A stretch of 64,000 nucleotides of DNA, taken from assembly GCA_035772405.1 (NCBI GenBank), contig JAYKKM010000181.1, positions 682,501 to 746,500 on the forward strand, written 5' to 3'. A program made the position numbers and the translations under genes. The stretch comes from Chrysogorgia sp. JL179-B06 (Eukaryota > Cnidaria > Anthozoa > Scleralcyonacea > Chrysogorgiidae). The notes below the pieces were generated by a model. It worked only from the letters and a program-made list of their open reading frames with translations, was not told the DNA's origin and searched no databases. Every line of letters starts with the position of its first letter. Within the stretch, counting starts at the first letter, position 1. Shown here one piece after another: positions 1 through 64,000 of the stretch.

Positions 1-19
1 TTACTACCCGTGTGCTCTT

Positions 20-140
20 TAATATATTACAGCACATAAGTCACATGCATTTTTGGTGGGGTCACAAAGAATAAAGGTGATTTTCTGGGGGTAACTTATA
101 CAAATTACTCCGGGTCAAAGGTCATTTTATCTGTCAAGTA
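20..140 (+). repeat. direct repeat, copy A (copy B at 4325-4465)
   Basis: The two copies share long identical stretches, including the segment TTTTTGGTGGGGTCACAAAG and the segment GGTCAAAGGTCATTTTATCT. Copy B carries small insertions and deletions. Together with the duplicated exon-like segment (970-1045 and 4516-4590), this indicates that a host segment of roughly 1 kb was duplicated on either side of the LINE region. Confidence 0.7.
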
Positions 141-1009
141 AACTATTTACACCTTAATGTGTAATTAACAATTAGATTATTAGGGACAATTCATTATTTA
201 TCGGAGGGGGTGTGTAAGGAAATGCAAAACTTTCTTTTTTTCTCTGGTGCCCCCAAGCAAAGTTAAAAAATTTGGGTGCCCCACTCCCCCAATAATAATA
301 CCTTGAAATATTGATAACTCTTCTACAAAATTGTTACTATATTTATATTTGTAAATGATTGAATCAAATTTATACAAAATATTAATATTTTCAAATCATT
401 ATTTTTATTCTTTTCAAATAATTATACATACATACATATACTCATGCATACACATTCACATACATATATAAAATTAAGGCTGTTCTGTATGATTTTACCC
501 AATAAGAAATGTTTGTTTGTATAATAATGTTAATAACAATAATAAACTTTATTTACCCTCGGGTTGCCTCTTGCAATACATACTAATTTACCGAGATTTA
601 ATTAAGTAAACTAAATACAAACAATTAATTTAAATAAAAAAAAATATATATATAATTAGATACAAGCTATTCATTCCAATATCATTGAATTATATTTTTC
701 GAACTGTATTATGAAAAGACTGCAGAGTATTTCGAGATAGTACGTAAGTATCCGGTAATAATTAGTTCCATAATTTTGTGTCGGTGTAAGAAATTGATTT
801 CAAAGACTCTTATCATCAAAGACTCTTGTCCTTGTTTATTACAAAAATGTCATGGCTCGACTGATAACTTATAAATGATTTCAGGGTCCCCCTAAAAGAA
901 ATAGCAAAAATTTCAGTTCCCCCCATTTTCTCACCCATCCCCCCTCTGATAAATAATGAACAGTCCCTTTATAGAGCAAATAGCATATATAAGATATCTG
1001 ACATTTACC

Positions 1010-1075
1010 TTTCTCAGGAACCATCTTATAAACACCAGTTGTGATGTAGAATCTCCATATCCCCTCATAAACCAA
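1010..1075 (-). other. candidate host exon (duplicated at 4518-4575)
   Basis: On the minus strand this stretch encodes a short open segment containing VYKMVPEKG, followed directly by GTAAAT, which fits a splice donor. A second copy at about 4518-4575 encodes VYKMIPEKG followed by the same donor. Two similar copies with a conserved donor and mainly conservative changes are what a duplicated exon would look like. No other exon is recognisable nearby and the protein family is unknown to me, so this is tentative. Confidence 0.3.
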
Positions 1076-1214
1076 AAAGGTTTGTTATATCAAGTCAAAG
1101 TAGCACTCTAAATTGAATTCTGTTACAATGTTCATTTTAAAAAGAGTTTCTTTCATCCTGTACCACCTTTACCAGAGTATTTTACCATGATGTTGACTAA
1201 AGCCACATGCAGAG

Positions 1215-3950
1215 CCTGTATTTTTTTAGTAGTAGTAGTAGTTTTATTCAACCTCCCCGAAGGGCTTTTCAGGTTTAAATTACAAAATTAAATTATCTAA
1301 TTTACAATGTGAAATAAAAATGTTAAGTACTATAAGCTATTACAAATATTAAAATTCAACAACATGTAAATTCATAAAAATTAAAAATAAGTTCCATTCA
1401 ATGTTAAAACGTTTAAAAACTTTTGACGAAGACGTTTCTTCACTGCGTTCTTAAATTGAGATAATGTTTTCAATTGTTTCACCTCTTCCTCTAGAGTATT
1501 CCAGAGTTTACACGCCCTAAAAATAAAAGAGCGTTCGGTGTTTTTAATACGACATTTGGGCGGTCTCAATTCATCTTTGCTTCTTGTATTATAAGCCTTG
1601 TTCTTAATCTTGCAAGATTCGAGTTTTGAAGATAAGTATTCTGGTACTAGGCTATTGATGCACTTATAGGTCATTACAGCTTCTCTTAAATAGATTACAT
1701 CAGGAATGGGAATCCAGGATAACCTCTGTAATATAGGTGTAATATGACAAAATTTAGGTTCTCCAGTAATTATCCGGGCAGCAAAGTTTTGGATGTGTTG
1801 TAATTTGTGAACGTTCGATTTACTTGTTGAGGACCACACTGTTGAGCAATAGAGCAGTTTACTCAGAACGAGTGACTGAATTAAATGTTCCAGCGTGGTT
1901 TTGTCGAAAAGATGTTTAACTCGGCGTATTTGAAGCAGCTTGAAATGACATGATGACACAGTTTTATTTATGTGGTTAGTATAGGATAAGGTTTGATCAA
2001 GTGTAATTCCCAGATCCTTAACATGTCCAGTAGGTATAAGAATTTTGTCAAGGAATGGAAGTTTGATATTTGACGGGACGTAGCGCAAAAGTTGGTTAAC
2101 GCCAAACAAAGTAAATTGAGTCTTATCCGGATTTATTAGGAGTTGGTTTACGCTACACCATCCGGCGACTCTTTTCAGATCCTCCTCCAGTCCAGCAAGG
2201 CCGTCATCCAAATCTTTCAATGGGAATGCGAGATAGAGTTTACTATCATCAACATAGGATTTAACGATTGCGTTAGTAGTTACGGAGCTAAGTTCATTGG
2301 TGTAAATGCTAAACAAAAGAGGACCCAAAATAGAGCCCTGAGGTACTCCATGTTTCACTGGAAGAGGTTTTGACAGTTCAGATTCTATTCTCACCTGTTG
2401 CTCCCTATCACAAAGATAGCTTTTGAACCAATCTAACGCAGTATTTGAGACACCAATCCGTTGAAGTTTGGTTACCAAAAAGGAATGACTGATACTGTCA
2501 TAAGCTTTGCTGAGGTCTAGCAAGACCATGGCTGTAATTTCTTTGCGATCCATTGCATTAAGGATATAATCAGTTATCTGGAGGCCTAATGTTTCGGTTG
2601 AATGGTGTCGTTTGTTACCACTTTGATGAGTTGATAAAAGTTTGTTGATCGTTAGGTGGTATGTGAACTGTTGATGTACAACACGCTCACAAATCTTGGA
2701 TAATATCGGGAGCAACGAAATGGGACGATTATTACTAGCGGGTTCTGCTTCGTCAGTTTTAGGAATGGGTACGAGTTCTGCTTTTTTCCAAACTTTAGGA
2801 AATATACCTTGAGTTAAACTGGAATTAATAATGTCGGTGATAGGCTGAACGATATGGGGTAGACAATCTGCTATGAACTTCAAAGTTATTTTATCGAGTC
2901 CCGGCGCTTTGTTTTTGGGCATAGCCGAAACAATATTTCGAATTGTTTCACAAGAAACTGGTTCAAAACGAAAATGTTGGAGACTCCGCGGAGATAGTAG
3001 TTTCGTTCAAATATTCGTCAAAAGGGAGGTTAATGGTTGTTGTGATCTCCTTAGCTTTTTCCGCCGTTTTTTGTCCAACAGATGTAAAATACTCATTGAA
3101 CTCTTGGGCGATGACAGATGGTTCTTTGCTATAAGTAGATTTCATTGAGTCCCGGATAGGAAGACAACGTCTGATGGTTTTCCATAAACCATTTGGGTCA
3201 TTCTTATTCGTTTGAATTTCATTCCTTACGAAATCTGATTCAGCAAGTTTGAGGCGAGTTTTAACTTGACGTTTAATATTCCCAAATATTAACCAGTCTC
3301 GACCATTGTGTGTTTTACGAGCAATTCTGTGGGCAATGTCTCTCTGATGCATAAGGGTTTTTATTTCTGATGTGATGAACGGGCAGGGTTTGGATTTGGT
3401 TTTAATAACTTTGATAGGTGCGTGATGGTCAAGGACGTCATTAAACAATGAGTTAAACGAAGCAAGTTTTTCATCTACGTTGTCAAAATGTGATAACACA
3501 TGCCACGGCACATTGGCCACGTCTTCAGAAAATGTTTTTGAATCATATGACTTCCGGCTTCGTACTAAAAATTTCGACGTTTTCAGTCTTGGTTTTCTCA
3601 GGTTTAATGTTGTGTACACAAGAAAGTGATCACTTATGGTCAGGTCCATAACTCCACTGCTGCGCACTAGGTTGGTGTTGGAAACTATCATCACATCAAT
3701 CAGTGTTTGAGAGGTCGCCGTCACTCTTGTAGGTTTAGTTATTAATTGTTTCATATTAAAGTTATTGCAAAGTTCAGTAATACGTTGTCCAACACCGGTA
3801 GGTCTAAGTAGGTCGCAATTCATGTCTCCAGTGATGACAATATCTTCGTTTATCGTAAGGGCATGGTTAATTTTTGGAGCTAGATAGATTCTCATTAGGA
3901 TGAGAATGAACCAATTACCATTCCCTATATGGTCAGTTTAAAGGATTGGC
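1215..3950 (-). mobile_element. 5'-truncated non-LTR retrotransposon (LINE)
   Basis: The element runs on the minus strand. Its 3' end is marked by a short conserved segment (GGGGAGGTTGAATAAAAC on the minus strand) and a run of ACT trinucleotides near 1228-1243, as is usual for CR1/L2/Jockey-type LINEs. The coding part starts inside an apurinic-type endonuclease and continues through the reverse transcriptase. The N-terminal half of the endonuclease is absent beyond about 3900, so the copy is 5'-truncated, the typical result of incomplete target-primed reverse transcription. I could not define target-site duplications. Confidence 0.85.
1381..3895 (-). pseudogene. LINE ORF2: endonuclease-reverse transcriptase, one frameshift
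   Basis: The upstream part (3895-2963) contains the second half of an exonuclease-endonuclease-phosphatase domain, with the GDMNCDL and ISDHFLVY motifs typical of LINE endonucleases. The downstream part (2922-1381, 513 residues) is a reverse transcriptase: LDLSKAYDS gives motif A, VPQGSILGPLLF motif B, and SYVDDSKLY the catalytic YVDD of motif C. A C-terminal region with conserved Leu, Trp and basic residues follows, as in CR1-like elements. The two parts are in different frames, joined at about 2925-2985. The endonuclease lacks its N-terminal residues, so the copy cannot encode a complete protein. Confidence 0.85.
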
Positions 3951-4324
3951 AAACTAGTTCCTGGTAGATCTAATTTGTGAAGTGCTGTTTTTGATTTTGC
4001 CGATACCTAGAAAAGGTACAAAGAGGTTTAATTAATATATATTTATGAATTGACTAACCAATATGAAACAAGGTGACCACACAAAAGTTGACACAGTTAC
4101 AGAAGACAAATAATTAGAGATACGATTCATCTTTTTGTCTTGTCACCTTATATTAGATTATATTAATTGTAGATATATAAATGTCAAAGTGTTATCAAAT
4201 GTCAATAATTAACTGTACCATAATATTATCTGAAATTCAAAGTAAAACAACAATCAATACCAAGTCAACAACAACTTATAATTCTTGCAAACCATATATC
4301 AAATATTAAAACATATTAGCTGCT

Positions 4325-4590
4325 ATACCGCTCTTTAATAAATTACTGCACATGAGTATTAAATTGCATTTTTGGTGGGGTCACAAAGAATAAAGGTAAT
4401 TTCTATACAAATTATAGAGGCCTTCATGCTCAGGGTCAAAGGTCATTTTATCTGTCAAGCAAATTACTTATGTCTAATTAACAATTAGATTATTAGCGCT
4501 CGAAATATCCATCGATAATTATAGAGCAAGTAACGTATATAAGATATCTGACATTTACCTTTCTCAGGAATCATCTTATAAACACTAGTT
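4325..4590 (+). repeat. direct repeat, copy B with exon-like segment
   Basis: This is a second, diverged copy of the sequence at 20-140, followed by a copy of 970-1045. The order of the two blocks is the same in both places, but the spacing is about 830 bases in the first and about 50 bases here. The difference could be a deletion in this copy or an insertion, such as the LINE-tail-like DNA at 530-870, in the first. Confidence 0.6.
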
Positions 4591-4929
4591 TTAATAATTG
4601 AAATTGATTCAATATTGACCCATATTGAGATAAACAAATACAAGGCGTGAGAGGTCTGGCGACAAGGGTTGGGAAAAATACGGCAGGGGGGTTAGCGTGG
4701 AAAGTTATTGATGTACGAAGAAAAGCTGAAAGGTAATACTGATAGTACGAAGAAAAGCGATCCTAATCCGATACAAAGTTTCCAGTCTGGGTTGAGTATG
4801 GAGTTTAACGAGTAAAGCATCAAGGTATTTCGTATTTCTTTCCATTCATATAGTATTGTATTGTACATATAAACACTCTGTATTCTGGAGTTCAACACTA
4901 TTGTGATTTGTGTAGTGTTGAACTAAAGT

Positions 4930-5102
4930 GAAACTCAGTGGCGAAGCTGGCCGTAGCAACTGGTCATGCAATGCTAATTTATAACGTCTGCATATTTTGA
5001 AAACAATATATTTCTAAAGATCTGAATATGTAAATCGTTTCAAAATTTGCATAGCCAGCTTGCATAGCATGACCAGTTGCTATCGCCAACTTCGCTTCAA
5101 CT
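4930..5102. mobile_element. foldback MITE
   Basis: The first about 40 bases, including GTAGCAACTGGTCATGC, return as the reverse complement at about 5055-5098, with a spacer of about 90 bases. The outer part reads CAGTGGCGAAGCTGG on the left and its imperfect complement on the right. A CAG-GGCG start resembles hAT-family termini, but no clean 8-bp duplication is visible, so the superfamily is left open. Confidence 0.6.
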
Positions 5103-5229
5103 ATTACTGTGGACCGTGGTGCACTTATGTTTGGAGAACGTTTGAATGCATGTCTGAATTCAATTCATGTCTGAATTCAATTCATCTAATACATTAATAA
5201 ACAAACATATACTATATAATTCAATTTTG

Positions 5230-6600
5230 GCCGCCATAAATTTTGCGCGGTAAACTTGAATGGGGCGCCAAATGAATGGCGCGAAATATCCAAGATGGCG
5301 GCGATTAAAGAATTTTGCTAATATCTCTTAACGAGATATTACTATTTTTACGAGATTATTATTTTTACGAGATATGACGAGGGTTATTTCTTCGCTTCAC
5401 GCTTACTAACTGCACGTACGATCGTACAATTTGAACGAGATTATATATAGATAATTCTACTCGCTACGAGACGAGTTAGCGATACCTACTTTCTATACGG
5501 TTGCCTTGGCCTCGTCCTCGCGATCATTTTGATAGGTCGTACGTAGTTCCAGCTGCTTTGCAAGTCGATCTATTAACGGGAAAACGTGACGTCCATTATC
5601 CAAAATGGCGTCGAAAGATATCCAACATGGCGGCGATTAAAGAATTTCGCTAATATCTCTTCAGGCTTTCGGTCGTTTTTCTCGCACAATGGCTTGAATT
5701 TTAGCCCTTCGAAAGACACAGGCTGTCGCGCACGTCGCTAGTGGCTGACCGTGAGAAAGCTAGTCGAACTTCGTGTTTGTATTTAGTTGAGAAAACCAAA
5801 ACGACGATAACTCGTCGGCAATTTCTCGCACGATGTCGCAGTACGGCGCGTTGGAAAGCCGTCGGTACGGCGCTAGATTCTTCTTATTTAAATGGCTAGG
5901 AAAAGTGCTTCGTTTAAGAGATAAATTTCGTTGAAAAGGCGGCCACATTACGTTCAGACGGTCACCTGACGAGGGTTATTTCTTCGCTTCGTACGATTTG
6001 AACGAGATTATACACACAAAATTCTACTCGCTACGAGACGAGTTGGCGATTAACCCTTTTTATCCACACCTATGCCCACTTAATCCTTCTCATCCACAGC
6101 TATCCTTACTTAACCCTTATTATCCACATCTCTACTTAACCCTTCTTATACACATCTATCGCTACTTAACCCTTTTTGTCCACAGCTATACCTACTTAAC
6201 CCTTCTCATACACATTTATCCCACATCTATCTCTACTTAACCCTTCTTATACACATCTATCCCTACTTAACCCTTTTTGTCCACATCTATACCTACTTAA
6301 CCCTTCTCATACACATCTATCCCTACTCTTTCTCTATTTAACCCTTCTTGTACACATCTATCCCTACTTAACCCTTTTTGTCCACAGCTATACCTACTTA
6401 ACCCTTCTCACACGCATTTATCCCTACATCACCCTTATAATCCACACACATCTCCACTTAACGCTTTTTATCCACATCTATCCCTACTTAACCCTTAATT
6501 ATCCACACACATCCCTACCTGAGCACGGCGCAGTTGTTGTTGGGTCGGACGGTCACATGACGAGCGTTATTTCTTCGCTTCACGCTTACTAACTACAGTC
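5230..6600. repeat. cluster of direct repeats without genes
   Basis: Two copies of a segment that includes AAGATGGCGGCGATTAAAG/AACATGGCGGCGATTAAAG lie at about 5290-5335 and 5625-5670. Another segment (TTATTTCTTCGCTTCACGCTTACTAAC) occurs at about 5388-5412 and 6570-6596, with a shorter copy at 5968-5990. Short open frames here lack family resemblance. The last copy abuts the decayed Polinton polymerase, so these may be remnants of element 1's terminal region, but I found no matching inverted copy on its right side. Confidence 0.55.
6044..6520 (+). repeat. minisatellite, 31-33 bp units with TTAACCC core
   Basis: About 14 imperfect units of the form TACTTAACCCTTCTTATACACATCTATCCC run head to tail. 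Each unit contains TTAACCC, one step from the TTAGGG-complement telomere repeat. Units vary mainly between TTCTTATAC, TTTTTGTCC and TTATTATCC. There are no spacers unlike each other, so it is not a CRISPR array. It most likely arose by slippage or unequal exchange at the edge of element 1. Confidence 0.85.
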
Positions 6601-6612
6601 ACACAAAGGCAA

Positions 6613-9600
6613 ATAGCGTTCAAAGGACACACTAGATCATACAACGTTGAGGTGATCGACAGTAAGGATCCACTATCACAACTCAACAAAACTAGAGTAG
6701 CTGTGGGTCTAACTCTAAGGAAAGACCTAAGACAACTAAGAGGTATAAAATACAACGAGACACTAAAAGTGACTCTAGAGAAACAATTAGATGGAGATAG
6801 AGCGACGTTTAAAACCGCGTTCTTCAATAGTGTCACTAAAACAGTCATTAATAGTAACGACATGCATATACGGAACCACAAGACAGTCAAGCGAAGAGAT
6901 AGTAAATCGTATAGCTGTGTGGCTATCAGAAGGGTCTGGGTGGACTATAGACAACGTAGACGACCACTACATAAACGTAGTAGTGTACGAACCTTTGAAA
7001 GGGTCGAGTTACGTAGAGCTGCCACTAGAACTTAGACATCACAGAAAGGGTCTAATCAACATAAAGAACAACGACAACAAGTGCTTTATGTGGTGCCACA
7101 TCCAACACAAGAATCCTGTAGACAAGAACCCACAGAGAGTGTCAAAGCACAAGAAAAACATCAATACTGTAGACTATGAAGGAGTCAACTTCCCAGTATC
7201 AGTGAAACACTACAACAAAATAGAAAAACAGAACAAAATAAACATAAACGTGTTTAGGTACGAGAACAAGCAGCCATTCCCCATCTATATCTCTAAGGAG
7301 AGCAACAAGGATTATATGGATCTACTGCTAATAACAGAAGACGAGAAACGACACTACGTATACATTAAGGACTTTAATAGGTTTATGTACAATCAGTCAA
7401 AACACGAGCATAAAAAGAACTTCTGTAGGTACTGTCTCCAATGTTTCAGCACAGTCGACATACTAGAGAACCACATAGAGAATTGCATAGTGATTAACGG
7501 AAAGCAAGCAATTAAGATGCCAAAAAAAGGAGACAACATTCTAGAGTACAAAAACTTTCACAAACAACTAGAGGCATTCGTAATATACGCTGATTTTGAG
7601 GCTATTACGGAGAAAATTGACACAGTAACGCCCTCTAAAGATAAATCGTACACTAACGCATACCAGAAACACACAGACTGCGGATATGGGTACAAGGTAG
7701 TCTGCTGCTATGACAACGAGTACAGCAAGCCTGTAGAGGTGTTCCGCGGTAAGAACGCAGTTAGAAAATTTATGAATAAAATGCTGCAAGAAGTCAAGTA
7801 CTGCGAAAAGATAAAGAAGGAACACTTCAACAAGGACATGATCATGACTTCCGCTGACAAGGCTAACTTTAAGAAGGCTACCAGATGCCACATCTGTGAC
7901 AAGGAGTACGTAAGTGGAGACGTAAGAGTTAGAGATCATTGCCACGTCACTGGCAAATACAGAGGTTCAACACACAAGCTGTGCAACAGGAACTACAGAC
8001 TGACTGACAAGATACCCGTCATCTTTCACAACTTAAGGGGTTACGACAGTCATTTCATCATGCAGGAGATTATACCCAACAATATGGAGAAGTATATAGC
8101 TTTTATGCTAGGTAAACATCTAGTGTTTTCTAGATAGTTTCCAATTCATGAGCTCTAGTCTAGACCAGGCGCGGATTTAGAAGTTAGTCGCATAAATTAG
8201 ACACTCCATGAACAACCCTATTGGTTATGCTTTTCTTAAGAATAATTCAGAACAACAACCTATCCAATAGGATTGTTATTCACAGGTATTTTGAATTGCA
8301 AATTCTAAATCTAATTTATGCGACTAACTTCTAAATCCGCGCCTGGTCTAGACAGTCTAGTTAGTAACCTACCGAAAGACTGTTTCAAGTACACGTCTGA
8401 TGTGTACACTGAGGGGTTAGAGTTAGTGTCACGTAAAGGTGTGTACCCATGACCATATGGATAGCTTCGTTAGATTTGACGAGACTGAGTTACCTCCTCA
8501 AGAAGCGTTCTACAGCATTCTAAACGATGAGCACGTGTCAGATGCAGTATAAGCACGCGCAAAACGTATGGAAAACGTTCAACATTAGGAGCATGGGTGA
8601 GTACCATGACCTATACCTAAAATCTGACGTGCTGCTATTAGCCGATGTGTTCGAAAACTTCAGAGTGGCATGCAAACAACACTATCGACTAGACCCATGT
8701 CATTATTTCACGTCCCCAGGATTATCGTGGGACGCCGCTTTGAAGATGACTGGGATTGAGTTAGAGTTGATGACCGATGTCGACATGTTCCAGTTTGTCG
8801 AAAAAGGGATGCGAGGTGGTGTCTCCTGCATAACGCACAGATATGGGAAAGCCAATAATAAGTACATGAAGGGATATGATAGTAGCAAACCATCGAAATA
8901 CATAAAGTACCTAGACGCAAACAACCTTTATGGTTGGGCTATGAGCCAGTACCTGCCAACTGGAGGGTTCAAGTGGGTCAAGGAATTTGACATCAACAGA
9001 CTCGACAAATACAATGACGACTCAAACAAGGGGTTGATACTTGAGGTTGACCTTAAGTACCCAGAGGGACTGCACGACCTTCACAACGACTATCCCCTAG
9101 CCCCTGAGAAGATGAGAGTGAGTAGAGACATGCTGTCACCATATTGTAAGAGGATAGCAGACAAATTCGGAGTATCTACAGGTGAGGTGACTAAGCTGGT
9201 GCCCAACCTACACGATAAATCGAAGTATGTAGTTCACTACCGAAACCTGCAACTATACATAGGGTGTTACGTTTTGATCAGTCTCCATGGCTGAAGAAAT
9301 ACATCGACTTCAGCACAGTCAAGAGAACGGCAGCTAAGAATGACTTTGAGAAGGACTTCTTCAAGCTGATGAACAACTCAGTCTTTGGGAAGACCATGGA
9401 AAATCTGAGGAAGAGGATGTGCGTCAAGCTGATGACTAGTGCTGAGCAAATAAAAAAGTTAGTGCCAAAGACAACGATCGTGAGTTGGAAAATATTTAAC
9501 GAAAATCTGGTGGCAGTGCACAAGATCAAAGAGACGCTAACGCTGAATAGACCAGCTTACGTGGGTATGTGCATACTCGACCTATCGAAGACACTGATGT

Positions 9601-10110
9601 ATGACTTTTACATAAAGAAGAAACACGAACATAAGGCTAAGCTACTATTCACAGACACTGATAGTCTCATGTATGAGATCAAGACGAAGGACGTGTACAA
9701 GGACATGTTCAAGAGCAAATAATTGTTTGACTTTAGTGGTTATGACAGGACGTCACCATACTTCAACGCCGCGAATAAGAAAGTGATTGGTAAGATGAAA
9801 GACGAGACATCAGGAGTCCCAATGGTTGAGTTCGTTGGATTGAGGGCGAAAATGTACAGCTACATTAAGGAAATAGGGGTGGCGGCAAGACCGCAAAAGG
9901 GGTGAAGTGTTGTTAGAAAGAACATAAGACATGACGACTACAAAGACACCCTAGCGAGTAATAAACAAATGTCACACACAATGAAAACCATTAGAAGTAG
10001 AAACCACCAATTAGGAAGCTATGAAATTAATAAAATATCACTGAGTTGTTTCGACGACAAGAGATACATTTTAGAAGACGGAATATCTAGCCATGCCTAC
10101 GGACATTACA
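6613..10110 (+). pseudogene. Polinton protein-primed DNA polymerase B, broken
   Basis: Family B polymerases of this type replicate linear viral DNA from a protein primer. The exonuclease motif I (ADFEA) is at about 7588-7602 and motif II (HNLRGYDSHF) at about 8026-8055. Between them lies the Cys/His insert typical of Polinton polymerases (RCHIC, CHVTGKYRG, LC; 7885-7995). Polymerase motif A is DANNLYGWAM (8912-8941), motif B NNSVFGKTMENLR (9370-9410) and motif C DTDS (9654-9665). At least six frame changes or stops (near 6880, 8130, 8455, 8550, 9262 and 9720), a deletion near 9262, and a hAT MITE at 8166-8345 inactivate it. The C-terminal end decays from about 9905. Confidence 0.9.
8158..8353. 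mobile_element. hAT-type MITE with 8-bp target duplication
   Basis: The element proper is 8166-8345 (180 bp). Its terminal inverted repeats begin CAGGCGCGGATTTAG and extend for about 36 bases. It is flanked by perfect 8-bp direct repeats GTCTAGAC at 8158-8165 and 8346-8353. CAGG-GCGGAT termini with 8-bp duplications are diagnostic of hAT elements. It interrupts the element 1 polymerase just after exonuclease motif II and encodes nothing itself. Confidence 0.93.
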
Positions 10111-10119
10111 AAATAAACT

Positions 10120-10496
10120 AAAGAGATACCAAAACAATTTTCAAATTTAACCAATTTCAAATTTAACCAACACATTTGGACCCACCCGACTGAACCACAA
10201 CAGTCAACACAGGTCCCATCACATTTGGCCAAATTGCAGCATATAACCACCCAACCACATACTAACACCACCACCCAACCACATACCAACATCACCATAT
10301 ACCAACACCACCACACACCACAAAAAAGATAGAACACAAAAGTACCAACGCACTTCTCCAAACACGTATATTCCTAAAACGGATCTGACTTTTGGAAAAT
10401 CGTCAGATTCTGAAAAATGGATCTGACTTTAGGAAAACTGTCAGATTCTAAAAAATGGATCTGACTTTTGGAAAACTGTACTCATACCGCCATGTT
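10120..10496 (+). repeat. CCA/ACCACA low-complexity DNA and 48-bp tandem repeat
   Basis: Bases 10225-10325 are a degenerate array rich in CCACCACCCAACCACATACC. Bases 10378-10483 hold about 2.2 copies of a 48-bp unit containing GGATCTGACTTTTGGAAAA and CGTCAGATTCT. No gene is supported; the Trp/Cys/Val-rich open frame on the minus strand is a by-product of the low-complexity composition. Confidence 0.75.
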
Positions 10497-11374
10497 CTAT
10501 ACTACTCGTTTTGTTCCGGTTCCGCCATTGGGCATTTCAACATGAATAATGTTGACATTGACAGTATCGTTTAAACGAAATTCGTGATTGGATTGAATCA
10601 CACGTTCAATTTCGGCTAAAATTCGTTCAGAGGTTAATCTAAGACGAGACAAGAAAGGAAGAGAAATGGGGTATTCAAGCTGAGGTGATCGCAAAACAAA
10701 ACGGACTTGATCGTGCATGGGGATATCTTGCGTGACGGTACTTAACACACTTTCAAATACTTCGTGGAGACGGTCGTGGTACTGCGAGAGCTCCAGATGA
10801 GCAAACGTGTCCGTGAACTGAACAGTATAGTCCAAACCGGTTGTGCGGAACTTTTTAACTTGGACTTGCTTCACATTCGTTACGGTAAAAAAGTTATTAT
10901 CACTAACCTCATCAGCTGTGCTTGTCCCTGCCCGTCGTTCACTTCATCGATGGACCTTTTCTGCCCACGACCAACTTGCGCCATCGGCTCGTCGTCTTTC
11001 CAATTACTATAAAAGCGCTCTCTTTCTTCCGCCGTCCATTGACGAGTTAAGTCATGTAACGTTGAACCCTCACTTGCCAACATTTCCTGAAGAGACTCGT
11101 CGTTCTGCCAATCGTACAAAAACCTTTCTCGGTGTTCTGGAGTCCAGGAATCGGAAAGGTTCGCTGCAAGCCCCAGTTGTTGGTTTTCCACACCCCATTC
11201 CAACAAACGGCTGATAATGTCGACTTTCTTTTCGAAAAGAAGGCTTTGCTCGAATACATTCAGGATATACAGATTTTCCAAACTCGTAAGTTTAGCTATC
11301 GTTTGGCAGCTATTTTTGTAACCAAATCCATACCTAAACAACATATTTAGCGTAAGTTTATTATCCCATGACAT
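10497..11374 (-). pseudogene. N-terminal fragment of a second Polinton polymerase B
   Basis: The first part (11374-10880) carries two repeated segments, WTPEHRERFLYDW and WTAEERERFYSNW, and a basic linker. The second part (to 10497) contains DQVRFVLRSPQLEYPISLPF and ends at MPNGGTGTKR. From general knowledge, this module stands at the N-terminus of many long invertebrate Polinton polymerases, upstream of a Cys-rich region and the exonuclease. A frameshift near 10900 separates the two parts, and everything after GGTGTKR is missing. It faces the other element 1 polymerase, so it belongs to a different or inverted copy. The matching module of element 2 (32168-32569) has DYVRFIFSN at the same place. 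Confidence 0.75.
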
Positions 11375-11399
11375 ACAATAAAGTTTAATTACTTAAGGC

Positions 11400-11743
11400 A
11401 CAAACGTAAGCACTTACCTTTTGAAGTTGAAAGCAAGTCTTCTCACAAAACGTCAAAATATACTCGGCAAAGTTCTCTGTAAATCAATTTATACTCTCAC
11501 AGAACCAGCCATATCAGACATGCCCAACCAAACACATACGTATTCATGCGTACGTACACTCATTATTATTCTGTACGTACGCTAAAGTAAACATAGCAAC
11601 ACATGGGATCATACTTTTAATTATTCAAGGATCAATGTGTACGTACGCTCATTATCTGTACGTACACTCATACTGCACGTGCGCTGACGTCATTGTCGGA
11701 ATACTAATTACTTCCGTGTACAGATGGGGGGGGGGGGGGGGGG
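11400..11743. repeat. non-coding, CGTACG-rich repeats and an 18-G tract
   Basis: Bases 11540-11690 contain several imperfect copies of TGTACGTACACTCATTAT. A run of 18 G residues stands at 11726-11743, directly after the stop of the next minus-strand gene. No coding potential is evident in the interval. Confidence 0.75.
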
Positions 11744-12037
11744 TTACCTACTACTACTCAGGCTCTTTACTAAATGTCTTCCCATCATACTGTATAGTAC
11801 TCGTCTTAGTTGGTCTGCATTAGCATCTGACAGTTGTTGTCTTAGCTCCTGAATTTTGTCTCTCTGACGAATTTCGTTCTCGTAGAACTTTTCTTTCGCT
11901 CTCGCAAGACTTTCTAATGCTTTGTTGTGTCTCTTTATCTCTGTCTCGTAGCCGGTATGGTTTAGCTTACTGAATAGAAATCCAGCTGCTGCGAATGCTA
12001 TGGCGTTGAACAACCCACCTGCTACCACACTAGCCAT
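11744..12037 (-). CDS. Polinton-associated membrane/coiled-coil protein (97 aa)
   Basis: The 97-residue product starts with a hydrophobic, Ala/Gly-rich segment (residues 2-24) that could span a membrane. It is followed by an amphipathic, charged helix region (residues 30-82) with a heptad-like pattern of Leu, Lys and Glu. Small proteins with this architecture are common in cnidarian Polintons, but no function is established to my knowledge. It is the last of three consecutive minus-strand genes separated by 16-20 bases, which suggests a compact transcription block. The frame is intact. Confidence 0.65.
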   Translation of the reverse strand: MASVVAGGLFNAIAFAAAGFLFSKLNHTGYETEIKRHNKALESLARAKEKFYENEIRQRDKIQELRQQLSDANADQLRRVLYSMMGRHLVKSLSSSR

Positions 12038-12053
12038 TATGTATTACGTTAGA

Positions 12054-12290
12054 TTATTTTGAGAACGGGTCCACAGGTAGGTATTTCTTGCTCTGTGCCC
12101 ACTTAACAAGTAGTGTTGAAGCACCTACAGCAGTCGCTAATGTAAGGGTGCGCTTCACTGACTCAGGGGTGCCTAACGGTTCTTTCAACACTTTCTTTGA
12201 TGCCATGGATACGGCTACAGCTCCAGCAGTCACGATGGCTGCATCGTATAGCTCGTTCATCAGTTCTTTCCTGTCTATTGACGATGTCAT
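12054..12290 (-). CDS. small hydrophobic Polinton protein (78 aa)
   Basis: The product has two hydrophobic stretches: residues 16-29 (AAIVTAGAVAVSMA) and residues 46-61 (TLTLATAVGASTLLV). This suggests a hairpin-like membrane protein. Its C-terminus is short and polar. It lies between two other small membrane-type genes on the same strand and its frame is intact. No catalytic motif is visible. Roles in virion membranes or in entry are possible for such proteins in general, but nothing here shows either. Confidence 0.6.
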   Translation of the reverse strand: MTSSIDRKELMNELYDAAIVTAGAVAVSMASKKVLKEPLGTPESVKRTLTLATAVGASTLLVKWAQSKKYLPVDPFSK

Positions 12291-12310
12291 ATACTATACA
12301 ATATGTTTTA

Positions 12311-12625
12311 TTAATCGAAGCTGTCAAGGTTGCGTGATGGTTCCTTTTTTATAATAACATTCTTAGGCTCCTCATTAACAGTCACCGTTTGTTTGTCTTG
12401 CTTCATCGCATAATACAGTGAGCCGGCAGCTACAACCACTCCTATAGTATCTATAACGTATCCATAGTTAAAACTGTCATCCTCTTTCTCACTTATCACT
12501 CTCTCTCTCATCTTCCTCTCTTTTGCCGCATTAGATATAGCAGCCAAACGTTTGCCTGCCTCTACTCTCTTAGGGGTCTTTGTTATTGACGTTATAATAG
12601 GTGCGCCCTCGTTACTGTCAGTCAT
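12311..12625 (-). CDS. small single-span protein (104 aa)
   Basis: The N-terminal half is basic (residues 10-45, many Lys and Arg), followed by a hydrophobic segment at residues 54-69 (GYVIDTIGVVVAAGSLYYAM) and a charged tail. This suggests a single-pass membrane protein. It is the first gene of the three-gene minus-strand block 12625-11744. The start was chosen as the only Met upstream of the conserved-looking basic region. Function unknown. Confidence 0.6.
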   Translation of the reverse strand: MTDSNEGAPIITSITKTPKRVEAGKRLAAISNAAKERKMRERVISEKEDDSFNYGYVIDTIGVVVAAGSLYYAMKQDKQTVTVNEEPKNVIIKKEPSRNLDSFD

Positions 12626-12772
12626 CTATATTATACGTGGTGTCTTGTAACAGATCATCTTACAGTTATCTCACAGATCATCTCACAGTTATCTCATAGA
12701 TATAGTATTCGTTGAAAGTATCTTTGGTGATTAGACAGTGTGGTTTCACTCTTAAATCTCCTGTTGCAGTAC

Positions 12773-13498
12773 TCACACACATCTAGAGTCTCTCATATAT
12801 GTCTCTATGAAGTGTATTATCTCGTGTTGGTCTGAGGATAGTAGTGTGTTGTACCCTTGCGATCTTAGTCTCTTTAGAGCAGCGACTTGGTTATCCTTAA
12901 TTACACCGTCACCCTTTGGTGTCTTTAACTCTATAGCAAAACCATTATATCCCTTGTAGAGCTGTGGGACAATCAAATCTGGTTGTCCACCACTGTAACC
13001 TTTCTTCCATCCATCTATTCTTTTCGTAGATGTGTCTTGATACTCGGCTCCCAACCCTGGGATGACTATTGTTGGATGGTATGCTCTAATATACTCTACG
13101 ATGTCGTAGTGTAAATCTGTCTCATTCATGATCGATAATTGGTTATATTGTGTGTACTGGCCTGTCTTTCTTATAGATGGCAGGACTTCTGTGAACATCC
13201 GTTTTCTAAAATTTTCTGCTGACTCTAGTTTGGATGAGAATATTAGTCTATATAGACCACTCTCATTTATTTGCCAAACTTGCCTATTTTGGTACTCAAA
13301 AGCTGAAGTCCCAAAACAGGACATCAGCTTTTGAACCTTTCTTTTCTCATCGTCTTTCACACGCTCTTGTATCGCTTTGGAAGGTATTTTATAACCTAAC
13401 ATTTCAGCCACTTCTTTTCCGTAGAACCATATATTATCTCCTTCCTTGATAGTCGTGACTGTCTTACTCTCAAAACTGAATTTTTTTACAAGGCTCAT
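12773..13498 (-). CDS. BRO-N domain fused to VRR-NUC nuclease
   Basis: The 241-residue product has an N-terminal BRO-N DNA-binding domain (about residues 10-115), recognisable by WFYGKEVAEMLGY and NFRKRMFTEVLPSIRKTG. The C-terminal part (about 125-235) is a VRR-NUC fold of the PD-(D/E)XK nuclease class: GGQPDLIVP supplies the Asp and FAIELKTPKG the Glu-x-Lys, followed by a conserved Gln in KDNQ. BRO proteins are spread among large DNA viruses and phages, and VRR-NUC domains cut branched or linear DNA. The frame is intact, unlike most of element 1. A role in genome processing is an inference. Confidence 0.85.
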   Translation of the reverse strand: MSLVKKFSFESKTVTTIKEGDNIWFYGKEVAEMLGYKIPSKAIQERVKDDEKRKVQKLMSCFGTSAFEYQNRQVWQINESGLYRLIFSSKLESAENFRKRMFTEVLPSIRKTGQYTQYNQLSIMNETDLHYDIVEYIRAYHPTIVIPGLGAEYQDTSTKRIDGWKKGYSGGQPDLIVPQLYKGYNGFAIELKTPKGDGVIKDNQVAALKRLRSQGYNTLLSSDQHEIIHFIETYMRDSRCV

Positions 13499-13570
13499 CT
13501 TATATAATACACTGTGTAATGTTTTAAGTTACACAAACCAACCTTCCGTTTTGGAGGGTTGGTCAAACTA

Positions 13571-13790
13571 CAATCCTGGCAAAAAGTAATGAAACACCAC
13601 GCATAATTTCAAATAATTCTAATTTCGTCCCCCTCCCCCCGTACAATGTTGGTTGATACCAACCAAAAAGATGTAAATCACAATCCCTACAGTCCGACAA
13701 GCCATTTACCAACATTGTTCGGGGGGAAGGGGGGAATGCGCTGTTCTTAGTCATTATTCCACGTGTTTCATTAACTTTTTGCCAGGATTG
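13571..13790. mobile_element. foldback MITE with 27-28 bp terminal repeats
   Basis: The left end reads CAATCCTGGCAAAAAGTAAT and the right end is its reverse complement with one extra T. The inverted similarity continues inward, through a C-rich stretch, to near the centre. The element is 220 bp and non-coding. No clear target duplication is visible, so the transposon superfamily is open. Confidence 0.75.
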
Positions 13791-13794
13791 TCTG

Positions 13795-14556
13795 AATATA
13801 GTAAAATTGAGAAATAATAAGAGAGCTAACAAAATTCATTCAGATGCTTATATTTAGATATTTTGGGGGGGGAAGCAAGCTTCTTAGACACTCTCCGCGA
13901 AATGTTCAATTGAAATGCGCTGTGCTTGTGTGTGTGGGTGGGGAGTCTGGGTACGAGAGTGGTTGCCAACTTGCCATTGACTTTTCCTGTGTTTCTTGTT
14001 CACGTATATTTCCATAAGTAGTAATTTTTCTTGTTATTATTGCGCATGAGTTCCATTCGTGCGATAGTGTGTAGCTGGTAATCATAAAGCTTTTCTCCAC
14101 AACCTGCCGAGCTTAAAACTTTCATTGGACTTGTAACTTTTATAAATGTCTACTATTTTTTCATCATCATCAATCATTTAATTAAAATGAAATAAGACAA
14201 ATAACAATATAACACATTACAAAGTATCAAGTTAAATTAATGCCTATTTTTTATTTTATTGACAATAAAAGATTGGGAATGGGGCCTTGTTTGTTTAATT
14301 CACCCCAAACGAGAAAGCAACGGTTGACAATACGGTTGACACCAACGGTTGACAACATTTTTCAAACAGTTTTATACTAATTTTGTAACGGTTGACAGTA
14401 ATTTACTAAAAAGATAAATTAATAAATATTTTTTTAGAAGAGAGGTGTCGAAACGACGAGGGCTAAAGGTTTGTAGTCTGGCTCTGATATATATTTGAAG
14501 GGGGTCAGACCCCTCTTGTCTTATTCTCGTAGTTGAATTTCTTATTGTACGTAGTA
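13795..14556. other. intergenic DNA with repeated ACGGTTGACA
   Basis: Four copies of (A)ACGGTTGACA lie at 14318-14400, three of them close together. They could be protein-binding sites or a short tandem repeat. G-rich and T-rich low-complexity DNA occupies 13860-13950. No gene is supported. Confidence 0.5.
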
Positions 14557-15078
14557 TTATAAGTGACTCTGATCAATGTCCTGTTTTGAGACTTCGGCTC
14601 TCTCATATATTTTATTATACTTTTTCGCCATTCCATTAATTGGTGGGCATAAGTCAGTCACAATATCGTCTAATACTTTAACATCTGATAGAAACATCGA
14701 CTTATCATAAGGAAGACCTCTCAGATATGATCTTAGTTGTGTCAATATCTTTTTGTAGCTAGTGTGTGCGAACTTGCAATGTTCCACTATGTTTGCCAGA
14801 TTGGATTTAGCCAAGTAGCCTTGAACGATCACACCAGGACCACTAATACAAGCCAGGATTATAGGATTAGCGGTTACCGATCCAGCTACAATCCCTACTG
14901 TCGTTAACCCTATACTAGCCATGTTTAACGATAGTTTAATTTTCTTCAACCTTTTATATTTCCATTTGTAACAGGCTTCTAGTTTATGGTAGCACGCGTA
15001 TAACCGTTTGAGTTCTAGTATCTCTTCCTCTGTCATATCCTTTGATATGTGGTCGAAATCAACAACTGACTTCTTCAT
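14557..15078 (-). CDS. Polinton-associated helical protein with hydrophobic core (173 aa)
   Basis: The product begins with an acidic segment and a helix rich in Leu, Tyr and Lys (residues 15-55). A long hydrophobic stretch follows at about residues 52-88 (MASIGLTTVGIVAGSV and NPIILACISGPGVIVQG), sufficient for one or two membrane passes. The rest (90-173) is polar, with LRSYLRGLPYDKS and a conserved-looking LDDIVTDLCP. Homologues of this type are frequent in cnidarian Polinton sequences, but the function is unknown. The frame is intact and the gene ends upstream of the AT-rich interval at 14.5 kb. Confidence 0.65.
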   Translation of the reverse strand: MKKSVVDFDHISKDMTEEEILELKRLYACYHKLEACYKWKYKRLKKIKLSLNMASIGLTTVGIVAGSVTANPIILACISGPGVIVQGYLAKSNLANIVEHCKFAHTSYKKILTQLRSYLRGLPYDKSMFLSDVKVLDDIVTDLCPPINGMAKKYNKIYERAEVSKQDIDQSHL

Positions 15079-15093
15079 TGTCCTATAGTTACT

Positions 15094-15700
15094 TCACATA
15101 TATTCCTCCATCATTTTCCCACCAACTAGTATTATGTCTCGGTTTGTCATGTAACCAGAGATGATCTTCATACCGTAGAGCTCTATTAGAGACGGGTACG
15201 CATAGGGTGCGAGTGGCGATTTTGGTCGATGTATCGCAAATATTGTTCCATAAGGATATCCTATCTCGTTATATAGTTAGCTGTGAAGTCTGAGTCTGTT
15301 GACCTTATGTTGTTGACCCTAACGTGTGAATTATCCATCTGCCAAGGCATTGATATCATATGCCTCTTAGTGGTGTCGATATTATTTGGGATTGTACATA
15401 TATACTCCTTTGCTGGGAGACCACCACCATACGACAACTTGTCAGTTGTGCCACCTTTGTATCCTACGAACTTATCCCACGAACCGTCGTCGTTTGAGAC
15501 AATCGCCTCCCAACCTTGCGCAAGCACCCTCTTGGCTAACCTCGCTACCACAAAAACGGATATGTCACAGTATTGCATACGTGGACAATTAAAGTGCATT
15601 CCAACCTCGAGTTGGTGTTGGGTTATTGTAGGGGATAGGAAGAAATGACCGTTGTCAGAATCAATAATAGGACCATAGGATCGAATACTTTGTACTAGTG
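15094..15700 (-). pseudogene. Polinton-associated ORF, about 200 aa, one frameshift
   Basis: Reading on the minus strand, an open frame passes through FFLSPTITQHQLE, MHFNCPRMQYC and AKEYICTIPN to about 15265. There the frame shifts, and the protein continues through IFAIHRPKSPLAPYAYPSL to a stop at 15094. The 5' end is uncertain: the frame is open upstream of the Met at 15599 to at least 15690. The two halves look like one protein because together they form a continuous region with no other start. The function is not recognised. Confidence 0.55.
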
Positions 15701-15721
15701 TGTTTTATAACTAGCACGCAG

Positions 15722-15871
15722 ACGTTAAAGGGTTCTGTTCAACATTTTGATATTGGGTCGAAAATCCTAATAAACAAAGGAGTCATCAACCAACTAGAGT
15801 TCAAGATAACAGATCAGGTCGATAACAGTGTTAGCGTTGGTGAAGTATTGTTAAATTTATACATAATGTAG
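15722..15871 (+). pseudogene. C-terminal fragment of a structural-like Polinton protein
   Basis: The open segment contains FDIGSKILINKGVINQLEFK and ends LLNLYIM before a TAG. The alternating hydrophobic pattern fits a beta-rich domain, and a position just upstream of the integrase suggests a virion protein. There is no start codon, so only the last about 50 residues survive. Assignment to a minor capsid protein is a guess from pattern and context. Confidence 0.35.
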
Positions 15872-15878
15872 TGTATAT

Positions 15879-16995
15879 ATGGATATAGAGCAGGAACTAA
15901 GAGATATTTACTATAACCCATCAACTGGTTACCAATCTGCTGAGAGACTGTACCAAAGAGCATTGGAAGATGACCTGAACGTTAGTAGGACAGTGATAAA
16001 GGACTGGCTAAAATCCCAAGACACATACACTAAGGGTGACCAATCCTGAGGGAATCTTGAATTCTGTTTTTGGTTTACCCTAATACATTCAATTTTTAGT
16101 TGTAATACTGTAATTGATATGTATTATAAATTCTAATAAATAAATTCTAATAAACTATAGGTATAAACCAATTGTTAAGAAATATAAGTTTAGACAAACG
16201 TTTGTTCACTATCTGGGTGAGCAGATACAGATGCATGGACTTGGTCGATATGGGTAAGTATAAGCATAAGCAGAACAACGAGTACTACTGGATACTAACA
16301 GCCACTGAGATCCTTAGTAGATACGCGTTCGCCATACCTGTCTACAGGAAAGACACGAAAAACATGACTAAGGCTGTCACAAAGTTATTGGAGAAGGCTA
16401 AGGTTAGATTTGACGAGTATCCAAAGCTTGTTCAGTTTGAAGATGGTAAGGAATTCTACAACGTTGGTGTGAAAGATCTATTGGAGAAACACGATGTGAA
16501 GTACTTCAGCACGAACTCCGATAAAAAGGCAGCAGTCGTGGAACGGTTTAATAGAACGCTAAAGACGTCTATGTGGAAGTACTTCTACAGTAAAGGAACG
16601 TATAAGTGCAGGATTGACATTTTGGATCAGCTTGTCCAAAATTACAACAATACCAAACACAGTACTATTCTAATGAGACTTAAAGATGTGAGTAAGAAAA
16701 ACGAAAACGACGTATGGACGACATTGTTTGGACACCATTTTGGTGGGTGCCCACTACCAAAGTTCAAAGTAGGTGACACTGTTAGGATATCAAAGTACAA
16801 AAGTATTTTCACAAAAGGGTATATGAAGCTAACTTCACTGAAGAACTGTTCAAAGTGTCAAAAGTTATACGTGGCGACCCTAACACGTACGAGATAGAGG
16901 ACCACGAAGGGGAACTCATCATCGGTAAGTTTTACGAAGAAGAGCTATCAGCTGTTGAGCACAACAAAGTTAGTGACAGGATAACTATAGGATAA
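15879..16995 (+). pseudogene. Polinton DDE integrase (retrovirus-type), broken
   Basis: The start ATG at 15879 opens an N-terminal helical domain (LYQRALEDDLNVSRTVIKDW) that reads to about 16030. An AT-rich segment of about 125 bases then breaks the gene. The catalytic core resumes at about 16165 and shows all three acidic residues: MDLVDM (about 16232), QFEDGKEF (about 16437) and VVERFNRTL (about 16536). A C-terminal SH3-like part (FKVGDTVRIS) is followed, after another frameshift near 16825, by a chromodomain-like tail. Frame changes at about 16232, 16605 and 16825 inactivate it. Such integrases insert Polintons with 6-bp duplications. Confidence 0.88.
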
Positions 16996-17024
16996 AAAGA
17001 GAACTAACTAGGAGAAACCAACAC

Positions 17025-17610
17025 AAAGAGAGTGAGACGTCGTTCACAGACAACGACGATGGAAAAACGGTGACAATCACCAATAAGGGTGGTGGCAACA
17101 TCATGAAGGTCCCTTCAGTCGAAAACTTACCAAACGTCAATATCCCTAACCACCCTGAAAACGACTTGCATACAGCTTTCAGTCGATTTATGAGAGAGAC
17201 GTATGGCATAGGTCTTAATATACACAACGATAATGTACTCGAGTTAATTAAAAACTCAAACGAAGGGCGGGGAGTAATAACGTCGAGTACAAACCTGTTA
17301 CAAAAAATGGTGAGCGAGGCAAACCACATGTCGTCTTAAAGCGAAATAAGGATGGTCGTTTAACTATTAACAAAACAACGAGAAACGACAAGGCGCTGAC
17401 ACAGTTCCTAAGTATTGTTGGCAAAGTCGTTGAAAGGGACAAGACAATTAGAGGACAACCGATGATTGACGCAAACCCCAATAGTAGGTCTAACAGACAA
17501 AGAGAATCGCGAGCTACGAGGCGTCTTAACCCCAAACAACACACTCGATCCAACCACCAGACCACTATTTCTAAAAGCACAAGCCGACCATTTTCAGGAC
17601 ACTATTGACG
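17025..17610 (+). pseudogene. Polinton-associated ORF of unknown function
   Basis: Downstream of the integrase, one frame reads through MKVPSVENLPNVNIPNHP and RFMRETYGIGLN to 17339. A second frame continues through GRLTINKTTRN and TIRGQPMIDANP to about 17608. Their order and spacing suggest a single basic, Asn/Thr-rich protein with a frameshift near 17280. No enzyme motif is visible. Its place between integrase and capsid genes fits a virion or assembly role, which is inference only. Confidence 0.45.
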
Positions 17611-17639
17611 AGACTGGAAACACTCGCAATAGAGAGGAA

Positions 17640-18053
17640 GTTGGTTCCATATAGAGGAGTTTGAGTTGAACGAACGATTGGCAGGTCTCGAGACAGCTAG
17701 GGACAGAACCTTAGGGCAATTGGAACGTTGAGACTGTTAGGGAGCGACAAGAAGAGGACATCACTCGGTTACAAAAAATGAAGGAGTGGTTTAAGGAAAA
17801 TTGGTTGGGTGCCTCGGCTTTGGGAATAACCATAGCCTCTTTTATCACTACAATTATAATATCCGCTAGAAGTGTTGTCTTCAAAGGTGGCCAAGCACTT
17901 GGAAAATTAGGAAAAGCTATAGCTAATCTAACTACAAAGGCTGGTCCTCTACTGGCTGGACTACTAAACATGGTGGCGACTGTGCTAAAGTGGGGAGCTA
18001 AAGGTATATCTTGGTTAGCGTCTAATCTATGGATCCTAGCAATAGCACTATAG
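17640..18053 (+). pseudogene. minor capsid-like protein with coiled coil and membrane-active helix
   Basis: A charged, coiled-coil-like start (17655-17770, broken by a stop) leads into an intact 91-residue segment starting at 17778. This contains a hydrophobic helix (GASALGITIASFITTIII) followed by a Gly/Ala/Lys-rich amphipathic region and a second hydrophobic helix at the C-terminus. In composition and location next to the major capsid gene it resembles membrane-lytic minor capsid proteins of adeno-like viruses. That role is inferred. Confidence 0.5.
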
Positions 18054-18113
18054 CTTGGTTCGTTTACGATCAGTACAAACAGAGGAAATAGAACATACGT
18101 TACAATATATAGT

Positions 18114-19062
18114 ATGAATACGAACGAAAAGGAATTGCTTCCTGGGTATAGACGTCGTGGAATATCTACTATAAAAGGCACAAGAACCCGTCATGTCGTA
18201 ACGCTGACATCGACATCCAAAGGGTAACACTTGTTTGGTACCCTCCAGTCGCCATCTTCTATTCGACTTTAAAAGTTCGAACGCGAAATCATGGTTTCTT
18301 AACAACCTTTCGAGACTACTACTTGAGAGACTGGTGATAAAATTAGCGGGTGAGCCCGTGTACGACAACAGTGGTGAAAGCGTCATCGGTACGTACAAAG
18401 ATCTGTGGAAATCCAACAGTGAACGAGTTCAGATGGTTCGAATACGGCCTAGCAAACGAGAACCTTCGAAAGCTAATCTCGAAGGACGACAGTGGCGCGG
18501 CCAGTGGAGACACACAAAAAGTTAGCGATGGTCTGATGTTCTCTATTCATGGCACCAAACAAAAGGTTCAACTCGACAAGATTTTAGAAGATCACGGTCT
18601 ATACGCGCCATACAACATGAACAACAATTTCAGGTACATAATCACACTCCCCAAAGCGTCTGATATTATGGTGGCTCAATCTGGATCAGCTGTGGCTGGC
18701 TACATGTTGGAGAACCTTGAGTTGGAGTACGAAACTATCGAGAGTCAAGAGATCGCTGATGAAGTATCGTCTCTATATGCATGCATCCGGTAGATCTCTA
18801 TCATACGAACACATCACACTAATGAAGACTGTGGACTGGGATAAAGGAAGCACACTCGTGAATGAGAATATTAACCTGCCGAGAAAATCGATGAAAGCCG
18901 TCGTTCTACTCTTCACAAACAAAGCAAAAACTGATAGCGAGGTGTTCGTCTATACCCAAACATAGAGTCAGTCAAACTCACTATAGAAGGCGTGGAAACT
19001 TGGCAAACTTCAAAGCGACTATAATGAGCTACGTTTTGATGTTGAACCGTACCTTACACCGT
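18114..19062 (+). pseudogene. Polinton major capsid protein, truncated and frameshifted
   Basis: Starting from ATG 18114, segments in three frames line up in order: FDFKSSNAKSWFLNNLSRLL (about 18250-18310), KLAGEPVYDNSGES, YGLANENLRKLISKDDSGAA, LMFSIHGTKQKVQLDKILED, APYNMNNNFRYIITLP, and after 18795 LSYEHITLMKTVDWDKGSTL with MKAVVLLFTNKAKTDSEVF. This is the pattern of cnidarian Polinton double-jelly-roll capsid proteins. Frame changes occur near 18225, 18410, 18795 and 18960. The last about quarter of the protein is missing, and the element's coding ends here. Confidence 0.7.
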
Positions 19063-19065
19063 GCA

Positions 19066-20165
19066 CATCCTTTGTTTTAGGTTTATTAATATTTAAACAA
19101 CACGGTTGAGCGATTAAACCCAAACGATTCTATTGGATGATTGCTTCATTATACTAAAATACAATAGGTTCAGTGACCGTGCACCGTGCATAAAGACGAA
19201 CAAAAAGATAGAACAAAGACTTTAGCTGAGTTTCCAGACCATATCTCGATTGACTATATGCTGCGATCTTTTCTTAACTCTTTCCTACCTCATGTTTGGG
19301 TTTTTTTGTCACAGTTTCTTAATTGATAGTAAGGTACCCTCCACTCGCGCGTAGCGAGTCGCGAGTGAAAATGACACTCGCGAGTATTTTCGGGTAGGCC
19401 GATTTTGTCTCACTCGCAAATCGCGAGTCGAACAACAACAACATGAATAGGCTACGACATGAATATAATTATCATGATTCATGTTTTGATTGAAGTGACA
19501 GGAAGTTGGCGAGATATATCTTGTTTCTCGTGTTCGCGCGATTTCAGAATAATACATTATTATACTCTTTGTTTGTTGCAAATTCTGTTTGCGATGACTT
19601 TATCCCGATATAAACGTGGAGACGAGCTTCTCTTGAAAACAAAAAAATATTTTTGGCATACACTCGCGAGTCGAACGACAACAACATGAATATAATTATA
19701 TGATTTCGATCATAGTTAATAGCAAGTTGGTGAGAAATATCGTTTTCTCGTGTTCGATTTCAGCCAATAATACGTTTACGTTATATTCTTTGTTTCTTGT
19801 TAATTCATACAAAGCGTCAGATGCGATGGTCTTTTGAAACAAATCCCATCAGTTTGGAACTAATATCGACGAGCTTTTTTACACCAACTCGCATGCACTC
19901 GCGAGTCAAAAGAACTGTCAGTTTTGGCGATGAGTCATCGTTTATTAGAAAGCGCAAAACAAAGCACGTTTTCCAACAATACTTGATACATGTCGACAAC
20001 ATGATAAATCATTGGAATTGTTTCATAGGAGACGTTGGAGACGAGCTTCTCTTGGAAACAAAAAAATATTTTTGGCACATCGCACTCACTCGCGAGTCAA
20101 ACTACAACACTTTGAATTGATAATTTTTGACACGCACTGGCGTGTTCGCGAGTCGAACGAGTAAT
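19066..20165 (+). repeat. CTCGCGAGT-rich tandem repeats
   Basis: Units of about 200-240 bp recur between about 19340 and 20165. Each has CACTCGCGAGTCGAAC, ACAACAACATGAATATAATTAT, a GTTTCTCGTGTTCG stretch and a T-rich end. A segment GGAGACGAGCTTCTCTTG followed by an A-rich run recurs at 19617 and 20035. CTCGCGAG is a perfect 8-bp palindrome and appears repeatedly. The array lies between the end of element 1 and the left TIR of element 2. Short open frames inside are shadows of the repeat. Confidence 0.75.
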
Positions 20166-20298
20166 TCATAGACCGAATTGTACCATTCCTTATATATATA
20201 AAGAATATATAAAAATTGTAGATAAATTAAAGACAAGACATCACTTTGCTGTTACTCCGAGTTTCACGCTTACGCGATCGTCAGACAGACTTTAATGA

Positions 20299-20336
<38 letters not shown>

Positions 20337-20420
20337 GAGAGGAAGGGATTGGAACTGAGCTCTAAGCCAATCAGAATCAAGAATGATTTGAATGGACCAA
20401 TCAGAGCACAGTTCCAATCC
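20299..20420. repeat. (TA)n tract and short hairpin outside the left TIR
   Basis: A (TA)17-like tract occupies 20299-20333. It is followed by a hairpin whose arms are GGATTGGAACTG (20349-20360) and CAGTTCCAATCC (20409-20420). A long AT tract also borders the right TIR (58865-59180), so element 2 probably inserted into AT-repeat DNA. The hairpin then either belongs to the element's end or is a later insertion. Confidence 0.7.
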
Positions 20421-21405
20421 GTATTTCCAGGGGGGTGTCGTATTTTTAAGGTGTGGTCACCCTGTATAGAACGACCAATCATCAAATCAGGGGGGATATG
20501 CACCTGGTCGTATACAAGAGGTTTTTTGTATTAAAATTATTCAAAAATAAGGTGGTCTCGGTCAAGAGTATATATATCACTTGGGTCGTGTTGTTGTACG
20601 ACCAGTTTTTTGATAATCCTGAGTTGAACGACCAGAGAGATTGAAGGTCATTCAAGGTGAATAGTGTTAAGCAAGTACTGACGTCATTTGCTATACGGGG
20701 TTGAAAGCAGTGGTGTACAAGGAACAGGAGGTTTAAGTCGTAGAATTTAGTGTTCTGATCAATTGATGATCAGTATGGAAAAGTTCACCGAGAAACCAAA
20801 CATGTCTAAGGTGAAACCCCAGAAACCAAACATGTACTTTTAAAAGACATGTTTGGTTTCTGGGTTTTTACTTTAGACATGTTTGGTTTCTCGGTGAACT
20901 TTTCCACACTGATTATCAATTAATCGGAACACGAAATTCTACGACTAAACATCCTGTTCCTTGTACATCATTGCTTTCAACCCCATATAGCATCCGTGCC
21001 AGCACTTAGACAAATCATCGTTCACACTGTGATATATATACCCACGGACACCTTCATTTGAAAAAAAATACAAAAATTCTATTATACATAACCATCATAC
21101 CTCACCCGATGTGATTTATACTTACGTGCACCATCCAAATGCCATATTTTTAAATGAAGACTTGTAATGTTTTTTGGGAATAAAAATAAACAGTTTTTGG
21201 AAAAACTGTTTTATTTTTATTTGAATGTTTTTAAACACACATTTTGAATTAGTCATAGAAATTTCCGTCGTGGAGCTCTTACCTCGACGCCATCTTATGG
21301 CCGAATGACTGATATTCCCTAGTTACTGTATTTTTATAAATGATATTTCCTCATAATATTCATATATGATATATCTCATAAAAATTATTTGGATGTTTTT
21401 CCTTC
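20419..21405 (+). repeat. left terminal inverted repeat of element 2
   Basis: The outermost 130 bases (20419-20540) are nearly identical to the reverse complement of 58740-58864, including GTATAGAACGACCAATCATC. Similarity continues through 20560-20660, resumes after the foldback at 20676-21010 with CATCATACCTCACCC (21088-21102), and includes GGCCGAATGACTGATATTC (21300-21318). It fades near 21400. The extra foldback explains why this TIR is longer than its partner. Confidence 0.92.
20676..21010. mobile_element. foldback element inserted in the left TIR only
   Basis: Two arms of about 150 bp are inverted copies: TACAAGGAACAGGA (20718) is mirrored near 20952, and GAAACCAAACATGTC occurs on both sides of the centre at 20835. 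The right TIR lacks this segment, so it was inserted after the TIRs existed. The left flank contains TTAAG and the right flank CTTAG, perhaps a mutated TTAA target. It encodes nothing. Confidence 0.8.
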
Positions 21406-21409
21406 TAAA

Positions 21410-21960
21410 AAGTTTGAGAGATAGTTGAAAAAAAACCTCAAAATAATTTTAGATGAATTATCCTATAAAAATATTAGACGTGTAAAAGTGTTTAAATAAA
21501 TTTGGAGGAAAAACCCAAATAAATTTTAAGAGATTTGTAGAGTATATAAGCAGATGTTATTTCATATTTTATCAGTTGTGTGTGTTTTGCTCGCTTGTAA
21601 GTTGTGCTTCGGCACAAGACTCTGACATCTTCCGATGTTCTGTTTTTTATTAAACTGCATCGGTGCGCGATCAACCCGTAGTCGAATTTGCGATTCGAAT
21701 GAGATTGACTCAGGTCCATAGCGACAGTACTGGTCATCCCTTGTTCAATGAATTGCTTATTTTACGCAAGAGTTTGTTCGTTAGCATATGATGAAAGGGT
21801 TAGCTATAGTAAAAACACACACACGATGGAGAAGTTGGATGAATATATATATTAGACACACGAAACAATAAAAAGTATTTACACAAATAAGTTGGTAATG
21901 TCTTTGAAGGGTTTTCTGTGGGGGTATAAAACCCCGCGATAGGTTATCCCTACAAATTAA
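21410..21960 (+). other. non-coding arm DNA with TATA box and possible polyadenylation site
   Basis: TATATAAG at 21544-21551 is followed about 100 bases later by ATTAAA (21651), with a GC-richer stretch up to about 21740. The arrangement of TATA box, short transcribed stretch and polyadenylation-like signal resembles a solo LTR or a short non-coding transcript. I see no LTR partner and no primer-binding site. No gene is supported in the interval. Confidence 0.35.
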
Positions 21961-21971
21961 AATATAAAATA

Positions 21972-22364
21972 TCAGGTTTTCATTTTTATCATAGTGTCTG
22001 TACTCTCAAAGTACATAAACTCCTCACCCCGATGATCCACATACCCCCACACGCGAGGATCGTCGTCGTCTTCTGGCTCATACTCGTCGAATGAGTACTC
22101 CGACTCCGGCTGGACTCGGAAGGCCCACTCGCTTTCCCCATCGGAGACGAGCAGCACACCGGGTACTGTTTCCTCTTCAAGGGTATCTTCTGTGGGGGGT
22201 GGAGGGATGGTTTCTTTCTAAGAGAGAAATATAAAAAACATAATAAATACATGTCGATTTTACAGACAGTAAAAACATTATTGCTATCTTACATTTTCTT
22301 CTTTCTTTTCTTGCGTGTCTTTATTATTTTCGGGTGCGTTTGGCTTGTTGTCTTTGTTGACCAT
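21972..22364 (-). CDS. spliced acidic arm protein (105 aa, two exons)
   Basis: Exon 1 (22364-22293, 24 codons from ATG) encodes a Lys/Asn-rich start. It ends at AAT followed by GTAAGAT. The 75-nt intron (22292-22218) ends in a pyrimidine stretch and TTAG. Exon 2 (22217-21972) continues in frame to a TGA. The protein is Pro- and Glu-rich early on, then has SEWAFRV, and a run YEPEDDDD before YVDHRGEEFMYFES. Splice borders, branch-length intron and in-frame junction all agree. An intron is notable in a Maverick-type gene. Function unknown; the end resembles the last part of the arm-family module only weakly. Confidence 0.7.
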
Positions 22365-22435
22365 TGTTTTTTTCTTCTCGTTCGTAGCTTCTTGCTTTGA
22401 AATCGTTTTGGTTTCAGATGTGCCTGCGTGTTTAT

Positions 22436-22830
22436 TTTATAATCATGGTCTACGGTCTATTACAATGGTTTGCGGCTTTAACCAATCAGAGTTTCTATAA
22501 TCAAACCCTCCCCCGTATCTATCCAATCAGAGATCGTTCATTAAAGCCTTCATGTCAAAACAATTGAATTATTATGGGTAGGAACAATACGTGTTGTTAA
22601 ACGCTTAGGAACGCGTATATATAATAAGCGTCGTGTTCTATGCCCTCCCTTTATGTCAAAACAGTTTGATTAATAATAGAGTAGGAACAATGAAGCTTAA
22701 GCACGCGACTATATAATAAGCGTTTTGTTCTGATTCCTCCCCCTATGTCAAAACAGTTTGATTAATAATATTGGGTAGGGATAATGAATTTACTTGTTGG
22801 GATTAGCGGCCATTTTGTTTGTGTACTTTG
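22436..22830 (+). promoter_or_regulatory. three ~100-bp promoter-like tandem repeats
   Basis: ATGTCAAAACA(A/G)TTTGATTAATAAT recurs at about 22551, 22652 and 22745. The first two copies are followed by GGAACAAT and by a TATA-like core: GCGTATATATAATAAGCG at about 22614 and GACTATATAATAAGCG at about 22708. Upstream, 22504-22552 has an inverted, diverged copy at about 27683-27735, in front of another arm gene. The interval has no ORF and looks like a divergent early-promoter region. This is inferred from motif content. Confidence 0.5.
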
Positions 22831-23147
22831 GTAGCTACGATTTTTTAATGAATTCTAACCTTAATTACTTGTAGGGATTAGCGGCCATTTTGAAGGGATT
22901 AGTCCCTGTGAAATATATATTTCCGTAGGGGTATGTGTTTAAATACGTCTATTTCTAGATATTTAAGCATTTTTACACTTATTTAAACATATTTTTATGC
23001 TTTTTGATACTTTATTTTACACTTTTCACACAATTTAGTATATATTTTTATATCCCCGTTAAACTATTTTGCGCGATAATATAAGTATTAGGGAGAGAGT
23101 TCATTAATTCATACATGTCAAAACAGACGATAAGTGGTTTTTAATGT
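22831..23147. other. AT-rich intergenic DNA
   Basis: GGATTAGCGGCCATTTTG occurs at 22801 and again at 22877. The rest is AT-rich with runs of T. It contains no ORF that I can support. Confidence 0.5.
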
Positions 23148-23498
23148 TTAACGTACAAATTCTGGATTGGAACAACACATTGTATACGCGTTTGCAAAGA
23201 AGATATGTCGGCCAACGAGATCTTTTTGATTTTCCTGTCGATGAATCACAGCAATAATAATTCCAGCTTCGACAACCATTCGGGTATTAAGAACAGAGGT
23301 AAGATTAAAATCTTTTAGTATTATCCCGCGACGTTCATCTAGCCAAATTTTATCCCGGTCATTTAGCCAATTTTTATTTTCGGACATAAAGTCAACCACA
23401 TAAAAATCAGAGTCTGGACATATGGTATATAAAAATTCAGAGCTGTATAACTTCACGTTATCAAGTTTAATTTCGCTTATATCTATACTTGTTGCCAT
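23148..23498 (-). CDS. arm-family module protein (116 aa)
   Basis: The product belongs by pattern to the repeated module found across both arms of element 2: an early hydrophobic segment (FLYTICPDSDFYVVDF), a middle beta-like stretch with NTRMVVEAGIIIAVIH, and the terminal signature DLVGRHIFF. The last motif matches DQLVGKHVVFI in the protein at 53417-54073. GTATATATAGAC at about 23532-23543, 35-45 bases upstream of the ATG, is a likely TATA box. The frame is intact. Function is unknown; a multigene arm family suggests host interaction, which is inference. Confidence 0.65.
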   Translation of the reverse strand: MATSIDISEIKLDNVKLYSSEFLYTICPDSDFYVVDFMSENKNWLNDRDKIWLDERRGIILKDFNLTSVLNTRMVVEAGIIIAVIHRQENQKDLVGRHIFFANAYTMCCSNPEFVR

Positions 23499-23534
23499 GA
23501 TGAGTTTTGTAATAAAAATGTGGGAGAGAGATGT

Positions 23535-23879
23535 CTATATATACAAAGGATTAATTTTTACAATGAATATATAATGATTGGTAAGATACACGCTTTTACC
23601 AATCTTATCGTGCTCGGGTGAATCGAATTCGATTTTAAAATAATTGTTATCTTCATCTTTAAAGAAAAGGTCATACATCTGTATCGGTTCGCCAGCAGGT
23701 TGGGGTCTTGAACCAATTAACTGTAGATTTCGTTCACGACATAAATCCCTCATAGATATTATATCTAAAAATTTTGCTTGATTCATGTCTGATGTCGGTT
23801 CGCCAGCGGGTTTGGGATCAATTAACTGTATATTTCGTTTACGAGTGCTCACCATAGATATAAATTTTGCTTGATTCAT
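23535..23879 (-). CDS. arm-family module protein with internal duplication (114 aa)
   Basis: The N-terminal half contains a duplicated block: MNQAKF...RNIQLI.PKPAGEP is followed by MNQAKF...RNLQLI..RPQPAGEP, about 31 and 36 residues. The C-terminal half has the module end, DLFFKDEDNNYFKIEF then HDKIGKSVYL. The gene overlaps the start of the upstream gene (ATG at 23879, stop of the neighbour at 23876) by four bases. The frame is intact. The duplication is probably recent because its two DNA copies (23700-23780 and 23800-23879) are still close. Function unknown. Confidence 0.6.
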   Translation of the reverse strand: MNQAKFISMVSTRKRNIQLIDPKPAGEPTSDMNQAKFLDIISMRDLCRERNLQLIGSRPQPAGEPIQMYDLFFKDEDNNYFKIEFDSPEHDKIGKSVYLTNHYIFIVKINPLYI

Positions 23880-24142
23880 GGCTGATAGGGTGGAGGTTCT
23901 TCGATTACTACGTGCACAAACTGGCCGATCAAATGTGTAAAATCGTCCTCCGATGAGTAGGTATATATATATTTTTCATCCCATAACAATAATATCTTAT
24001 ATATTATTATTTCTGGACATTCGTTGTTGGGTAACATATCCACTTTACGACATTCAACCACTTGATATTCAATGTGTGAAAAATACTTTGCTAAATCGGT
24101 CAGTATTACCAACAGAGGATTTTCTTTAGTACCTGCTATCAT
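23876..24142 (-). CDS. arm-family module protein (88 aa)
   Basis: Residues 12-80 form a near-complete module: LAKYFSHIEYQVVECRK, IIIYKILLLW, then DDFTHLIGQFVHVVIEE. The spacing matches the right-arm proteins at 54753 and 56723 (L-x-K-x-F/Y-x-x-x-x-Y-x-V-x-x-C). A GATATAAAG element lies about 40 bases upstream on the minus strand. The frame is intact. It ends in a short Pro-rich tail. Function unknown. Confidence 0.65.
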   Translation of the reverse strand: MIAGTKENPLLVILTDLAKYFSHIEYQVVECRKVDMLPNNECPEIIIYKILLLWDEKYIYTYSSEDDFTHLIGQFVHVVIEEPPPYQP

Positions 24143-24426
24143 TTTGAAAGTGTTTTAAAAAAAATATGACTTCTAACATGTGTCTTTATATCTTTCCCTG
24201 CAACGTTTTACCCGATAAATATTTTGGGGCAATGTGTACTGCATTAAGTCAACAAAAAGATTAAAAAGATTTACATGTATTAGTAATAGTCGCGTAATCG
24301 TCTTATAATATTGATTTTATCATTCAACCAATGAGAGTACCCCAATTTTTTATTAGGGAATTAAGTTCAACCAATCAGGTTACCTTATTTTTTTTAACGT
24401 GTTTTTTATAAGTGTTTGTTTCCTAA

Positions 24427-25752
24427 ATGTTTAGGCACACTTTCAGCATGGCCCATGTGAAGCAGACTCATAAAAATTTGGAAAGTGGAAAAACCATTGC
24501 ACGGGTTGCAAGTAGGGGAAAAGATATTCCTAAAATGTTAAAACAACATCGTCTAGAGCGACAAGAATATCGTAATAAGAATATTTCAGATGGTGAAACA
24601 TCATGCCGTCAAGAAATCAGAGGAAAAAAGAAAGTCAAACATTGTACAACTAAAGACAACATTGCACAGTCGCAATTAAATTTCGCTGTACCGATAGCTC
24701 AAGAACAGCCCAGTTACATTCTACACCCGCAAGCGAAGTATAACGCATCGCCACCGCAAGCAAAGATACCGTCTCTACCCCAGCAAGTAAATTCACCTCT
24801 ATTACCGCAAGCGAAGTATAACGTGTCGTCGTGGCAAGCAAAGATACCGTCTCTACCCCAGCAAGTAAATTCACCTCTACTACCGCAAGCGAAGTATAAC
24901 GCATCGCCACCGCAAGCAAAGATACCGCCTCTACCCCAGCAAGTAAATTCACCTCTACTACTGCAAGCGAAGTATAACGTGTCGTCGTGGCAAGCAAAGA
25001 TACCGTCTCTACCCCCGCAAGTAAACAACCTACCACCTCTACTATCGCAAGAACAGTATAATATACCCCTTCAAACACCGCAAGCAAAGTATAATACATC
25101 TTCTATTCCACCGCAAACGATCTCACCGCCACAGCCCGAAGATGAATTAGATAATTACATATACGATATGCCCATTGATTTCTTTGGTCAAATTCCTATT
25201 CCTTCTCCTGCGAATTTAATACGATTGTGTGATGAAATGGTCCCCGTTCAACAAGGAAAACAATTATTACAAATTGTGGATGAATTAGCAAATGCTCTTT
25301 CCCCAACATTATCTCCTATTCCTCTTTCACCACCACAACTACCACAGCCACCTAATTCACCCCAGCCATTATTTCCAGTGTGTGAAGAAGAGGAAGAAGA
25401 AGAAGATGAAGACGACCGAGAAGTATTGAACGATCCACCATTGAAGAAAAGATGTTATAAACGTTCGTTAATATATATGAAACGTGAAAAAAAAGGCGAT
25501 GAACATCATGAAGAAAAACGAATGACAATCTATTCGAATTATGATCAAGATATTATTTGTACACAACGCGATAAATATCGTGAGTTAGAGGGTCTCTATA
25601 TTGAGAAACTATATATAAATAAACAATATTTGCAATGGCGTTCTAGAAAATTTACGAGTGACCTTATGGAAAAACGATATATAATGGATAATAATAAGGA
25701 TTTGAAAAGAAAACATGATTTAAAAAAAAGAAAACCGAAATGTATAAAATGA
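24427..25752 (+). CDS. Pro/Gln-rich repeat protein (441 aa)
   Basis: A basic N-terminus (residues 1-80) precedes a repeat region at about residues 100-205. The repeat is four tandem 26-residue units built on PQAKYN..., QAKIPSLPQQVNSPLL; versions with ASPP and VSSW alternate, so the DNA has a 156-bp higher-order period. Residues 240-320 are Pro-rich with DELDNYIYDMPIDFFG, followed by an acidic run (EEEEEEEDEDDRE) and a basic, Lys/Arg-rich C-terminus. The start may be 24427 or the ATG at 24448. Neither enzyme motif nor membrane segment is visible. A scaffold or nucleic-acid-binding role is possible but unsupported. Confidence 0.65.
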   Translation: MFRHTFSMAHVKQTHKNLESGKTIARVASRGKDIPKMLKQHRLERQEYRNKNISDGETSCRQEIRGKKKVKHCTTKDNIAQSQLNFAVPIAQEQPSYILHPQAKYNASPPQAKIPSLPQQVNSPLLPQAKYNVSSWQAKIPSLPQQVNSPLLPQAKYNASPPQAKIPPLPQQVNSPLLLQAKYNVSSWQAKIPSLPPQVNNLPPLLSQEQYNIPLQTPQAKYNTSSIPPQTISPPQPEDELDNYIYDMPIDFFGQIPIPSPANLIRLCDEMVPVQQGKQLLQIVDELANALSPTLSPIPLSPPQLPQPPNSPQPLFPVCEEEEEEEDEDDREVLNDPPLKKRCYKRSLIYMKREKKGDEHHEEKRMTIYSNYDQDIICTQRDKYRELEGLYIEKLYINKQYLQWRSRKFTSDLMEKRYIMDNNKDLKRKHDLKKRKPKCIK

Positions 25753-25788
25753 TAGTGTTGTAAATAAAAATATCAGTAATGTGAAAAC

Positions 25789-26199
25789 ATGGAGGTGTGG
25801 AATGTCATGGTAAAAGAACTGGCACGTTTTGAAATAAAAATTAATAAAAATATGGAGAAAAGTGTGTGGAAATGTCTTGACGAACATGAGAATTTATTTA
25901 GAAATATTATTGGATATTTAAAAATTCCACGGGAACTTTTGGATGTATATATGCGGATGGATAGACATGAAATTGGACAAATAATAGCATTTTTTGCTTT
26001 AATCCTATGTTTTTTTAGATATAAAAACATTGATAATGAAGAATATTATATAAAATTATTTGTACGTCAAACAATTTTAGATTTTAGAAATTCTCATCTT
26101 AAATTCATTTTATTCCCCAATGACAAAAAACACACTGGCAAAAAAAACACTGGTTTTTTGTTGTTGAATATATTCTTTGAATTTTTAAAATTAGTCTAA
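25789..26199 (+). CDS. helical protein, possible Bcl-2-like (136 aa)
   Basis: The product is all-helical in pattern. A central segment, DRHEIGQIIAFFALILCFF (about residues 58-76), resembles the BH1 region of Bcl-2 proteins, in which a polar start leads into Gly and a hydrophobic helix. The stretch around residues 88-112 could correspond to the following helices, and a hydrophobic tail (LLLNIFFEFLKLV) ends the protein. Adintoviruses are known to carry Bcl-2-like genes, which would block host cell death. The Trp usual before the BH1 Gly is replaced by Ile, so the assignment is uncertain. The frame is intact. Confidence 0.4.
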   Translation: MEVWNVMVKELARFEIKINKNMEKSVWKCLDEHENLFRNIIGYLKIPRELLDVYMRMDRHEIGQIIAFFALILCFFRYKNIDNEEYYIKLFVRQTILDFRNSHLKFILFPNDKKHTGKKNTGFLLLNIFFEFLKLV

Positions 26200-27366
26200 A
26201 TACAATTTTTCAATACTCTGTATTATAATGTCAGGATCTTCATAGTTAATATTATATGCTTCTATAATACTCTTAATCATAAAAGTAGATGCTCTAGTCT
26301 TATCTGATGTAATCCTTACCCTTATAGAATAATTATATAATATATCCAAATGCGGAGGGTAAAATTGTAAATTAATGGGTCTATTATTTTGTATAATACT
26401 ATTATTAACTATATCAGAAAATAAACTGACTTTAAACTTATAATTTTTACTTGTCTTATTAAACAATTTAAACCAATAAGAGTAATTCTTACAATTTTTA
26501 AAACAACAACTAATTGGTGCGGGTTTCATTATCACTAGCTTAACAATCTTTTCGAGATTAAATTTATAAACCCTATCGTTACTTGCGTTAATTTTTGATA
26601 TAGGGTTATGATTTTCGCAAAAGAAAATAAAACAACTCGCAAGTTGATAAACTACTTTCTCAAAAACATCTAAAGTATGTAGATAATAAAAAGTAGACTT
26701 CAAATAAAACGGGTCTATAAAATATAAATAAATACAGCAATATGTAAATTCGCGACTAAAGCAACGATTAAGTCGATGTAATGTATTACAAAGATAACCC
26801 CCCCAACCCCCATATCCTATGGGTTTAGGAATTGTAGTTGGATTATCAGTAATAGTAATAGAAATAAAATGGTAAATATCATTTCTAGGGTAATAACTTG
26901 TTGGAATTTCAATAAAAAAATTATCGGAATGATTATCATTCAAATGAAAAATAGATTTAACTAATGTTTGAGACGGTATTAATAGTAATTTATGATAACG
27001 CTCACATAGCTTTTCACCATAAATAAAATATTTTCGTTGTGAATGAACAACGGGTATTATATAGTGTTGTTTATCTGTTAAGATTCGCCAATCCTTGCAT
27101 TCATCTTGGAGCATATCAGTTTTCATTTTTTCAATATAGGCGTAGTCTCCATACCCCCGACAATAAAGGTGTCTCGATTCAAGTTCCATACATTCGATAA
27201 TCCCTCCATAGTAATAGTCACATATGTCACAGACGGCAAATAATAATCCAATGTAACGGTTACGAAAATGTTGTATATAATAAACAATTTTCAATATCGT
27301 CTTAATATTGATTTCTTGAGCTTGCTCATAGGTTCTTTTACCGCCAATGTTTAACGACATTCTCAA
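26191..27366 (-). CDS. large arm protein, paralogue of the gene at 51.8-53.0 kb (391 aa)
   Basis: The intact product begins with a short polar leader and a helix KTILKIVYYIQHF. The right-arm pseudogene has ETILRVVLYFQYF at the same place. Both then have a CDICDYYYGG / CGLFDYYRGK segment, and later SCFIFFCENHNPI / SCFIFYCREHNPI and a Cys-rich segment ending in YWFKLF / YFFEFD. Conserved Cys and His pairs suggest metal binding or disulphides. It overlaps the 3' end of the convergent helical gene by nine bases. I do not recognise the family; function unknown. Confidence 0.6.
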   Translation of the reverse strand: MRMSLNIGGKRTYEQAQEINIKTILKIVYYIQHFRNRYIGLLFAVCDICDYYYGGIIECMELESRHLYCRGYGDYAYIEKMKTDMLQDECKDWRILTDKQHYIIPVVHSQRKYFIYGEKLCERYHKLLLIPSQTLVKSIFHLNDNHSDNFFIEIPTSYYPRNDIYHFISITITDNPTTIPKPIGYGGWGGYLCNTLHRLNRCFSREFTYCCIYLYFIDPFYLKSTFYYLHTLDVFEKVVYQLASCFIFFCENHNPISKINASNDRVYKFNLEKIVKLVIMKPAPISCCFKNCKNYSYWFKLFNKTSKNYKFKVSLFSDIVNNSIIQNNRPINLQFYPPHLDILYNYSIRVRITSDKTRASTFMIKSIIEAYNINYEDPDIIIQSIEKLYLD

Positions 27367-27827
27367 AAGCGATGACGTTTTTTAAAAAATCGCCTTGTAT
27401 ATATACTATTTTATCATTCTTAAAATATATATTTCCACACGCAGAATTTAACACGATAAAAATTTGAAAAAAAGTATTATTGTAATTACAATGTATAATA
27501 TATCAACTGATTTGACGTGTATGTGTTTTAGAACAACATTAGGGATTCGTTTTAATCCCACAACACAGCATTGGTGCAACTAATCCCCGGGTATTTGTTT
27601 AGAAGAAAATCGCTAATTATGGATTCGCGTCTCTAATTCCCAAAACACACATTCATTGTATACGAGTATCACAAATCATCGGGATGACATGAAAGCTTTA
27701 ATCAACGAACTCTGATTGGATCAAACCAATCTACCCCCAGTAACACATAGTAACGCGGGATGCAATTATAAAAGCCAATGTAGCGTCGAAAATAATTAAT
27801 ATCAGTCTGAGTGTAGGAGAGTGAGAG
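27367..27827 (+). promoter_or_regulatory. divergent intergenic region with TATA box
   Basis: The interval separates two divergent genes. TTATAAAAG at 27766-27774 is a likely TATA box about 55 bases before ATG 27828. Bases 27683-27735 (GACATGAAAGCTTTAATCAA and ACTCTGATTGGATCAAACC) are an inverted, diverged copy of 22490-22552, so two arm promoters share sequence. The rest is AT-rich without a gene. Confidence 0.5.
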
Positions 27828-29044
27828 ATGGCAAAAATATTTGAGAACGTGAACAGCGAAATTAAAGAAGACTTCATCCCGTTAGAGACAACTGAGAAGA
27901 ATAAATCTGAAGAGACTATCGAGGATTTGTATGCGGGTAAATATAATTGTGCATTTAACAAATGTAAAGAAGAAATATCCCAAGAACGACAAAAATTATT
28001 TTTATCCCGTATCACACATATAATGGATTGTGAATGTTACCAGTTTAAAGTGCCACTGTGATGAAAATTCGTCATCGAAAAATGCCATTTTTTCTTCATG
28101 GATGTATTTATCAATGTGAAAGTAGCCCTTATACAAAATTACAGTCGAAACGGAATAAAAATCGAAGAGTTACAAACGTTTGAAAAGTCCTAAATCGACG
28201 TCCGCCATTAAAATCGGCCATCTTGTTTTTATCCATTCGAGAAGCGCTCGTGACGTCATAGTCTCAAGGAGCCGAGTCAACACAAATAGAATTACTATAG
28301 AATACAAAGCAGCGCATACACAAACCGCGTTTAAAATGTCAAATTCTTCCGAATCTAGTGGAATCTCGTTGTTTATATGTTGCAACAACACTACACGTGA
28401 AGCGTGCTTGAGACTCTGACGTCACCGGCGCCCTTTGACCTGACATTTCCAAGATGGCAGATTTTAATGGCGGCCGTGAAATTACGAACTTTATCGTCGT
28501 ATAGCGCAGTCAATATTTGACATTGAGCGCTAAAATTTTGCATGGGGAGTTATTTATATGTACTCTTTGCAATAATGCTAAAAAACATGGGGTTCAAAAT
28601 TTCATCACAGTGGCACTTTAAGGGTGAGAGACCCAGTTATCGTGAAGTAACTCTTTTTGAACTTCAAACGAAGAAGTATTTTATTTATCATTGTTATGAT
28701 GGCAAGTTAAAACCCTACAAAGAACTAACTCGAAGGGAACGTTCTACCGTCTACCATCAATATCGATGTCATGGTTTAGACTATTTATCTGGAAAAAAAT
28801 CAAGAGATTATTTTAGTCAAAGTGAACTTATAAATAGATTAAGTTATTTATTTCGTAATGTTTTTCCCCCGAATGCTATTATCGGGTATAAAGGTGGTGA
28901 TAAAGAATCGTCTTTAGTTAAAACACTCCAAGAAAAAACTATTTTACATTGTGTTAATCTTGAATTTTTGGGAATTGAGAAGTACTCTCTATGTATGATA
29001 AGGAATTTAATTTTTAAAATTTATTCTCCTGAAAATTTTACCTA
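27828..29044 (+). pseudogene. RNase-H-like arm gene split by a TTAA transposon
   Basis: The first exon-like piece (27828-28048) and the second (28618-29044) form one open frame across the TTAA target once the insert at 28049-28617 is disregarded. The upstream part is acidic; the downstream part contains RPSYREVTLFELQTK, DYFSQSELINRL, a Gly-containing turn AIIGYKGGDKESSL, and CVNLEFLGI. This pattern is seen in small DEDD/RNase-H-fold-like proteins common in invertebrate virus-derived sequences, but the catalytic acids are not clearly conserved. It is the reading frame best supported here; the insert now stops it after 78 codons. Confidence 0.6.
28045..28621. mobile_element. non-autonomous TTAA (Kolobok-type) element, 569 bp
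   Basis: The insert proper is 28049-28617, flanked by TTAA at 28045-28048 and 28618-28621. Terminal repeats are AGTGCCACTGTGATGAAA on the left and its reverse complement on the right. TTAA duplications with A-G-starting ends fit Kolobok; piggyBac ends start differently. No transposase is encoded. Open frames inside are fortuitous. It lies in the RNase-H-like gene. Confidence 0.88.
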
Positions 29045-29089
29045 AATAAAAAAATACTGTCTTTTGATTTAAAAAAAATCAAAAAAATA

Positions 29090-29347
29090 TTGAATGTATT
29101 TTCCTTTTTATTTTTAGAAACACAAAGATTGTTTAAAAAATTATCAAAAGTACATTTAAGACATGTTTATATTTTAAAAATAAAACGTACATTAGAACGT
29201 TATTATTTTGTCAATGATGTACATGTTGTCAAAAACACTATTTTTGTAAAAATAGGAGAGAGAAGTTTTAAAAAAAATAAGATGATCATAGAAACTCTTT
29301 GTACATTTAAATATATAAAAAATGATATCATTCTACGTATAGTATAA
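29090..29347 (+). CDS. small basic protein of unknown function (start unclear)
   Basis: An open frame of about 85 codons encodes a Lys-, Phe- and Val-rich sequence, including LFKKLSKVHLRHVYIL and KIGERSFKKNKM. There is no ATG near the 5' end (the frame opens at TTG), and TTTTTATTTTTAG just upstream of ETQRLF could be a splice acceptor. Either the first exon lies upstream or the start has been lost. No homology recognised. Confidence 0.35.
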   Translation: MNVFSFLFLETQRLFKKLSKVHLRHVYILKIKRTLERYYFVNDVHVVKNTIFVKIGERSFKKNKMIIETLCTFKYIKNDIILRIV

Positions 29348-29388
29348 ATAAAATGTTCTTAATTTTTTTTCTCTTATTGGCATTAAAA

Positions 29389-30039
29389 ATGAGTCAGAAA
29401 AAAATCATTCATCAAAGTGAACGTTTTTGGCTTTTGAATCCAAGAAAAAATGCAACAGTTGCTTTAAAATCAGCAAAAAATCTATATGAGTTTCAAGAAG
29501 TGTCTTGGATACGGGGTGTAGTACCAACGAGTTTTCTTGACGGAGGTGAATTTACTGATTTTTCATTGACATTTAGTGACAATAGAAAATTTCAAACAGA
29601 TACACAGAATTATCTTTCGGGAGAATTAGAAGCAAGAAAAAAAAATTGGTATAAACGAAAAATAATTCATAGTATTGATGTAAAACTTAAAAATAATATC
29701 CTTGAAAAATATCACGATGCATTAGGATGGAGTATTGTTCAAGTTAAAAAAGAGATATTCGAAGAGAGTGATTTAGGATCAAATATTGGACAATCTAGTA
29801 AATATTATTTTGCTCCTAATCAATTGTTTATTGATCCTGAGAAAAATTTCTTTAACGATGATAAACGTTTTGTAGATTTAGCTTATAATTTACCCGCTGA
29901 CGAAGATTTTATATTGATTCAAAACATACAATTTATAGATGATCATTTTTTTAATAAATATGGTATTAAAATTGGTGAAGCTGATAAACCCTATATTGAA
30001 TACGATATTTCTATTGTTTATTCCGATGGATATACGTAG
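29389..30039 (+). CDS. unrecognised 216-aa protein, perhaps structural
   Basis: The likely start is ATG 29389, after an AT-rich leader, because the preceding in-frame residues are low-complexity hydrophobic. The protein has alternating hydrophobic residues and many Asp/Asn/Tyr (for example SFLDGGEFTDFSLTF and PNQLFIDPEKNFF), as in beta-rich proteins. It has no Cys, no membrane segment and no visible catalytic motif. The frame is intact and ends 53 bases before the next gene. A virion role is only a possibility. Confidence 0.55.
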   Translation: MSQKKIIHQSERFWLLNPRKNATVALKSAKNLYEFQEVSWIRGVVPTSFLDGGEFTDFSLTFSDNRKFQTDTQNYLSGELEARKKNWYKRKIIHSIDVKLKNNILEKYHDALGWSIVQVKKEIFEESDLGSNIGQSSKYYFAPNQLFIDPEKNFFNDDKRFVDLAYNLPADEDFILIQNIQFIDDHFFNKYGIKIGEADKPYIEYDISIVYSDGYT

Positions 30040-30048
30040 ATATACCCC

Positions 30049-30057
30049 TATATAAAG
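30049..30057 (+). promoter_or_regulatory. TATA box for the gene at 30092
   Basis: TATATAAAG lies 35 bases upstream of ATG 30092, consistent with a host RNA polymerase II promoter. The adjoining segment TATACCCCTA is GC-richer than the surrounding DNA. Confidence 0.5.
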
Positions 30058-30091
30058 ATCGTTTTTTTCAAGATGGTCGTGTGTAAGTGTC

Positions 30092-30682
30092 ATGGCTATT
30101 TTTCAGAGAGTACTAAATCAAGAGGGATATAAGATTTATCACGATTTAACACAATACAGTTATATGGAATCCGTTTTTTTTTGGCAATTAGTAGGAAGTG
30201 TGGAAGTTGGGAAATCAAGATATCATCTACTAATATCTATAGCTGATTATGAAAAATATTTACGGTATAAATTTATACTGGAAATAGAATGTTCAAAAAA
30301 TCCCCAGATATGGATTATACATCATGAGGAACACGCAATTCCAGAAGAATGTTATGAATTTCTTCGTAAAATATGTGAAGCATGGAAAGACCGACTCCCA
30401 CGTATCAACGACAAAGGAATTGGAGAATATTTAAAGATACTAGATTACGATAGAAAACATTGTTTTACTTATGAGTGCTTTAGGAGTATTATAGCATTAT
30501 ATAATGATTTTTTTGTTTATAATAAAACTATAAAATACTCTTGTAAAAAATGTAAAGGGGAATGCGAATGTAATGGGGATTACCCTAATTTCACCAGTGT
30601 AAATTTTAATGAAATAAGAGGTTGTAATGTAGAAAAATATTCAATGGACAATATCCTTTTATGTAACGAAATAATACAATGA
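30092..30682 (+). CDS. arm protein with Cys cluster (196 aa)
   Basis: The intact product shows a mixed helix/strand pattern (YHLLISIADYEKYL; IWIIHHEEHAIPEECYEFL). Near the C-terminus it has CKKCKGECEC, which may bind zinc, followed by a short hydrophobic end. A TATA box stands 35 bases upstream of the start. I do not recognise the family. It converges on the minus-strand core-protein gene with a 23-base gap. Confidence 0.55.
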   Translation: MAIFQRVLNQEGYKIYHDLTQYSYMESVFFWQLVGSVEVGKSRYHLLISIADYEKYLRYKFILEIECSKNPQIWIIHHEEHAIPEECYEFLRKICEAWKDRLPRINDKGIGEYLKILDYDRKHCFTYECFRSIIALYNDFFVYNKTIKYSCKKCKGECECNGDYPNFTSVNFNEIRGCNVEKYSMDNILLCNEIIQ

Positions 30683-30705
30683 ATGTATTTTTTTTATTTT
30701 GAAAA

Positions 30706-30988
30706 TTAATACATTAAAAACTTTTCAACATGGTTTCTGGGTTTATGATATACAAGTCCTCCTTTTTGAAAACGTCTTTTGATTTTTTTCGTTCCTAGTT
30801 TTGCAATAATTTTTACTACATTAGCTTTTTTTTTAAGCTCTTTTTTAAAATCGTTTATAAAAAGTTTGCCGTATTTATTGACTGTTTTATTTCCTCCACG
30901 TTGCCTTTTTTTCCCTTTAAAAATACCTCCACGTTGCCTTTTTTTCCCCTTAAAATCACCACCGCGTAACTCTCTTATTCTTCCTACC
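30706..30988 (-). CDS. basic virion core-like protein with GG motifs
   Basis: The likely start is the Met at 30988 (MVGRIRELRGG). The 94-residue product is highly basic and repeats GKKRQRGG twice, then has FQKGGLVY. Such short Lys/Arg-rich proteins with xGG motifs resemble adenovirus-type core peptides that are cut by the viral protease after GG. A DNA-condensing role in the virion is inferred from composition and from the presence of a protease gene in the same element. The SET-domain gene ends five bases upstream. Confidence 0.6.
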
Positions 30989-30992
30989 ATTG

Positions 30993-31543
30993 TTATGAAG
31001 GTTGTTTTCTCTGCCAATAATTATCACCATAGTCTGCAAAAATTTCTTCATGGGGTTTTATATGTTTTATACTTTCTAAATACATTTTTTTATTATTGGG
31101 GTCGTAAACAAAATCGGAATTATTTTTATATATAGAACCGGTTTTCCCATTATTCGCATAACGTGCTGCTGCGTGAGTTGTCAAATAGGCATTGATACAA
31201 GTGTTTGCATCGTTACAAATACTATATACAGCATTATTGTTTTTACCATATTTACGATCCAATTTGGCTTGTGTTGTTTTTTCTCCCGTGTAATAAGAAA
31301 TATTACGATCGGGTTTAAAAGGTTTTTTCCAAGCAAATAATCCTTCACCAGCATTGGGGATATTTGATTTCTTGATACGTAAGTTATTTTGTTTTGCTAA
31401 ATGAATCCAACATTTTTTTGTTTTGTCTGTTCGTTTACGACATCTTATTTTTTTAGGGTATTACTTCTACATTGAAGAACGTGACGTATACTTTGAGATT
31501 TATCAGTGTTCCGTTTTTTTCGAGGTAACTTAATTCTTACCAT
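30993..31543 (-). pseudogene. viral SET-domain lysine methyltransferase, one frameshift
   Basis: ATG 31543 opens a basic N-terminus that runs to an A-rich run near 31450, where the frame shifts by one. From there the protein reads through RIKKSNIPNAGEGLFAWKKPF (first SET motif, with the G-x-G-x-F pattern), YYTGEKT, AAARYANNG (the conserved N-pocket), then EEIFADYGDNYW (the closing SET motif with the catalytic Tyr) to a stop at 30993. SET domains transfer methyl groups from S-adenosylmethionine to lysines, for example on histones; some large DNA viruses use one to silence host genes. Missing pre- and post-SET Cys clusters are typical of viral SET proteins. The break may be real or a homopolymer error. 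Confidence 0.82.
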
Positions 31544-31863
31544 TTTTTTTTAAATATAGTTTTTATTCCAAAATAATCATTATTTTTTTCATGTGTCTGA
31601 ATAAATTTTACCAAACTTTCTACTTTATAGATAATATCTTCGGGACAGTTATATATTTCTTTTTTTAATTCTGTTATTCTTTGTTTTAAAATCTTCGATG
31701 ATATGGGTATTATCTTTTCTTTATCTTCTGTAAAATTTAGTAAACATTCCCTTAAAAGATACGGCGTAAATAATATTGAAGGATCATTATCTTGAATTTC
31801 ATATCCGATATAAGGTGAGTTAGACGTTTTTAAATATATTTCAATATAAACAATTTCACTCAT
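31537..31863 (-). CDS. small protein of unknown function (108 aa)
   Basis: The intact frame starts at 31863 and its last codons overlap the SET gene's start by seven bases, which suggests joint transcription. The product has alternating acidic and hydrophobic stretches (SEIVYIEIYLKTS; ECLLNFTEDKEKIIPISSK) and a helical second half. No known domain was recognised. Confidence 0.55.
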   Translation of the reverse strand: MSEIVYIEIYLKTSNSPYIGYEIQDNDPSILFTPYLLRECLLNFTEDKEKIIPISSKILKQRITELKKEIYNCPEDIIYKVESLVKFIQTHEKNNDYFGIKTIFKKKW

Positions 31864-31904
31864 ATTTTTTTTTTACTTTCTTTTTTTGTTTTAGTTTTTT
31901 TTAA

Positions 31905-32072
31905 ATGGGTTCTTTATTCTCAAAAAAAATCCCTCCTATACTTACGTTGACATGTATTAATATACAGGATTCATACGATGTTACTATTGATCGTGTTGAT
32001 AGTGAAGACGAAAACATAAATAAAAATAAAAGTACATGTTTTTCTTGTTTTAGAAAAAAAAAAGATGAATGA
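31905..32072 (+). CDS. short protein with N-myristoylation-type start (55 aa)
   Basis: The ATG at 31905 gives MGSLFSKK, a good match to the N-myristoylation consensus (Gly-2, small residue at position 6, Lys after). The middle is neutral with a stretch of Asp/Glu, and the end is Cys- and Lys-rich (STCFSCFRKKK). Such proteins often anchor to membranes. It is divergent from the gene at 31863 and overlaps the next gene by eight bases. Confidence 0.5.
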   Translation: MGSLFSKKIPPILTLTCINIQDSYDVTIDRVDSEDENINKNKSTCFSCFRKKKDE

Positions 32073-32187
32073 TGATCAGAAAAAATTAAAATATAGTCAA
32101 AAAGATATAGATAAAATTGTAAGGTTATTTAATAAGAAAAAAGAAAGTAAGAAAAATGAAAAAATAGGACGATTATTTTTCTGTTAA
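32065..32187 (+). CDS. short Lys-rich ORF (40 aa), possible polymerase leader
   Basis: ATG 32065 opens a frame of 40 codons, rich in Lys and Asp, ending at 32187. It overlaps the end of the myristoylation-type ORF by eight bases and the open frame of the polymerase's N-terminus by about 20. It may be the true N-terminus of the polymerase, separated by a frameshift near 32160, or an independent small gene. Confidence 0.3.
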   Translation: MNDDQKKLKYSQKDIDKIVRLFNKKKESKKNEKIGRLFFC

Positions 32188-33443
32188 TCATATAGAAACT
32201 ATTAGTAGAGAAAAATTTAAAGTCACTGAACAACATTTTTCATTGGATGTTTCACGGGAAAAAACGGTTAATTTTATTAGTTTTATTCAATCGTTATCGT
32301 TGGTTTTTTCTTATTTAATTAACATTGCACGGGCAAATGTAAAAAGTGATGATGATTATGTTAGATTTATCTTTAGTAATGCTCCAAAAAGTTTTTTCTC
32401 TACAGCCGTTTTACCCGTGAAAGACTTTGACGTAAAATATTTCTTAAATATTATGGAAAAATTTATGCAGAGTAATAAAGAAATAATAGCTAATGGTTGG
32501 AATAGTAAAGTAATTGTTCAAACTTTTCCCGCAGGAATAAGTACAAAAAAAAAAAAAATAGTGTACTAAGGAAAAAAAGTATTTATAATAGTTTGAATAA
32601 GGGAAATGCTACAGATAAAGGCGGTGTGAAAAGTAATGTAAAAAAATATGGTCGTAAATTTCGCACGGGTGTATTTTATATTCTTAGCCATGTATTATTT
32701 CGTACAGTGAAAGATTGTTGTTTTGCTTTAGCGATATTAGTGGGTTTATCATTTTTAAAACAAGATTATAAATATGGTATAATGAAAAGAAAACCAAATA
32801 AACCCGTTGATGATTTATTTACGTGTGAAGAAATTCGAAATGTATATCGGGAATGTGGGATCCCCGAGGGTAATGTTGATGCTACACAGTTTAATTTTGT
32901 ATATAATAATTATTTAAAAAAACAGGGTGTTGATTTGTTAGTGTATGCTGACACTCATTCCGATAATATAATTTATGATTCACGAACTGATAGTGAAGGT
33001 AATCTTATTAAATTGACTAATGATATTGTATGTTTATGGTTAAATAATAATCATTACGATGTAGTCTTAAGTATAAAGGAATTTTCTAAACTCAGCACCA
33101 GTTCTTTTTGTGTTAAATGTATGAGTTATTTTACACGCCATGAATATGTCCTACAAATAACTTAACTTGTTTACGATGTTATAAATATCCGAATAATTGT
33201 AAAGATAAAAATAATAAACTTATTTGTAGCAGTTGTGATATAATTTTTTATAATGAAAATTGTTTTACAAATCATTTAACAAATAAAATTTTTAAACCTT
33301 CTCAGGATAATTATAACCGTTTAAAGGCTCTCCGCAGCGCACCACGTGACCAAACCGCCGCTTGTCTGATACCGCGGGCACAGATGTTCCTTAAATTATA
33401 TTGCGAAAGGGGCAAGTAAAGTGACTCGAAATTACTGCTCGAA

Positions 33444-34634
33444 ATGTTAACCGATGGCGAAAATTCAGATAGTAGCGAGGCAGTGGAAAATGATATAGTA
33501 GATATACATACAGAAGATGGAGAAGAGGTAATTATAAAACTATTTTAAAACGTTATCTGAGAGATATTAGCTTATAGTATTAAGTAATATAATCGTAACA
33601 ATCAACTTGTTTTGTATTAAATTTATAGGGTCTTGAATCACTCGCAGGTTGCACTTGTAAATCTAAGTGCAGCAATGCCACTAAAGGAAAGCGCAGGGAA
33701 ACGAAGAGGTTGTCCTTGCAAAGGGTACAATTTAAAATGTGGTTGCAATTGCAAGTGTGGCACAGCGAAAAATCCTTGCACGAATAAGGTTCGTATGTAT
33801 TCAAAACAGATATTATATACTAGTAATTTAAGCTGTATAATTGAGTGAAAAATACATTACATGTATTCTCATCTTTGTTTTAATATTTTTAAAAGGTGAT
33901 GTCAGAAATTGCACCTAACGTGACAACTTGCGAACCTGATAGGCAAAACGAACCTTCTGTTGAGGTAATTTACAAATGTGTATGTTTTTTACATGACATA
34001 TAACATACATTTTATCTATGCATTCTGTCTTTATCTATGCATGCTTAAGATTTTTTATTGTTTAAATAGGATATTCTAAAGAACTTAGATCATGAGAAGC
34101 TTCTTCAGTTTGCTGTGGTTGCATTCACATCAAGAAGGCTACTTTTAAATGATTTGATTGCAAATCAGCCAGGAACTGGAGGAAACCGTGATCCAGGAAT
34201 TGTGACAATGCCAGTGCCATCATTTTGTGTTTGTGGCCACTGCACAGAAATGCCTTCAGACAAAGAAAGAGTCTGCTGTAAAGAGAGAAGACATTGCCGA
34301 AGCCAAACTGATTCCTTTGCTAAACATTTGCATTGATTCGGACAATATATCAACTGTCATACGGAGTTTAGCAGATACGTATGTATTCACGCCAGTGTAT
34401 GACAACAAAGCAATGAGGCATGCTGCCCTACAGGCAATATGTCATGTGGAAGCATGGTCATTTAGGAAAGGGGACATCGTGTTGTTATACCCTCATGTTG
34501 TGTTGGGAGAATTAGGAAACATTACCCATCTCCAGATGGCAAATATACTGGATATAAAAATAGGTCATAATTTTATGTTGTTACTGGCTGCATTCAGGTT
34601 TTTGTGTCTGGTTACAACACAAGATAGGCACTAA
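33444..34634 (+). pseudogene. Kolobok companion gene: CXC-like zinc region and P2X7-type C-terminal domain
   Basis: Four exons are inferred from GT/AG borders: 33444-33527, 33629-33788, 33896-33964 and 34070 to about 34634. Exon 2 encodes a Cys-rich segment (GCTCKSKCSNATKGKR, then CPCKGYNLKCGCNCKCG), with one frameshift near 33697. Exon 4 encodes CVCGHCTEMPSDKERVCC and, after a frameshift near 34330, AMRHAALQAICHVEAWSF. This matches the ballast domain at the cytoplasmic end of P2X7 receptors, which is also found in standalone proteins of fish and invertebrates. The channel part is absent. A DNA- or protein-binding role in the transposon's life is inference. Confidence 0.7.
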
Positions 34635-34639
34635 TTCTA

Positions 34640-35160
34640 GACATATGACTCTCACACTGGGAACAAATACCAGTCTGAACAGCTTTATTCTCGTGCTTGC
34701 CAGGCTGCATGGACACTTAATTCTGAATGCAGCCTTATGATGTTCAAATTATTTACATTGTTTATTATAATTAATACCATGACATGATGGAAATTAGTGA
34801 TTAAATGTCCAAGGGAGGATTTAATTGTGAAAATTCAGATGGCCATAGGATATTTATTCACTAATTTCCTAACATGTCACGATATTAATTCATAATACCA
34901 TAATTACCGATGAAATATAATTTTATTGATTGAAATTACTGTATTTTGGAAATGAAAACCATCCTTTGATTTTTGCTTGTGCATCTTTCTTCCAAACTAG
35001 GGAAAATTAGTAGTTTCATGCTTACTAAATGAGGTAATTTAGATATAAATTGTACAGTGAGAAAAAAGAATCCGAGGTTAATAGGTAATCATGGTATTAT
35101 ATTAACACATACATAATATTATATACTGCATATTGCTCTGCTTGAATAAAAGTTATGTTA
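34640..35160. other. non-coding interior of the Kolobok transposon
   Basis: AT-rich DNA separates the ends of the two convergent transposon genes. Bases 34780-34800 and 34850-34880 contain inverted copies of a segment with CATGACATGATGGAAATTAGTGA, forming a possible hairpin. No coding potential was seen. Confidence 0.5.
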
Positions 35161-35162
35161 CT

Positions 35163-38100
35163 TTAAAACCGTGTCTGGTGCTCTTTTACAAGGTCCTTAG
35201 TAGATGGACCAGGTAATTTGGCAATATTAGGTGCCACACTTTTAGGGTTGTAAGGGTGAACGAAGGGCTGTGATCCATGTTCCCTGGCTTTGAGCACTAA
35301 TGAACAGAGGTATGGCAGGTAGGAGTAGTTTTTGTTTTCTTGAACTACCACAACTTTCCACCTTTGGCCTCGTTTGCTCCAACGCTTGGTAAAAATCAGC
35401 TCATTTTTTTTGTTTCTTGCTTGCTGTCGGTGCAGGTGGTGGTTGTGGTCAAATACAGCCAACAAACTTCGAGTAATTGTTCCTTCATATCTGAAAGTTT
35501 TTTTATTATTATAACATTAATGATTTTTAAATATTTTTGAAATTTTTAATTATGGTATATGAATAGTGCAATTACTTACGAGAATGAACATCTTTTTGGA
35601 GCATACATGAGTCTATGACTATGATAGGATTCAAGCTTTCCTGTGTGTCTAGCAAAATAGAAAAGTTTCAATACAATTATGCCTTAGTCAGAACATATTT
35701 TTTATACTACAATTACAGTATATGAAGTTTACTGTTCAATAAAAATAAATGTTTTATTTACTTGAATTTTACATAATAGGGCAAACTCTTTAAAAACCCC
35801 TTGTCCAGGACAATTTCTCGTAGAGCTTGCATTGGTGCAGAATCTGGTTGGAGCCACTCCTTGCTTGTAAGTTCTTCTAGAGGACCATGTGAGCATTCCC
35901 CATTATACCACTTGTGCTCGTTTGCACAATGCTTAAGCACATTAATCCACATATTCTATATAACAAGCAAGAGTTGTACTTACTAACATGTGTTTAGTGG
36001 CATATGAGGTTGTGCAAGACAAGCACAACTAGTACTGCTAGTGCTTGCATGTTCATATTTTGAAAGAAAAGAATCTAGACTATCTACAGCATATTTTGAA
36101 ATTCAGAAAAAATCAAAAAATGCCTTTATACTGTAATGTGTGTGAACTAATTGTTCACAAATAATACTTTGAATTTTGAAATGATCAATTTCATCATGTA
36201 GTAGGAAATGTTTACAGTCTGTCAGCAAAGAACTACTAAAACAAACCTTCATTTCTGTCAGGTCACCATTGCATTCTTTTGCACAATGCCAAAAGTGGTT
36301 TCTGATGGCTGCAACCCACTTTACCAACACAAGGTTTCCTCTCATCTTAGAAGCCTAAAAATGTAATAATTATAGTATGGTGTTAATAATTTATTTGCTC
36401 TAAGAAAAACTAAATTAATCAACTACATGATGTATACACATTTAAAATCATAGATTTATATTTAAATTGTTCCTTTTACCTTTATAATGGTAATACTTAC
36501 TGTAAGATCCAATATACACTCAGTATACAGTCATGTATGTGATTTTTTTCTAAAACAAAACCCTAGAATTTTATTGTAAGTAACTGTACCTTATTCAACT
36601 TTTTGTTCAACTTGTTACTCTTATGCCAAACATCAAGTTGGTGAGTAATTCCTTCATATTGAGGATTAGAAGCTGAATCAAAAAGAAATATATGGGGATA
36701 AATATCAGTTTACCACATATTAAACAGTACACAAATGGCATGTCATTATGGAAATGTTTGAGTTTCTATTTACCTAACAACTTAATTATTTGTGAACAAG
36801 CGTCTGTTACAATTTCCACGACATTCAACTTCTGGTTGACAGCATCAAGGGCTCTTTGACATCCAACCTTCTCCATGACACTGCTTTTCATTTGGGCATG
36901 GCGGACGTCAACAACTTCAATATGGAGAATGTAGTCCAATGATGTGTGCATAAGCGAGTATGCACAAATCTTTGCACAATGACCTGGCGAGTCCATTTGA
37001 CCATCCCCACAAACTGAAACTGGTGCATCACCAAGAGCATCAAACATTTCTTTTTGCATTTTACCCCACCATGTTTGGACAACTGGTGCGATATACAACT
37101 TCTGATAGTTCAAATATGTTGTTTCACCCATCCAAGCCAAATTCAAACATTTTGAAAAAAGAGATAGCTTAGTAAAATTATTCCCTGAGAACAAAAGAGA
37201 TGCAGCTGCCAGGAGATTATTACAGTAGATCCGATTGACTGTATGACTTGAAACCCATTCTCCACAATGACCATTTTCACATTTCCACTTGATTTCTAAG
37301 GTGCATCCAATCCATTTCTCATTCACTTCAGTGAGAGGCATTGCACACTCACTTTCACTACAGAACTGAAAGAAACTCTTTCAACTTTGAGACACTGCAG
37401 ATAAATTTCTTATCTGTGGTTACAATAAGTTCTTTTTCTGTATCTGCAGCAAAAGTTGTTTCATATTTGGGTTGCAGCAATACTTTTGGGGGACATAAAC
37501 CTTCGACAGATTCGAGACAATGGGCTGGGATGTTAGTTTCAATGCCCTTTATAGATGTTATGCTAACATCCATGTCTTCCTCTTGGCAGGTTGTAGCATT
37601 AAATTCAATGTTCATGTCATCTTGAACACCACAGCTGGGATGATTCTCATCTACATCACATATATGGGAAAGAAACTCATCATCATTTGAAATATCTAAA
37701 TCCTGCATCTCATCCAATTCACTGCAATCACTATCATTTTCACTTGGGCTCTCAATTAGTTCTTCATTTTCATCAGAGCTTTCCCCACTGCTTTCTTGAA
37801 AAGATGTGGCAATGATAGAATCAATGAAGACGTGCTCGGTTTGTTTATTTTTCATTGCTTTACGAACTTGTACTGTTTCATTAACTGCAACAAGTAAACA
37901 AATGACAATTATATTTCATATTTACTCTGTAATAATATCCCAGGCGGCAGCAATATTTTACTTAAATCAATGAATATTTAAGCTTATTATAGAGTACACT
38001 GATAGTGATTGTTTATATGATATATTTACCAGGAAACAGCTCGTTTCGTACGTTCACTCTATGTGGTGTAGACGTTACTTTTGGACAGAAATCTCCCATA

Positions 38101-38518
38101 GTGGACGCTGGAGTATCAATCCTATAGAACAAGTTTTATAATTATTTCGTTGGAGCAGGTATGATTCTGCAATAAGAAATTAAATATTTTTAGAACAATA
38201 CTTTTAATAGTACCTTTGGCTTTGATGGTCCACAACGCTCGACGGAGAAGCGCTATTGATGTTGATTTTCATGCATTCCAAGAGATTCGTTGCGAAGTCC
38301 GAATTGGTTTTAAAGCCACCTAATTCCCTTACTCTTACCCACTCATCGTATACTTCTATGCGAAGAGACACGTTCTTCCAAAATAGATCCTTGACACTTT
38401 TGTAGCCATCCTCGTGTATTCTCTTTCTTCCAGAGCCTTCTCTTTTCCCACCCGATCCGCGTATTGGTGGATCTGGTAGACGGAAATTGTCTTTGTTTTG
38501 CCCTTCGCCACTTTCCAT
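35163..38518 (-). pseudogene. Kolobok-type DDE transposase, eight exons, one frameshift
   Basis: Exons inferred from GT/AG borders are 38518-38214, 38121-38030, 37884-36774, 36672-36590, 36354-36247, 35955-35762, 35648-35580 and 35489-35163. The first encodes a Gly-rich start and a helical segment (GGKREGSGRKR), the third an acidic linker and then the catalytic region: GDGQMDSPGHCAKICAYSL gives the first Asp, followed by VMEKVGCQRALD and IVTDACSQI, which carries a further Asp. Later exons have HCANEHKWYNGECSHG and a His-rich segment. This arrangement fits Kolobok transposases. A frameshift near 37370 in exon 3 makes the copy inactive, unless it is an assembly error. The Zn-binding THAP domain seen in some family members is not evident. 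Confidence 0.8.
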
Positions 38519-41401
38519 ATTTTAGACTGCACTCATTACCATTCGAACACGAGAATTAAGCTATTCAACCATAAAATTTATTCAATCCGAACATGCGACG
38601 CCATTTTGGTGTTTTGAAAAAATTCCCAAATTTTTTCAAAATGTGGCTGTTCTGCGCATGCTTCAAAAGCGCTGCGGAGTGCCTTTAACACCTTGTCAAT
38701 ATTTGTTTTATTGTAAAACCTGTAACAAAATTTGTCCTCGATTCTTTTTCATTTTTTCTAATAAAACAGTTAAACATGATTGTAGCAAACGATTTTGTTT
38801 TCATTGTGATAAATACATGAAACAACCTCATTTTTGTTATGTGAAACCCATTTCACTTGAATATAACAAGGGGGAAGAAAGTGAACCCACTTTATTATTT
38901 TTTGATTTTGAAACAAAAGTAACCGAAACTAAATTGCTCGTACCGTTTTATTGTATCGTCCAAAAGGTATGTAAAAAATGTCAACATATTGAATTTAAAA
39001 AAACAAAAATATTTGAAAAAAAGGATCAAGAAATTATCGATAATACTATTGAAAAAGTTAGTTGTTGTGGGAATAGACAATTTATTTTTGATAACAATGT
39101 TATTGAAACTTTATGTGAATTTATGTTTGAACAAACAAATTCCGTTTGGATAGCTCATAACGGGGGTAGATTTGATACTATTTTTATTTTATAATATCTT
39201 TTAGAAATAAAACAGATAATACCGAATACTATAATGAACGGTACTAAAATAATGAGTTTAATAATTAAAGAACAAAATATTAGAATCCTCGATAGTTATT
39301 TGTTTTTTAGTATGAAATTAGCAGATATTCCAAAAGCAATGGATCTTCAAGGGGAATGTAAGGGATTTCATCCTTATGAATTTTACGATTTAACTTGTGA
39401 GGGTGAAATTGTAGATCGGAAATTTTTTGATACGAAAAATATGAATACAGCAACACTTAATGAATTTGAAAAATGGTATTTAGAAAAAAAAAAGAGAAAT
39501 ATATATTTCGTAAAGAGATTTATTATTATTGTTGTAGTGATGTAGATATTTTAAGAAAGGGATGTGTTAAATTTTCTACAATGATCGGTACCATAGGTTA
39601 TATTACACCCTTTTATGCAAAGAATTGTATTACGATTGCTAGTTTAGCTTTGAAAGTGTATAGACTTAATTTTTTTTTAAAAAATTGTGTAGGAATTATT
39701 CCTGCTTCGGGGTATAGCGGGGGTGTAAAACAGAGTTTAATTGCTATTGATTGGTTAGATGAAATTAATCGAGAATTAGGAGGAAATTTAGAATATATCT
39801 GTTCACAAAATGGGGAGAAAAAAATTCAAGGACGTTTTGTCGATGGTTTTTATAATGAAACGATATATCAATTTCATGGTTGTTTTTATCACGGATGTCC
39901 CAAATGTTTTGACCCCTATGCATTAAACGTTCCGGTTACAAATTAATCGAGATGTGGGAATGTGATTATTTAGAAGAAAAAAAATATACACAGAAACAAT
40001 TAATTGAAAAGAAAAGAAAATTTTATCCGTTTACTCCTTTAACACCACGTGACGCATTATATGGTGGACGAACTTCCCCCGTATGTTTATTTAAAGAAAC
40101 AAAACCCAACGAACGAATAAGTTACGTAGATTTTACATCGCTATACCCTCATGTACAAAAAAATTATGATTTCCCTGTAGGTCATCCTACTATTTTACTG
40201 GGGAAAGATTGTAATAAAATAAAAATCAAGGACATATTTGGTTTAGTAAAATGTTGTATTTCACCTCCTCGAAATATTTACTTTCCTGTTTTACCTGTTA
40301 GAATAGATGGGAAATTATTATTTCCATTATGTTATAAATGTGCTGTGGATAAATGTAATAAATGTGAACATAATGAAAGCGATCGATACTTGACGGGTAC
40401 TTGGACTAGTGTTGAGATTAATGTTGCTATAGATAGGGGATATAAAATAATAGCTCTTTACGAAAATATATCATTTTGAACGCAAAGAAAAAATCTTTTC
40501 ACAATACGTAAATCAATTTTTAAAAATCAAACAAGAATCTTCAGGAATTCCTACGGATTGTTTGAACGCCGATGGAAGTAAAAATGATGATAAAATTAAA
40601 CAGTATTGTAATGATTATTTAAAAAATGAAAATGTTTTTTTAGATAAAGACAAAATAGAGAAAAAATCCCGGATTAAGAACTATTGCAAAAACATTTTTA
40701 AATTCGTTATGGGGAAAATTTGCCCAAAAACGAAAATAATACACAAGTGTGTTTTTTAAACGATTATGAAGAATTATTAAATATCGCCAATGATAAAAGT
40801 AAAAAATTAACATCGATGGAATTTATAAACGAAACATTATTACGTTGCACATATGAAAAAATTGATGATGCAACAACCCCTCTAAAAACGGGAAATGTAA
40901 TCATTGCATGTTTTGTTACTACATATGCACGTTTGAAATTATACGAGTTACTCGTTAAATTAGACGATCGCGTTTTATATTTTGATACAGATTCTGTTAT
41001 TTATATATCTGATGAAAATAATTATACTGATGTTAAAACGGGAAATTATTTAGGAGATTTAACGAATGAATTAAATGAAAATGAATGGATAACAAATTTT
41101 TGTTCAACGGGTCCAAAATGTTACGCGTATATAACTAATTTAAATCAGGAATGTATTCATGTCAAAGGTTTTACTTTAAAAAATGAAACAATAAAAGAAA
41201 AATTGAATTTTTTATCCTTGACACAATGTGTTAAAAATCAAGATCAGATCATCGAAATTAAATATCACAATAAAATATGTAAAGATAAACTTAATCATAT
41301 TTTTATTGAGGATGAAATAAAAAAATTTTCATTTACATTTAATAAACGTGTTGTTAAAAATAATTTTAATACGATTCCGTTTGGATTTTTAGATAACTGA
41401 A

Positions 41402-43692
41402 ATGAACAATGTTTCATTACCATTTCAACACCCTTTTATGTTAACGTTATGTGGTCCTAGTCAAAGCGGGAAAACATATTGGATATTACAATTATTGAAA
41501 AATATTAAAGTGCATATAACGTCAAAAACTTTTTTTGGATTAATGAATTCGCCATACTCAGAGGATTTGAACAAGGTATAACTAAGCTTTAACAGATAAG
41601 TATTTCCAAAGATATCTTGCCTTGAACAGCGCGTTTTGAAAGTCATGGCCGGGAGAAAAGAGTCTGGGTGCGAAGTGGACGTTTGACGTCATAGCGGGAA
41701 CACGGCAAAATAAACTTATCGGTAAACAACTGCGAAATTGTGCTATCTACTGTCTTCTGACGAGCTTGTTTGGTGCGCGAGGAGGGGAAAATCGATAGAT
41801 TTTACTTTATTTATTCTAAAAAGCCTTCGTGAGAGCTGAAGTCAATTCTTAACGAATTTCGTCAATGAAAACTTGGAAAAAGATCGGATAGGAGACCAAA
41901 GGTACATTGGGCACTGACGCCTAGTCCCTCAAAATACAGTCAAGAAATTCCAAATGAATGCTTTGTTATGCCAATTTCCTCGATAGAACAACATATTACT
42001 AGCATGATTAGGAAAAATGGCTCATAAAACAATTCTCGCTACACTGTCGTTACACGCGAAGATTTCCAACGCTTCTTTGAAGAGCAGCATTATTTAATAC
42101 AGTCAATAATTAATAATATCTAATAATGGCTTGTTTGACTTCCCTTCTTTATATCAGTTTCCATTTTTGTGATATTGTCTTTGTAATAATTTATTTCCTA
42201 CTTGTTTCGTGTGCTATAAACTCAGAATACAAAAATTTTGTATGAAACATGATATTCAGCTGACGTGCTGTGACAGATGTAAACAGTAGGCAATACTTCA
42301 GACTGTGGAAGTATTAAACAGTCACTGCGATCACATGTGATTTACTCGGTATAAATCGTCAGTTTATTCAAGTAAGTTGTGAAATCGTTCAGTACTTCAG
42401 TTACTACACCATGGTGAACACATGAATGGCTCAACTTTGTGCCTAGTCTGAGATCATTCGGGCATAAGATATATGACTGTCATATATTTTATATAGTGAC
42501 GCAGTGTACTGGCTTATGCTGCTAACTTTGTGAGTCAAGTGTTTGGATATTTCCACATTTATGTCACATCAATTCTCCATAATACAAAATATCAAAACAA
42601 CAAATACTTATGAAACTTTGTAAAGCGTAAATAAACCGTTTCTTACTAGTAAGTTGGTTTTTAGAGCGTTAGATTCAAGCTCCGCTGTACCGCCTGTACG
42701 GGCCAATTTTAATATGAACGACACACTTTATTTGCAGTGATGACTCGAGATCGCATCTATTTCTCAACCGAATTCAACGAGATCTTTCCTCTAGTTCTCG
42801 TAGCATCTCGCTAGAATTATACATTGAAAAAAACTGTTTCCCCTTTCCATGTGCTTCAAAATAGCCAGATAAACAACTGATTATACAGTTGTTTTCTTAT
42901 AAATGCAACTGATGTGTTCCCGCTATGACGTCAGAAGCTCAATTTCGGACTCAGACTCTTTTCTCCCGGCCATGATTTTAAAACATCGAATTTTGGCATG
43001 TTCAAACTTCAATATCTCAGGAAATACTTATCTGTTACAACTTTGTTATACCTTGTTCGAATCCCCTCAGTACACTGGATTTGACGATCAAATAAAAGTT
43101 TTTGACGTTATACGCACTTTAACATTATGATTACACCCGCAATTGTTAAAATGGTTTATTTATATTCAATTTATCAACCTCTGTACGCTGAAATGGAAAA
43201 AGTTCTTGCGGAAAAAACAGATATTAGTGTTGAATTTATCGATTGTCAAAAGGGTATTCCCCGCATTACCGATATACAAACGAATACCCGTGAAAATACG
43301 TTAATAATATTAGATGATCTCATGTTAGTTGCAACATCATCAAAAGAAAATCTTGAAAGAATAGTAATATTGCAACTCAAGATGTCCATCATCGTAATAT
43401 TAGTGTTATTTTTACATGTCAAAATTTAACATATGGTAATGGTAAATTGCGAAATTTACGTGTCAATAGTCAATATTATGTTATGTTTAAAAATTTAAGC
43501 GATTATAATAATATGTATACGATATGTGATAATAAAAAAATTAATAGAAATAGATTTAATAAAGTATTAAGTGAAATTAATGAAAAACCCTATGGTTATT
43601 TGGTATTTGATAATTGTAGAAAAGGGTATGAAAATTGTAGAATTAGAACCAATGTATTTCCACATGAATCAACGATAATCTATGATTTGTAA
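41402..43692 (+). pseudogene. A32-type genome-packaging ATPase split by a TTAA element
   Basis: The start ATG at 41402 follows the polymerase stop directly. GPSQSGKTYW (about 41453-41482) is the Walker A motif. The frame is interrupted by the insert 41509-43118 and continues in phase at 43119 with MVYLYSIYQPLY. TLIILDDLM (about 43300-43326) is the Walker B motif. A frameshift near 43365 precedes the C-terminal part (SVIFTCQNLTYGNGK, where the Gln may act as sensor, and NSQYYVMFKNLSD) to the stop at 43692. FtsK/HerA-class ATPases of this kind pump DNA into capsids of Mavericks and related viruses. Confidence 0.85.
41505..43122. mobile_element. non-autonomous TTAA (Kolobok-type) element, 1610 bp
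   Basis: The insert is 41509-43118, with TTAA at 41505-41508 and 43119-43122. The inverted repeats exceed 100 bp; they begin AGTGCATATAACGTCAAAAA on the left and AGTGCGTATAACGTCAAAAA (complement) on the right, and include GAACAAGGTATAAC. Its first bases, AGTGC, are shared with the 569-bp element at 28 kb. No transposase is present, and short open frames within are fortuitous. Confidence 0.9.
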
Positions 43693-43763
43693 ATAAATGT
43701 AAAAAGAAAAATAAAATGTTTTTTTGAAAAAAATAAGAGTTGTTGAAAATCGTTTTTTAAAAA

Positions 43764-43774
43764 GTATATATATA
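43764..43774 (+). promoter_or_regulatory. TATA box for the gene at 43808
   Basis: GTATATATATAG lies about 35-45 bases before ATG 43808 and is followed by a short GC-rich stretch. This spacing is normal for a TATA-driven polymerase II start. Confidence 0.5.
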
Positions 43775-43807
43775 GTATGGGGCGTGTGTGAATTTTTTTT
43801 TAAAAAC

Positions 43808-44005
43808 ATGGCAAGAAGAAGATATAGAAGCAGGAGGGGAATTATCCTTAGAAAAAAGAAACAAAAAGGGGGTAGTGTTCTAGATATTTTTGGACCTTTG
43901 GGATCGTTAGTTGGAAATCAATTGGGAATTGGTATTCGAAAAAGAAAAAGAAATCAAAAAGGAGGGTTTGGACGTTTGTTACTTAAAGCACTGGGGAAAA
44001 TATAA
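43808..44005 (+). CDS. basic core/minor capsid protein with QKGG motifs (65 aa)
   Basis: ATG 43808 gives MARRRYRSRRG, a strongly basic start. The product contains KKQKGGSVLDIFGPLGSLVG and NQKGGFGRLLLKALG: two QKGG motifs, each followed by a hydrophobic segment. This resembles small adenovirus-like core or minor capsid precursors that the viral protease processes at GG. An upstream in-frame start (43724) would add a hydrophobic leader, but the TATA box favours 43808. The frame is intact. Confidence 0.65.
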   Translation: MARRRYRSRRGIILRKKKQKGGSVLDIFGPLGSLVGNQLGIGIRKRKRNQKGGFGRLLLKALGKI

Positions 44006-44048
44006 AAAAATCCATAAATCACTGTAAATAATTAATTTTTTTGTTTAA

Positions 44049-44661
44049 TTAAAAATTGGCATTATTAAAACTACAACATGACTGATTGTTATTACTCTTA
44101 CAATTTTTTTTACATTTTTTATTATATATTCCTACGAGTACACTACCTAAAATTGTTTCTATTTTTTTTTTAAATTTAATATCGTTTTTTAGTTTAATAC
44201 GTTCATTTTTAAATATTTTTTGTTTATTATTATTTTCGATTTCATTACGACATTGATTGTATAAATATAATAAACTCCAATTTCCACACACTGCAGTATT
44301 TTTGGATTGTAATTGTTTACTTTGAATATATTGAAATGTTAGTCCTTTTTTTACACTATAATCATACCAATATTCACGTTTATAAAACGAGACATCTTTT
44401 GCAAAACTATCAAAAAAAATTCATATGTTTTTCTTTATCCACCCATATAGCAACCCAATGTTGACCGTTTTGATCTGCTTCATCCGTATTCCAAATCCAA
44501 CACGAGGGATAATAAATTTTTTTAGGAAAAATATTTGCAGGAAATGTACCCAAATAATATTTATTTAAAAACTTATTTATTTTTGAAATTTGATTAATCT
44601 CGTTCGTAAATAAAAATTGGGTTAAAAAACAATGTAAATTCATTGATTTTTTCGTCGCCAT
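44049..44661 (-). pseudogene. adenovirus-type cysteine protease, one frameshift
   Basis: The first part (44661-44410) holds GTFPANIFP, SCWIWNTDEAD and GQHWVAIWVD with the catalytic His. A frameshift near 44410, in an A-run, leads to the second part, in which Gln-rich sequence is followed by VCGNWSLLYLYNQC with the catalytic Cys (about 44285). The Asp/Asn of the triad probably lies in the FFDSF turn just after the frame change. These C48-like proteases mature the capsid by cutting after GG motifs. It lies just downstream of, and overlapping, the 196-residue gene, on the same strand. Confidence 0.85.
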
Positions 44662-45324
44662 TTTCTTTGTGTTGAATAGGGTGTTGAAGGCGGGGTAGGA
44701 ATGTGGGTGGTGAGTGATGTAGATGGTTCTTCGTTACTCGCAAGACCCGAAGTGGTTTTTCCCAAATTTATATAACGTTGTCGTAATTTTATATTACGTA
44801 TATAATAGGCAGGCATATGTAATTTTTTCAATTCTTTTAAAGCAGCCGTCTGCTTATGTTGTGTAAGATTGAACATGTTTTGTTTGCTGACATTATGCGT
44901 TAAATCGTATAATAAATCATGATGGTTTATTGCAACACCGTTTAATTTTATTATATCTGTACCCCCAATTTTAATTTTTTTCCTTTCAAGAAATTCTTTT
45001 ATTTGTTGACCACTTGTCACAGTCGGCGTTTTCCTTACCTCGGGTGATTCATCATTGGTCACCTCATTTTCAAATTCATTACTTTTTCTTTTCATATTTT
45101 GTTGTCTTTTTAAAAAACTAACCATACTCTCTGCGACACGTTGATCATTATTAACTTTTTTCATTTCTTCTTTCATTTTATTTTTACTTTCAATAAGATC
45201 GAAATTATTTTTGTTGTTAATTCCCTGCAATAATTTTTCGTTTTCATGATCAGTTTTTGATTAAATCTAAAATTTCATTTAATTTACTCGGATTAATTAA
45301 TTGCATTTTATTTACTTCGGTCAT
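44640..45324 (-). pseudogene. virion-associated protein of unknown function, one frameshift
   Basis: The start ATG at 45324 opens MTEVNKMQLIN and continues for 24 codons to an A-run near 45258; there the frame shifts into a 196-residue frame that ends at 44640. The protein is charged and helical at first, has a middle segment with LNGVAINHHDLLYDLTHN, and ends in a Pro/Thr/Ser-rich tail followed by basic residues. It overlaps the protease start by 22 bases, typical of a compact late gene block. No homology was recognised. Confidence 0.5.
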
Positions 45325-45870
45325 TTTTTTTTATTTGTTGGTTAAGTAATTTGTATGCTTTTTGACATATGTTGATTATACGAAAATCCTCAGATAATAA
45401 TATTTTTAAATCTTTTTCTTTTATTTTGTTCTTTGAAAACTTATTCAAAATATATTTATTATCACTGGAAAGTTGGATAGAAATTTTTTTATTTAAAATA
45501 TTTTTAGCAATGTATTGTAATTTATTAATTAATTGAGAATCTAACAACGTATTTTTTTTATCAATATCTGCTTTAAGATATTTTTTTAACGATGGTAAAA
45601 AATCCTTTTTTTTTTTTCAAAAGCTTTTTTCTTTATTTTATTTAATTGAACTAATGTTTCTAAAAATTTTAAATCATCTTCGCAACTTGATGAAGAAGAA
45701 GTAACGGAACTTTCACTATCCATTTCATCACTAACATCATCGCTAACAACATCGCTATCATTTTCACTATCGACTTCATCCTCTTCATCATCATCATCTC
45801 TTGAATTATCATTTTTTTCGTCTTTTTTTACCTCTTCTTTTTTTAATTCATCATTTTTTTCTTCATTCAT
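45308..45870 (-). pseudogene. acidic-start virion protein, one frameshift
   Basis: From ATG 45870 the first 85 residues are very acidic (a long run of Asp, Glu and Ser) and end in a basic segment KKKAFEKKKR. A frameshift near 45600, in a T-run, leads on through LLDSQLINKLQYIAKNIL and ILLSEDFRIINICQKAYKLL to the stop at 45308. The gene overlaps the next one by 17 bases. It probably is a structural or assembly protein by position between capsid and protease genes; the family is not recognised. Confidence 0.5.
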
Positions 45871-46043
45871 TTTTTTTATGCATAAACTGAAAACGGTGGA
45901 AATACAAGAATATGTTCACGATTTAGGGGTATTTTGTTAATAACTGTTTTTTTTATTTTTGGTTATTTTATTCTATTCTTTGTTGTAATGGGTTTTGTGT
46001 TCTTCATTTTTTTTGTACATCCCCTTGTCACAAATGTTGATAA

Positions 46044-47375
46044 TTAAATGCTGTGTAATAATCTTGCAGGGGTATTTAATCCTACTCTAATTTCATTTCG
46101 AAATTCACCAACAAATATTAACGCCCCTGCCACTGTATTTTGAGAAAAATGAAAATCGACATTAACATTTCCCGATGGTCTTATGGGTAATACTGCAAGA
46201 TGAGAGTCTCTATTATCTGTTAAATCAAATGCTAATATAGAATACCCGTTTATAAAGTCATTATAAGTCATGGGCATTTCTGAATAGTTGCGATTTAATA
46301 CCGAACGTAATTTTGAGTAAGCTTCAGCATGATTTTCTATTCTCCCGGAAACAGCGTTATTTACCGAAACTTCAACATTATCATAATTAGGACAGTTAAA
46401 CTCAAAAATATTATGAGTATATGCTCTGTTCCAATTTGCTAATGGGGAAAATACAATATATAAACGTGTAGGAACGCTACCATTAAACACATCGATTACT
46501 TGATGTGAATTTCGTCCTGCAACTACTGATTCAGTAATACAACGATAATTGGTTGTATAATATAATGTTTCTTTATTATGGGTCACCATCCCTATATTAA
46601 GCGCATTTGATAATTGTTTTTTGGGTTTAAATACAGGAATTTTTATTTTAAAATCGTCTAGGGTAATTATAGTATCTGCAACGGGCATATTCGCATGATT
46701 GGCCCCCATCATTACAATTGTATTTAATGCACGCGTTAAACGTAATTCAACTTTATACGCTGTAGGAATATATATTTCAGCACCACCTTCGCTAAATAAT
46801 GAACAATCAATCTCATCTATCAAATTCTGTGATTGATTTTGAAATGCAAGTACTTTTTGTCTCCCTCCTGCATTCACGACATTTGCATTATCAGTGAAAC
46901 CCGCGATATCGCTCATATGTTCGGCTGTATCTAAATATGCTAAATTAAGCTCTTTAGAATCTTTATATCCCGACGGTGTTTGACGCATTATAAATTGTAT
47001 CCAAGATGCAAAATGTGTAAAATTATCTGATGGTGTAATTAAATTTTCATTTATTTTTAATTCTTTTGTTTTCCACATTGTACGAAGGGGTAATGAAATC
47101 ATCGAAAACCCCGATGCTGCAGGTGCTATAACTCCAGCAGCATTTCTAATCGATACTCTAGCCATTATTTTAGCATCGCTTGTTTTCATTAATCCAACGG
47201 CATTCCCATGCCTTGTAAACGTGTATACTGACGATTGATTATCTACAGGCGTTGCGATAATTTCCGTTTCACGACATTCCGTAAACGTATCATTATAGGG
47301 TGATGAAGTAAAAAATTGTAAAGGCTTGCTAAATAATATGTCATTTTTTTCCACATCTTCAATTTTTTTACTCAT
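46044..47375 (-). CDS. double-jelly-roll major capsid protein (443 aa), intact
   Basis: The product has the length and beta-rich pattern of Polinton/adintovirus major capsid proteins: alternating strands throughout, two jelly-roll halves (about residues 40-230 and 240-440), and the C-terminal signature YSILAFDLTDNRDSH followed by an alternating hydrophobic end. Element 3's capsid has YALYAFDLTPDM at the same place. It forms the hexon-like capsomers of the icosahedral shell. Unlike nearby genes, it has no break in 1.3 kb. It lies in the minus-strand late block between the pVI-like gene (47546-47385) and the acidic protein gene. Confidence 0.9.
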   Translation of the reverse strand: MSKKIEDVEKNDILFSKPLQFFTSSPYNDTFTECRETEIIATPVDNQSSVYTFTRHGNAVGLMKTSDAKIMARVSIRNAAGVIAPAASGFSMISLPLRTMWKTKELKINENLITPSDNFTHFASWIQFIMRQTPSGYKDSKELNLAYLDTAEHMSDIAGFTDNANVVNAGGRQKVLAFQNQSQNLIDEIDCSLFSEGGAEIYIPTAYKVELRLTRALNTIVMMGANHANMPVADTIITLDDFKIKIPVFKPKKQLSNALNIGMVTHNKETLYYTTNYRCITESVVAGRNSHQVIDVFNGSVPTRLYIVFSPLANWNRAYTHNIFEFNCPNYDNVEVSVNNAVSGRIENHAEAYSKLRSVLNRNYSEMPMTYNDFINGYSILAFDLTDNRDSHLAVLPIRPSGNVNVDFHFSQNTVAGALIFVGEFRNEIRVGLNTPARLLHSI

Positions 47376-47384
47376 TTTTTTTTT

Positions 47385-47546
47385 TTAAACGTTAATTTTA
47401 AGAATATTTGAAAGTGTTCCCAACACTTGAGGAAGAAACATACCCAGTGCCAATGCTCCACCAAAACCTCCTTTTTGTATTTTTCTTCTACGTTATCTTA
47501 TTCCTCTTTTGTTTTTTCTTTTTTTGATATATTTTTTACGCGTCAT
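47385..47546 (-). pseudogene. small membrane-active minor capsid peptide with internal stop
   Basis: From ATG 47546 the frame encodes a basic start (MTRKKYIKKRKNKRG), meets an in-frame TAA at 47495-47493, and continues in the same frame through KIQKGGFGGALALGMFLPQ to a stop at 47385. The QKGG motif and hydrophobic segment match the other small proteins of this element. The region is too short for usual ORF lists. The premature stop is a point change. It sits just upstream of the capsid gene, as minor capsid genes often do. Confidence 0.55.
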
Positions 47547-47661
47547 TTATTTTATTTTTAAAAAACAACAATAACCACAACAACAATAAAAATAATAATA
47601 ATATACACAACATGATTTTTTTATATAACTTTTTTTTTATTTATACTTTTTTTTACACAGT

Positions 47662-47922
47662 CTATCTATTTTGTAAAAAACGTATTACATTTGGATCTAT
47701 TTTTTTTCTCTTTTTTTTATTATCACTTGTATAATAAGTATCTAAATTTAAATTTGAGGGTAATCCCACACCCTCATTTAATAAAATTTCTTTCTTAGTT
47801 GGATTTTCTTTATTTTTTCTTTTCACAACAAAATATGATGAGGAATAATTTTTTCCACGATTTCTACCGTTTAACAATTCAGTATAATCTTCTACGGATA
47901 GTTCATTTATTTTTTCAGTCAT
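47662..47922 (-). CDS. small basic late protein (86 aa)
   Basis: The likely start is ATG 47922, because the upstream in-frame start is only a TTG; ATGA overlaps the stop of the previous gene. The product begins MTEKINELSVEDYTEL and is Lys/Asn-rich, with a basic C-terminal cluster. The frame is intact. Unrecognised; a virion role is inferred from location. Confidence 0.5.
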   Translation of the reverse strand: MTEKINELSVEDYTELLNGRNRGKNYSSSYFVVKRKNKENPTKKEILLNEGVGLPSNLNLDTYYTSDNKKKRKKIDPNVIRFLQNR

Positions 47923-48038
47923 TATTTTTTTCTTCAAATAAATTTATATATATATTAATTTCTTCACCTTTTAACGGCACGTTATTCTCATAGTTAATAA
48001 AGAACTGTAGTGATTGTTTAGCCTCTTTATCACTCATA
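47919..48038 (-). CDS. short acidic late ORF (39 aa)
   Basis: ATG 48038 opens a 39-codon frame encoding MSDKEAKQSLQFFINY and an acidic end. Its stop overlaps the next gene's start as ATGA (47922-47919), a sign of translational coupling or dense packing. Function unknown. Confidence 0.45.
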
Positions 48039-48111
48039 AATAAAAAATAGGGGAATTTTTTTTTTTCATCATTTAATGATGTATAAGGATTTTTTCGTCA
48101 ATATAAAATAA

Positions 48112-48402
48112 TTATTTTATAGTATATATAAAACGTTGTGTTGCATTGGAAATAATAGTAGATGAAGAAACTGAAATCGTTCCATTATTTATTTTTTTTG
48201 ATTGTGTTATTGCACTGAAATCCATTTTGTTTGCACACGTAATTCGAAATGAATTTTTGATATTTTTATATTCAATCGAATTTAAATTCCATAAAAAAAT
48301 TTTCCCACTATTTACTAACACGTAAAGAGAAAAAGGATAAAATATTTTATATTCTTTAATTATCATTTCCCCATTTTTTTCTTCAAGAACAATCAAAAGC
48401 AT
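48112..48402 (-). CDS. small beta-rich late protein (96 aa)
   Basis: The start ATG (48402-48400) shares bases with the stop of the penton gene (TAATG). The product has alternating hydrophobic residues (IKEYKIFYPFSLYVLVNSGKI; NGTISVSSSTII), so it is probably beta-rich. No motif is recognised. Its coupling to the penton gene suggests a virion component such as a fibre- or cement-like protein, by inference only. Confidence 0.5.
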   Translation of the reverse strand: MLLIVLEEKNGEMIIKEYKIFYPFSLYVLVNSGKIFLWNLNSIEYKNIKNSFRITCANKMDFSAITQSKKINNGTISVSSSTIISNATQRFIYTIK

Positions 48403-49358
48403 TATGTTGAATGTATTAAAGAATCAATACTAAGCGTTCCTGAATCAAAAGGAACTAATTTTCCTGTAGTATCTTTAACTTTAATATGAATTTCTCTTAT
48501 GTCTTTTTTTAATTTTCTCAATGATTTTGGGGACTATAATAAACTAATTGTCCATCCCCCCACCACCTTGTCGATTCCATTGAATGGGTACTGTTGTTAA
48601 CAATGCGGAACAACTATCACCAACTAACCCCAGTTCTATTTCATCACAATATATAAACATTTTATTTAATCCGTCGGATACATCGGGTAAGTAATCAAAA
48701 TGTTTAGAAAAAAGGGTTCGAGGTGCAGGGTTATCTTTTTTTATTTCAAACAAGAGAGGTACGATTTCAAGACCTTTTTCATTTTTTAAACCTAGCATAA
48801 AAGCTATTTTTTTTTGAAAATAATATATTAATCTTTTGATTAAAAGAAGCATATTGAATACCCTTTTTTTCTACCGTAGTCTTGTTAGATAATCGAAATT
48901 CATTTACCTGTAATCCATCGGCTGCTTTACTCGCATTTTCATATACCCAATACTCAATCTCAACATTAACATTAATAATTACTTTCCCATTTGACCCCGA
49001 TGGTAAAAAAAATTTCAAATCCTTCTAAGATATTATTTAAAAATATAATTAATGAAGACAAATCATAAATTCCGTCGGGTATAATAAATTTATCCGATGT
49101 AAAAACGAACTCACTGTTTGCGTATACCGAATTATTAATTTCTTCAGGTATAAAATTCTTTTAGGTTATGATAAATGAAAAAAAACATTCATCACCTACA
49201 ATATTTTTAGTTGTTTGAGGATAACAAACTTGTAAAACTTCTAAAAAACATTCATTGTTCAAAGCATCAATGGGTTGTGCAATTTTCATTTCAAAATCAT
49301 TAATCAAATTCTTTTGAAGTCCTCTTGATATTGAATTACTAGCAATGTGTAAATTCAT
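48402..49358 (-). pseudogene. penton (single-jelly-roll minor capsid) protein, broken
   Basis: ATG 49358 starts MNLHIASNSISRGL. The frame breaks near 49161, passes a region with several stops, resumes at 49018 (FFLPSGSNGKVIINVNVEIEYWV), shifts near 48815, and continues through MFIYCDEIELGLVGDSCSALLTTVPI; after a further shift near 48545 it ends with DTTGKLVPFDSGTLSI at 48402. The segments VYCDIVQPQVVG and TVPI of the element 3 penton match YCDEIELGLVG and TVPI in order. Pentons occupy the 5-fold vertices. At least four frame changes break this copy. Confidence 0.8.
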
Positions 49359-50270
49359 TTTTTTTTTAAAACTTGTAATTCAGCACGATAAAAAATTCCT
49401 TTAATTTCTTCACGTTGTTCGTCTTCTAATTGATATGTAACGGGATCGGTGATAAATACTTTTTTAATAAAAAATATCTCATTTGTCCATCGTCGAAGAC
49501 TGCTTTTTTCAAAAATATTATTTTTTACTCTCGCAATACGTACACGAGTACCTTCTTGTATCAGATCTTGAATGGGAATAGGATAATTTAAATGATCACG
49601 TACTATTTTATTTTTTACTTTACGTATTTTTCCTTTTTTTTCTTGGCGATAAATTTCAAAAGGTGTTGCACCAGCTAATGCTTTATGTGTGGAATTATTA
49701 TTACGATTAACAATAAGGGGTAAATACTGAATATAGTCAAATTCTCCAGTCATTGTTAAAACACGACGAACCATTGTTTTTAAAGTTCCAATTACACGTT
49801 CCACATGGGATGCTTTTATTTCTCTATTATACGTATGAAATACTTCAAAATTATACTTTTTACTTAATTTCGTACGTATATCTTGAAATTCTGTTCCTTC
49901 ATCACTTTGAATTTTAAGAGGGGCTATTCCTTCTTCAATAAGAATACTTTCAAATTTATTTTTAACATTATTAGACGTTTTTCTTTTTTATTAATTTTAC
50001 CCAACAAAATCTTGAAAAAATATCAATACACACCAACCAATAACGATATTGATTATTATATCGGGCTAAATCTTTATTTTCAGCTAAATCAATTTCCCAT
50101 TGTTCATTATTTTTATTAACAGCATATTTCAAACGTCTATATTTTTTTTTTACTACTACTATGTAATCTATAATTAGAATAATCCTCATCAGTTAATGTC
50201 TCTCCTTTAATAATCTTGAAGCTTTTTCAATAAAGTCAGCAGAAAATTTAGTTTTTTTCTTTTTACTCAT
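49355..50270 (-). pseudogene. element 2 DDE integrase, two frameshifts
   Basis: ATG 50270 gives a basic start. A frame change near 50190 leads to KYAVNKNNEQWEIDLAEN, with the first catalytic Asp, and YRYWLVCIDIFSRF. A second change near 49975 leads to IQSDEGTEFQD, with the second Asp, and SHVERVIGTLK, with the Glu (about 49795). The C-terminal part (TRVRIARVKNNIFEKSS, TDPVTYQLEDEQREEI) is SH3/chromodomain-like. It ends at 49355, overlapping the penton start. It mediates insertion of the viral DNA into the host genome. Confidence 0.88.
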
Positions 50271-50272
50271 TT

Positions 50273-51139
50273 CTATAATAAAGAAATAAAATTAATATAA
50301 TATTCTTCAAGTTCATCAACGAGTTCTTTGTCGCGTAATATCCCGATAATATCAACTTCTATATTTTTACATGCTAACTCTTTATTTATAGTATTACCGT
50401 ACAAACATAATGTATCTTGTATATTTTTACAACATCTAAAACGATAATAAAAAATTTCTGAAATTATTGTTGGACTTAAACGGTGACAAACCTCATCATC
50501 ATCACTTTCTACTTTTATTTTCTTAATCTTTTCGTTGTCGTCGTCATCGTCGACGTCGTCGTCAAAATTGAGTGTGGTTTTCTTTTTCTTCAATACTCGT
50601 TTTTTGACTGGGGTAGGTTGGGATTTATGAGCTGTTGCATGATTATACTTTCTTAGGGCAATAATATATTCATCCAAGGAATCTTTCTTTTTTATATGAA
50701 AACTACCCCAATCATCAGACCATACGATTTCACTTGACGTTGCGTTGTTGTTGTTGTTGTTGTTGTTGCTGGTTGTCGGTGTTGGATCATCGTCAAATTC
50801 CATTGCATCGGCTAATTCGTTATCTTGATGTTGATAACAAATTTCCAAACCACCCCACGCATCTGTACGAACAACCAAACGGCATGTTTGCTTTTTCCAA
50901 TTTTCAAATCTTACCACTTCAAAAAATATCTGCACCAATTTCTCTTGAATGCTAATCTTATTAAGAACATTCAACAATGAAGGAATATGATCATTTTTCA
51001 CTTCAACAGCGCTATTGTATGTGTACTTGTCACATCTTTTATTTGTCGGATATACTTTTGCGAGAATAGCATTATAGTCTGTATACGATTGCATTTTATA
51101 AAAATGATCATATTGTTGTCTCGCATAAAGTTCCGCCAT
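50273..51139 (-). CDS. acidic/Asn-repeat protein with nuclear-type basic cluster (288 aa)
   Basis: The intact product has a folded-looking N-terminal half (TCRLVVRTDAWGGLEICY), a poly-Asn run encoded by AAC repeats at 50739-50770, a basic segment (KKRVLKKKKT) that could be a nuclear localisation signal, an acidic run DDDVDDDDDNEK, and a helical C-terminus with a few Cys. It precedes the integrase gene by three bases. The family is not recognised. A role in transcription or DNA transactions would fit the composition but is unproven. Confidence 0.55.
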   Translation of the reverse strand: MAELYARQQYDHFYKMQSYTDYNAILAKVYPTNKRCDKYTYNSAVEVKNDHIPSLLNVLNKISIQEKLVQIFFEVVRFENWKKQTCRLVVRTDAWGGLEICYQHQDNELADAMEFDDDPTPTTSNNNNNNNNATSSEIVWSDDWGSFHIKKKDSLDEYIIALRKYNHATAHKSQPTPVKKRVLKKKKTTLNFDDDVDDDDDNEKIKKIKVESDDDEVCHRLSPTIISEIFYYRFRCCKNIQDTLCLYGNTINKELACKNIEVDIIGILRDKELVDELEEYYINFISLL

Positions 51140-51339
51140 CTCTGAATCTGTTCCAAGGGTAAATGATGAATCACTGTAGGGATAGTGTTTATTTTATACC
51201 CTCCTCACAATTAAAAAAAATTTCCATCAAAAAAATTTTATTACACTAATAACATGTATAATTGATTACAACATTTGATATCGAATAAACTATAGTGTTT
51301 GCGTTGCATAACTCCTAAAATTTTACATAACTTTTTATG
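51140..51339. other. intergenic DNA
   Basis: The 200 bases before the Asn-repeat gene are AT-rich and carry no recognised ORF. They probably contain the promoter of the minus-strand gene starting at 51139. Confidence 0.4.
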
Positions 51340-51793
51340 TTATTTTTGTGTTTTTATTTTACATTCTATTTTATTTTCTAGAAATGCGACAAGTGCTTTC
51401 CCAATTTTTCCATTTCCATCGGAAAAAGGATGAATGGTTTCAAAAATAAAATAAATCAAAACTGATATATTTTTTTTTGATAGTTTTTTACGTAAAATTC
51501 ATCTAAATGTTCCATATATTGTTGAATATATAAAGGATCAACCCCCTCATGAAATCCAACAAATCTTTTTTTTTTACTGTAATGTCCAGCATTCGTTAAA
51601 TGGACCATAGATATTTCATGAATAGTTTTACAACATTCACTTATTTTTCATTTTTTTCCATATAAAATTTTCGAAGGGCAAAACAAAATCTCCCACATCT
51701 CATCCAAAATTATTTTTCATTTTCTTCGTCTTCTTCCATTCGTATAACATCATACGCAAACACTTTAAATTTTATACAGTCTTTTAATTCCAT
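51340..51793 (-). pseudogene. Fic-domain (AMPylase-type) gene, broken
   Basis: Reading on the minus strand from ATG 51793, short segments in changing frames follow in order: an acidic start, CCKTIHEISMVHL, AGHYSKKKRFVGFHEG, IQQYMEHLDEFYV, and finally ETIHPFSDGNGKIGKAL, ending at 51340. HPFSDGNGK is the Fic active-site loop (HPFx-D/E-GNGR); its last Arg is Lys here. Fic proteins transfer AMP or related groups from nucleotides onto target proteins. Frame changes near 51655 and 51480 and a stop near 51695 inactivate it. Too fragmented to appear as one long frame. Fic genes are unusual in viruses of this type. Confidence 0.78.
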
Positions 51794-51798
51794 TTTTT

Positions 51799-52982
51799 CT
51801 ACATACACGTTTGTTCACTAATACTTTTATAAAAAATATCCCAATTAACATTCGGTTCAGTCAGTTCGTCTTCATATATGGGATTTCTTGAAATTAAATT
51901 ATAATTCAATGTTGTTTGTATATATTTTCTTATCATAGTAAATAAATCTTTTACTTCATCTTCAACCATTATTACATGTGCAAATACTTTCTCATTATAC
52001 TTAAATTCTCCCGTATGTCCCCATAATTTTTTATTCATGTAACATCGACAGGATGTAATAGTAGGGGATGATTTTCATTTAAATCATAATTACGTTTGTT
52101 TAAAATACTTAATTTCAGGGGATCAAACTCAAAAAAATAACTTTGACGCGTACAATTTTTATACCGACATTTATCAAAGGATACTTTACCCATTTTTATA
52201 TAATATATAAAATTCCAAAAATCATATCTAATATTTTTTTCAGAAAGACCTTTTTTTTGTCTTTTGAGAAATCTTCCTATAGGGTTATGTTCACGACAAT
52301 AAAATATAAAACATGAAGTGACCATGATAATATTTTTAGTTGAACTACAATAAACATAAGAATTGAAAATACTTGGTGCTACCATTAACAAATAAATATT
52401 TAAAAAAAGATTTAAATCACCTTTCTCGCGCTGTATGTGCTTAAATTTGCTTACTAAACTTTCTTTTCCATAACCCAGGGTATAAGATATGTATTTTCTT
52501 TCAAACGTTAGATTTTGTAGAAAATATGTATAATGGTACTTATCTTTGGATCTTAAACATTGAAATAAATCTGAGTGGTTTTCAAGGGGTAATACAATAA
52601 ATAATTCTTTAAAACAATCGGGAATGAAAAAAAACTACAGCATAACGTGTCTGATGATTCAACTAGTAAAGTATGTTGAAAGAGTGTTCTCTTCAAGGAA
52701 TATTTTCTTTGACTTGCTTGTAAATTCGGGATCATATAAGAGAAACGATCTTCTAGGATAAAATAGGATTCCATTCCACGGGTTCCTTTGATTTTTTTTC
52801 ATGTTGACTATATAACTTACTTCGTCGTGGGGTCGAATGTTGTTTTTACATTTCATCATGGGACATGTGACATATTTTCCACGATAATAATCAAATAATC
52901 CACATAACCAAAATAAATATCCAATTTCTCCTTGGTTAAAATATTGAAAATAAAGAACAACTCTTAAAATTGTTTCAATCAT
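51799..52982 (-). pseudogene. broken paralogue of the 391-aa left-arm gene
   Basis: Starting at 52982, the first segment (ETILRVVLYFQYF, CGLFDYYRGK) matches the N-terminus of the gene at 26191-27366. Later segments in other frames follow in the same order: CFKELFIVLPLENHSD, TLGYGKESLVSKF, SCFIFYCREHNPIGRF, KCRYKNCTRQSYFFEFD, and the end (KVFAHVIMVEDEVKDLF). At least four frame changes (near 52660, 52555, 52400 and 52037) break it. So this pair was duplicated within the element, one copy in each arm, and only the left copy remains open. Confidence 0.65.
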
Positions 52983-53119
52983 ATTGCTGTGATTTTGAAA
53001 TATTTTTTACTCTTTATATAGCTTTTCAAATTCATTAAGCTAAATAAACATTAATCTAAATAAAATAAAAAACATTTTGTTTTCGGGTTCATTCTTCAGT
53101 TGAATCTCATGCAAGCAAT

Positions 53120-53375
53120 ATGTCAAAACCCAAACAGTATGATCTTCACTATCTTAAAGAAAATTGTCGAAATCAAAAATTTATTGTACGTAAATGTGAA
53201 CAAATCCTAAATCCATGCTTTCCTATGAATCGATTATATATAAAATTTGGAAGTTATGGAGTATGTAAAAAATAAAAAGCTTAATTATAAACAATATATA
53301 ACAACCCATGTGGCAGGAGATTGTGGTATACATAATTTCATAGATCAAGAAGTGTATATAAATTCTTTTTTTTAA
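53120..53375 (+). pseudogene. arm-family module gene, one frameshift
   Basis: ATG 53120 opens a 51-codon frame ending at 53275, with DLHYLKENCRNQKFIVRKCEQ and MNRLYIKFGSYG. In the next frame the module's end follows: ITTHVAGDCGIHNFIDQEVYI, to a stop at 53373-53375. The shift lies in an A-run near 53270. The pattern L-K-x-x-x-x-x-Q-K/Y-F-I-V-x-x-C matches the family. Too short to be listed as one long ORF, but part of the same multigene set. Confidence 0.55.
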
Positions 53376-53416
53376 ATAAAAAACGCTTTTCTCGATTTAT
53401 TTTGAACTGTTTTATT

Positions 53417-54073
53417 TCAAATATTTAATTCATTAAAATTATTACATAATTCCCCACAACAATCTAAATATACATGTTGTTGCAACATAGATTTATCAAA
53501 ATGTATTTTATTTATTAATGTTACAATATAATTTCCATTACTGCTACCATAAATCACATTAAGTACAGATAATATATTTTCATCTTTAATAAGAACTAAA
53601 TAAAGCTCTTGACCATCAAAATTTTCACGAAAATGATAATTTACTAATCTAAATCTTGAATCCTTACATGTACCATACAAAAACGTTTTTGAATAACATG
53701 CGATATTATTTATCTCAAAACAATCAAGGGTCGAAATTAACGTAGGTAATCTCGATTCTCTATCAATAAATACTACATGCTTTCCTACTAACTGATCATA
53801 AAATGACATAGTCCAGCTAAAACCGGTTATTAAAAATCTATAATATCTTTTCCCCCCATATCGTTTCCGAAATATAGATTGTTCATTTTTATCTTCCACA
53901 TAAATGTTAAAATATTTATAATCATAATCAGCACATCTAAACTGATAGGGATGTTCTCTCCATTCCAAAAGATAAAACGTTGAATCGCGTGTTTTTTCTA
54001 TCTCAAACAATTCAGCATGTAATAAATATTGAATGTCGGGGTAAAGAATTTCATCAAAATCACGCTCAGCCAT
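53417..54073 (-). CDS. two-module arm-family protein (218 aa)
   Basis: The intact product carries two copies of the arm module: residues 10-105, ending FYDQLVGKHVVFID, and residues 112-212, ending KSMLQQHVYLDC. Each begins with a hydrophobic/aromatic segment (TFYLLEWREHPYQF; RFRLVNYHFRENF) and has a middle beta-like stretch. The duplicated structure confirms that the about 95-residue unit behaves as a domain. Function unknown. Confidence 0.65.
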   Translation of the reverse strand: MAERDFDEILYPDIQYLLHAELFEIEKTRDSTFYLLEWREHPYQFRCADYDYKYFNIYVEDKNEQSIFRKRYGGKRYYRFLITGFSWTMSFYDQLVGKHVVFIDRESRLPTLISTLDCFEINNIACYSKTFLYGTCKDSRFRLVNYHFRENFDGQELYLVLIKDENILSVLNVIYGSSNGNYIVTLINKIHFDKSMLQQHVYLDCCGELCNNFNELNI

Positions 54074-54103
54074 TTAAATCTTTTTAAAAAAACGTCTTTT
54101 CTT

Positions 54104-54319
54104 CTATTCGTCGTAACCTATTTCCACTGAAACATTCACTGTATATTTCCACCGTATATTTAACTTGTTTAACACCCAACGTTTAAAACTGTTTAGTCTT
54201 GAAAGTTTTAATTCATCTGGATGAATCGGACACGGGTGTTTGTTAATACATCTTCCACATGGATGTTTGTTATAATATAATCTTTCAAATCGTTCATCTG
54301 CTGTTTCTTTACGTTCCAT
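54104..54319 (-). CDS. Cys-rich mini-protein (71 aa)
   Basis: The intact product contains FERLYYNKHPCGRCINKHPCPIH (four Cys and two His close together), a likely zinc-binding ribbon, and then a basic helix FKRWVLNKLN. The neighbour at 54408-54584 encodes a paralogue with FYSKYPCGQCLNGNMCGEVC and LKRWLLKKI. Both are on the minus strand, about 90 bases apart. Function unknown. Confidence 0.6.
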   Translation of the reverse strand: MERKETADERFERLYYNKHPCGRCINKHPCPIHPDELKLSRLNSFKRWVLNKLNIRWKYTVNVSVEIGYDE

Positions 54320-54407
54320 TGTCTAACAAATATAAAAACAATTATTTTTTTTTACTCTTATTTATACTGTTTTCTTTTTTTAATTTCTGTTTTCTTCTTT
54401 AAATCTT

Positions 54408-54584
54408 TTAACACCGTATCTTCTTTAACAACCATCTCTTTAATCTACAACAACGTTTTTGTTTTGGATCTTTCCACGGTATATAATTCGCACACACTTC
54501 CCCACACATATTTCCGTTAAGACATTGTCCACAGGGATATTTTGAATAGAATAATCTATTATATCGTGCATCCACGGTTTCCAT
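54408..54584 (-). CDS. Cys-rich mini-protein, paralogue of 54104-54319 (58 aa)
   Basis: ATG 54584 to TAA 54408 gives 58 codons. The product begins METVDARYNRLFYSKYPCGQ and has seven Cys, including a pair before a basic helix. It aligns along its length with the upstream... neighbouring gene's product (D-x-R-F/Y-x-R-L-x-Y; P-C-G-x-C; K-R-W-x-L-x-K). It is an intact frame below usual length cut-offs. The pair appears to be a tandem duplication. Confidence 0.6.
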   Translation of the reverse strand: METVDARYNRLFYSKYPCGQCLNGNMCGEVCANYIPWKDPKQKRCCRLKRWLLKKIRC

Positions 54585-54711
54585 GATATTTTTGTAAAAA
54601 CCATTTTTTTACATTTTTATTTATATCCTACTAAAATTTCTTTTTTATTTTAGAATATCTGTCTTTTTTAATTTTGATATTTTTCTTTTTATATTTTTTT
54701 TTATAAAAAAT

Positions 54712-54720
54712 TATATATAA
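54712..54720 (+). promoter_or_regulatory. TATA box for the gene at 54753
   Basis: TATATATAA lies 33 bases before ATG 54753 and is followed by the GC-richer ACGCGTTACCCCC. The spacing fits a polymerase II promoter. Confidence 0.55.
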
Positions 54721-54752
54721 ACGCGTTACCCCCATGTGGCACGTTATTGTGA

Positions 54753-55181
54753 ATGATGTCGAATTCACATGTACAGTATCGTGATTGTGATGAACATACC
54801 GGTAGAAGTTATCAAAGAATAATTGCTGATGACTTTAACCCCTACAAAATTGAAGATGAAAGTAACTATTATCCAAGTCGTTTTCTAGCAAAAGAATTAC
54901 ACCACTTTACCTATGTTGTAAAGAAATGTCAACCTACGGTATTATGCGAATGTATTGAAGATATACCCTATGAAGATATACCCTCAACGCCTCAAACATA
55001 TTATCTAGCTCTGGCAGTTAAAAAGAAACATGAATATGAAAATGATGAATGGAATTGTTCATGTCTGGGTGAAAACATAACAACAATTGTTGACTATGAT
55101 GCTTCTGATCTTTTACAAAAAGAAATTACACTAATAATAGATTCTAATAATTTCATGAAAGCTGTAGCATATACTCAATAA
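54753..55181 (+). CDS. arm-family module protein (142 aa)
   Basis: The intact product has a polar N-terminal third and one full module at about residues 45-135: FLAKELHHFTYVVKKCQPTVLC, YYLALAVKKK, LGENITTIVDYD and DLLQKEITLIID. This is the clearest family member and was used as reference for the pattern. A start one codon later (MSNSH) is equally possible. It is preceded by a TATA box. Function unknown. Confidence 0.7.
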   Translation: MMSNSHVQYRDCDEHTGRSYQRIIADDFNPYKIEDESNYYPSRFLAKELHHFTYVVKKCQPTVLCECIEDIPYEDIPSTPQTYYLALAVKKKHEYENDEWNCSCLGENITTIVDYDASDLLQKEITLIIDSNNFMKAVAYTQ

Positions 55182-55215
55182 AAACTTTTTTTAAACAAAT
55201 TCGTGTTTTTTATTT

Positions 55216-55229
55216 ATTATATATATAAG
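55216..55229 (+). promoter_or_regulatory. TATA box for the gene at 55264
   Basis: TATTATATATATAAGA lies 35-48 bases before ATG 55264 and fits a TATA-driven start. Confidence 0.5.
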
Positions 55230-55263
55230 ATTACACATTTGATTTAATCATAGTGATAACAAG

Positions 55264-55603
55264 ATGAATCAAGAACAAGATCTCGTGACCTGTGTCAATT
55301 ATAGGGGTTTAGCATATTATGACTATACTCCTCGTTATTATTCATGTCATTTTCTTCAAAAACATTTTCCTAACTATACATATTTGCTAGAGGATTGTAA
55401 ACCTGCTATACTATGTAAAGAATGTAATCCCCCATTTTGTTCTCCACCCCAAGTCTACGAACTAAAATTATTAAACAGGGATTACTTGAAGAGAAGGGAA
55501 TAACCCTAAAAACAATTCTTGAGACTAAAAGTGATCATCTCTTGTATAAAACAATTAAACTACTAAATGGTAACTCAATAATTCCACAACAAATTAATTT
55601 GTA
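55264..55603 (+). pseudogene. arm-family module gene, one frameshift
   Basis: From ATG 55264 the frame reads FLQKHFPNYTYLLEDCKPAIL and VYELKLLN, then stops at 55503. In the next frame, the end of the module follows (ITLKTILETKSDHLLYKTIKLL) to a stop at 55601-55603. The shift lies near 55475. Both parts align without a gap to the product of 54753-55181, so they were one gene. A TATA box precedes it. Confidence 0.65.
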
Positions 55604-55793
55604 AACATATTTATTTTTCTTGTAATAAAATTTACACAAAAATATTCTGTTTCTAACTTTCCAAAGTTTTTTATTTTAAAAACATTACAACGAATGAAAT
55701 ATTTGTTTCCCTCTACCCCTATGGTCAATGAAATTGTAGGGTTTAATATTTAATATAGGTGTTTGAGTTTTTGCTAATTTTACATTATCATTA

Positions 55794-56051
55794 TTAATAT
55801 TTATATATTTTCCCTTCAATGATGATGAGGTTCTGTAAATTTTGCTCCGATGCTCCAAACGCGTCTACTATCATCAATTTGAAATATCGAGGTCCTTGCC
55901 AATCTTTCAGATATAAATAATATCCATATCTTAACAACGAGGGAATCACAGGTTCATGATTTACTAATTGTATGGGTTGAGCACGATAATAAAATGTAAG
56001 ATAAGCATGAGATTCACATTCTCCAAAATCAATCATTGAACGCAACCACAT
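55794..56051 (-). CDS. arm protein, distant module relative (85 aa)
   Basis: The intact frame encodes AYLTFYYRAQPIQLVNHEPV, a GYYLYLKDWQGPRYFKLMI segment and LQNLIIIEGKIYKY. The last part resembles the module end (D/N-x-L-I-x-I/V). Upstream of the start the frame is closed. Its membership in the arm family is weaker than for others. Convergent with the gene at 55264-55603, with 190 non-coding bases between. Confidence 0.45.
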   Translation of the reverse strand: MWLRSMIDFGECESHAYLTFYYRAQPIQLVNHEPVIPSLLRYGYYLYLKDWQGPRYFKLMIVDAFGASEQNLQNLIIIEGKIYKY

Positions 56052-56172
56052 GTTTGAAAAATAATAGAAAAAATATATTTGATGCCCTGCTTTTATAGTT
56101 TTGCAAAAATCTATAAAAGTAGGTTGTCAAACTATAAAATTTTCACAAAACGTTCAAAAAAATATTGTCAAG

Positions 56173-56376
56173 ATGGTCTATTGCAGTTTCTGTTGTTGTG
56201 AAGTGAATTCCTTCTATCATTTTTTCATGCATTACAGATGTAAAGAATGCTTTGTAAACCATCATTATTGTTATCCTTGTAAACAGAATTACGGACGACT
56301 TATTTATAGTAAAATAGTTGATCTATGTGAATGTGATGATAGAATACAAAGATGGAAAAAAACTTATTTGGATTAA
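56173..56376 (+). CDS. Cys-rich zinc-finger-like protein (67 aa)
   Basis: ATG 56173 gives MVYCSFCCCEVN; the product has paired Cys (CSFC, CKEC, CYPC) and His residues in C-x2-C ... C-x2-C ... C-x2-C spacing and a further CECDD at the end. It probably binds zinc, perhaps RING-like, but the spacing is too short for a full RING. An upstream in-frame start at 56101 exists, yet 56173 is the first ATG with a Cys-rich continuation. Function unknown; RING-type proteins would suggest ubiquitin transfer, unproven here. Confidence 0.5.
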   Translation: MVYCSFCCCEVNSFYHFFMHYRCKECFVNHHYCYPCKQNYGRLIYSKIVDLCECDDRIQRWKKTYLD

Positions 56377-56400
56377 TAAAATTTTTTTTAAATACATCGT

Positions 56401-56550
56401 CTACCATTTCCAAAATTCATAAAACTTATGATTATAATTCGGATGATCTTTTTTCCATCCTCCTTTTTGAATTTTTTTAGAACGTCGTCGTTTTCGTATT
56501 CGTTTTTTTATTTTCGCTTTTCTTATACATCTCCTACTCCTACACTTCAT
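56401..56550 (-). CDS. basic QKGG peptide (49 aa)
   Basis: ATG 56550 to TAG 56401 encodes MKCRSRRCIRKAKIKKRI followed by Arg/Lys-rich sequence and SKKIQKGGWKKDHPNYN, ending in an aromatic stretch. The IQKGGW motif matches the other small core-like proteins of this element and a likely protease cleavage site. It lies in the right arm, away from the late block, so it may be a duplicated core gene. Confidence 0.5.
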   Translation of the reverse strand: MKCRSRRCIRKAKIKKRIRKRRRSKKIQKGGWKKDHPNYNHKFYEFWKW

Positions 56551-56662
56551 TTTTTTATGTTAACTGAAGTACGACAAGCAATGGTTTTTAAAAAAAAGAA
56601 AAAACCGTCTATTTATACTGTTCTGTTTTTGATTTTTTTTTTAATATCTTTTTCTGAGACAC

Positions 56663-56681
56663 ATATATAATATTATATAAG
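56663..56681 (+). promoter_or_regulatory. double TATA element for the gene at 56723
   Basis: Two TATATAA-type sequences (56663-56670 and 56674-56680) lie 43-60 bases before ATG 56723, consistent with a promoter for the module gene. Confidence 0.45.
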
Positions 56682-56722
56682 ATGTTTAAACTAAAAAACT
56701 TTATCATTACTGAAATAAAACA

Positions 56723-57078
56723 ATGTCCGTATTACGTTATGTTAGTATATGTAGGAAAAGTATAACTTTTTTTGACTGCTCCAAAGATACTGTTCAGTGC
56801 TATTTATCATGTGAATCTCTTCTTAAAGAATATCCTGAATATATATATTTTGTAGAGGATTGCAAACCTGTTACCATAATTGAAACAAAACAATGTTCTG
56901 TAATAAAAAAAATGGTGTGGAACAACACCCGTATGAAGTAACCCTGAAAGTTATCAATCATGGAGAATCTGGAAAAACACTAAAAATATTATCAGAGGAA
57001 GATATTCCTCATCTTTTACATAAAAATGTTAAGTTTATAAAAACTGACAAAGACATAATAATTCCTTCTCTTGTATAA
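56723..57078 (+). pseudogene. arm-family module gene, one frameshift
   Basis: The first frame (56723-56941) has SLLKEYPEYIYFVEDCKPV; the second (to 57078) has YEVTLKVINHGESGKTL and IPHLLHKNVKFIK. The frame changes near 56905, in an A-run. Both align with the 54753 product: K-x-Y/F-P-x-Y-x-Y-x-V-E-D-C-K-P is nearly the same in this gene and in the 55264 gene. Function unknown. Confidence 0.65.
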
Positions 57079-57124
57079 ATTTATTTAATAAAACATGTTA
57101 TTTTTTATACATGAATTTCTTTCT

Positions 57125-57568
57125 TTACTCTAAAAGTTTTTTTCTTTTTTGTTTTTGTCGATGGTTTTTTTTATAATCAGCTAATTTACGGATTCTTTCT
57201 CTATCCCATAATTTTCCCATTTTACCCTGACGTTTTCCATATCGATATAACGTGGACGGATCATATATTCCACCCTTAAAATGGTAGAAATCATCAGCAT
57301 AAGAACGAATGATTTCTCCCCCATATGGAAGCCAATCAAAAATACAATCTCTTGCTTCTTTGAGATAAACAACCCCTTGAAGATATCCAATTTCTTTATC
57401 TTTTACAATTTCACGACTACATTCAAAAAACGATATTTCATTTAATTTAAGATAATTCTGTGGAGTATGAATTAATTTCGCTACCTCTATCAATTTTTCA
57501 GCATTTTCTGGATTACGCACTTGAAATGACCAAATCTTTCGCGAGGGTATATACCCCATCTTCAACAA
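57125..57568 (-). CDS. HUH Rep-like domain protein (147 aa)
   Basis: The product resembles the N-terminal endonuclease domain of Rep proteins from circular single-stranded DNA viruses: KIWSFQVRNPENAEKL corresponds to motif 1, IGYLQGVVYL to motif 2, and DFYHFKGGIYD to motif 3, with its Tyr and Lys three apart. A GKRQGKMGKLW segment follows, as in that family. The metal-binding His of motif 2 is Tyr here, so endonuclease activity is doubtful. There is no helicase domain; the protein ends in a basic tail. The frame is intact. Such a domain in a Maverick arm would be a captured gene. The match is by eye and needs a profile search. Confidence 0.5.
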   Translation of the reverse strand: MLKMGYIPSRKIWSFQVRNPENAEKLIEVAKLIHTPQNYLKLNEISFFECSREIVKDKEIGYLQGVVYLKEARDCIFDWLPYGGEIIRSYADDFYHFKGGIYDPSTLYRYGKRQGKMGKLWDRERIRKLADYKKNHRQKQKRKKLLE

Positions 57569-57729
57569 AATAACTGAACATTTTTTTTATGATATCGTTT
57601 TTTATACCCTAGGTTTTTTACAAATGAAAAAACATTTTTCTCAAAAAACTTTCATATAAATAAGCTGAAACTTTTCTTTTTCATTTATACGTAAAACATT
57701 GTCCCTCTACAAACTTAGTTTAAGAAAAA

Positions 57730-58242
57730 ATGGCTACGAAAGAAGAAATAACGAATGAAGCTTCCTATGGAGAACCCATACCCCTGAATGGTTCCCCTCT
57801 CATATGGGATTACAACGATAAAGGAGAAGGATACGCGTACGGTGTACGTGTACGGGATACGGATACGTCGAAAGTGTTTAATTTCGAGGACTTTAAACCC
57901 GTCAAACCTATTCAGGATAATGGTGATTCTGATAGTGATGATAGTTTGAAAACATTTTTGGGGACTGACGAAGTAAAGGAAGAAAAAGTATTTAATAGAA
58001 ACAATATTAAAAAAAAAGTATATACCCGCTGTGATATTAATTCTCTTCGACAGAATTTTCCAAATCAAAAATATATTTTACGACACTGTATATATTTTCC
58101 ATCGGGTAAGCTATCCGGGTATAAATTATATTTAGAAGTGGTAGATGGGGGATTTCTTTGTCCGTATAAATATCTAACAACAATTATGATAACTGATGAT
58201 TCCATACTTAGTTCTATTAATAAAGAAATGTATTTAGATTAA
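57730..58242 (+). CDS. arm-family module protein with acidic leader (170 aa)
   Basis: The first 90 residues are polar and acidic (including GDSDSDDSLKTF). The C-terminal half is one module: INSLRQNFPNQKYILRHC, YKLYLEVVDGGF, YLTTIMITDDSILSSINKEMYLD. It is the last gene before the right TIR; the corresponding place before the left TIR is held by the spliced acidic gene. The frame is intact. Confidence 0.65.
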   Translation: MATKEEITNEASYGEPIPLNGSPLIWDYNDKGEGYAYGVRVRDTDTSKVFNFEDFKPVKPIQDNGDSDSDDSLKTFLGTDEVKEEKVFNRNNIKKKVYTRCDINSLRQNFPNQKYILRHCIYFPSGKLSGYKLYLEVVDGGFLCPYKYLTTIMITDDSILSSINKEMYLD

Positions 58243-58324
58243 ATAAAAACAATAAAAAGATTTGTTTTTTCAAAAAAAGTTATTTTATTGTGTGTTCAAG
58301 TACACTTTATTTTTTTAAAAAATA

Positions 58325-58860
58325 TATCTATTTGAAAAACACCAAATAATTTTTGGAACCCTCTACAAATTTTATCATTTTTTTTAAAAATACCGTAACT
58401 AAAGAATATCAGTCATTCGGCCATAAGATGGCGGCGAGGTAAGAGCTCCATGGGGGAAATTTCTATGATTAATTCTATAAACCAAAATTTGATTATTTTT
58501 ATTTCAACATCGTACAACTCTTCCAATAAAAATAATATGGACGTTTTTTTGGAGGGTAAGTATAAATCACATTGGGTGAGGTATGATGGTCGTTTATAAA
58601 GTTTTTTTTTGAATTTTAAAATATCTATCTCATGAAATTGACTACGATCACCTTGATTGACCTTCCTCTCTCTCTCTGGTCGTCAAACTCAAGGATAAAC
58701 CAAAAACTGGTCGTACAACAACACCAGATTTCATGAGATAAATATATACTAATTCACAAAAAACCTCTTGTATACGACCAGGTGCATATCCCCCTGATTT
58801 GATGATTGGTCGTTCTATACAGGGTGACCACACCTTAAAAATACGACACCCCCTGGAAAT

Positions 58861-58864
<4 letters not shown>
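58325..58864 (-). repeat. right terminal inverted repeat of element 2
   Basis: This is the reverse-complement partner of 20419-21405 without the foldback. Conserved blocks are GAATATCAGTCATTCGGCC (58406-58424), GGTGAGGTATGATGG (58576-58590) and the outer 125 bases ending GGAAATACGG at 58864. A (CT)n run at 58666-58678 is slightly longer than on the left. The TIR ends directly against an AT microsatellite. Confidence 0.92.
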
Positions 58865-59185
<321 letters not shown>

Positions 59186-59212
59186 TTTAGTGAGAAATTG
59201 ATCCCTGTCGCG

Positions 59213-59740
59213 GCGAGATTATCACCCTCGGATAATATATCGCATTCTATCTCTAGAATTAATAAAGAAAAATAATCGCTAGGTAAAATTTCAATAAAAT
59301 AAAATAAGTAGTGGCAGCGGGATTCGATCCGGCTCCCCATCGAAATAACTTTACCAATTTGTAATACGTTATCCACTATAGTTCTCGTGACATTGCTATG
59401 TTTTAGTGTTAGTTCTTTCTGCGTTTACCAAAAATTTAAATCCGTACGATGAGTTCTTTCTACGCTTATATAAAATTTAAACCCGCATTCGCATCATGTA
59501 ATCCATTTCATTCCATCTCTAGAATTAATTAAGAAAAATAATTTACGGCAATGTTGCAATAAAATAAAATGAGGAACGGTGGTGAGATTCGAACCCACGC
59601 CATCGAAATGACTGCTGCCTAAAACCAGCGCCTTAGACCACTCGGCCGCGCTACCAATTTGTAAAAGCTTATCAACTATAGTTAGCGTGACATTGCTATG
59701 CTACTTTAGTGTGAGTTCTTATATCTTTGTAATTTACCTA
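59213..59740 (-). repeat. tandem pair of tRNA-Leu-derived repeats
   Basis: Unit 1 (about 59240-59455) and unit 2 (about 59505-59735) share CATTC(T/C)ATCTCTAGAATTAA, the A-rich stretch, a tRNA-like part, CTACCAATTTGTAA or its trace, ATCCACTATAGTTC/ATCAACTATAGTTA, and CGTGACATTGCTATG. Unit 1 has lost the middle of the tRNA part. A tRNA-derived head followed by a unique tail is the usual layout of SINEs, although a plain local duplication of a tRNA gene is equally possible. Confidence 0.7.
59573..59655 (-). tRNA. tRNA-Leu (anticodon TAG) gene or pseudogene
   Basis: On the minus strand the sequence has GGTAGCGCGGCCGAGTGGTC (acceptor start, D arm and A box), an anticodon loop TTTAGGC giving anticodon TAG for leucine, a long variable arm as in leucine tRNAs, and GGGTTCGAATC (T arm, B box). 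The anticodon stem has one mismatch, and the 3' acceptor strand pairs poorly with the 5' strand. This suggests a decayed gene or the tRNA-derived part of a repeat. Polymerase III promoter boxes A and B are retained. Confidence 0.65.
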
Positions 59741-60087
59741 AATTAGTAAAGTTAGATGGCAAGGATGTCGAAGGGTCAAATATTTCAGATCTACTAAGTG
59801 ATGCTGTAAGAGGCAGGAAGAGTTTCAACCCCGCTGGTTCAAAGCAATTCTTTCGAGTTTTATCAAAGATCAATATGCCTAAGGATCTTGTAAGAAATGA
59901 AGAACGATGGAAGCAAGCACAAATTGAGTCTTCATCAGAAGACGAGGAAACTCTTTACACAAGTCCACAACGCCAGAAATTACACGGAATTTTTTCTAGA
60001 TATTCGACAACGCCACCAAAGAAACAGACGCACGGCAAAACAATTAAGGCTAAATCGGTGCCAAAACCGCGTTGGTATCACTATTAG
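59740..60087 (+). pseudogene. Polinton-associated ORF fragment, element 3
   Basis: An open frame from about 59740 encodes KLDGKDVEGSNISDLLSDAV, RKSFNPAGSKQFFRVLSKIN and MPKDLVRNEERW, then an acidic Ser-rich part and a basic end, to a stop at 60087. This arrangement is familiar from small proteins in invertebrate Polintons. The start lies upstream of 59740 or is lost. Function unknown. A LINE insertion at 60112 separates it from the other element 3 genes. Confidence 0.5.
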
Positions 60088-60111
60088 TCTTTATGTAAAT
60101 GGTTGCAATTA

Positions 60112-60892
60112 CTAATAATAATAATAATAATAATAATTTATTAATTTATATAGCGCTCTAACTATACATATTCTAAAGCGCTGATAAAAATAATTGATTT
60201 ACTAATATTTACAAATCATTCAACAGTATAATAACAATTAGCTAAGTAAAAAGTAATCAGATCTTAATCCTTTAAATCGAAAGCTTCCTTAAAAAGATAA
60301 GTTTTCAACTGTTTTTTAAAAATGTCAATATTTGTTAAGTTTCTAATATTTGTGGGGAGAGCATTCCACAGTGTAGGTCCCGAAACGACAAAAGCACGAT
60401 CTCCAAAGGACTTGCATCTGGTTCTTGGTATGTATAATACCAATTGCTCAGTGGACCGGAGATGATACCGCCCTGTAGATTTTGCTTGCAAGAGGTCTCG
60501 GATGTAGTTGGGTGTGAGACCATGTAATGCCTTGAAAACAAGCAAAAGAATCTTAAAATGAACGCGATATTTCACAGGAAGCCAGTGCAGGTGAACCATG
60601 ATGGGACTGATATGATCAAACTTAGGGATCAAGCATACCAAACGCGCAGCGACATTGAGTATTCTCTGCAGTCGATCGTACTGATATTGCGGGAGTCCAA
60701 AAAGAAGCGAATTACAGTAGTCAAGATGACATGTGACAATAGCATGAACTAGAATTTTTGTAGACTCCTCCGTTAGAAATTTCCTGATTTGACGAATGTT
60801 GTAAAGGCTGAAGAAGGCTTTACGGCATATCTTTCCAACATGAACATCCATGGACATGTTCTTGTCAAACCATGCTCCTAGGTTCCTAATAA
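60112..60892 (-). mobile_element. 5'-truncated LINE fragment with (ATT)n tail
   Basis: On the minus strand, the element ends with AGCGCTATATAAATTAATAA and a run of ATT repeats (60112-60140), a widespread 3' end of CR1/L2-type LINEs in invertebrates. The only coding part is the C-terminal region of the reverse-transcriptase ORF. The 5' truncation is at about 60892. It is inserted within element 3. Confidence 0.88.
60264..60892 (-). pseudogene. C-terminal end of LINE reverse-transcriptase ORF
   Basis: The open frame starts within NLGAWFDKNMSMDVHVGKIC and continues through HLDYCNSLLFGLP, LQRILNVAARLVC, LHWLPVKYRVHFKILLLVFK and SFGDRAFVVSGPTLWNALP, to a stop at 60264. These are the conserved segments after the polymerase core in CR1/L2-like LINE proteins. 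The catalytic part is missing. The frame itself is intact, so the insertion is relatively young. Confidence 0.88.
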
Positions 60893-61047
60893 ATTGTTTT
60901 CAAATTATCCAGTCGTTAGTCTTCAGTTATAATTTAACGGGGCATAATGTGAGCATTTTTTTAACCAAGAGACAAAGAATAAAATTCAAAACATTCAACA
61001 AAAAGTAATTGTATTCCAAAATATTAAAAAAGTGTTACAAGATATTA
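60893..61047. other. AT-rich DNA between LINE and protease
   Basis: No gene is visible. The interval belongs to element 3, and probably represents the 3' flank of its protease gene. Confidence 0.4.
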
Positions 61048-61567
61048 ATGTTTTCTTAAATCCTCAACTAACTTTTTACTAGACTGATTCTCACCAGGAA
61101 TTTTTTGATGTATAAAAATGTTTATTGACAAATCTAAACACTTTAGAATCGTTTGATATCTTATTGTTGTCAAACATATGCACAATAGTACTTAAACTGT
61201 GACCCCGTGCTCTATGACTTAGGTAAAATAAACAGTATTGTCCACATACATCCGTCCAAACACTTTGCAATTCTCGATCGTTAAAATACCATTCATCACA
61301 ACGATTATCTAAGTATTCTTTAAATGTTTAATCGTAATAATCAGGCGGCTTCCCATAACTGTCAAAAAATTATCCTTTGTACACTGATTGGAAGTAAAAG
61401 GCAATCCAATGTGTTCCAGGTTTGTTACTTGGATCTGTATTCGCCACAAAGACACATGGAAATCTGTCAATTTCTTTAGGCAGTTGATCCGACGGGAAGA
61501 CACCACAAAACTTTTTACGTGTGATAGGGTCGGATTTTAGTCCACTGTCAATCTGGTGTGTATTCAT
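61048..61567 (-). pseudogene. element 3 adenovirus-type protease, broken
   Basis: ATG 61567 gives MNTHQIDSGLKSDP. The protein reads FCGVFPSDQLPKEI, VFVANTDPS and PGTHWIAFYF, with the catalytic His, to a frame change near 61375. Then SYGKPPDYYD, a stop near 61330, and after another change DVCGQYCLFYLSHRARGHS with the catalytic Cys (about 61245). The C-terminus ends near 61095 or, after one more shift, at 61048. It would process capsid precursors. The gene directly follows the capsid gene, whose C-terminal codons run into the start. Confidence 0.85.
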
Positions 61568-61570
61568 CAG

Positions 61571-62842
61571 TTTACGTAGTTTTGTTTGTACAAGGTTTTC
61601 AAATTCTCCGTAGCAAACAAGACTCACAGCTGTCGGAAATATAGCAGAGAACTGAATCTAAAGTGACAGGTTTCCTCTCTGGACCCGGTTAAAATGATCA
61701 GATGAACTGCACATATCGGGTGTTAAATCAAATGCATACAATGCATATCCTTTAGAAAACTCATTTCGCGATATATCATTGCCTGTGTTGTAGTACATTT
61801 TCCCAGTTCCCGAAAACATAGTGTAGAATGCTTCGACGAACCTTTGATTCGCGCCAAACGATAGTTTGATCGGTTTGAAGGGTATGGCTTCATCGTTGAC
61901 AGTAAGGGTGAGAGACGACATGTTAAAATGTTGAAAATTGAACGGATTCTTTTTAAAGTGTCCATTAAAAGCGGCACTTTCAACCAAACCGAAGACAAAT
62001 GATTTTGGTACAAATCCACCGAAAACACTCTCTTTCTTTAGGGAAGGGTTCCCTGCTGGAATGACAAAACGCTTGCACTCGACACGTCGAATAGGATAAA
62101 TGGCTGGGCCTTTTTTCAACGTAAATTCGTGAGCCAAAGACACACTAGGGTTGACTTTCACCTTGCGGACTTTAAGATGCGTCGGCTGCAGACGACATCA
62201 GACAAAACGCGTGAGCACTAGGACTCATAACGACTTTCAAATCAACATAACTTAGCAAAAGTCGCTCAGAGAAAAACACATCACAAAATATAGATCCGGC
62301 CACTTCAACGATTCCATTTTCCTTGCTAAACTCATATCTGTTTTTAAGTCCTTGGTTGGCCTGCCGCAACGGCAAGGGTCGGGTCTGCCACGTCCATTTT
62401 GCCAGCAGTATCTTTGTAAAAAAGAGCTGATGTAAGTTGCGATTGCTTTGCCGATGGTCCATAGTTCAAAAGCGTTTCAAGGTAGGAACGGTACGCATAG
62501 GTTCCAGTAGCCTGTGTCACTTGCTTTCCTTTCAAAAATACATCAACTTGTTTAAACAAGCTATGCATGAAATTGTTTACAGGTCCTACTTTCATATCCG
62601 CATCGAGATTCGTTCCATCAGCTTTTGTCACTTTTGCACGGACTACCAGAATTGTCTTAGACAAATCGACATAGTCTTCGGTGCCTGGGGAAGAAACGAG
62701 ATAGAACCACCATCTGCAACACTTGAAACAGGTTCGTGGTCTACCCATCTACCTTTTTCGAGACTGACCTGTGTCACAGGAACAGAAAATAGATCAAGTT
62801 CGCTTTTTGTACATTCTACCGATTTAGGATGTATGAAATCCA
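61571..62842 (-). pseudogene. element 3 double-jelly-roll major capsid protein, broken
   Basis: From 62842, segments in successive frames follow in order: KSELDLFSVPVTQVSLEKGR; SSPGTEDYVDLSKTILVVRA, NNFMHSLFKQVDVFLKGKQV, RSYLETLLNYGPSAKQSQLT; LKNRYEFSKENGIVEVAG and DVFFSERLLLSYVDLKVVM; then KGPAIYPIRRVECKRFVIP, NPFNFQHFNMSSLTLTVNDE and YALYAFDLTPDM, and last CYGEFENL. This is the typical capsid of animal Polintons. Frame changes lie near 62690, 62375, 62170 and 61650, with a short deletion near 62370. The sequence after CYGEFENL reads into the protease without a stop, probably because of a small indel. Confidence 0.88.
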
Positions 62843-62847
62843 TAACT

Positions 62848-63303
62848 ATCCAAAGATGTCTTCCACACGAGTTGTTTTCCGTTTTTTGGCCCGTTTGGAT
62901 GTGACAGCACGAGATGAAACCTTTCTCTTTTTACCTTTTCGTTTAGCAGATTGCCGTTTACCACTTCCGGTTTGAGTTAAACTCTGAAGTTTGTTTATTA
63001 GGCTCTTTGCTTTGCCACGTTTGTTGCTTCAGTCAATCTAGATTTCGCTGCCTTTCTAACGTTTTTCCCAGCAAGAACATCTCCCAGTAAACTTGCACCC
63101 GAACTCAGTGCAATGTTCCCCAAGGTCTTTACTCCACTTTTAACCATAGGCATGACTGCTCTTGCAACACTCCAAAAAAGCCCTCCCAAACCGTAACCCA
63201 TTTGTCTATGTCCAATTTGCCAAGGACTACCCATAAAAACGGGCATCCCATTCCCATGTTGCTGATCCAGATAATAACGAGTGTAACGGTCCGAGTGACT
63301 CAT
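62848..63303 (-). pseudogene. element 3 minor capsid/core protein, one frameshift
   Basis: ATG 63303 opens a frame with GMPVFMGSPW, HRQMGYGLGGLFWSVARAVMP and GVKTLGNIALSSGASLLGDV, which is Gly-rich with an amphipathic helix. Near 62998 the frame shifts to KLQSLTQTGSGKRQSAKRKG and a strongly basic end, to a stop near 62850. The MGYGLGG motif is a plausible protease site. The domain order (GG site, amphipathic helix, basic tail) matches minor capsid proteins of adeno-like viruses. Confidence 0.7.
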
Positions 63304-63305
63304 CT

Positions 63306-64000
63306 TTACATAAAGTAGGGGGAATTTTGCTGTTTGAAATGAAGTGTTGCTAACACCTTTCCACGTTCAAATGGCATAGGAAGTCCTGTGTCACTTCTTA
63401 AAAGAATCTCGATGTCTTCAAATGACTTCCTTTGGACAGGTACATACTGCATATTGGTGTACGTTCTAGTAATCACTTCACCCATTTTTCCTTCGATAGG
63501 GACAGTTCTTAACAATTTAACATTCGAATTACCCACAACTTGTGGTTGCACAATATCACAGTAAGTGTAAATCGAATTCATCGCGCCACTGATGTCCGCA
63601 ACATATGGACTCACGGTCGTCTTGGTAATCTTTATCTCCTTCCCTCCAAATCCAAGTAAAACCGACATTTTCTCTGACATGGCGAACTGGTAACTATGTT
63701 TTAGGAGTACCGTTACTCTTTCTGTCCGATCATCAAAAGTCATTGAAACATTTCCCTTTGTATCTTTTGACAAGGCTGCATTTACGGAGTTCACTAGATC
63801 TTTCATCGTTTCATAATATCCATAGTCGACAATAGCCGTAAAAAATGATACCCATCATCACTGTAGTATATGTGGCTATCTACTTCCTGTAGATTATACC
63901 ATGTATGAGGGTAAGTCATCGAATACAGCCCAACTTCCAGTCACCGATCAGATCAATAGTCTGAGGTAATTTCACCCTGAAACTCGTGGATGAATTTTCG
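63306..64000 (-). pseudogene. element 3 penton protein, 5' part beyond window
   Basis: The intact stretch 63806-63306 contains FDDRTERVTVLLKHSYQF, LLGFGGKEIKITKTTVSP, YCDIVQPQVVG, RTYTNMQYVPVQRKSFEDIE and PMPFERGKVLATLHF. Upstream, in other frames, lie SMTYPHTWYNLQEVDSHIYY (about 63905-63846) and LPQTIDLIGDW (about 63960), so the gene starts outside the window. Two frame changes (near 63930 and 63835) break it. Single-jelly-roll pentons of this kind form the capsid vertices. The stop lies three bases before the minor capsid gene's start. Confidence 0.85.

What the first reader, a model, noticed from the sequence alone, without database searches (positions are those of the whole stretch)
20419..58864. 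A 38.4-kb TIR-bounded Maverick with a full morphogenesis set and unusually large accessory arms
Both terminal repeats are visible, and the six hallmark genes lie between them. After subtracting four later insertions (about 7.9 kb), the virus is about 30.6 kb. Typical members of this group are 15-20 kb. About half of the interior is arm DNA with genes I cannot place in known families. It could represent an undescribed lineage of large adintovirus-like viruses.
Basis: partly seen in the sequence, partly recalled or inferred. Interest (0 to 1): 0.9.

Follow-up and report, generated by a model that had tools for sequence, protein, structure and literature searches.

The report
Large Maverick virus with enzyme-bearing arms
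A decayed copy of a virus-like DNA element sits in a large genome, probably an animal's; related copies show a family of about 32 kb, larger than described vertebrate relatives, whose long ends carry conserved extra genes, two of which look like enzymes that modify proteins.

Summary
Real and mostly right, with corrections. The window holds a decayed Maverick/Polinton (adintovirus-like) provirus with inverted ends, a PolB/ATPase module and a convergent integrase/penton/capsid/protease module. The host assembly (781 Mb) holds 39 further scored copies of its end (40 scored of 1169 candidates). The palindrome in the left repeat is old; three TTAA-flanked insertions (7.55 kb) are not part of the element. 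Net length is about 31.3 kb; one opposed pair of ends elsewhere spans 31,869 bp, against 12.7-24.6 kb for intact vertebrate Mavericks. The arms belong to the element: collinear in 3 of 3 left-arm and 1 of 1 right-arm pieces fetched, pooled dN/dS 0.40 and 0.56. Most likely an undescribed large variant of a known kind whose arm genes act on the host (inferred). Host, number of complete copies and place in the tree are open.

The parts
20301..59181 (.). whole element incl. three later insertions and the (AT)n runs inside its ends; net about 31.3 kb
   Evidence: edges set by the (AT)n runs, as AGTAGTA is not seen in this copy
20301..21450 (+). left terminal repeat, with the old palindrome 20689-20992
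   Evidence: matched in 7 of 7 other ends
58276..59181 (-). right terminal repeat; lacks about 400 bp and an 83-bp outer stretch that the left repeat has; ends in (AT)n 58865-59181
21972..22217 (-). left arm: small acidic ORF, conserved in 3 of 3 other left arms (69-72%)
23148..24154 (-). left arm: three small ORFs; 23151-23534 is family I, paralogue of 53420-54073
   Evidence: phmmer 4.1e-7; conserved in 3 of 3 copies
24427..25752 (+). left arm: Pro/Gln-rich 441-aa ORF with 78-bp tandem repeat
   Evidence: dN/dS 0.41-0.43
25789..26199 (+). left arm: 136-aa ORF
   Evidence: 81-83% in 3 of 3 copies; dN/dS 0.29-0.32
26191..27360 (-). left arm: family II, 389 aa, no relative found at E<=1
   Evidence: dN/dS 0.35
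27828..29045 (+). left arm gene split by insertion 28045-28621; one 257-aa ORF spans both sides in 2 of 3 copies
28045..28621 (.). later insertion: TTAA at both edges, 22-bp perfect inverted ends
   Evidence: absent in 3 of 3 copies
29353..30682 (+). left arm: two ORFs (228 and 196 aa), no family
   Evidence: dN/dS 0.51-0.54
30706..31020 (-). small basic protein with RGG/KGG steps (core-protein-like, recalled)
30993..31460 (-). SET-domain protein
   Evidence: PF00856 3.8e-6, 27.7 bits, cut-off 22.4; open and 94.8% in 2 of 2 copies; dN/dS 0.24, 0.26; PDB best only 0.034
32168..33320 (+). PolB N-terminal part: TP-like and vOTU-like ORFs (named by recall; no Pfam hit)
   Evidence: 98-99% in 2 of 2 copies
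33321..38688 (.). later insertion inside PolB: TTAA edges, 20-bp inverted ends with 1 mismatch; weak Mutator-like ORF
38643..41400 (+). PolB exonuclease and palm pieces, several frames
   Evidence: palm PF03175 3e-18; phage pPolB hit 3e-4
41393..43692 (+). ATPase (Walker motifs recalled), split by the next feature
   Evidence: no Pfam hit
41505..43122 (.). later insertion: TTAA edges, inverted ends over about 240 bp (75-78%)
43808..44005 (+). small basic protein with KGG steps
   Evidence: no Pfam hit
44049..44733 (-). adenain-like protease in two ORFs
   Evidence: 30.6% to 61373-61657, 2.7e-9; no Pfam hit
46044..47375 (-). major capsid protein, 443 aa, open
48544..49379 (-). penton-like pieces in several frames
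   Evidence: 42% over 38 aa to 63309-63854, 1.2e-7
49355..50192 (-). integrase in two ORFs; one ORF in another copy
   Evidence: rve 0.0035; 3.4e-9 in copy
50273..51193 (-). right arm: 306-aa stretch with acidic runs
   Evidence: 88.5% in copy; dN/dS 0.41
51340..51647 (-). Fic-domain gene, broken here, open in another copy
   Evidence: PF02661 8.2e-6; 1.2e-10 in copy; PDB 1.6e-5
51799..53006 (-). right arm: family II paralogue in pieces; one 451-aa ORF in another copy
53417..54073 (-). right arm: family I, 218 aa, no relative found at E<=1
   Evidence: 96.3% in copy; dN/dS 0.19
54104..54608 (-). right arm: tandem pair of small Cys-rich ORFs
   Evidence: 1.5e-9; 100% and 95% in copy
54753..57078 (+). 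right arm: family of three related ORFs (54753, 55243, 56714) and neighbours
   Evidence: 1.6e-7 to 3.6e-6; 91-99% in copy
57125..58242 (.). right arm: 57125-57586 (-) and 57724-58242 (+)
   Evidence: 84% and 89% in copy; dN/dS 0.89 and 0.85, so constraint not shown

Best explanation
It is a decayed provirus of a Maverick/Polinton of about 32 kb, one of a family with many end copies in one genome (probably an animal's; host not identified). Shown: inverted ends, a PolB palm of the protein-primed type, an integrase core, a capsid protein with double jelly-roll-type matches, two convergent core modules, and arms that are collinear in other copies and, pooled, under purifying selection. Inferred: the virus copied its linear DNA by protein priming at the inverted ends, packaged it in an adenovirus-like capsid and entered chromosomes by its integrase. 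Also inferred: the arm genes act on the host - the Fic protein by transferring AMP or a like group to host proteins, the SET protein by methylating lysines, and the duplicated families as fast-changing host-contact proteins. The focal copy is dead, opened by three TTAA-target insertions and frame breaks, and lies among remains of other Mavericks.
For: Ends. Gene order as in vertebrate Mavericks. Families; capsid: 17, 95, 96, 107. Size: 31,869 bp between opposed ends on C492. Arms: collinear in 3 of 3 left and 1 of 1 right pieces; dN/dS 0.40 (0.33-0.49) for 7 left ORFs and 0.56 (0.42-0.78) for 8 right ORFs. SET. Fic.
Against: No target duplication or AGTAGTA in the focal copy; the one copy with both ends shows a 5-bp shared flank, not the 6 bp reported for vertebrates. 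ATPase, TP and vOTU rest on recalled motifs without a Pfam hit. Right-arm dN/dS is less clear: an out-of-frame control gives 0.75, and single ORFs range from 0 to 1.12. Codon use of the arms also resembles other DNA of the window in part (Maverick C 0.72-0.79, LINE 0.81-0.87 for inner left and right arm). The capsid model has low confidence. Fic is broken here, and any host target is a guess.
Confidence: 0.75

Rival explanations
1. An ordinary 15-20 kb Maverick that looks large because other mobile DNA or a second element is nested in it.
For: Three insertions are present, and other Maverick remains flank the element.
Against: After the insertions about 31.3 kb remain; another copy has opposed ends 31,869 bp apart; arms are collinear in other copies.
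Confidence: 0.04
2. The terminal repeat is an unrelated high-copy dispersed repeat and not the virus end.
For: 1169 first-look candidates, far more than one expects of a 32-kb element.
Against: In 7 of 7 other ends read the match runs on into arm sequence, by 0.4 to 0.8 kb beyond the repeat; (AGT)2 is a known Maverick tip. The high count may include end-only derivatives, not examined.
Confidence: 0.05
3. The focal copy is a recombinant of two subfamilies (compatible with the best explanation).
For: dS to other copies is about 0.40 in the outermost left ORF tested, 0.13-0.20 near the core and 0.03-0.14 in the right arm; the three other left arms are 95.6-99.4% alike.
Against: The fall is not even (0.19-0.26 at 24.4-27.4 kb); the right arm was compared with one copy only.
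Confidence: 0.4
4. Fic and SET serve the virus itself or act against rival viruses, rather than on the host.
For: SET lies beside PolB; no substrate is known from any call.
Against: Fic lies in an arm, away from the core modules. This is position only.
Confidence: 0.3

Closest known systems
Vertebrate Mavericks (PMC8097293; passages and one section read)
   Same: Module content and order, convergent strands, accessory regions on both sides, terminal repeats of similar length, (AGT)2 tip.
   Different: Intact vertebrate elements 12.7-24.6 kb, mean 16.9; here about 32 kb. 6-bp target duplication there; 5-bp shared flank in the one copy checked here.
Adintoviruses, family Eupolintoviridae, formerly Adintoviridae (PMC11071296 one section; PMC12451622 passages)
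   Same: Animal-associated type: PolB, rve integrase, hexon-type capsid, adenain-like protease.
Polinton-like viruses of protists (abstracts in listings)
   Same: Size range quoted as 14-40 kb; double jelly-roll capsid.
   Different: Here rve integrase and pPolB with vertebrate-Maverick gene order.
Adenoviruses (recalled)
   Different: Integrase present; arm families without Pfam match in the 15 or so scanned.

Membership tests
Maverick/Polinton | protein-primed family B polymerase | tested here: met
   PF03175 3e-18; hit to an annotated protein-primed PolB, 34%, 3e-4
Maverick/Polinton | TP and vOTU domains before PolB | tested here: inconclusive
   recognised by eye; no Pfam hit
Maverick/Polinton | rve integrase | tested here: met
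   below cut-off here, above it in another copy
Maverick/Polinton | double jelly-roll capsid protein | tested here: met
   from a model of pLDDT 51
Maverick/Polinton | penton, adenain-like protease, packaging ATPase | tested here: inconclusive
   penton and protease only by similarity to another Maverick of the window; ATPase by recalled motif
Maverick/Polinton | terminal inverted repeats with (AGT)2 tip | tested here: met
   7 of 7 other ends; not in the focal copy
Maverick/Polinton | 6-bp target duplication | tested here: inconclusive
   none in the focal copy; 5-bp shared flank in one copy
Maverick/Polinton | size of intact vertebrate members, 12.7-24.6 kb (not a defining rule) | tested here: not met
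   31.3 kb net; 31,869 bp in another copy
Adintovirus (Eupolintoviridae) | hexon recognisable by BLASTP with alpha/beta references | not tested
   no reference sequences at hand; fold match to a Drosophila-associated adintovirus capsid at 11% identity
Adintovirus (Eupolintoviridae) | integrase with C-terminal chromodomain | tested here: inconclusive
   seen by eye; no Pfam chromodomain hit for 49358-49774
Fic/DOC proteins | Fic domain with HPFx[D/E]GNG motif | tested here: met
   PF02661 above cut-off in the focal piece and in another copy; motif
Fic/DOC proteins | AMP transfer | not testable with these tools
   needs an assay
SET-domain proteins | SET domain above Pfam cut-off | tested here: met
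   27.7 bits, cut-off 22.4; solved structures match only weakly, best 0.034
SET-domain proteins | methyltransferase activity | not testable with these tools
   needs an assay

The most novel reading that the evidence does not exclude
A distinct lineage of roughly 32-kb animal Mavericks whose arms outweigh the core and form a host-manipulation kit: a Fic enzyme, a SET enzyme and several duplicated protein families without known relatives, kept under selection across copies. Animal Mavericks could then reach adenovirus-size genomes and carry protein-modifying enzymes.
Probability: 0.5. Interest if true: 0.7.

Novelty: new variant of a known kind. Interest (0 to 1): 0.6.

Why it matters
Vertebrate Mavericks vary only about 10% around 17 kb, which its authors read as a constrained genome size (passage of PMC8097293). 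A family nearly twice that, with conserved arm genes, would show that the limit differs between lineages, and its many copies in one genome let dating, recombination and selection be measured. Fic and SET genes would be concrete leads to how such viruses deal with their hosts. In the held library no paper has both 'Fic domain' and 'Polinton'.

Tried and rejected
Scans of viral contigs with the capsid, its alignment and the PolB palm found no relative; two queries from other Mavericks of the window also found none, so that collection is not informative here. Genome contigs with the capsid alignment: none. PHROGs: only a polymerase match among 10 proteins. Rfam: none. PDB by sequence: nothing convincing for the capsid, protease piece or integrase piece. 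The 389-aa arm protein folded alone gave an unusable model (pLDDT 32) and was not searched. I first took 20661-21060 for an insertion and the (AT)n runs for the target site (notes); overturned both. I first took 51799-52074 for the start of the Fic gene (note); one search shows that it matches the family II gene of another copy. Profiles of the arm families found one more overlapping piece of family II and no other secure member. A repeated 11-mer in the left arm was not pursued.
Full report
What is there. The window is contig C181, 682501-746500, of an unnamed 781-Mb assembly in 522 contigs. Between about 20301 and 59181 lies one element. Its inverted ends match at 98.2% over the outer 113 columns and at 84-91% per block further in, reaching about 21450 and 58276. 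No target duplication was found.

Insertions. Three stretches have inverted ends and TTAA at both edges: 28045-28621, 33321-38688 and 41505-43122, 7.55 kb together. The first is absent from 3 of 3 other left arms; the other two were not checked elsewhere. The stretch 20661-21060, an apparent insertion in the left repeat, is matched in 7 of 7 other ends, so it is old and the focal right repeat has lost it.

Other copies and true ends. The left 242 bases scored 40 places (the focal one among them; the other 39 at 93-98%) out of 1169 first-look candidates, a lower bound. Of these I read 7 other ends, from the top of the list. All 7 carry AGTAGTA at the edge; the focal left end does not, nor does the right by eye. 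AGT twice is the commonest vertebrate tip. On contig C492 two opposed ends lie 31,869 bp apart, with flanks TAGTTA and AGTTAA, a 5-bp shared word. C492 was chosen because it showed a pair; it is not a random sample. I did not read its middle.

The arms belong to the element. One right-arm piece (C492) is collinear with window 49495-58617 at 92.6%. Three left-arm pieces (C492, C428, C290) are collinear with 20311 to 30.7-30.9 kb at 78-95% per main block (70-74% in one short tandem-repeat block), apart from the insertion and some small length differences. ORFs exceed chance. Codon use of inner left and right arm follows the core at 0.92-0.96; the outer left arm at 0.81-0.85. Controls: Maverick A 0.32-0.36, but Maverick C 0.72-0.79 and a LINE 0.81-0.87, so this test separates only in part. 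Pooled dN/dS is 0.40 (bootstrap 0.33-0.49) for 7 left-arm ORFs and 0.56 (0.42-0.78) for 8 right-arm ORFs. Out of frame the same alignments give 1.10 and 1.36 on the left, 0.75 and 1.33 on the right; the 0.75 lies within the right arm's bootstrap range. Singly, left-arm ORFs of the focal copy give 0.22-0.55 and right-arm ORFs 0 to 1.12, so constraint is not shown for each gene.

What the arms encode. Family I pairs 23151-23534 with 53420-54073 (4.1e-7) and family II pairs 26194-27381 with pieces at 52035-53006 (7.7e-10, 2.3e-6), so both arms share genes; family II against the open 451-aa ORF of copy L010 gives 28% and 1.8e-21. These E-values are for small ORF sets. A third family (54753, 55243, 56714) and a tandem pair (54107, 54411) lie in the right arm. 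A SET domain lies beside PolB at 30993-31460 (27.7 bits, cut-off 22.4), open and 94.8% identical in 2 of 2 copies, dN/dS 0.24 and 0.26. A Fic domain lies at 51340-51647, broken here (27.0 bits, cut-off 24), open in copy L010 (42.5 bits, 1.2e-10) with the motif HPFSDGNGR. Solved Fic proteins match the focal piece at 1.6e-5.

How it works. Most likely it is an integrating DNA virus that replicates by protein priming, with arms that act on the host. Replication, packaging and integration are inferred from the gene families. The role of Fic, SET and the duplicated families is inferred from domain names, their place and their conservation. None of it is shown by experiment.

Novelty. The kind is known. 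What appears new is the size (about 32 kb against 12.7-24.6 kb for the intact vertebrate elements, 134 in number; and 13.3-14.6 kb for three Drosophila-associated adintoviruses), the arm families and the Fic gene. No paper in the held library has both 'Fic domain' and 'Polinton'. In two wider searches the 15 papers listed of 62 and of 45 show no 'Fic domain'. In a search for 'Polinton', 'SET domain' and 'Maverick', 3 of the 15 listed papers (of 147) hold all three; I saw only titles and abstract starts. Polinton-like viruses of protists are quoted at 14-40 kb (abstract start), so size alone has parallels. The founding adintovirus paper was not held, so its content was not checked.

Mosaic history. 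dS between the focal copy and others is about 0.40 in ORF 23151, 0.29-0.30 in 23879, 0.19-0.26 at 24.4-27.4 kb, 0.13-0.20 at 29.4-30.7 kb and 0.03-0.14 in the right arm, while the three other left arms are 95.6-99.4% alike in their main blocks. Recombination between subfamilies is a fair reading; the right arm was compared with one copy only.

Limits. The capsid and arm-protein searches of the host genome did not complete. The number of complete copies, the host and the tree position are open.

Noticed in passing
6791-18965: Remains of at least one other Maverick, of higher GC: PolB pieces (PF03175 1.4e-7; Endonuclease VII 6.5e-6) and an integrase core on +; a TP-like ORF on - at 10497-11392 (by recall) suggests a second one.
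   Followed up: partly
12776-13528 (-): ORF with Bro-N (5.7e-22) and a VRR-NUC match just below its cut-off.
   Followed up: no
61094-63854 (-): Part of a third Maverick cut by the window end: penton-like, capsid-like and adenain-like ORFs related to those of the focal element.
   Followed up: partly
28045-28621, 33321-38688, 41505-43122: Three insertions with TTAA at both edges in one provirus; the first and third share the start TTAAAGTGC. Superfamily (piggyBac or Kolobok by recall) not settled.
   Followed up: partly
22552-23125: The 11-mer ATGTCAAAACA occurs 4 times exactly within 0.6 kb of the left arm; with one mismatch 10 in the window against 4.25 expected, 0 of 100 shuffles reaching 10. 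Perhaps a regulatory repeat.
   Followed up: no
1381-3937 and 60264-60899 (-): LINE-type reverse transcriptase remains on both sides; RVT_1 1.3e-31 for 1384-3006, the two are related.
   Followed up: no
L009-L012 against the window: Divergence of the focal copy is uneven along the element, and the other three left arms are nearly alike, as if a recent burst and recombination between subfamilies had occurred.
   Followed up: partly
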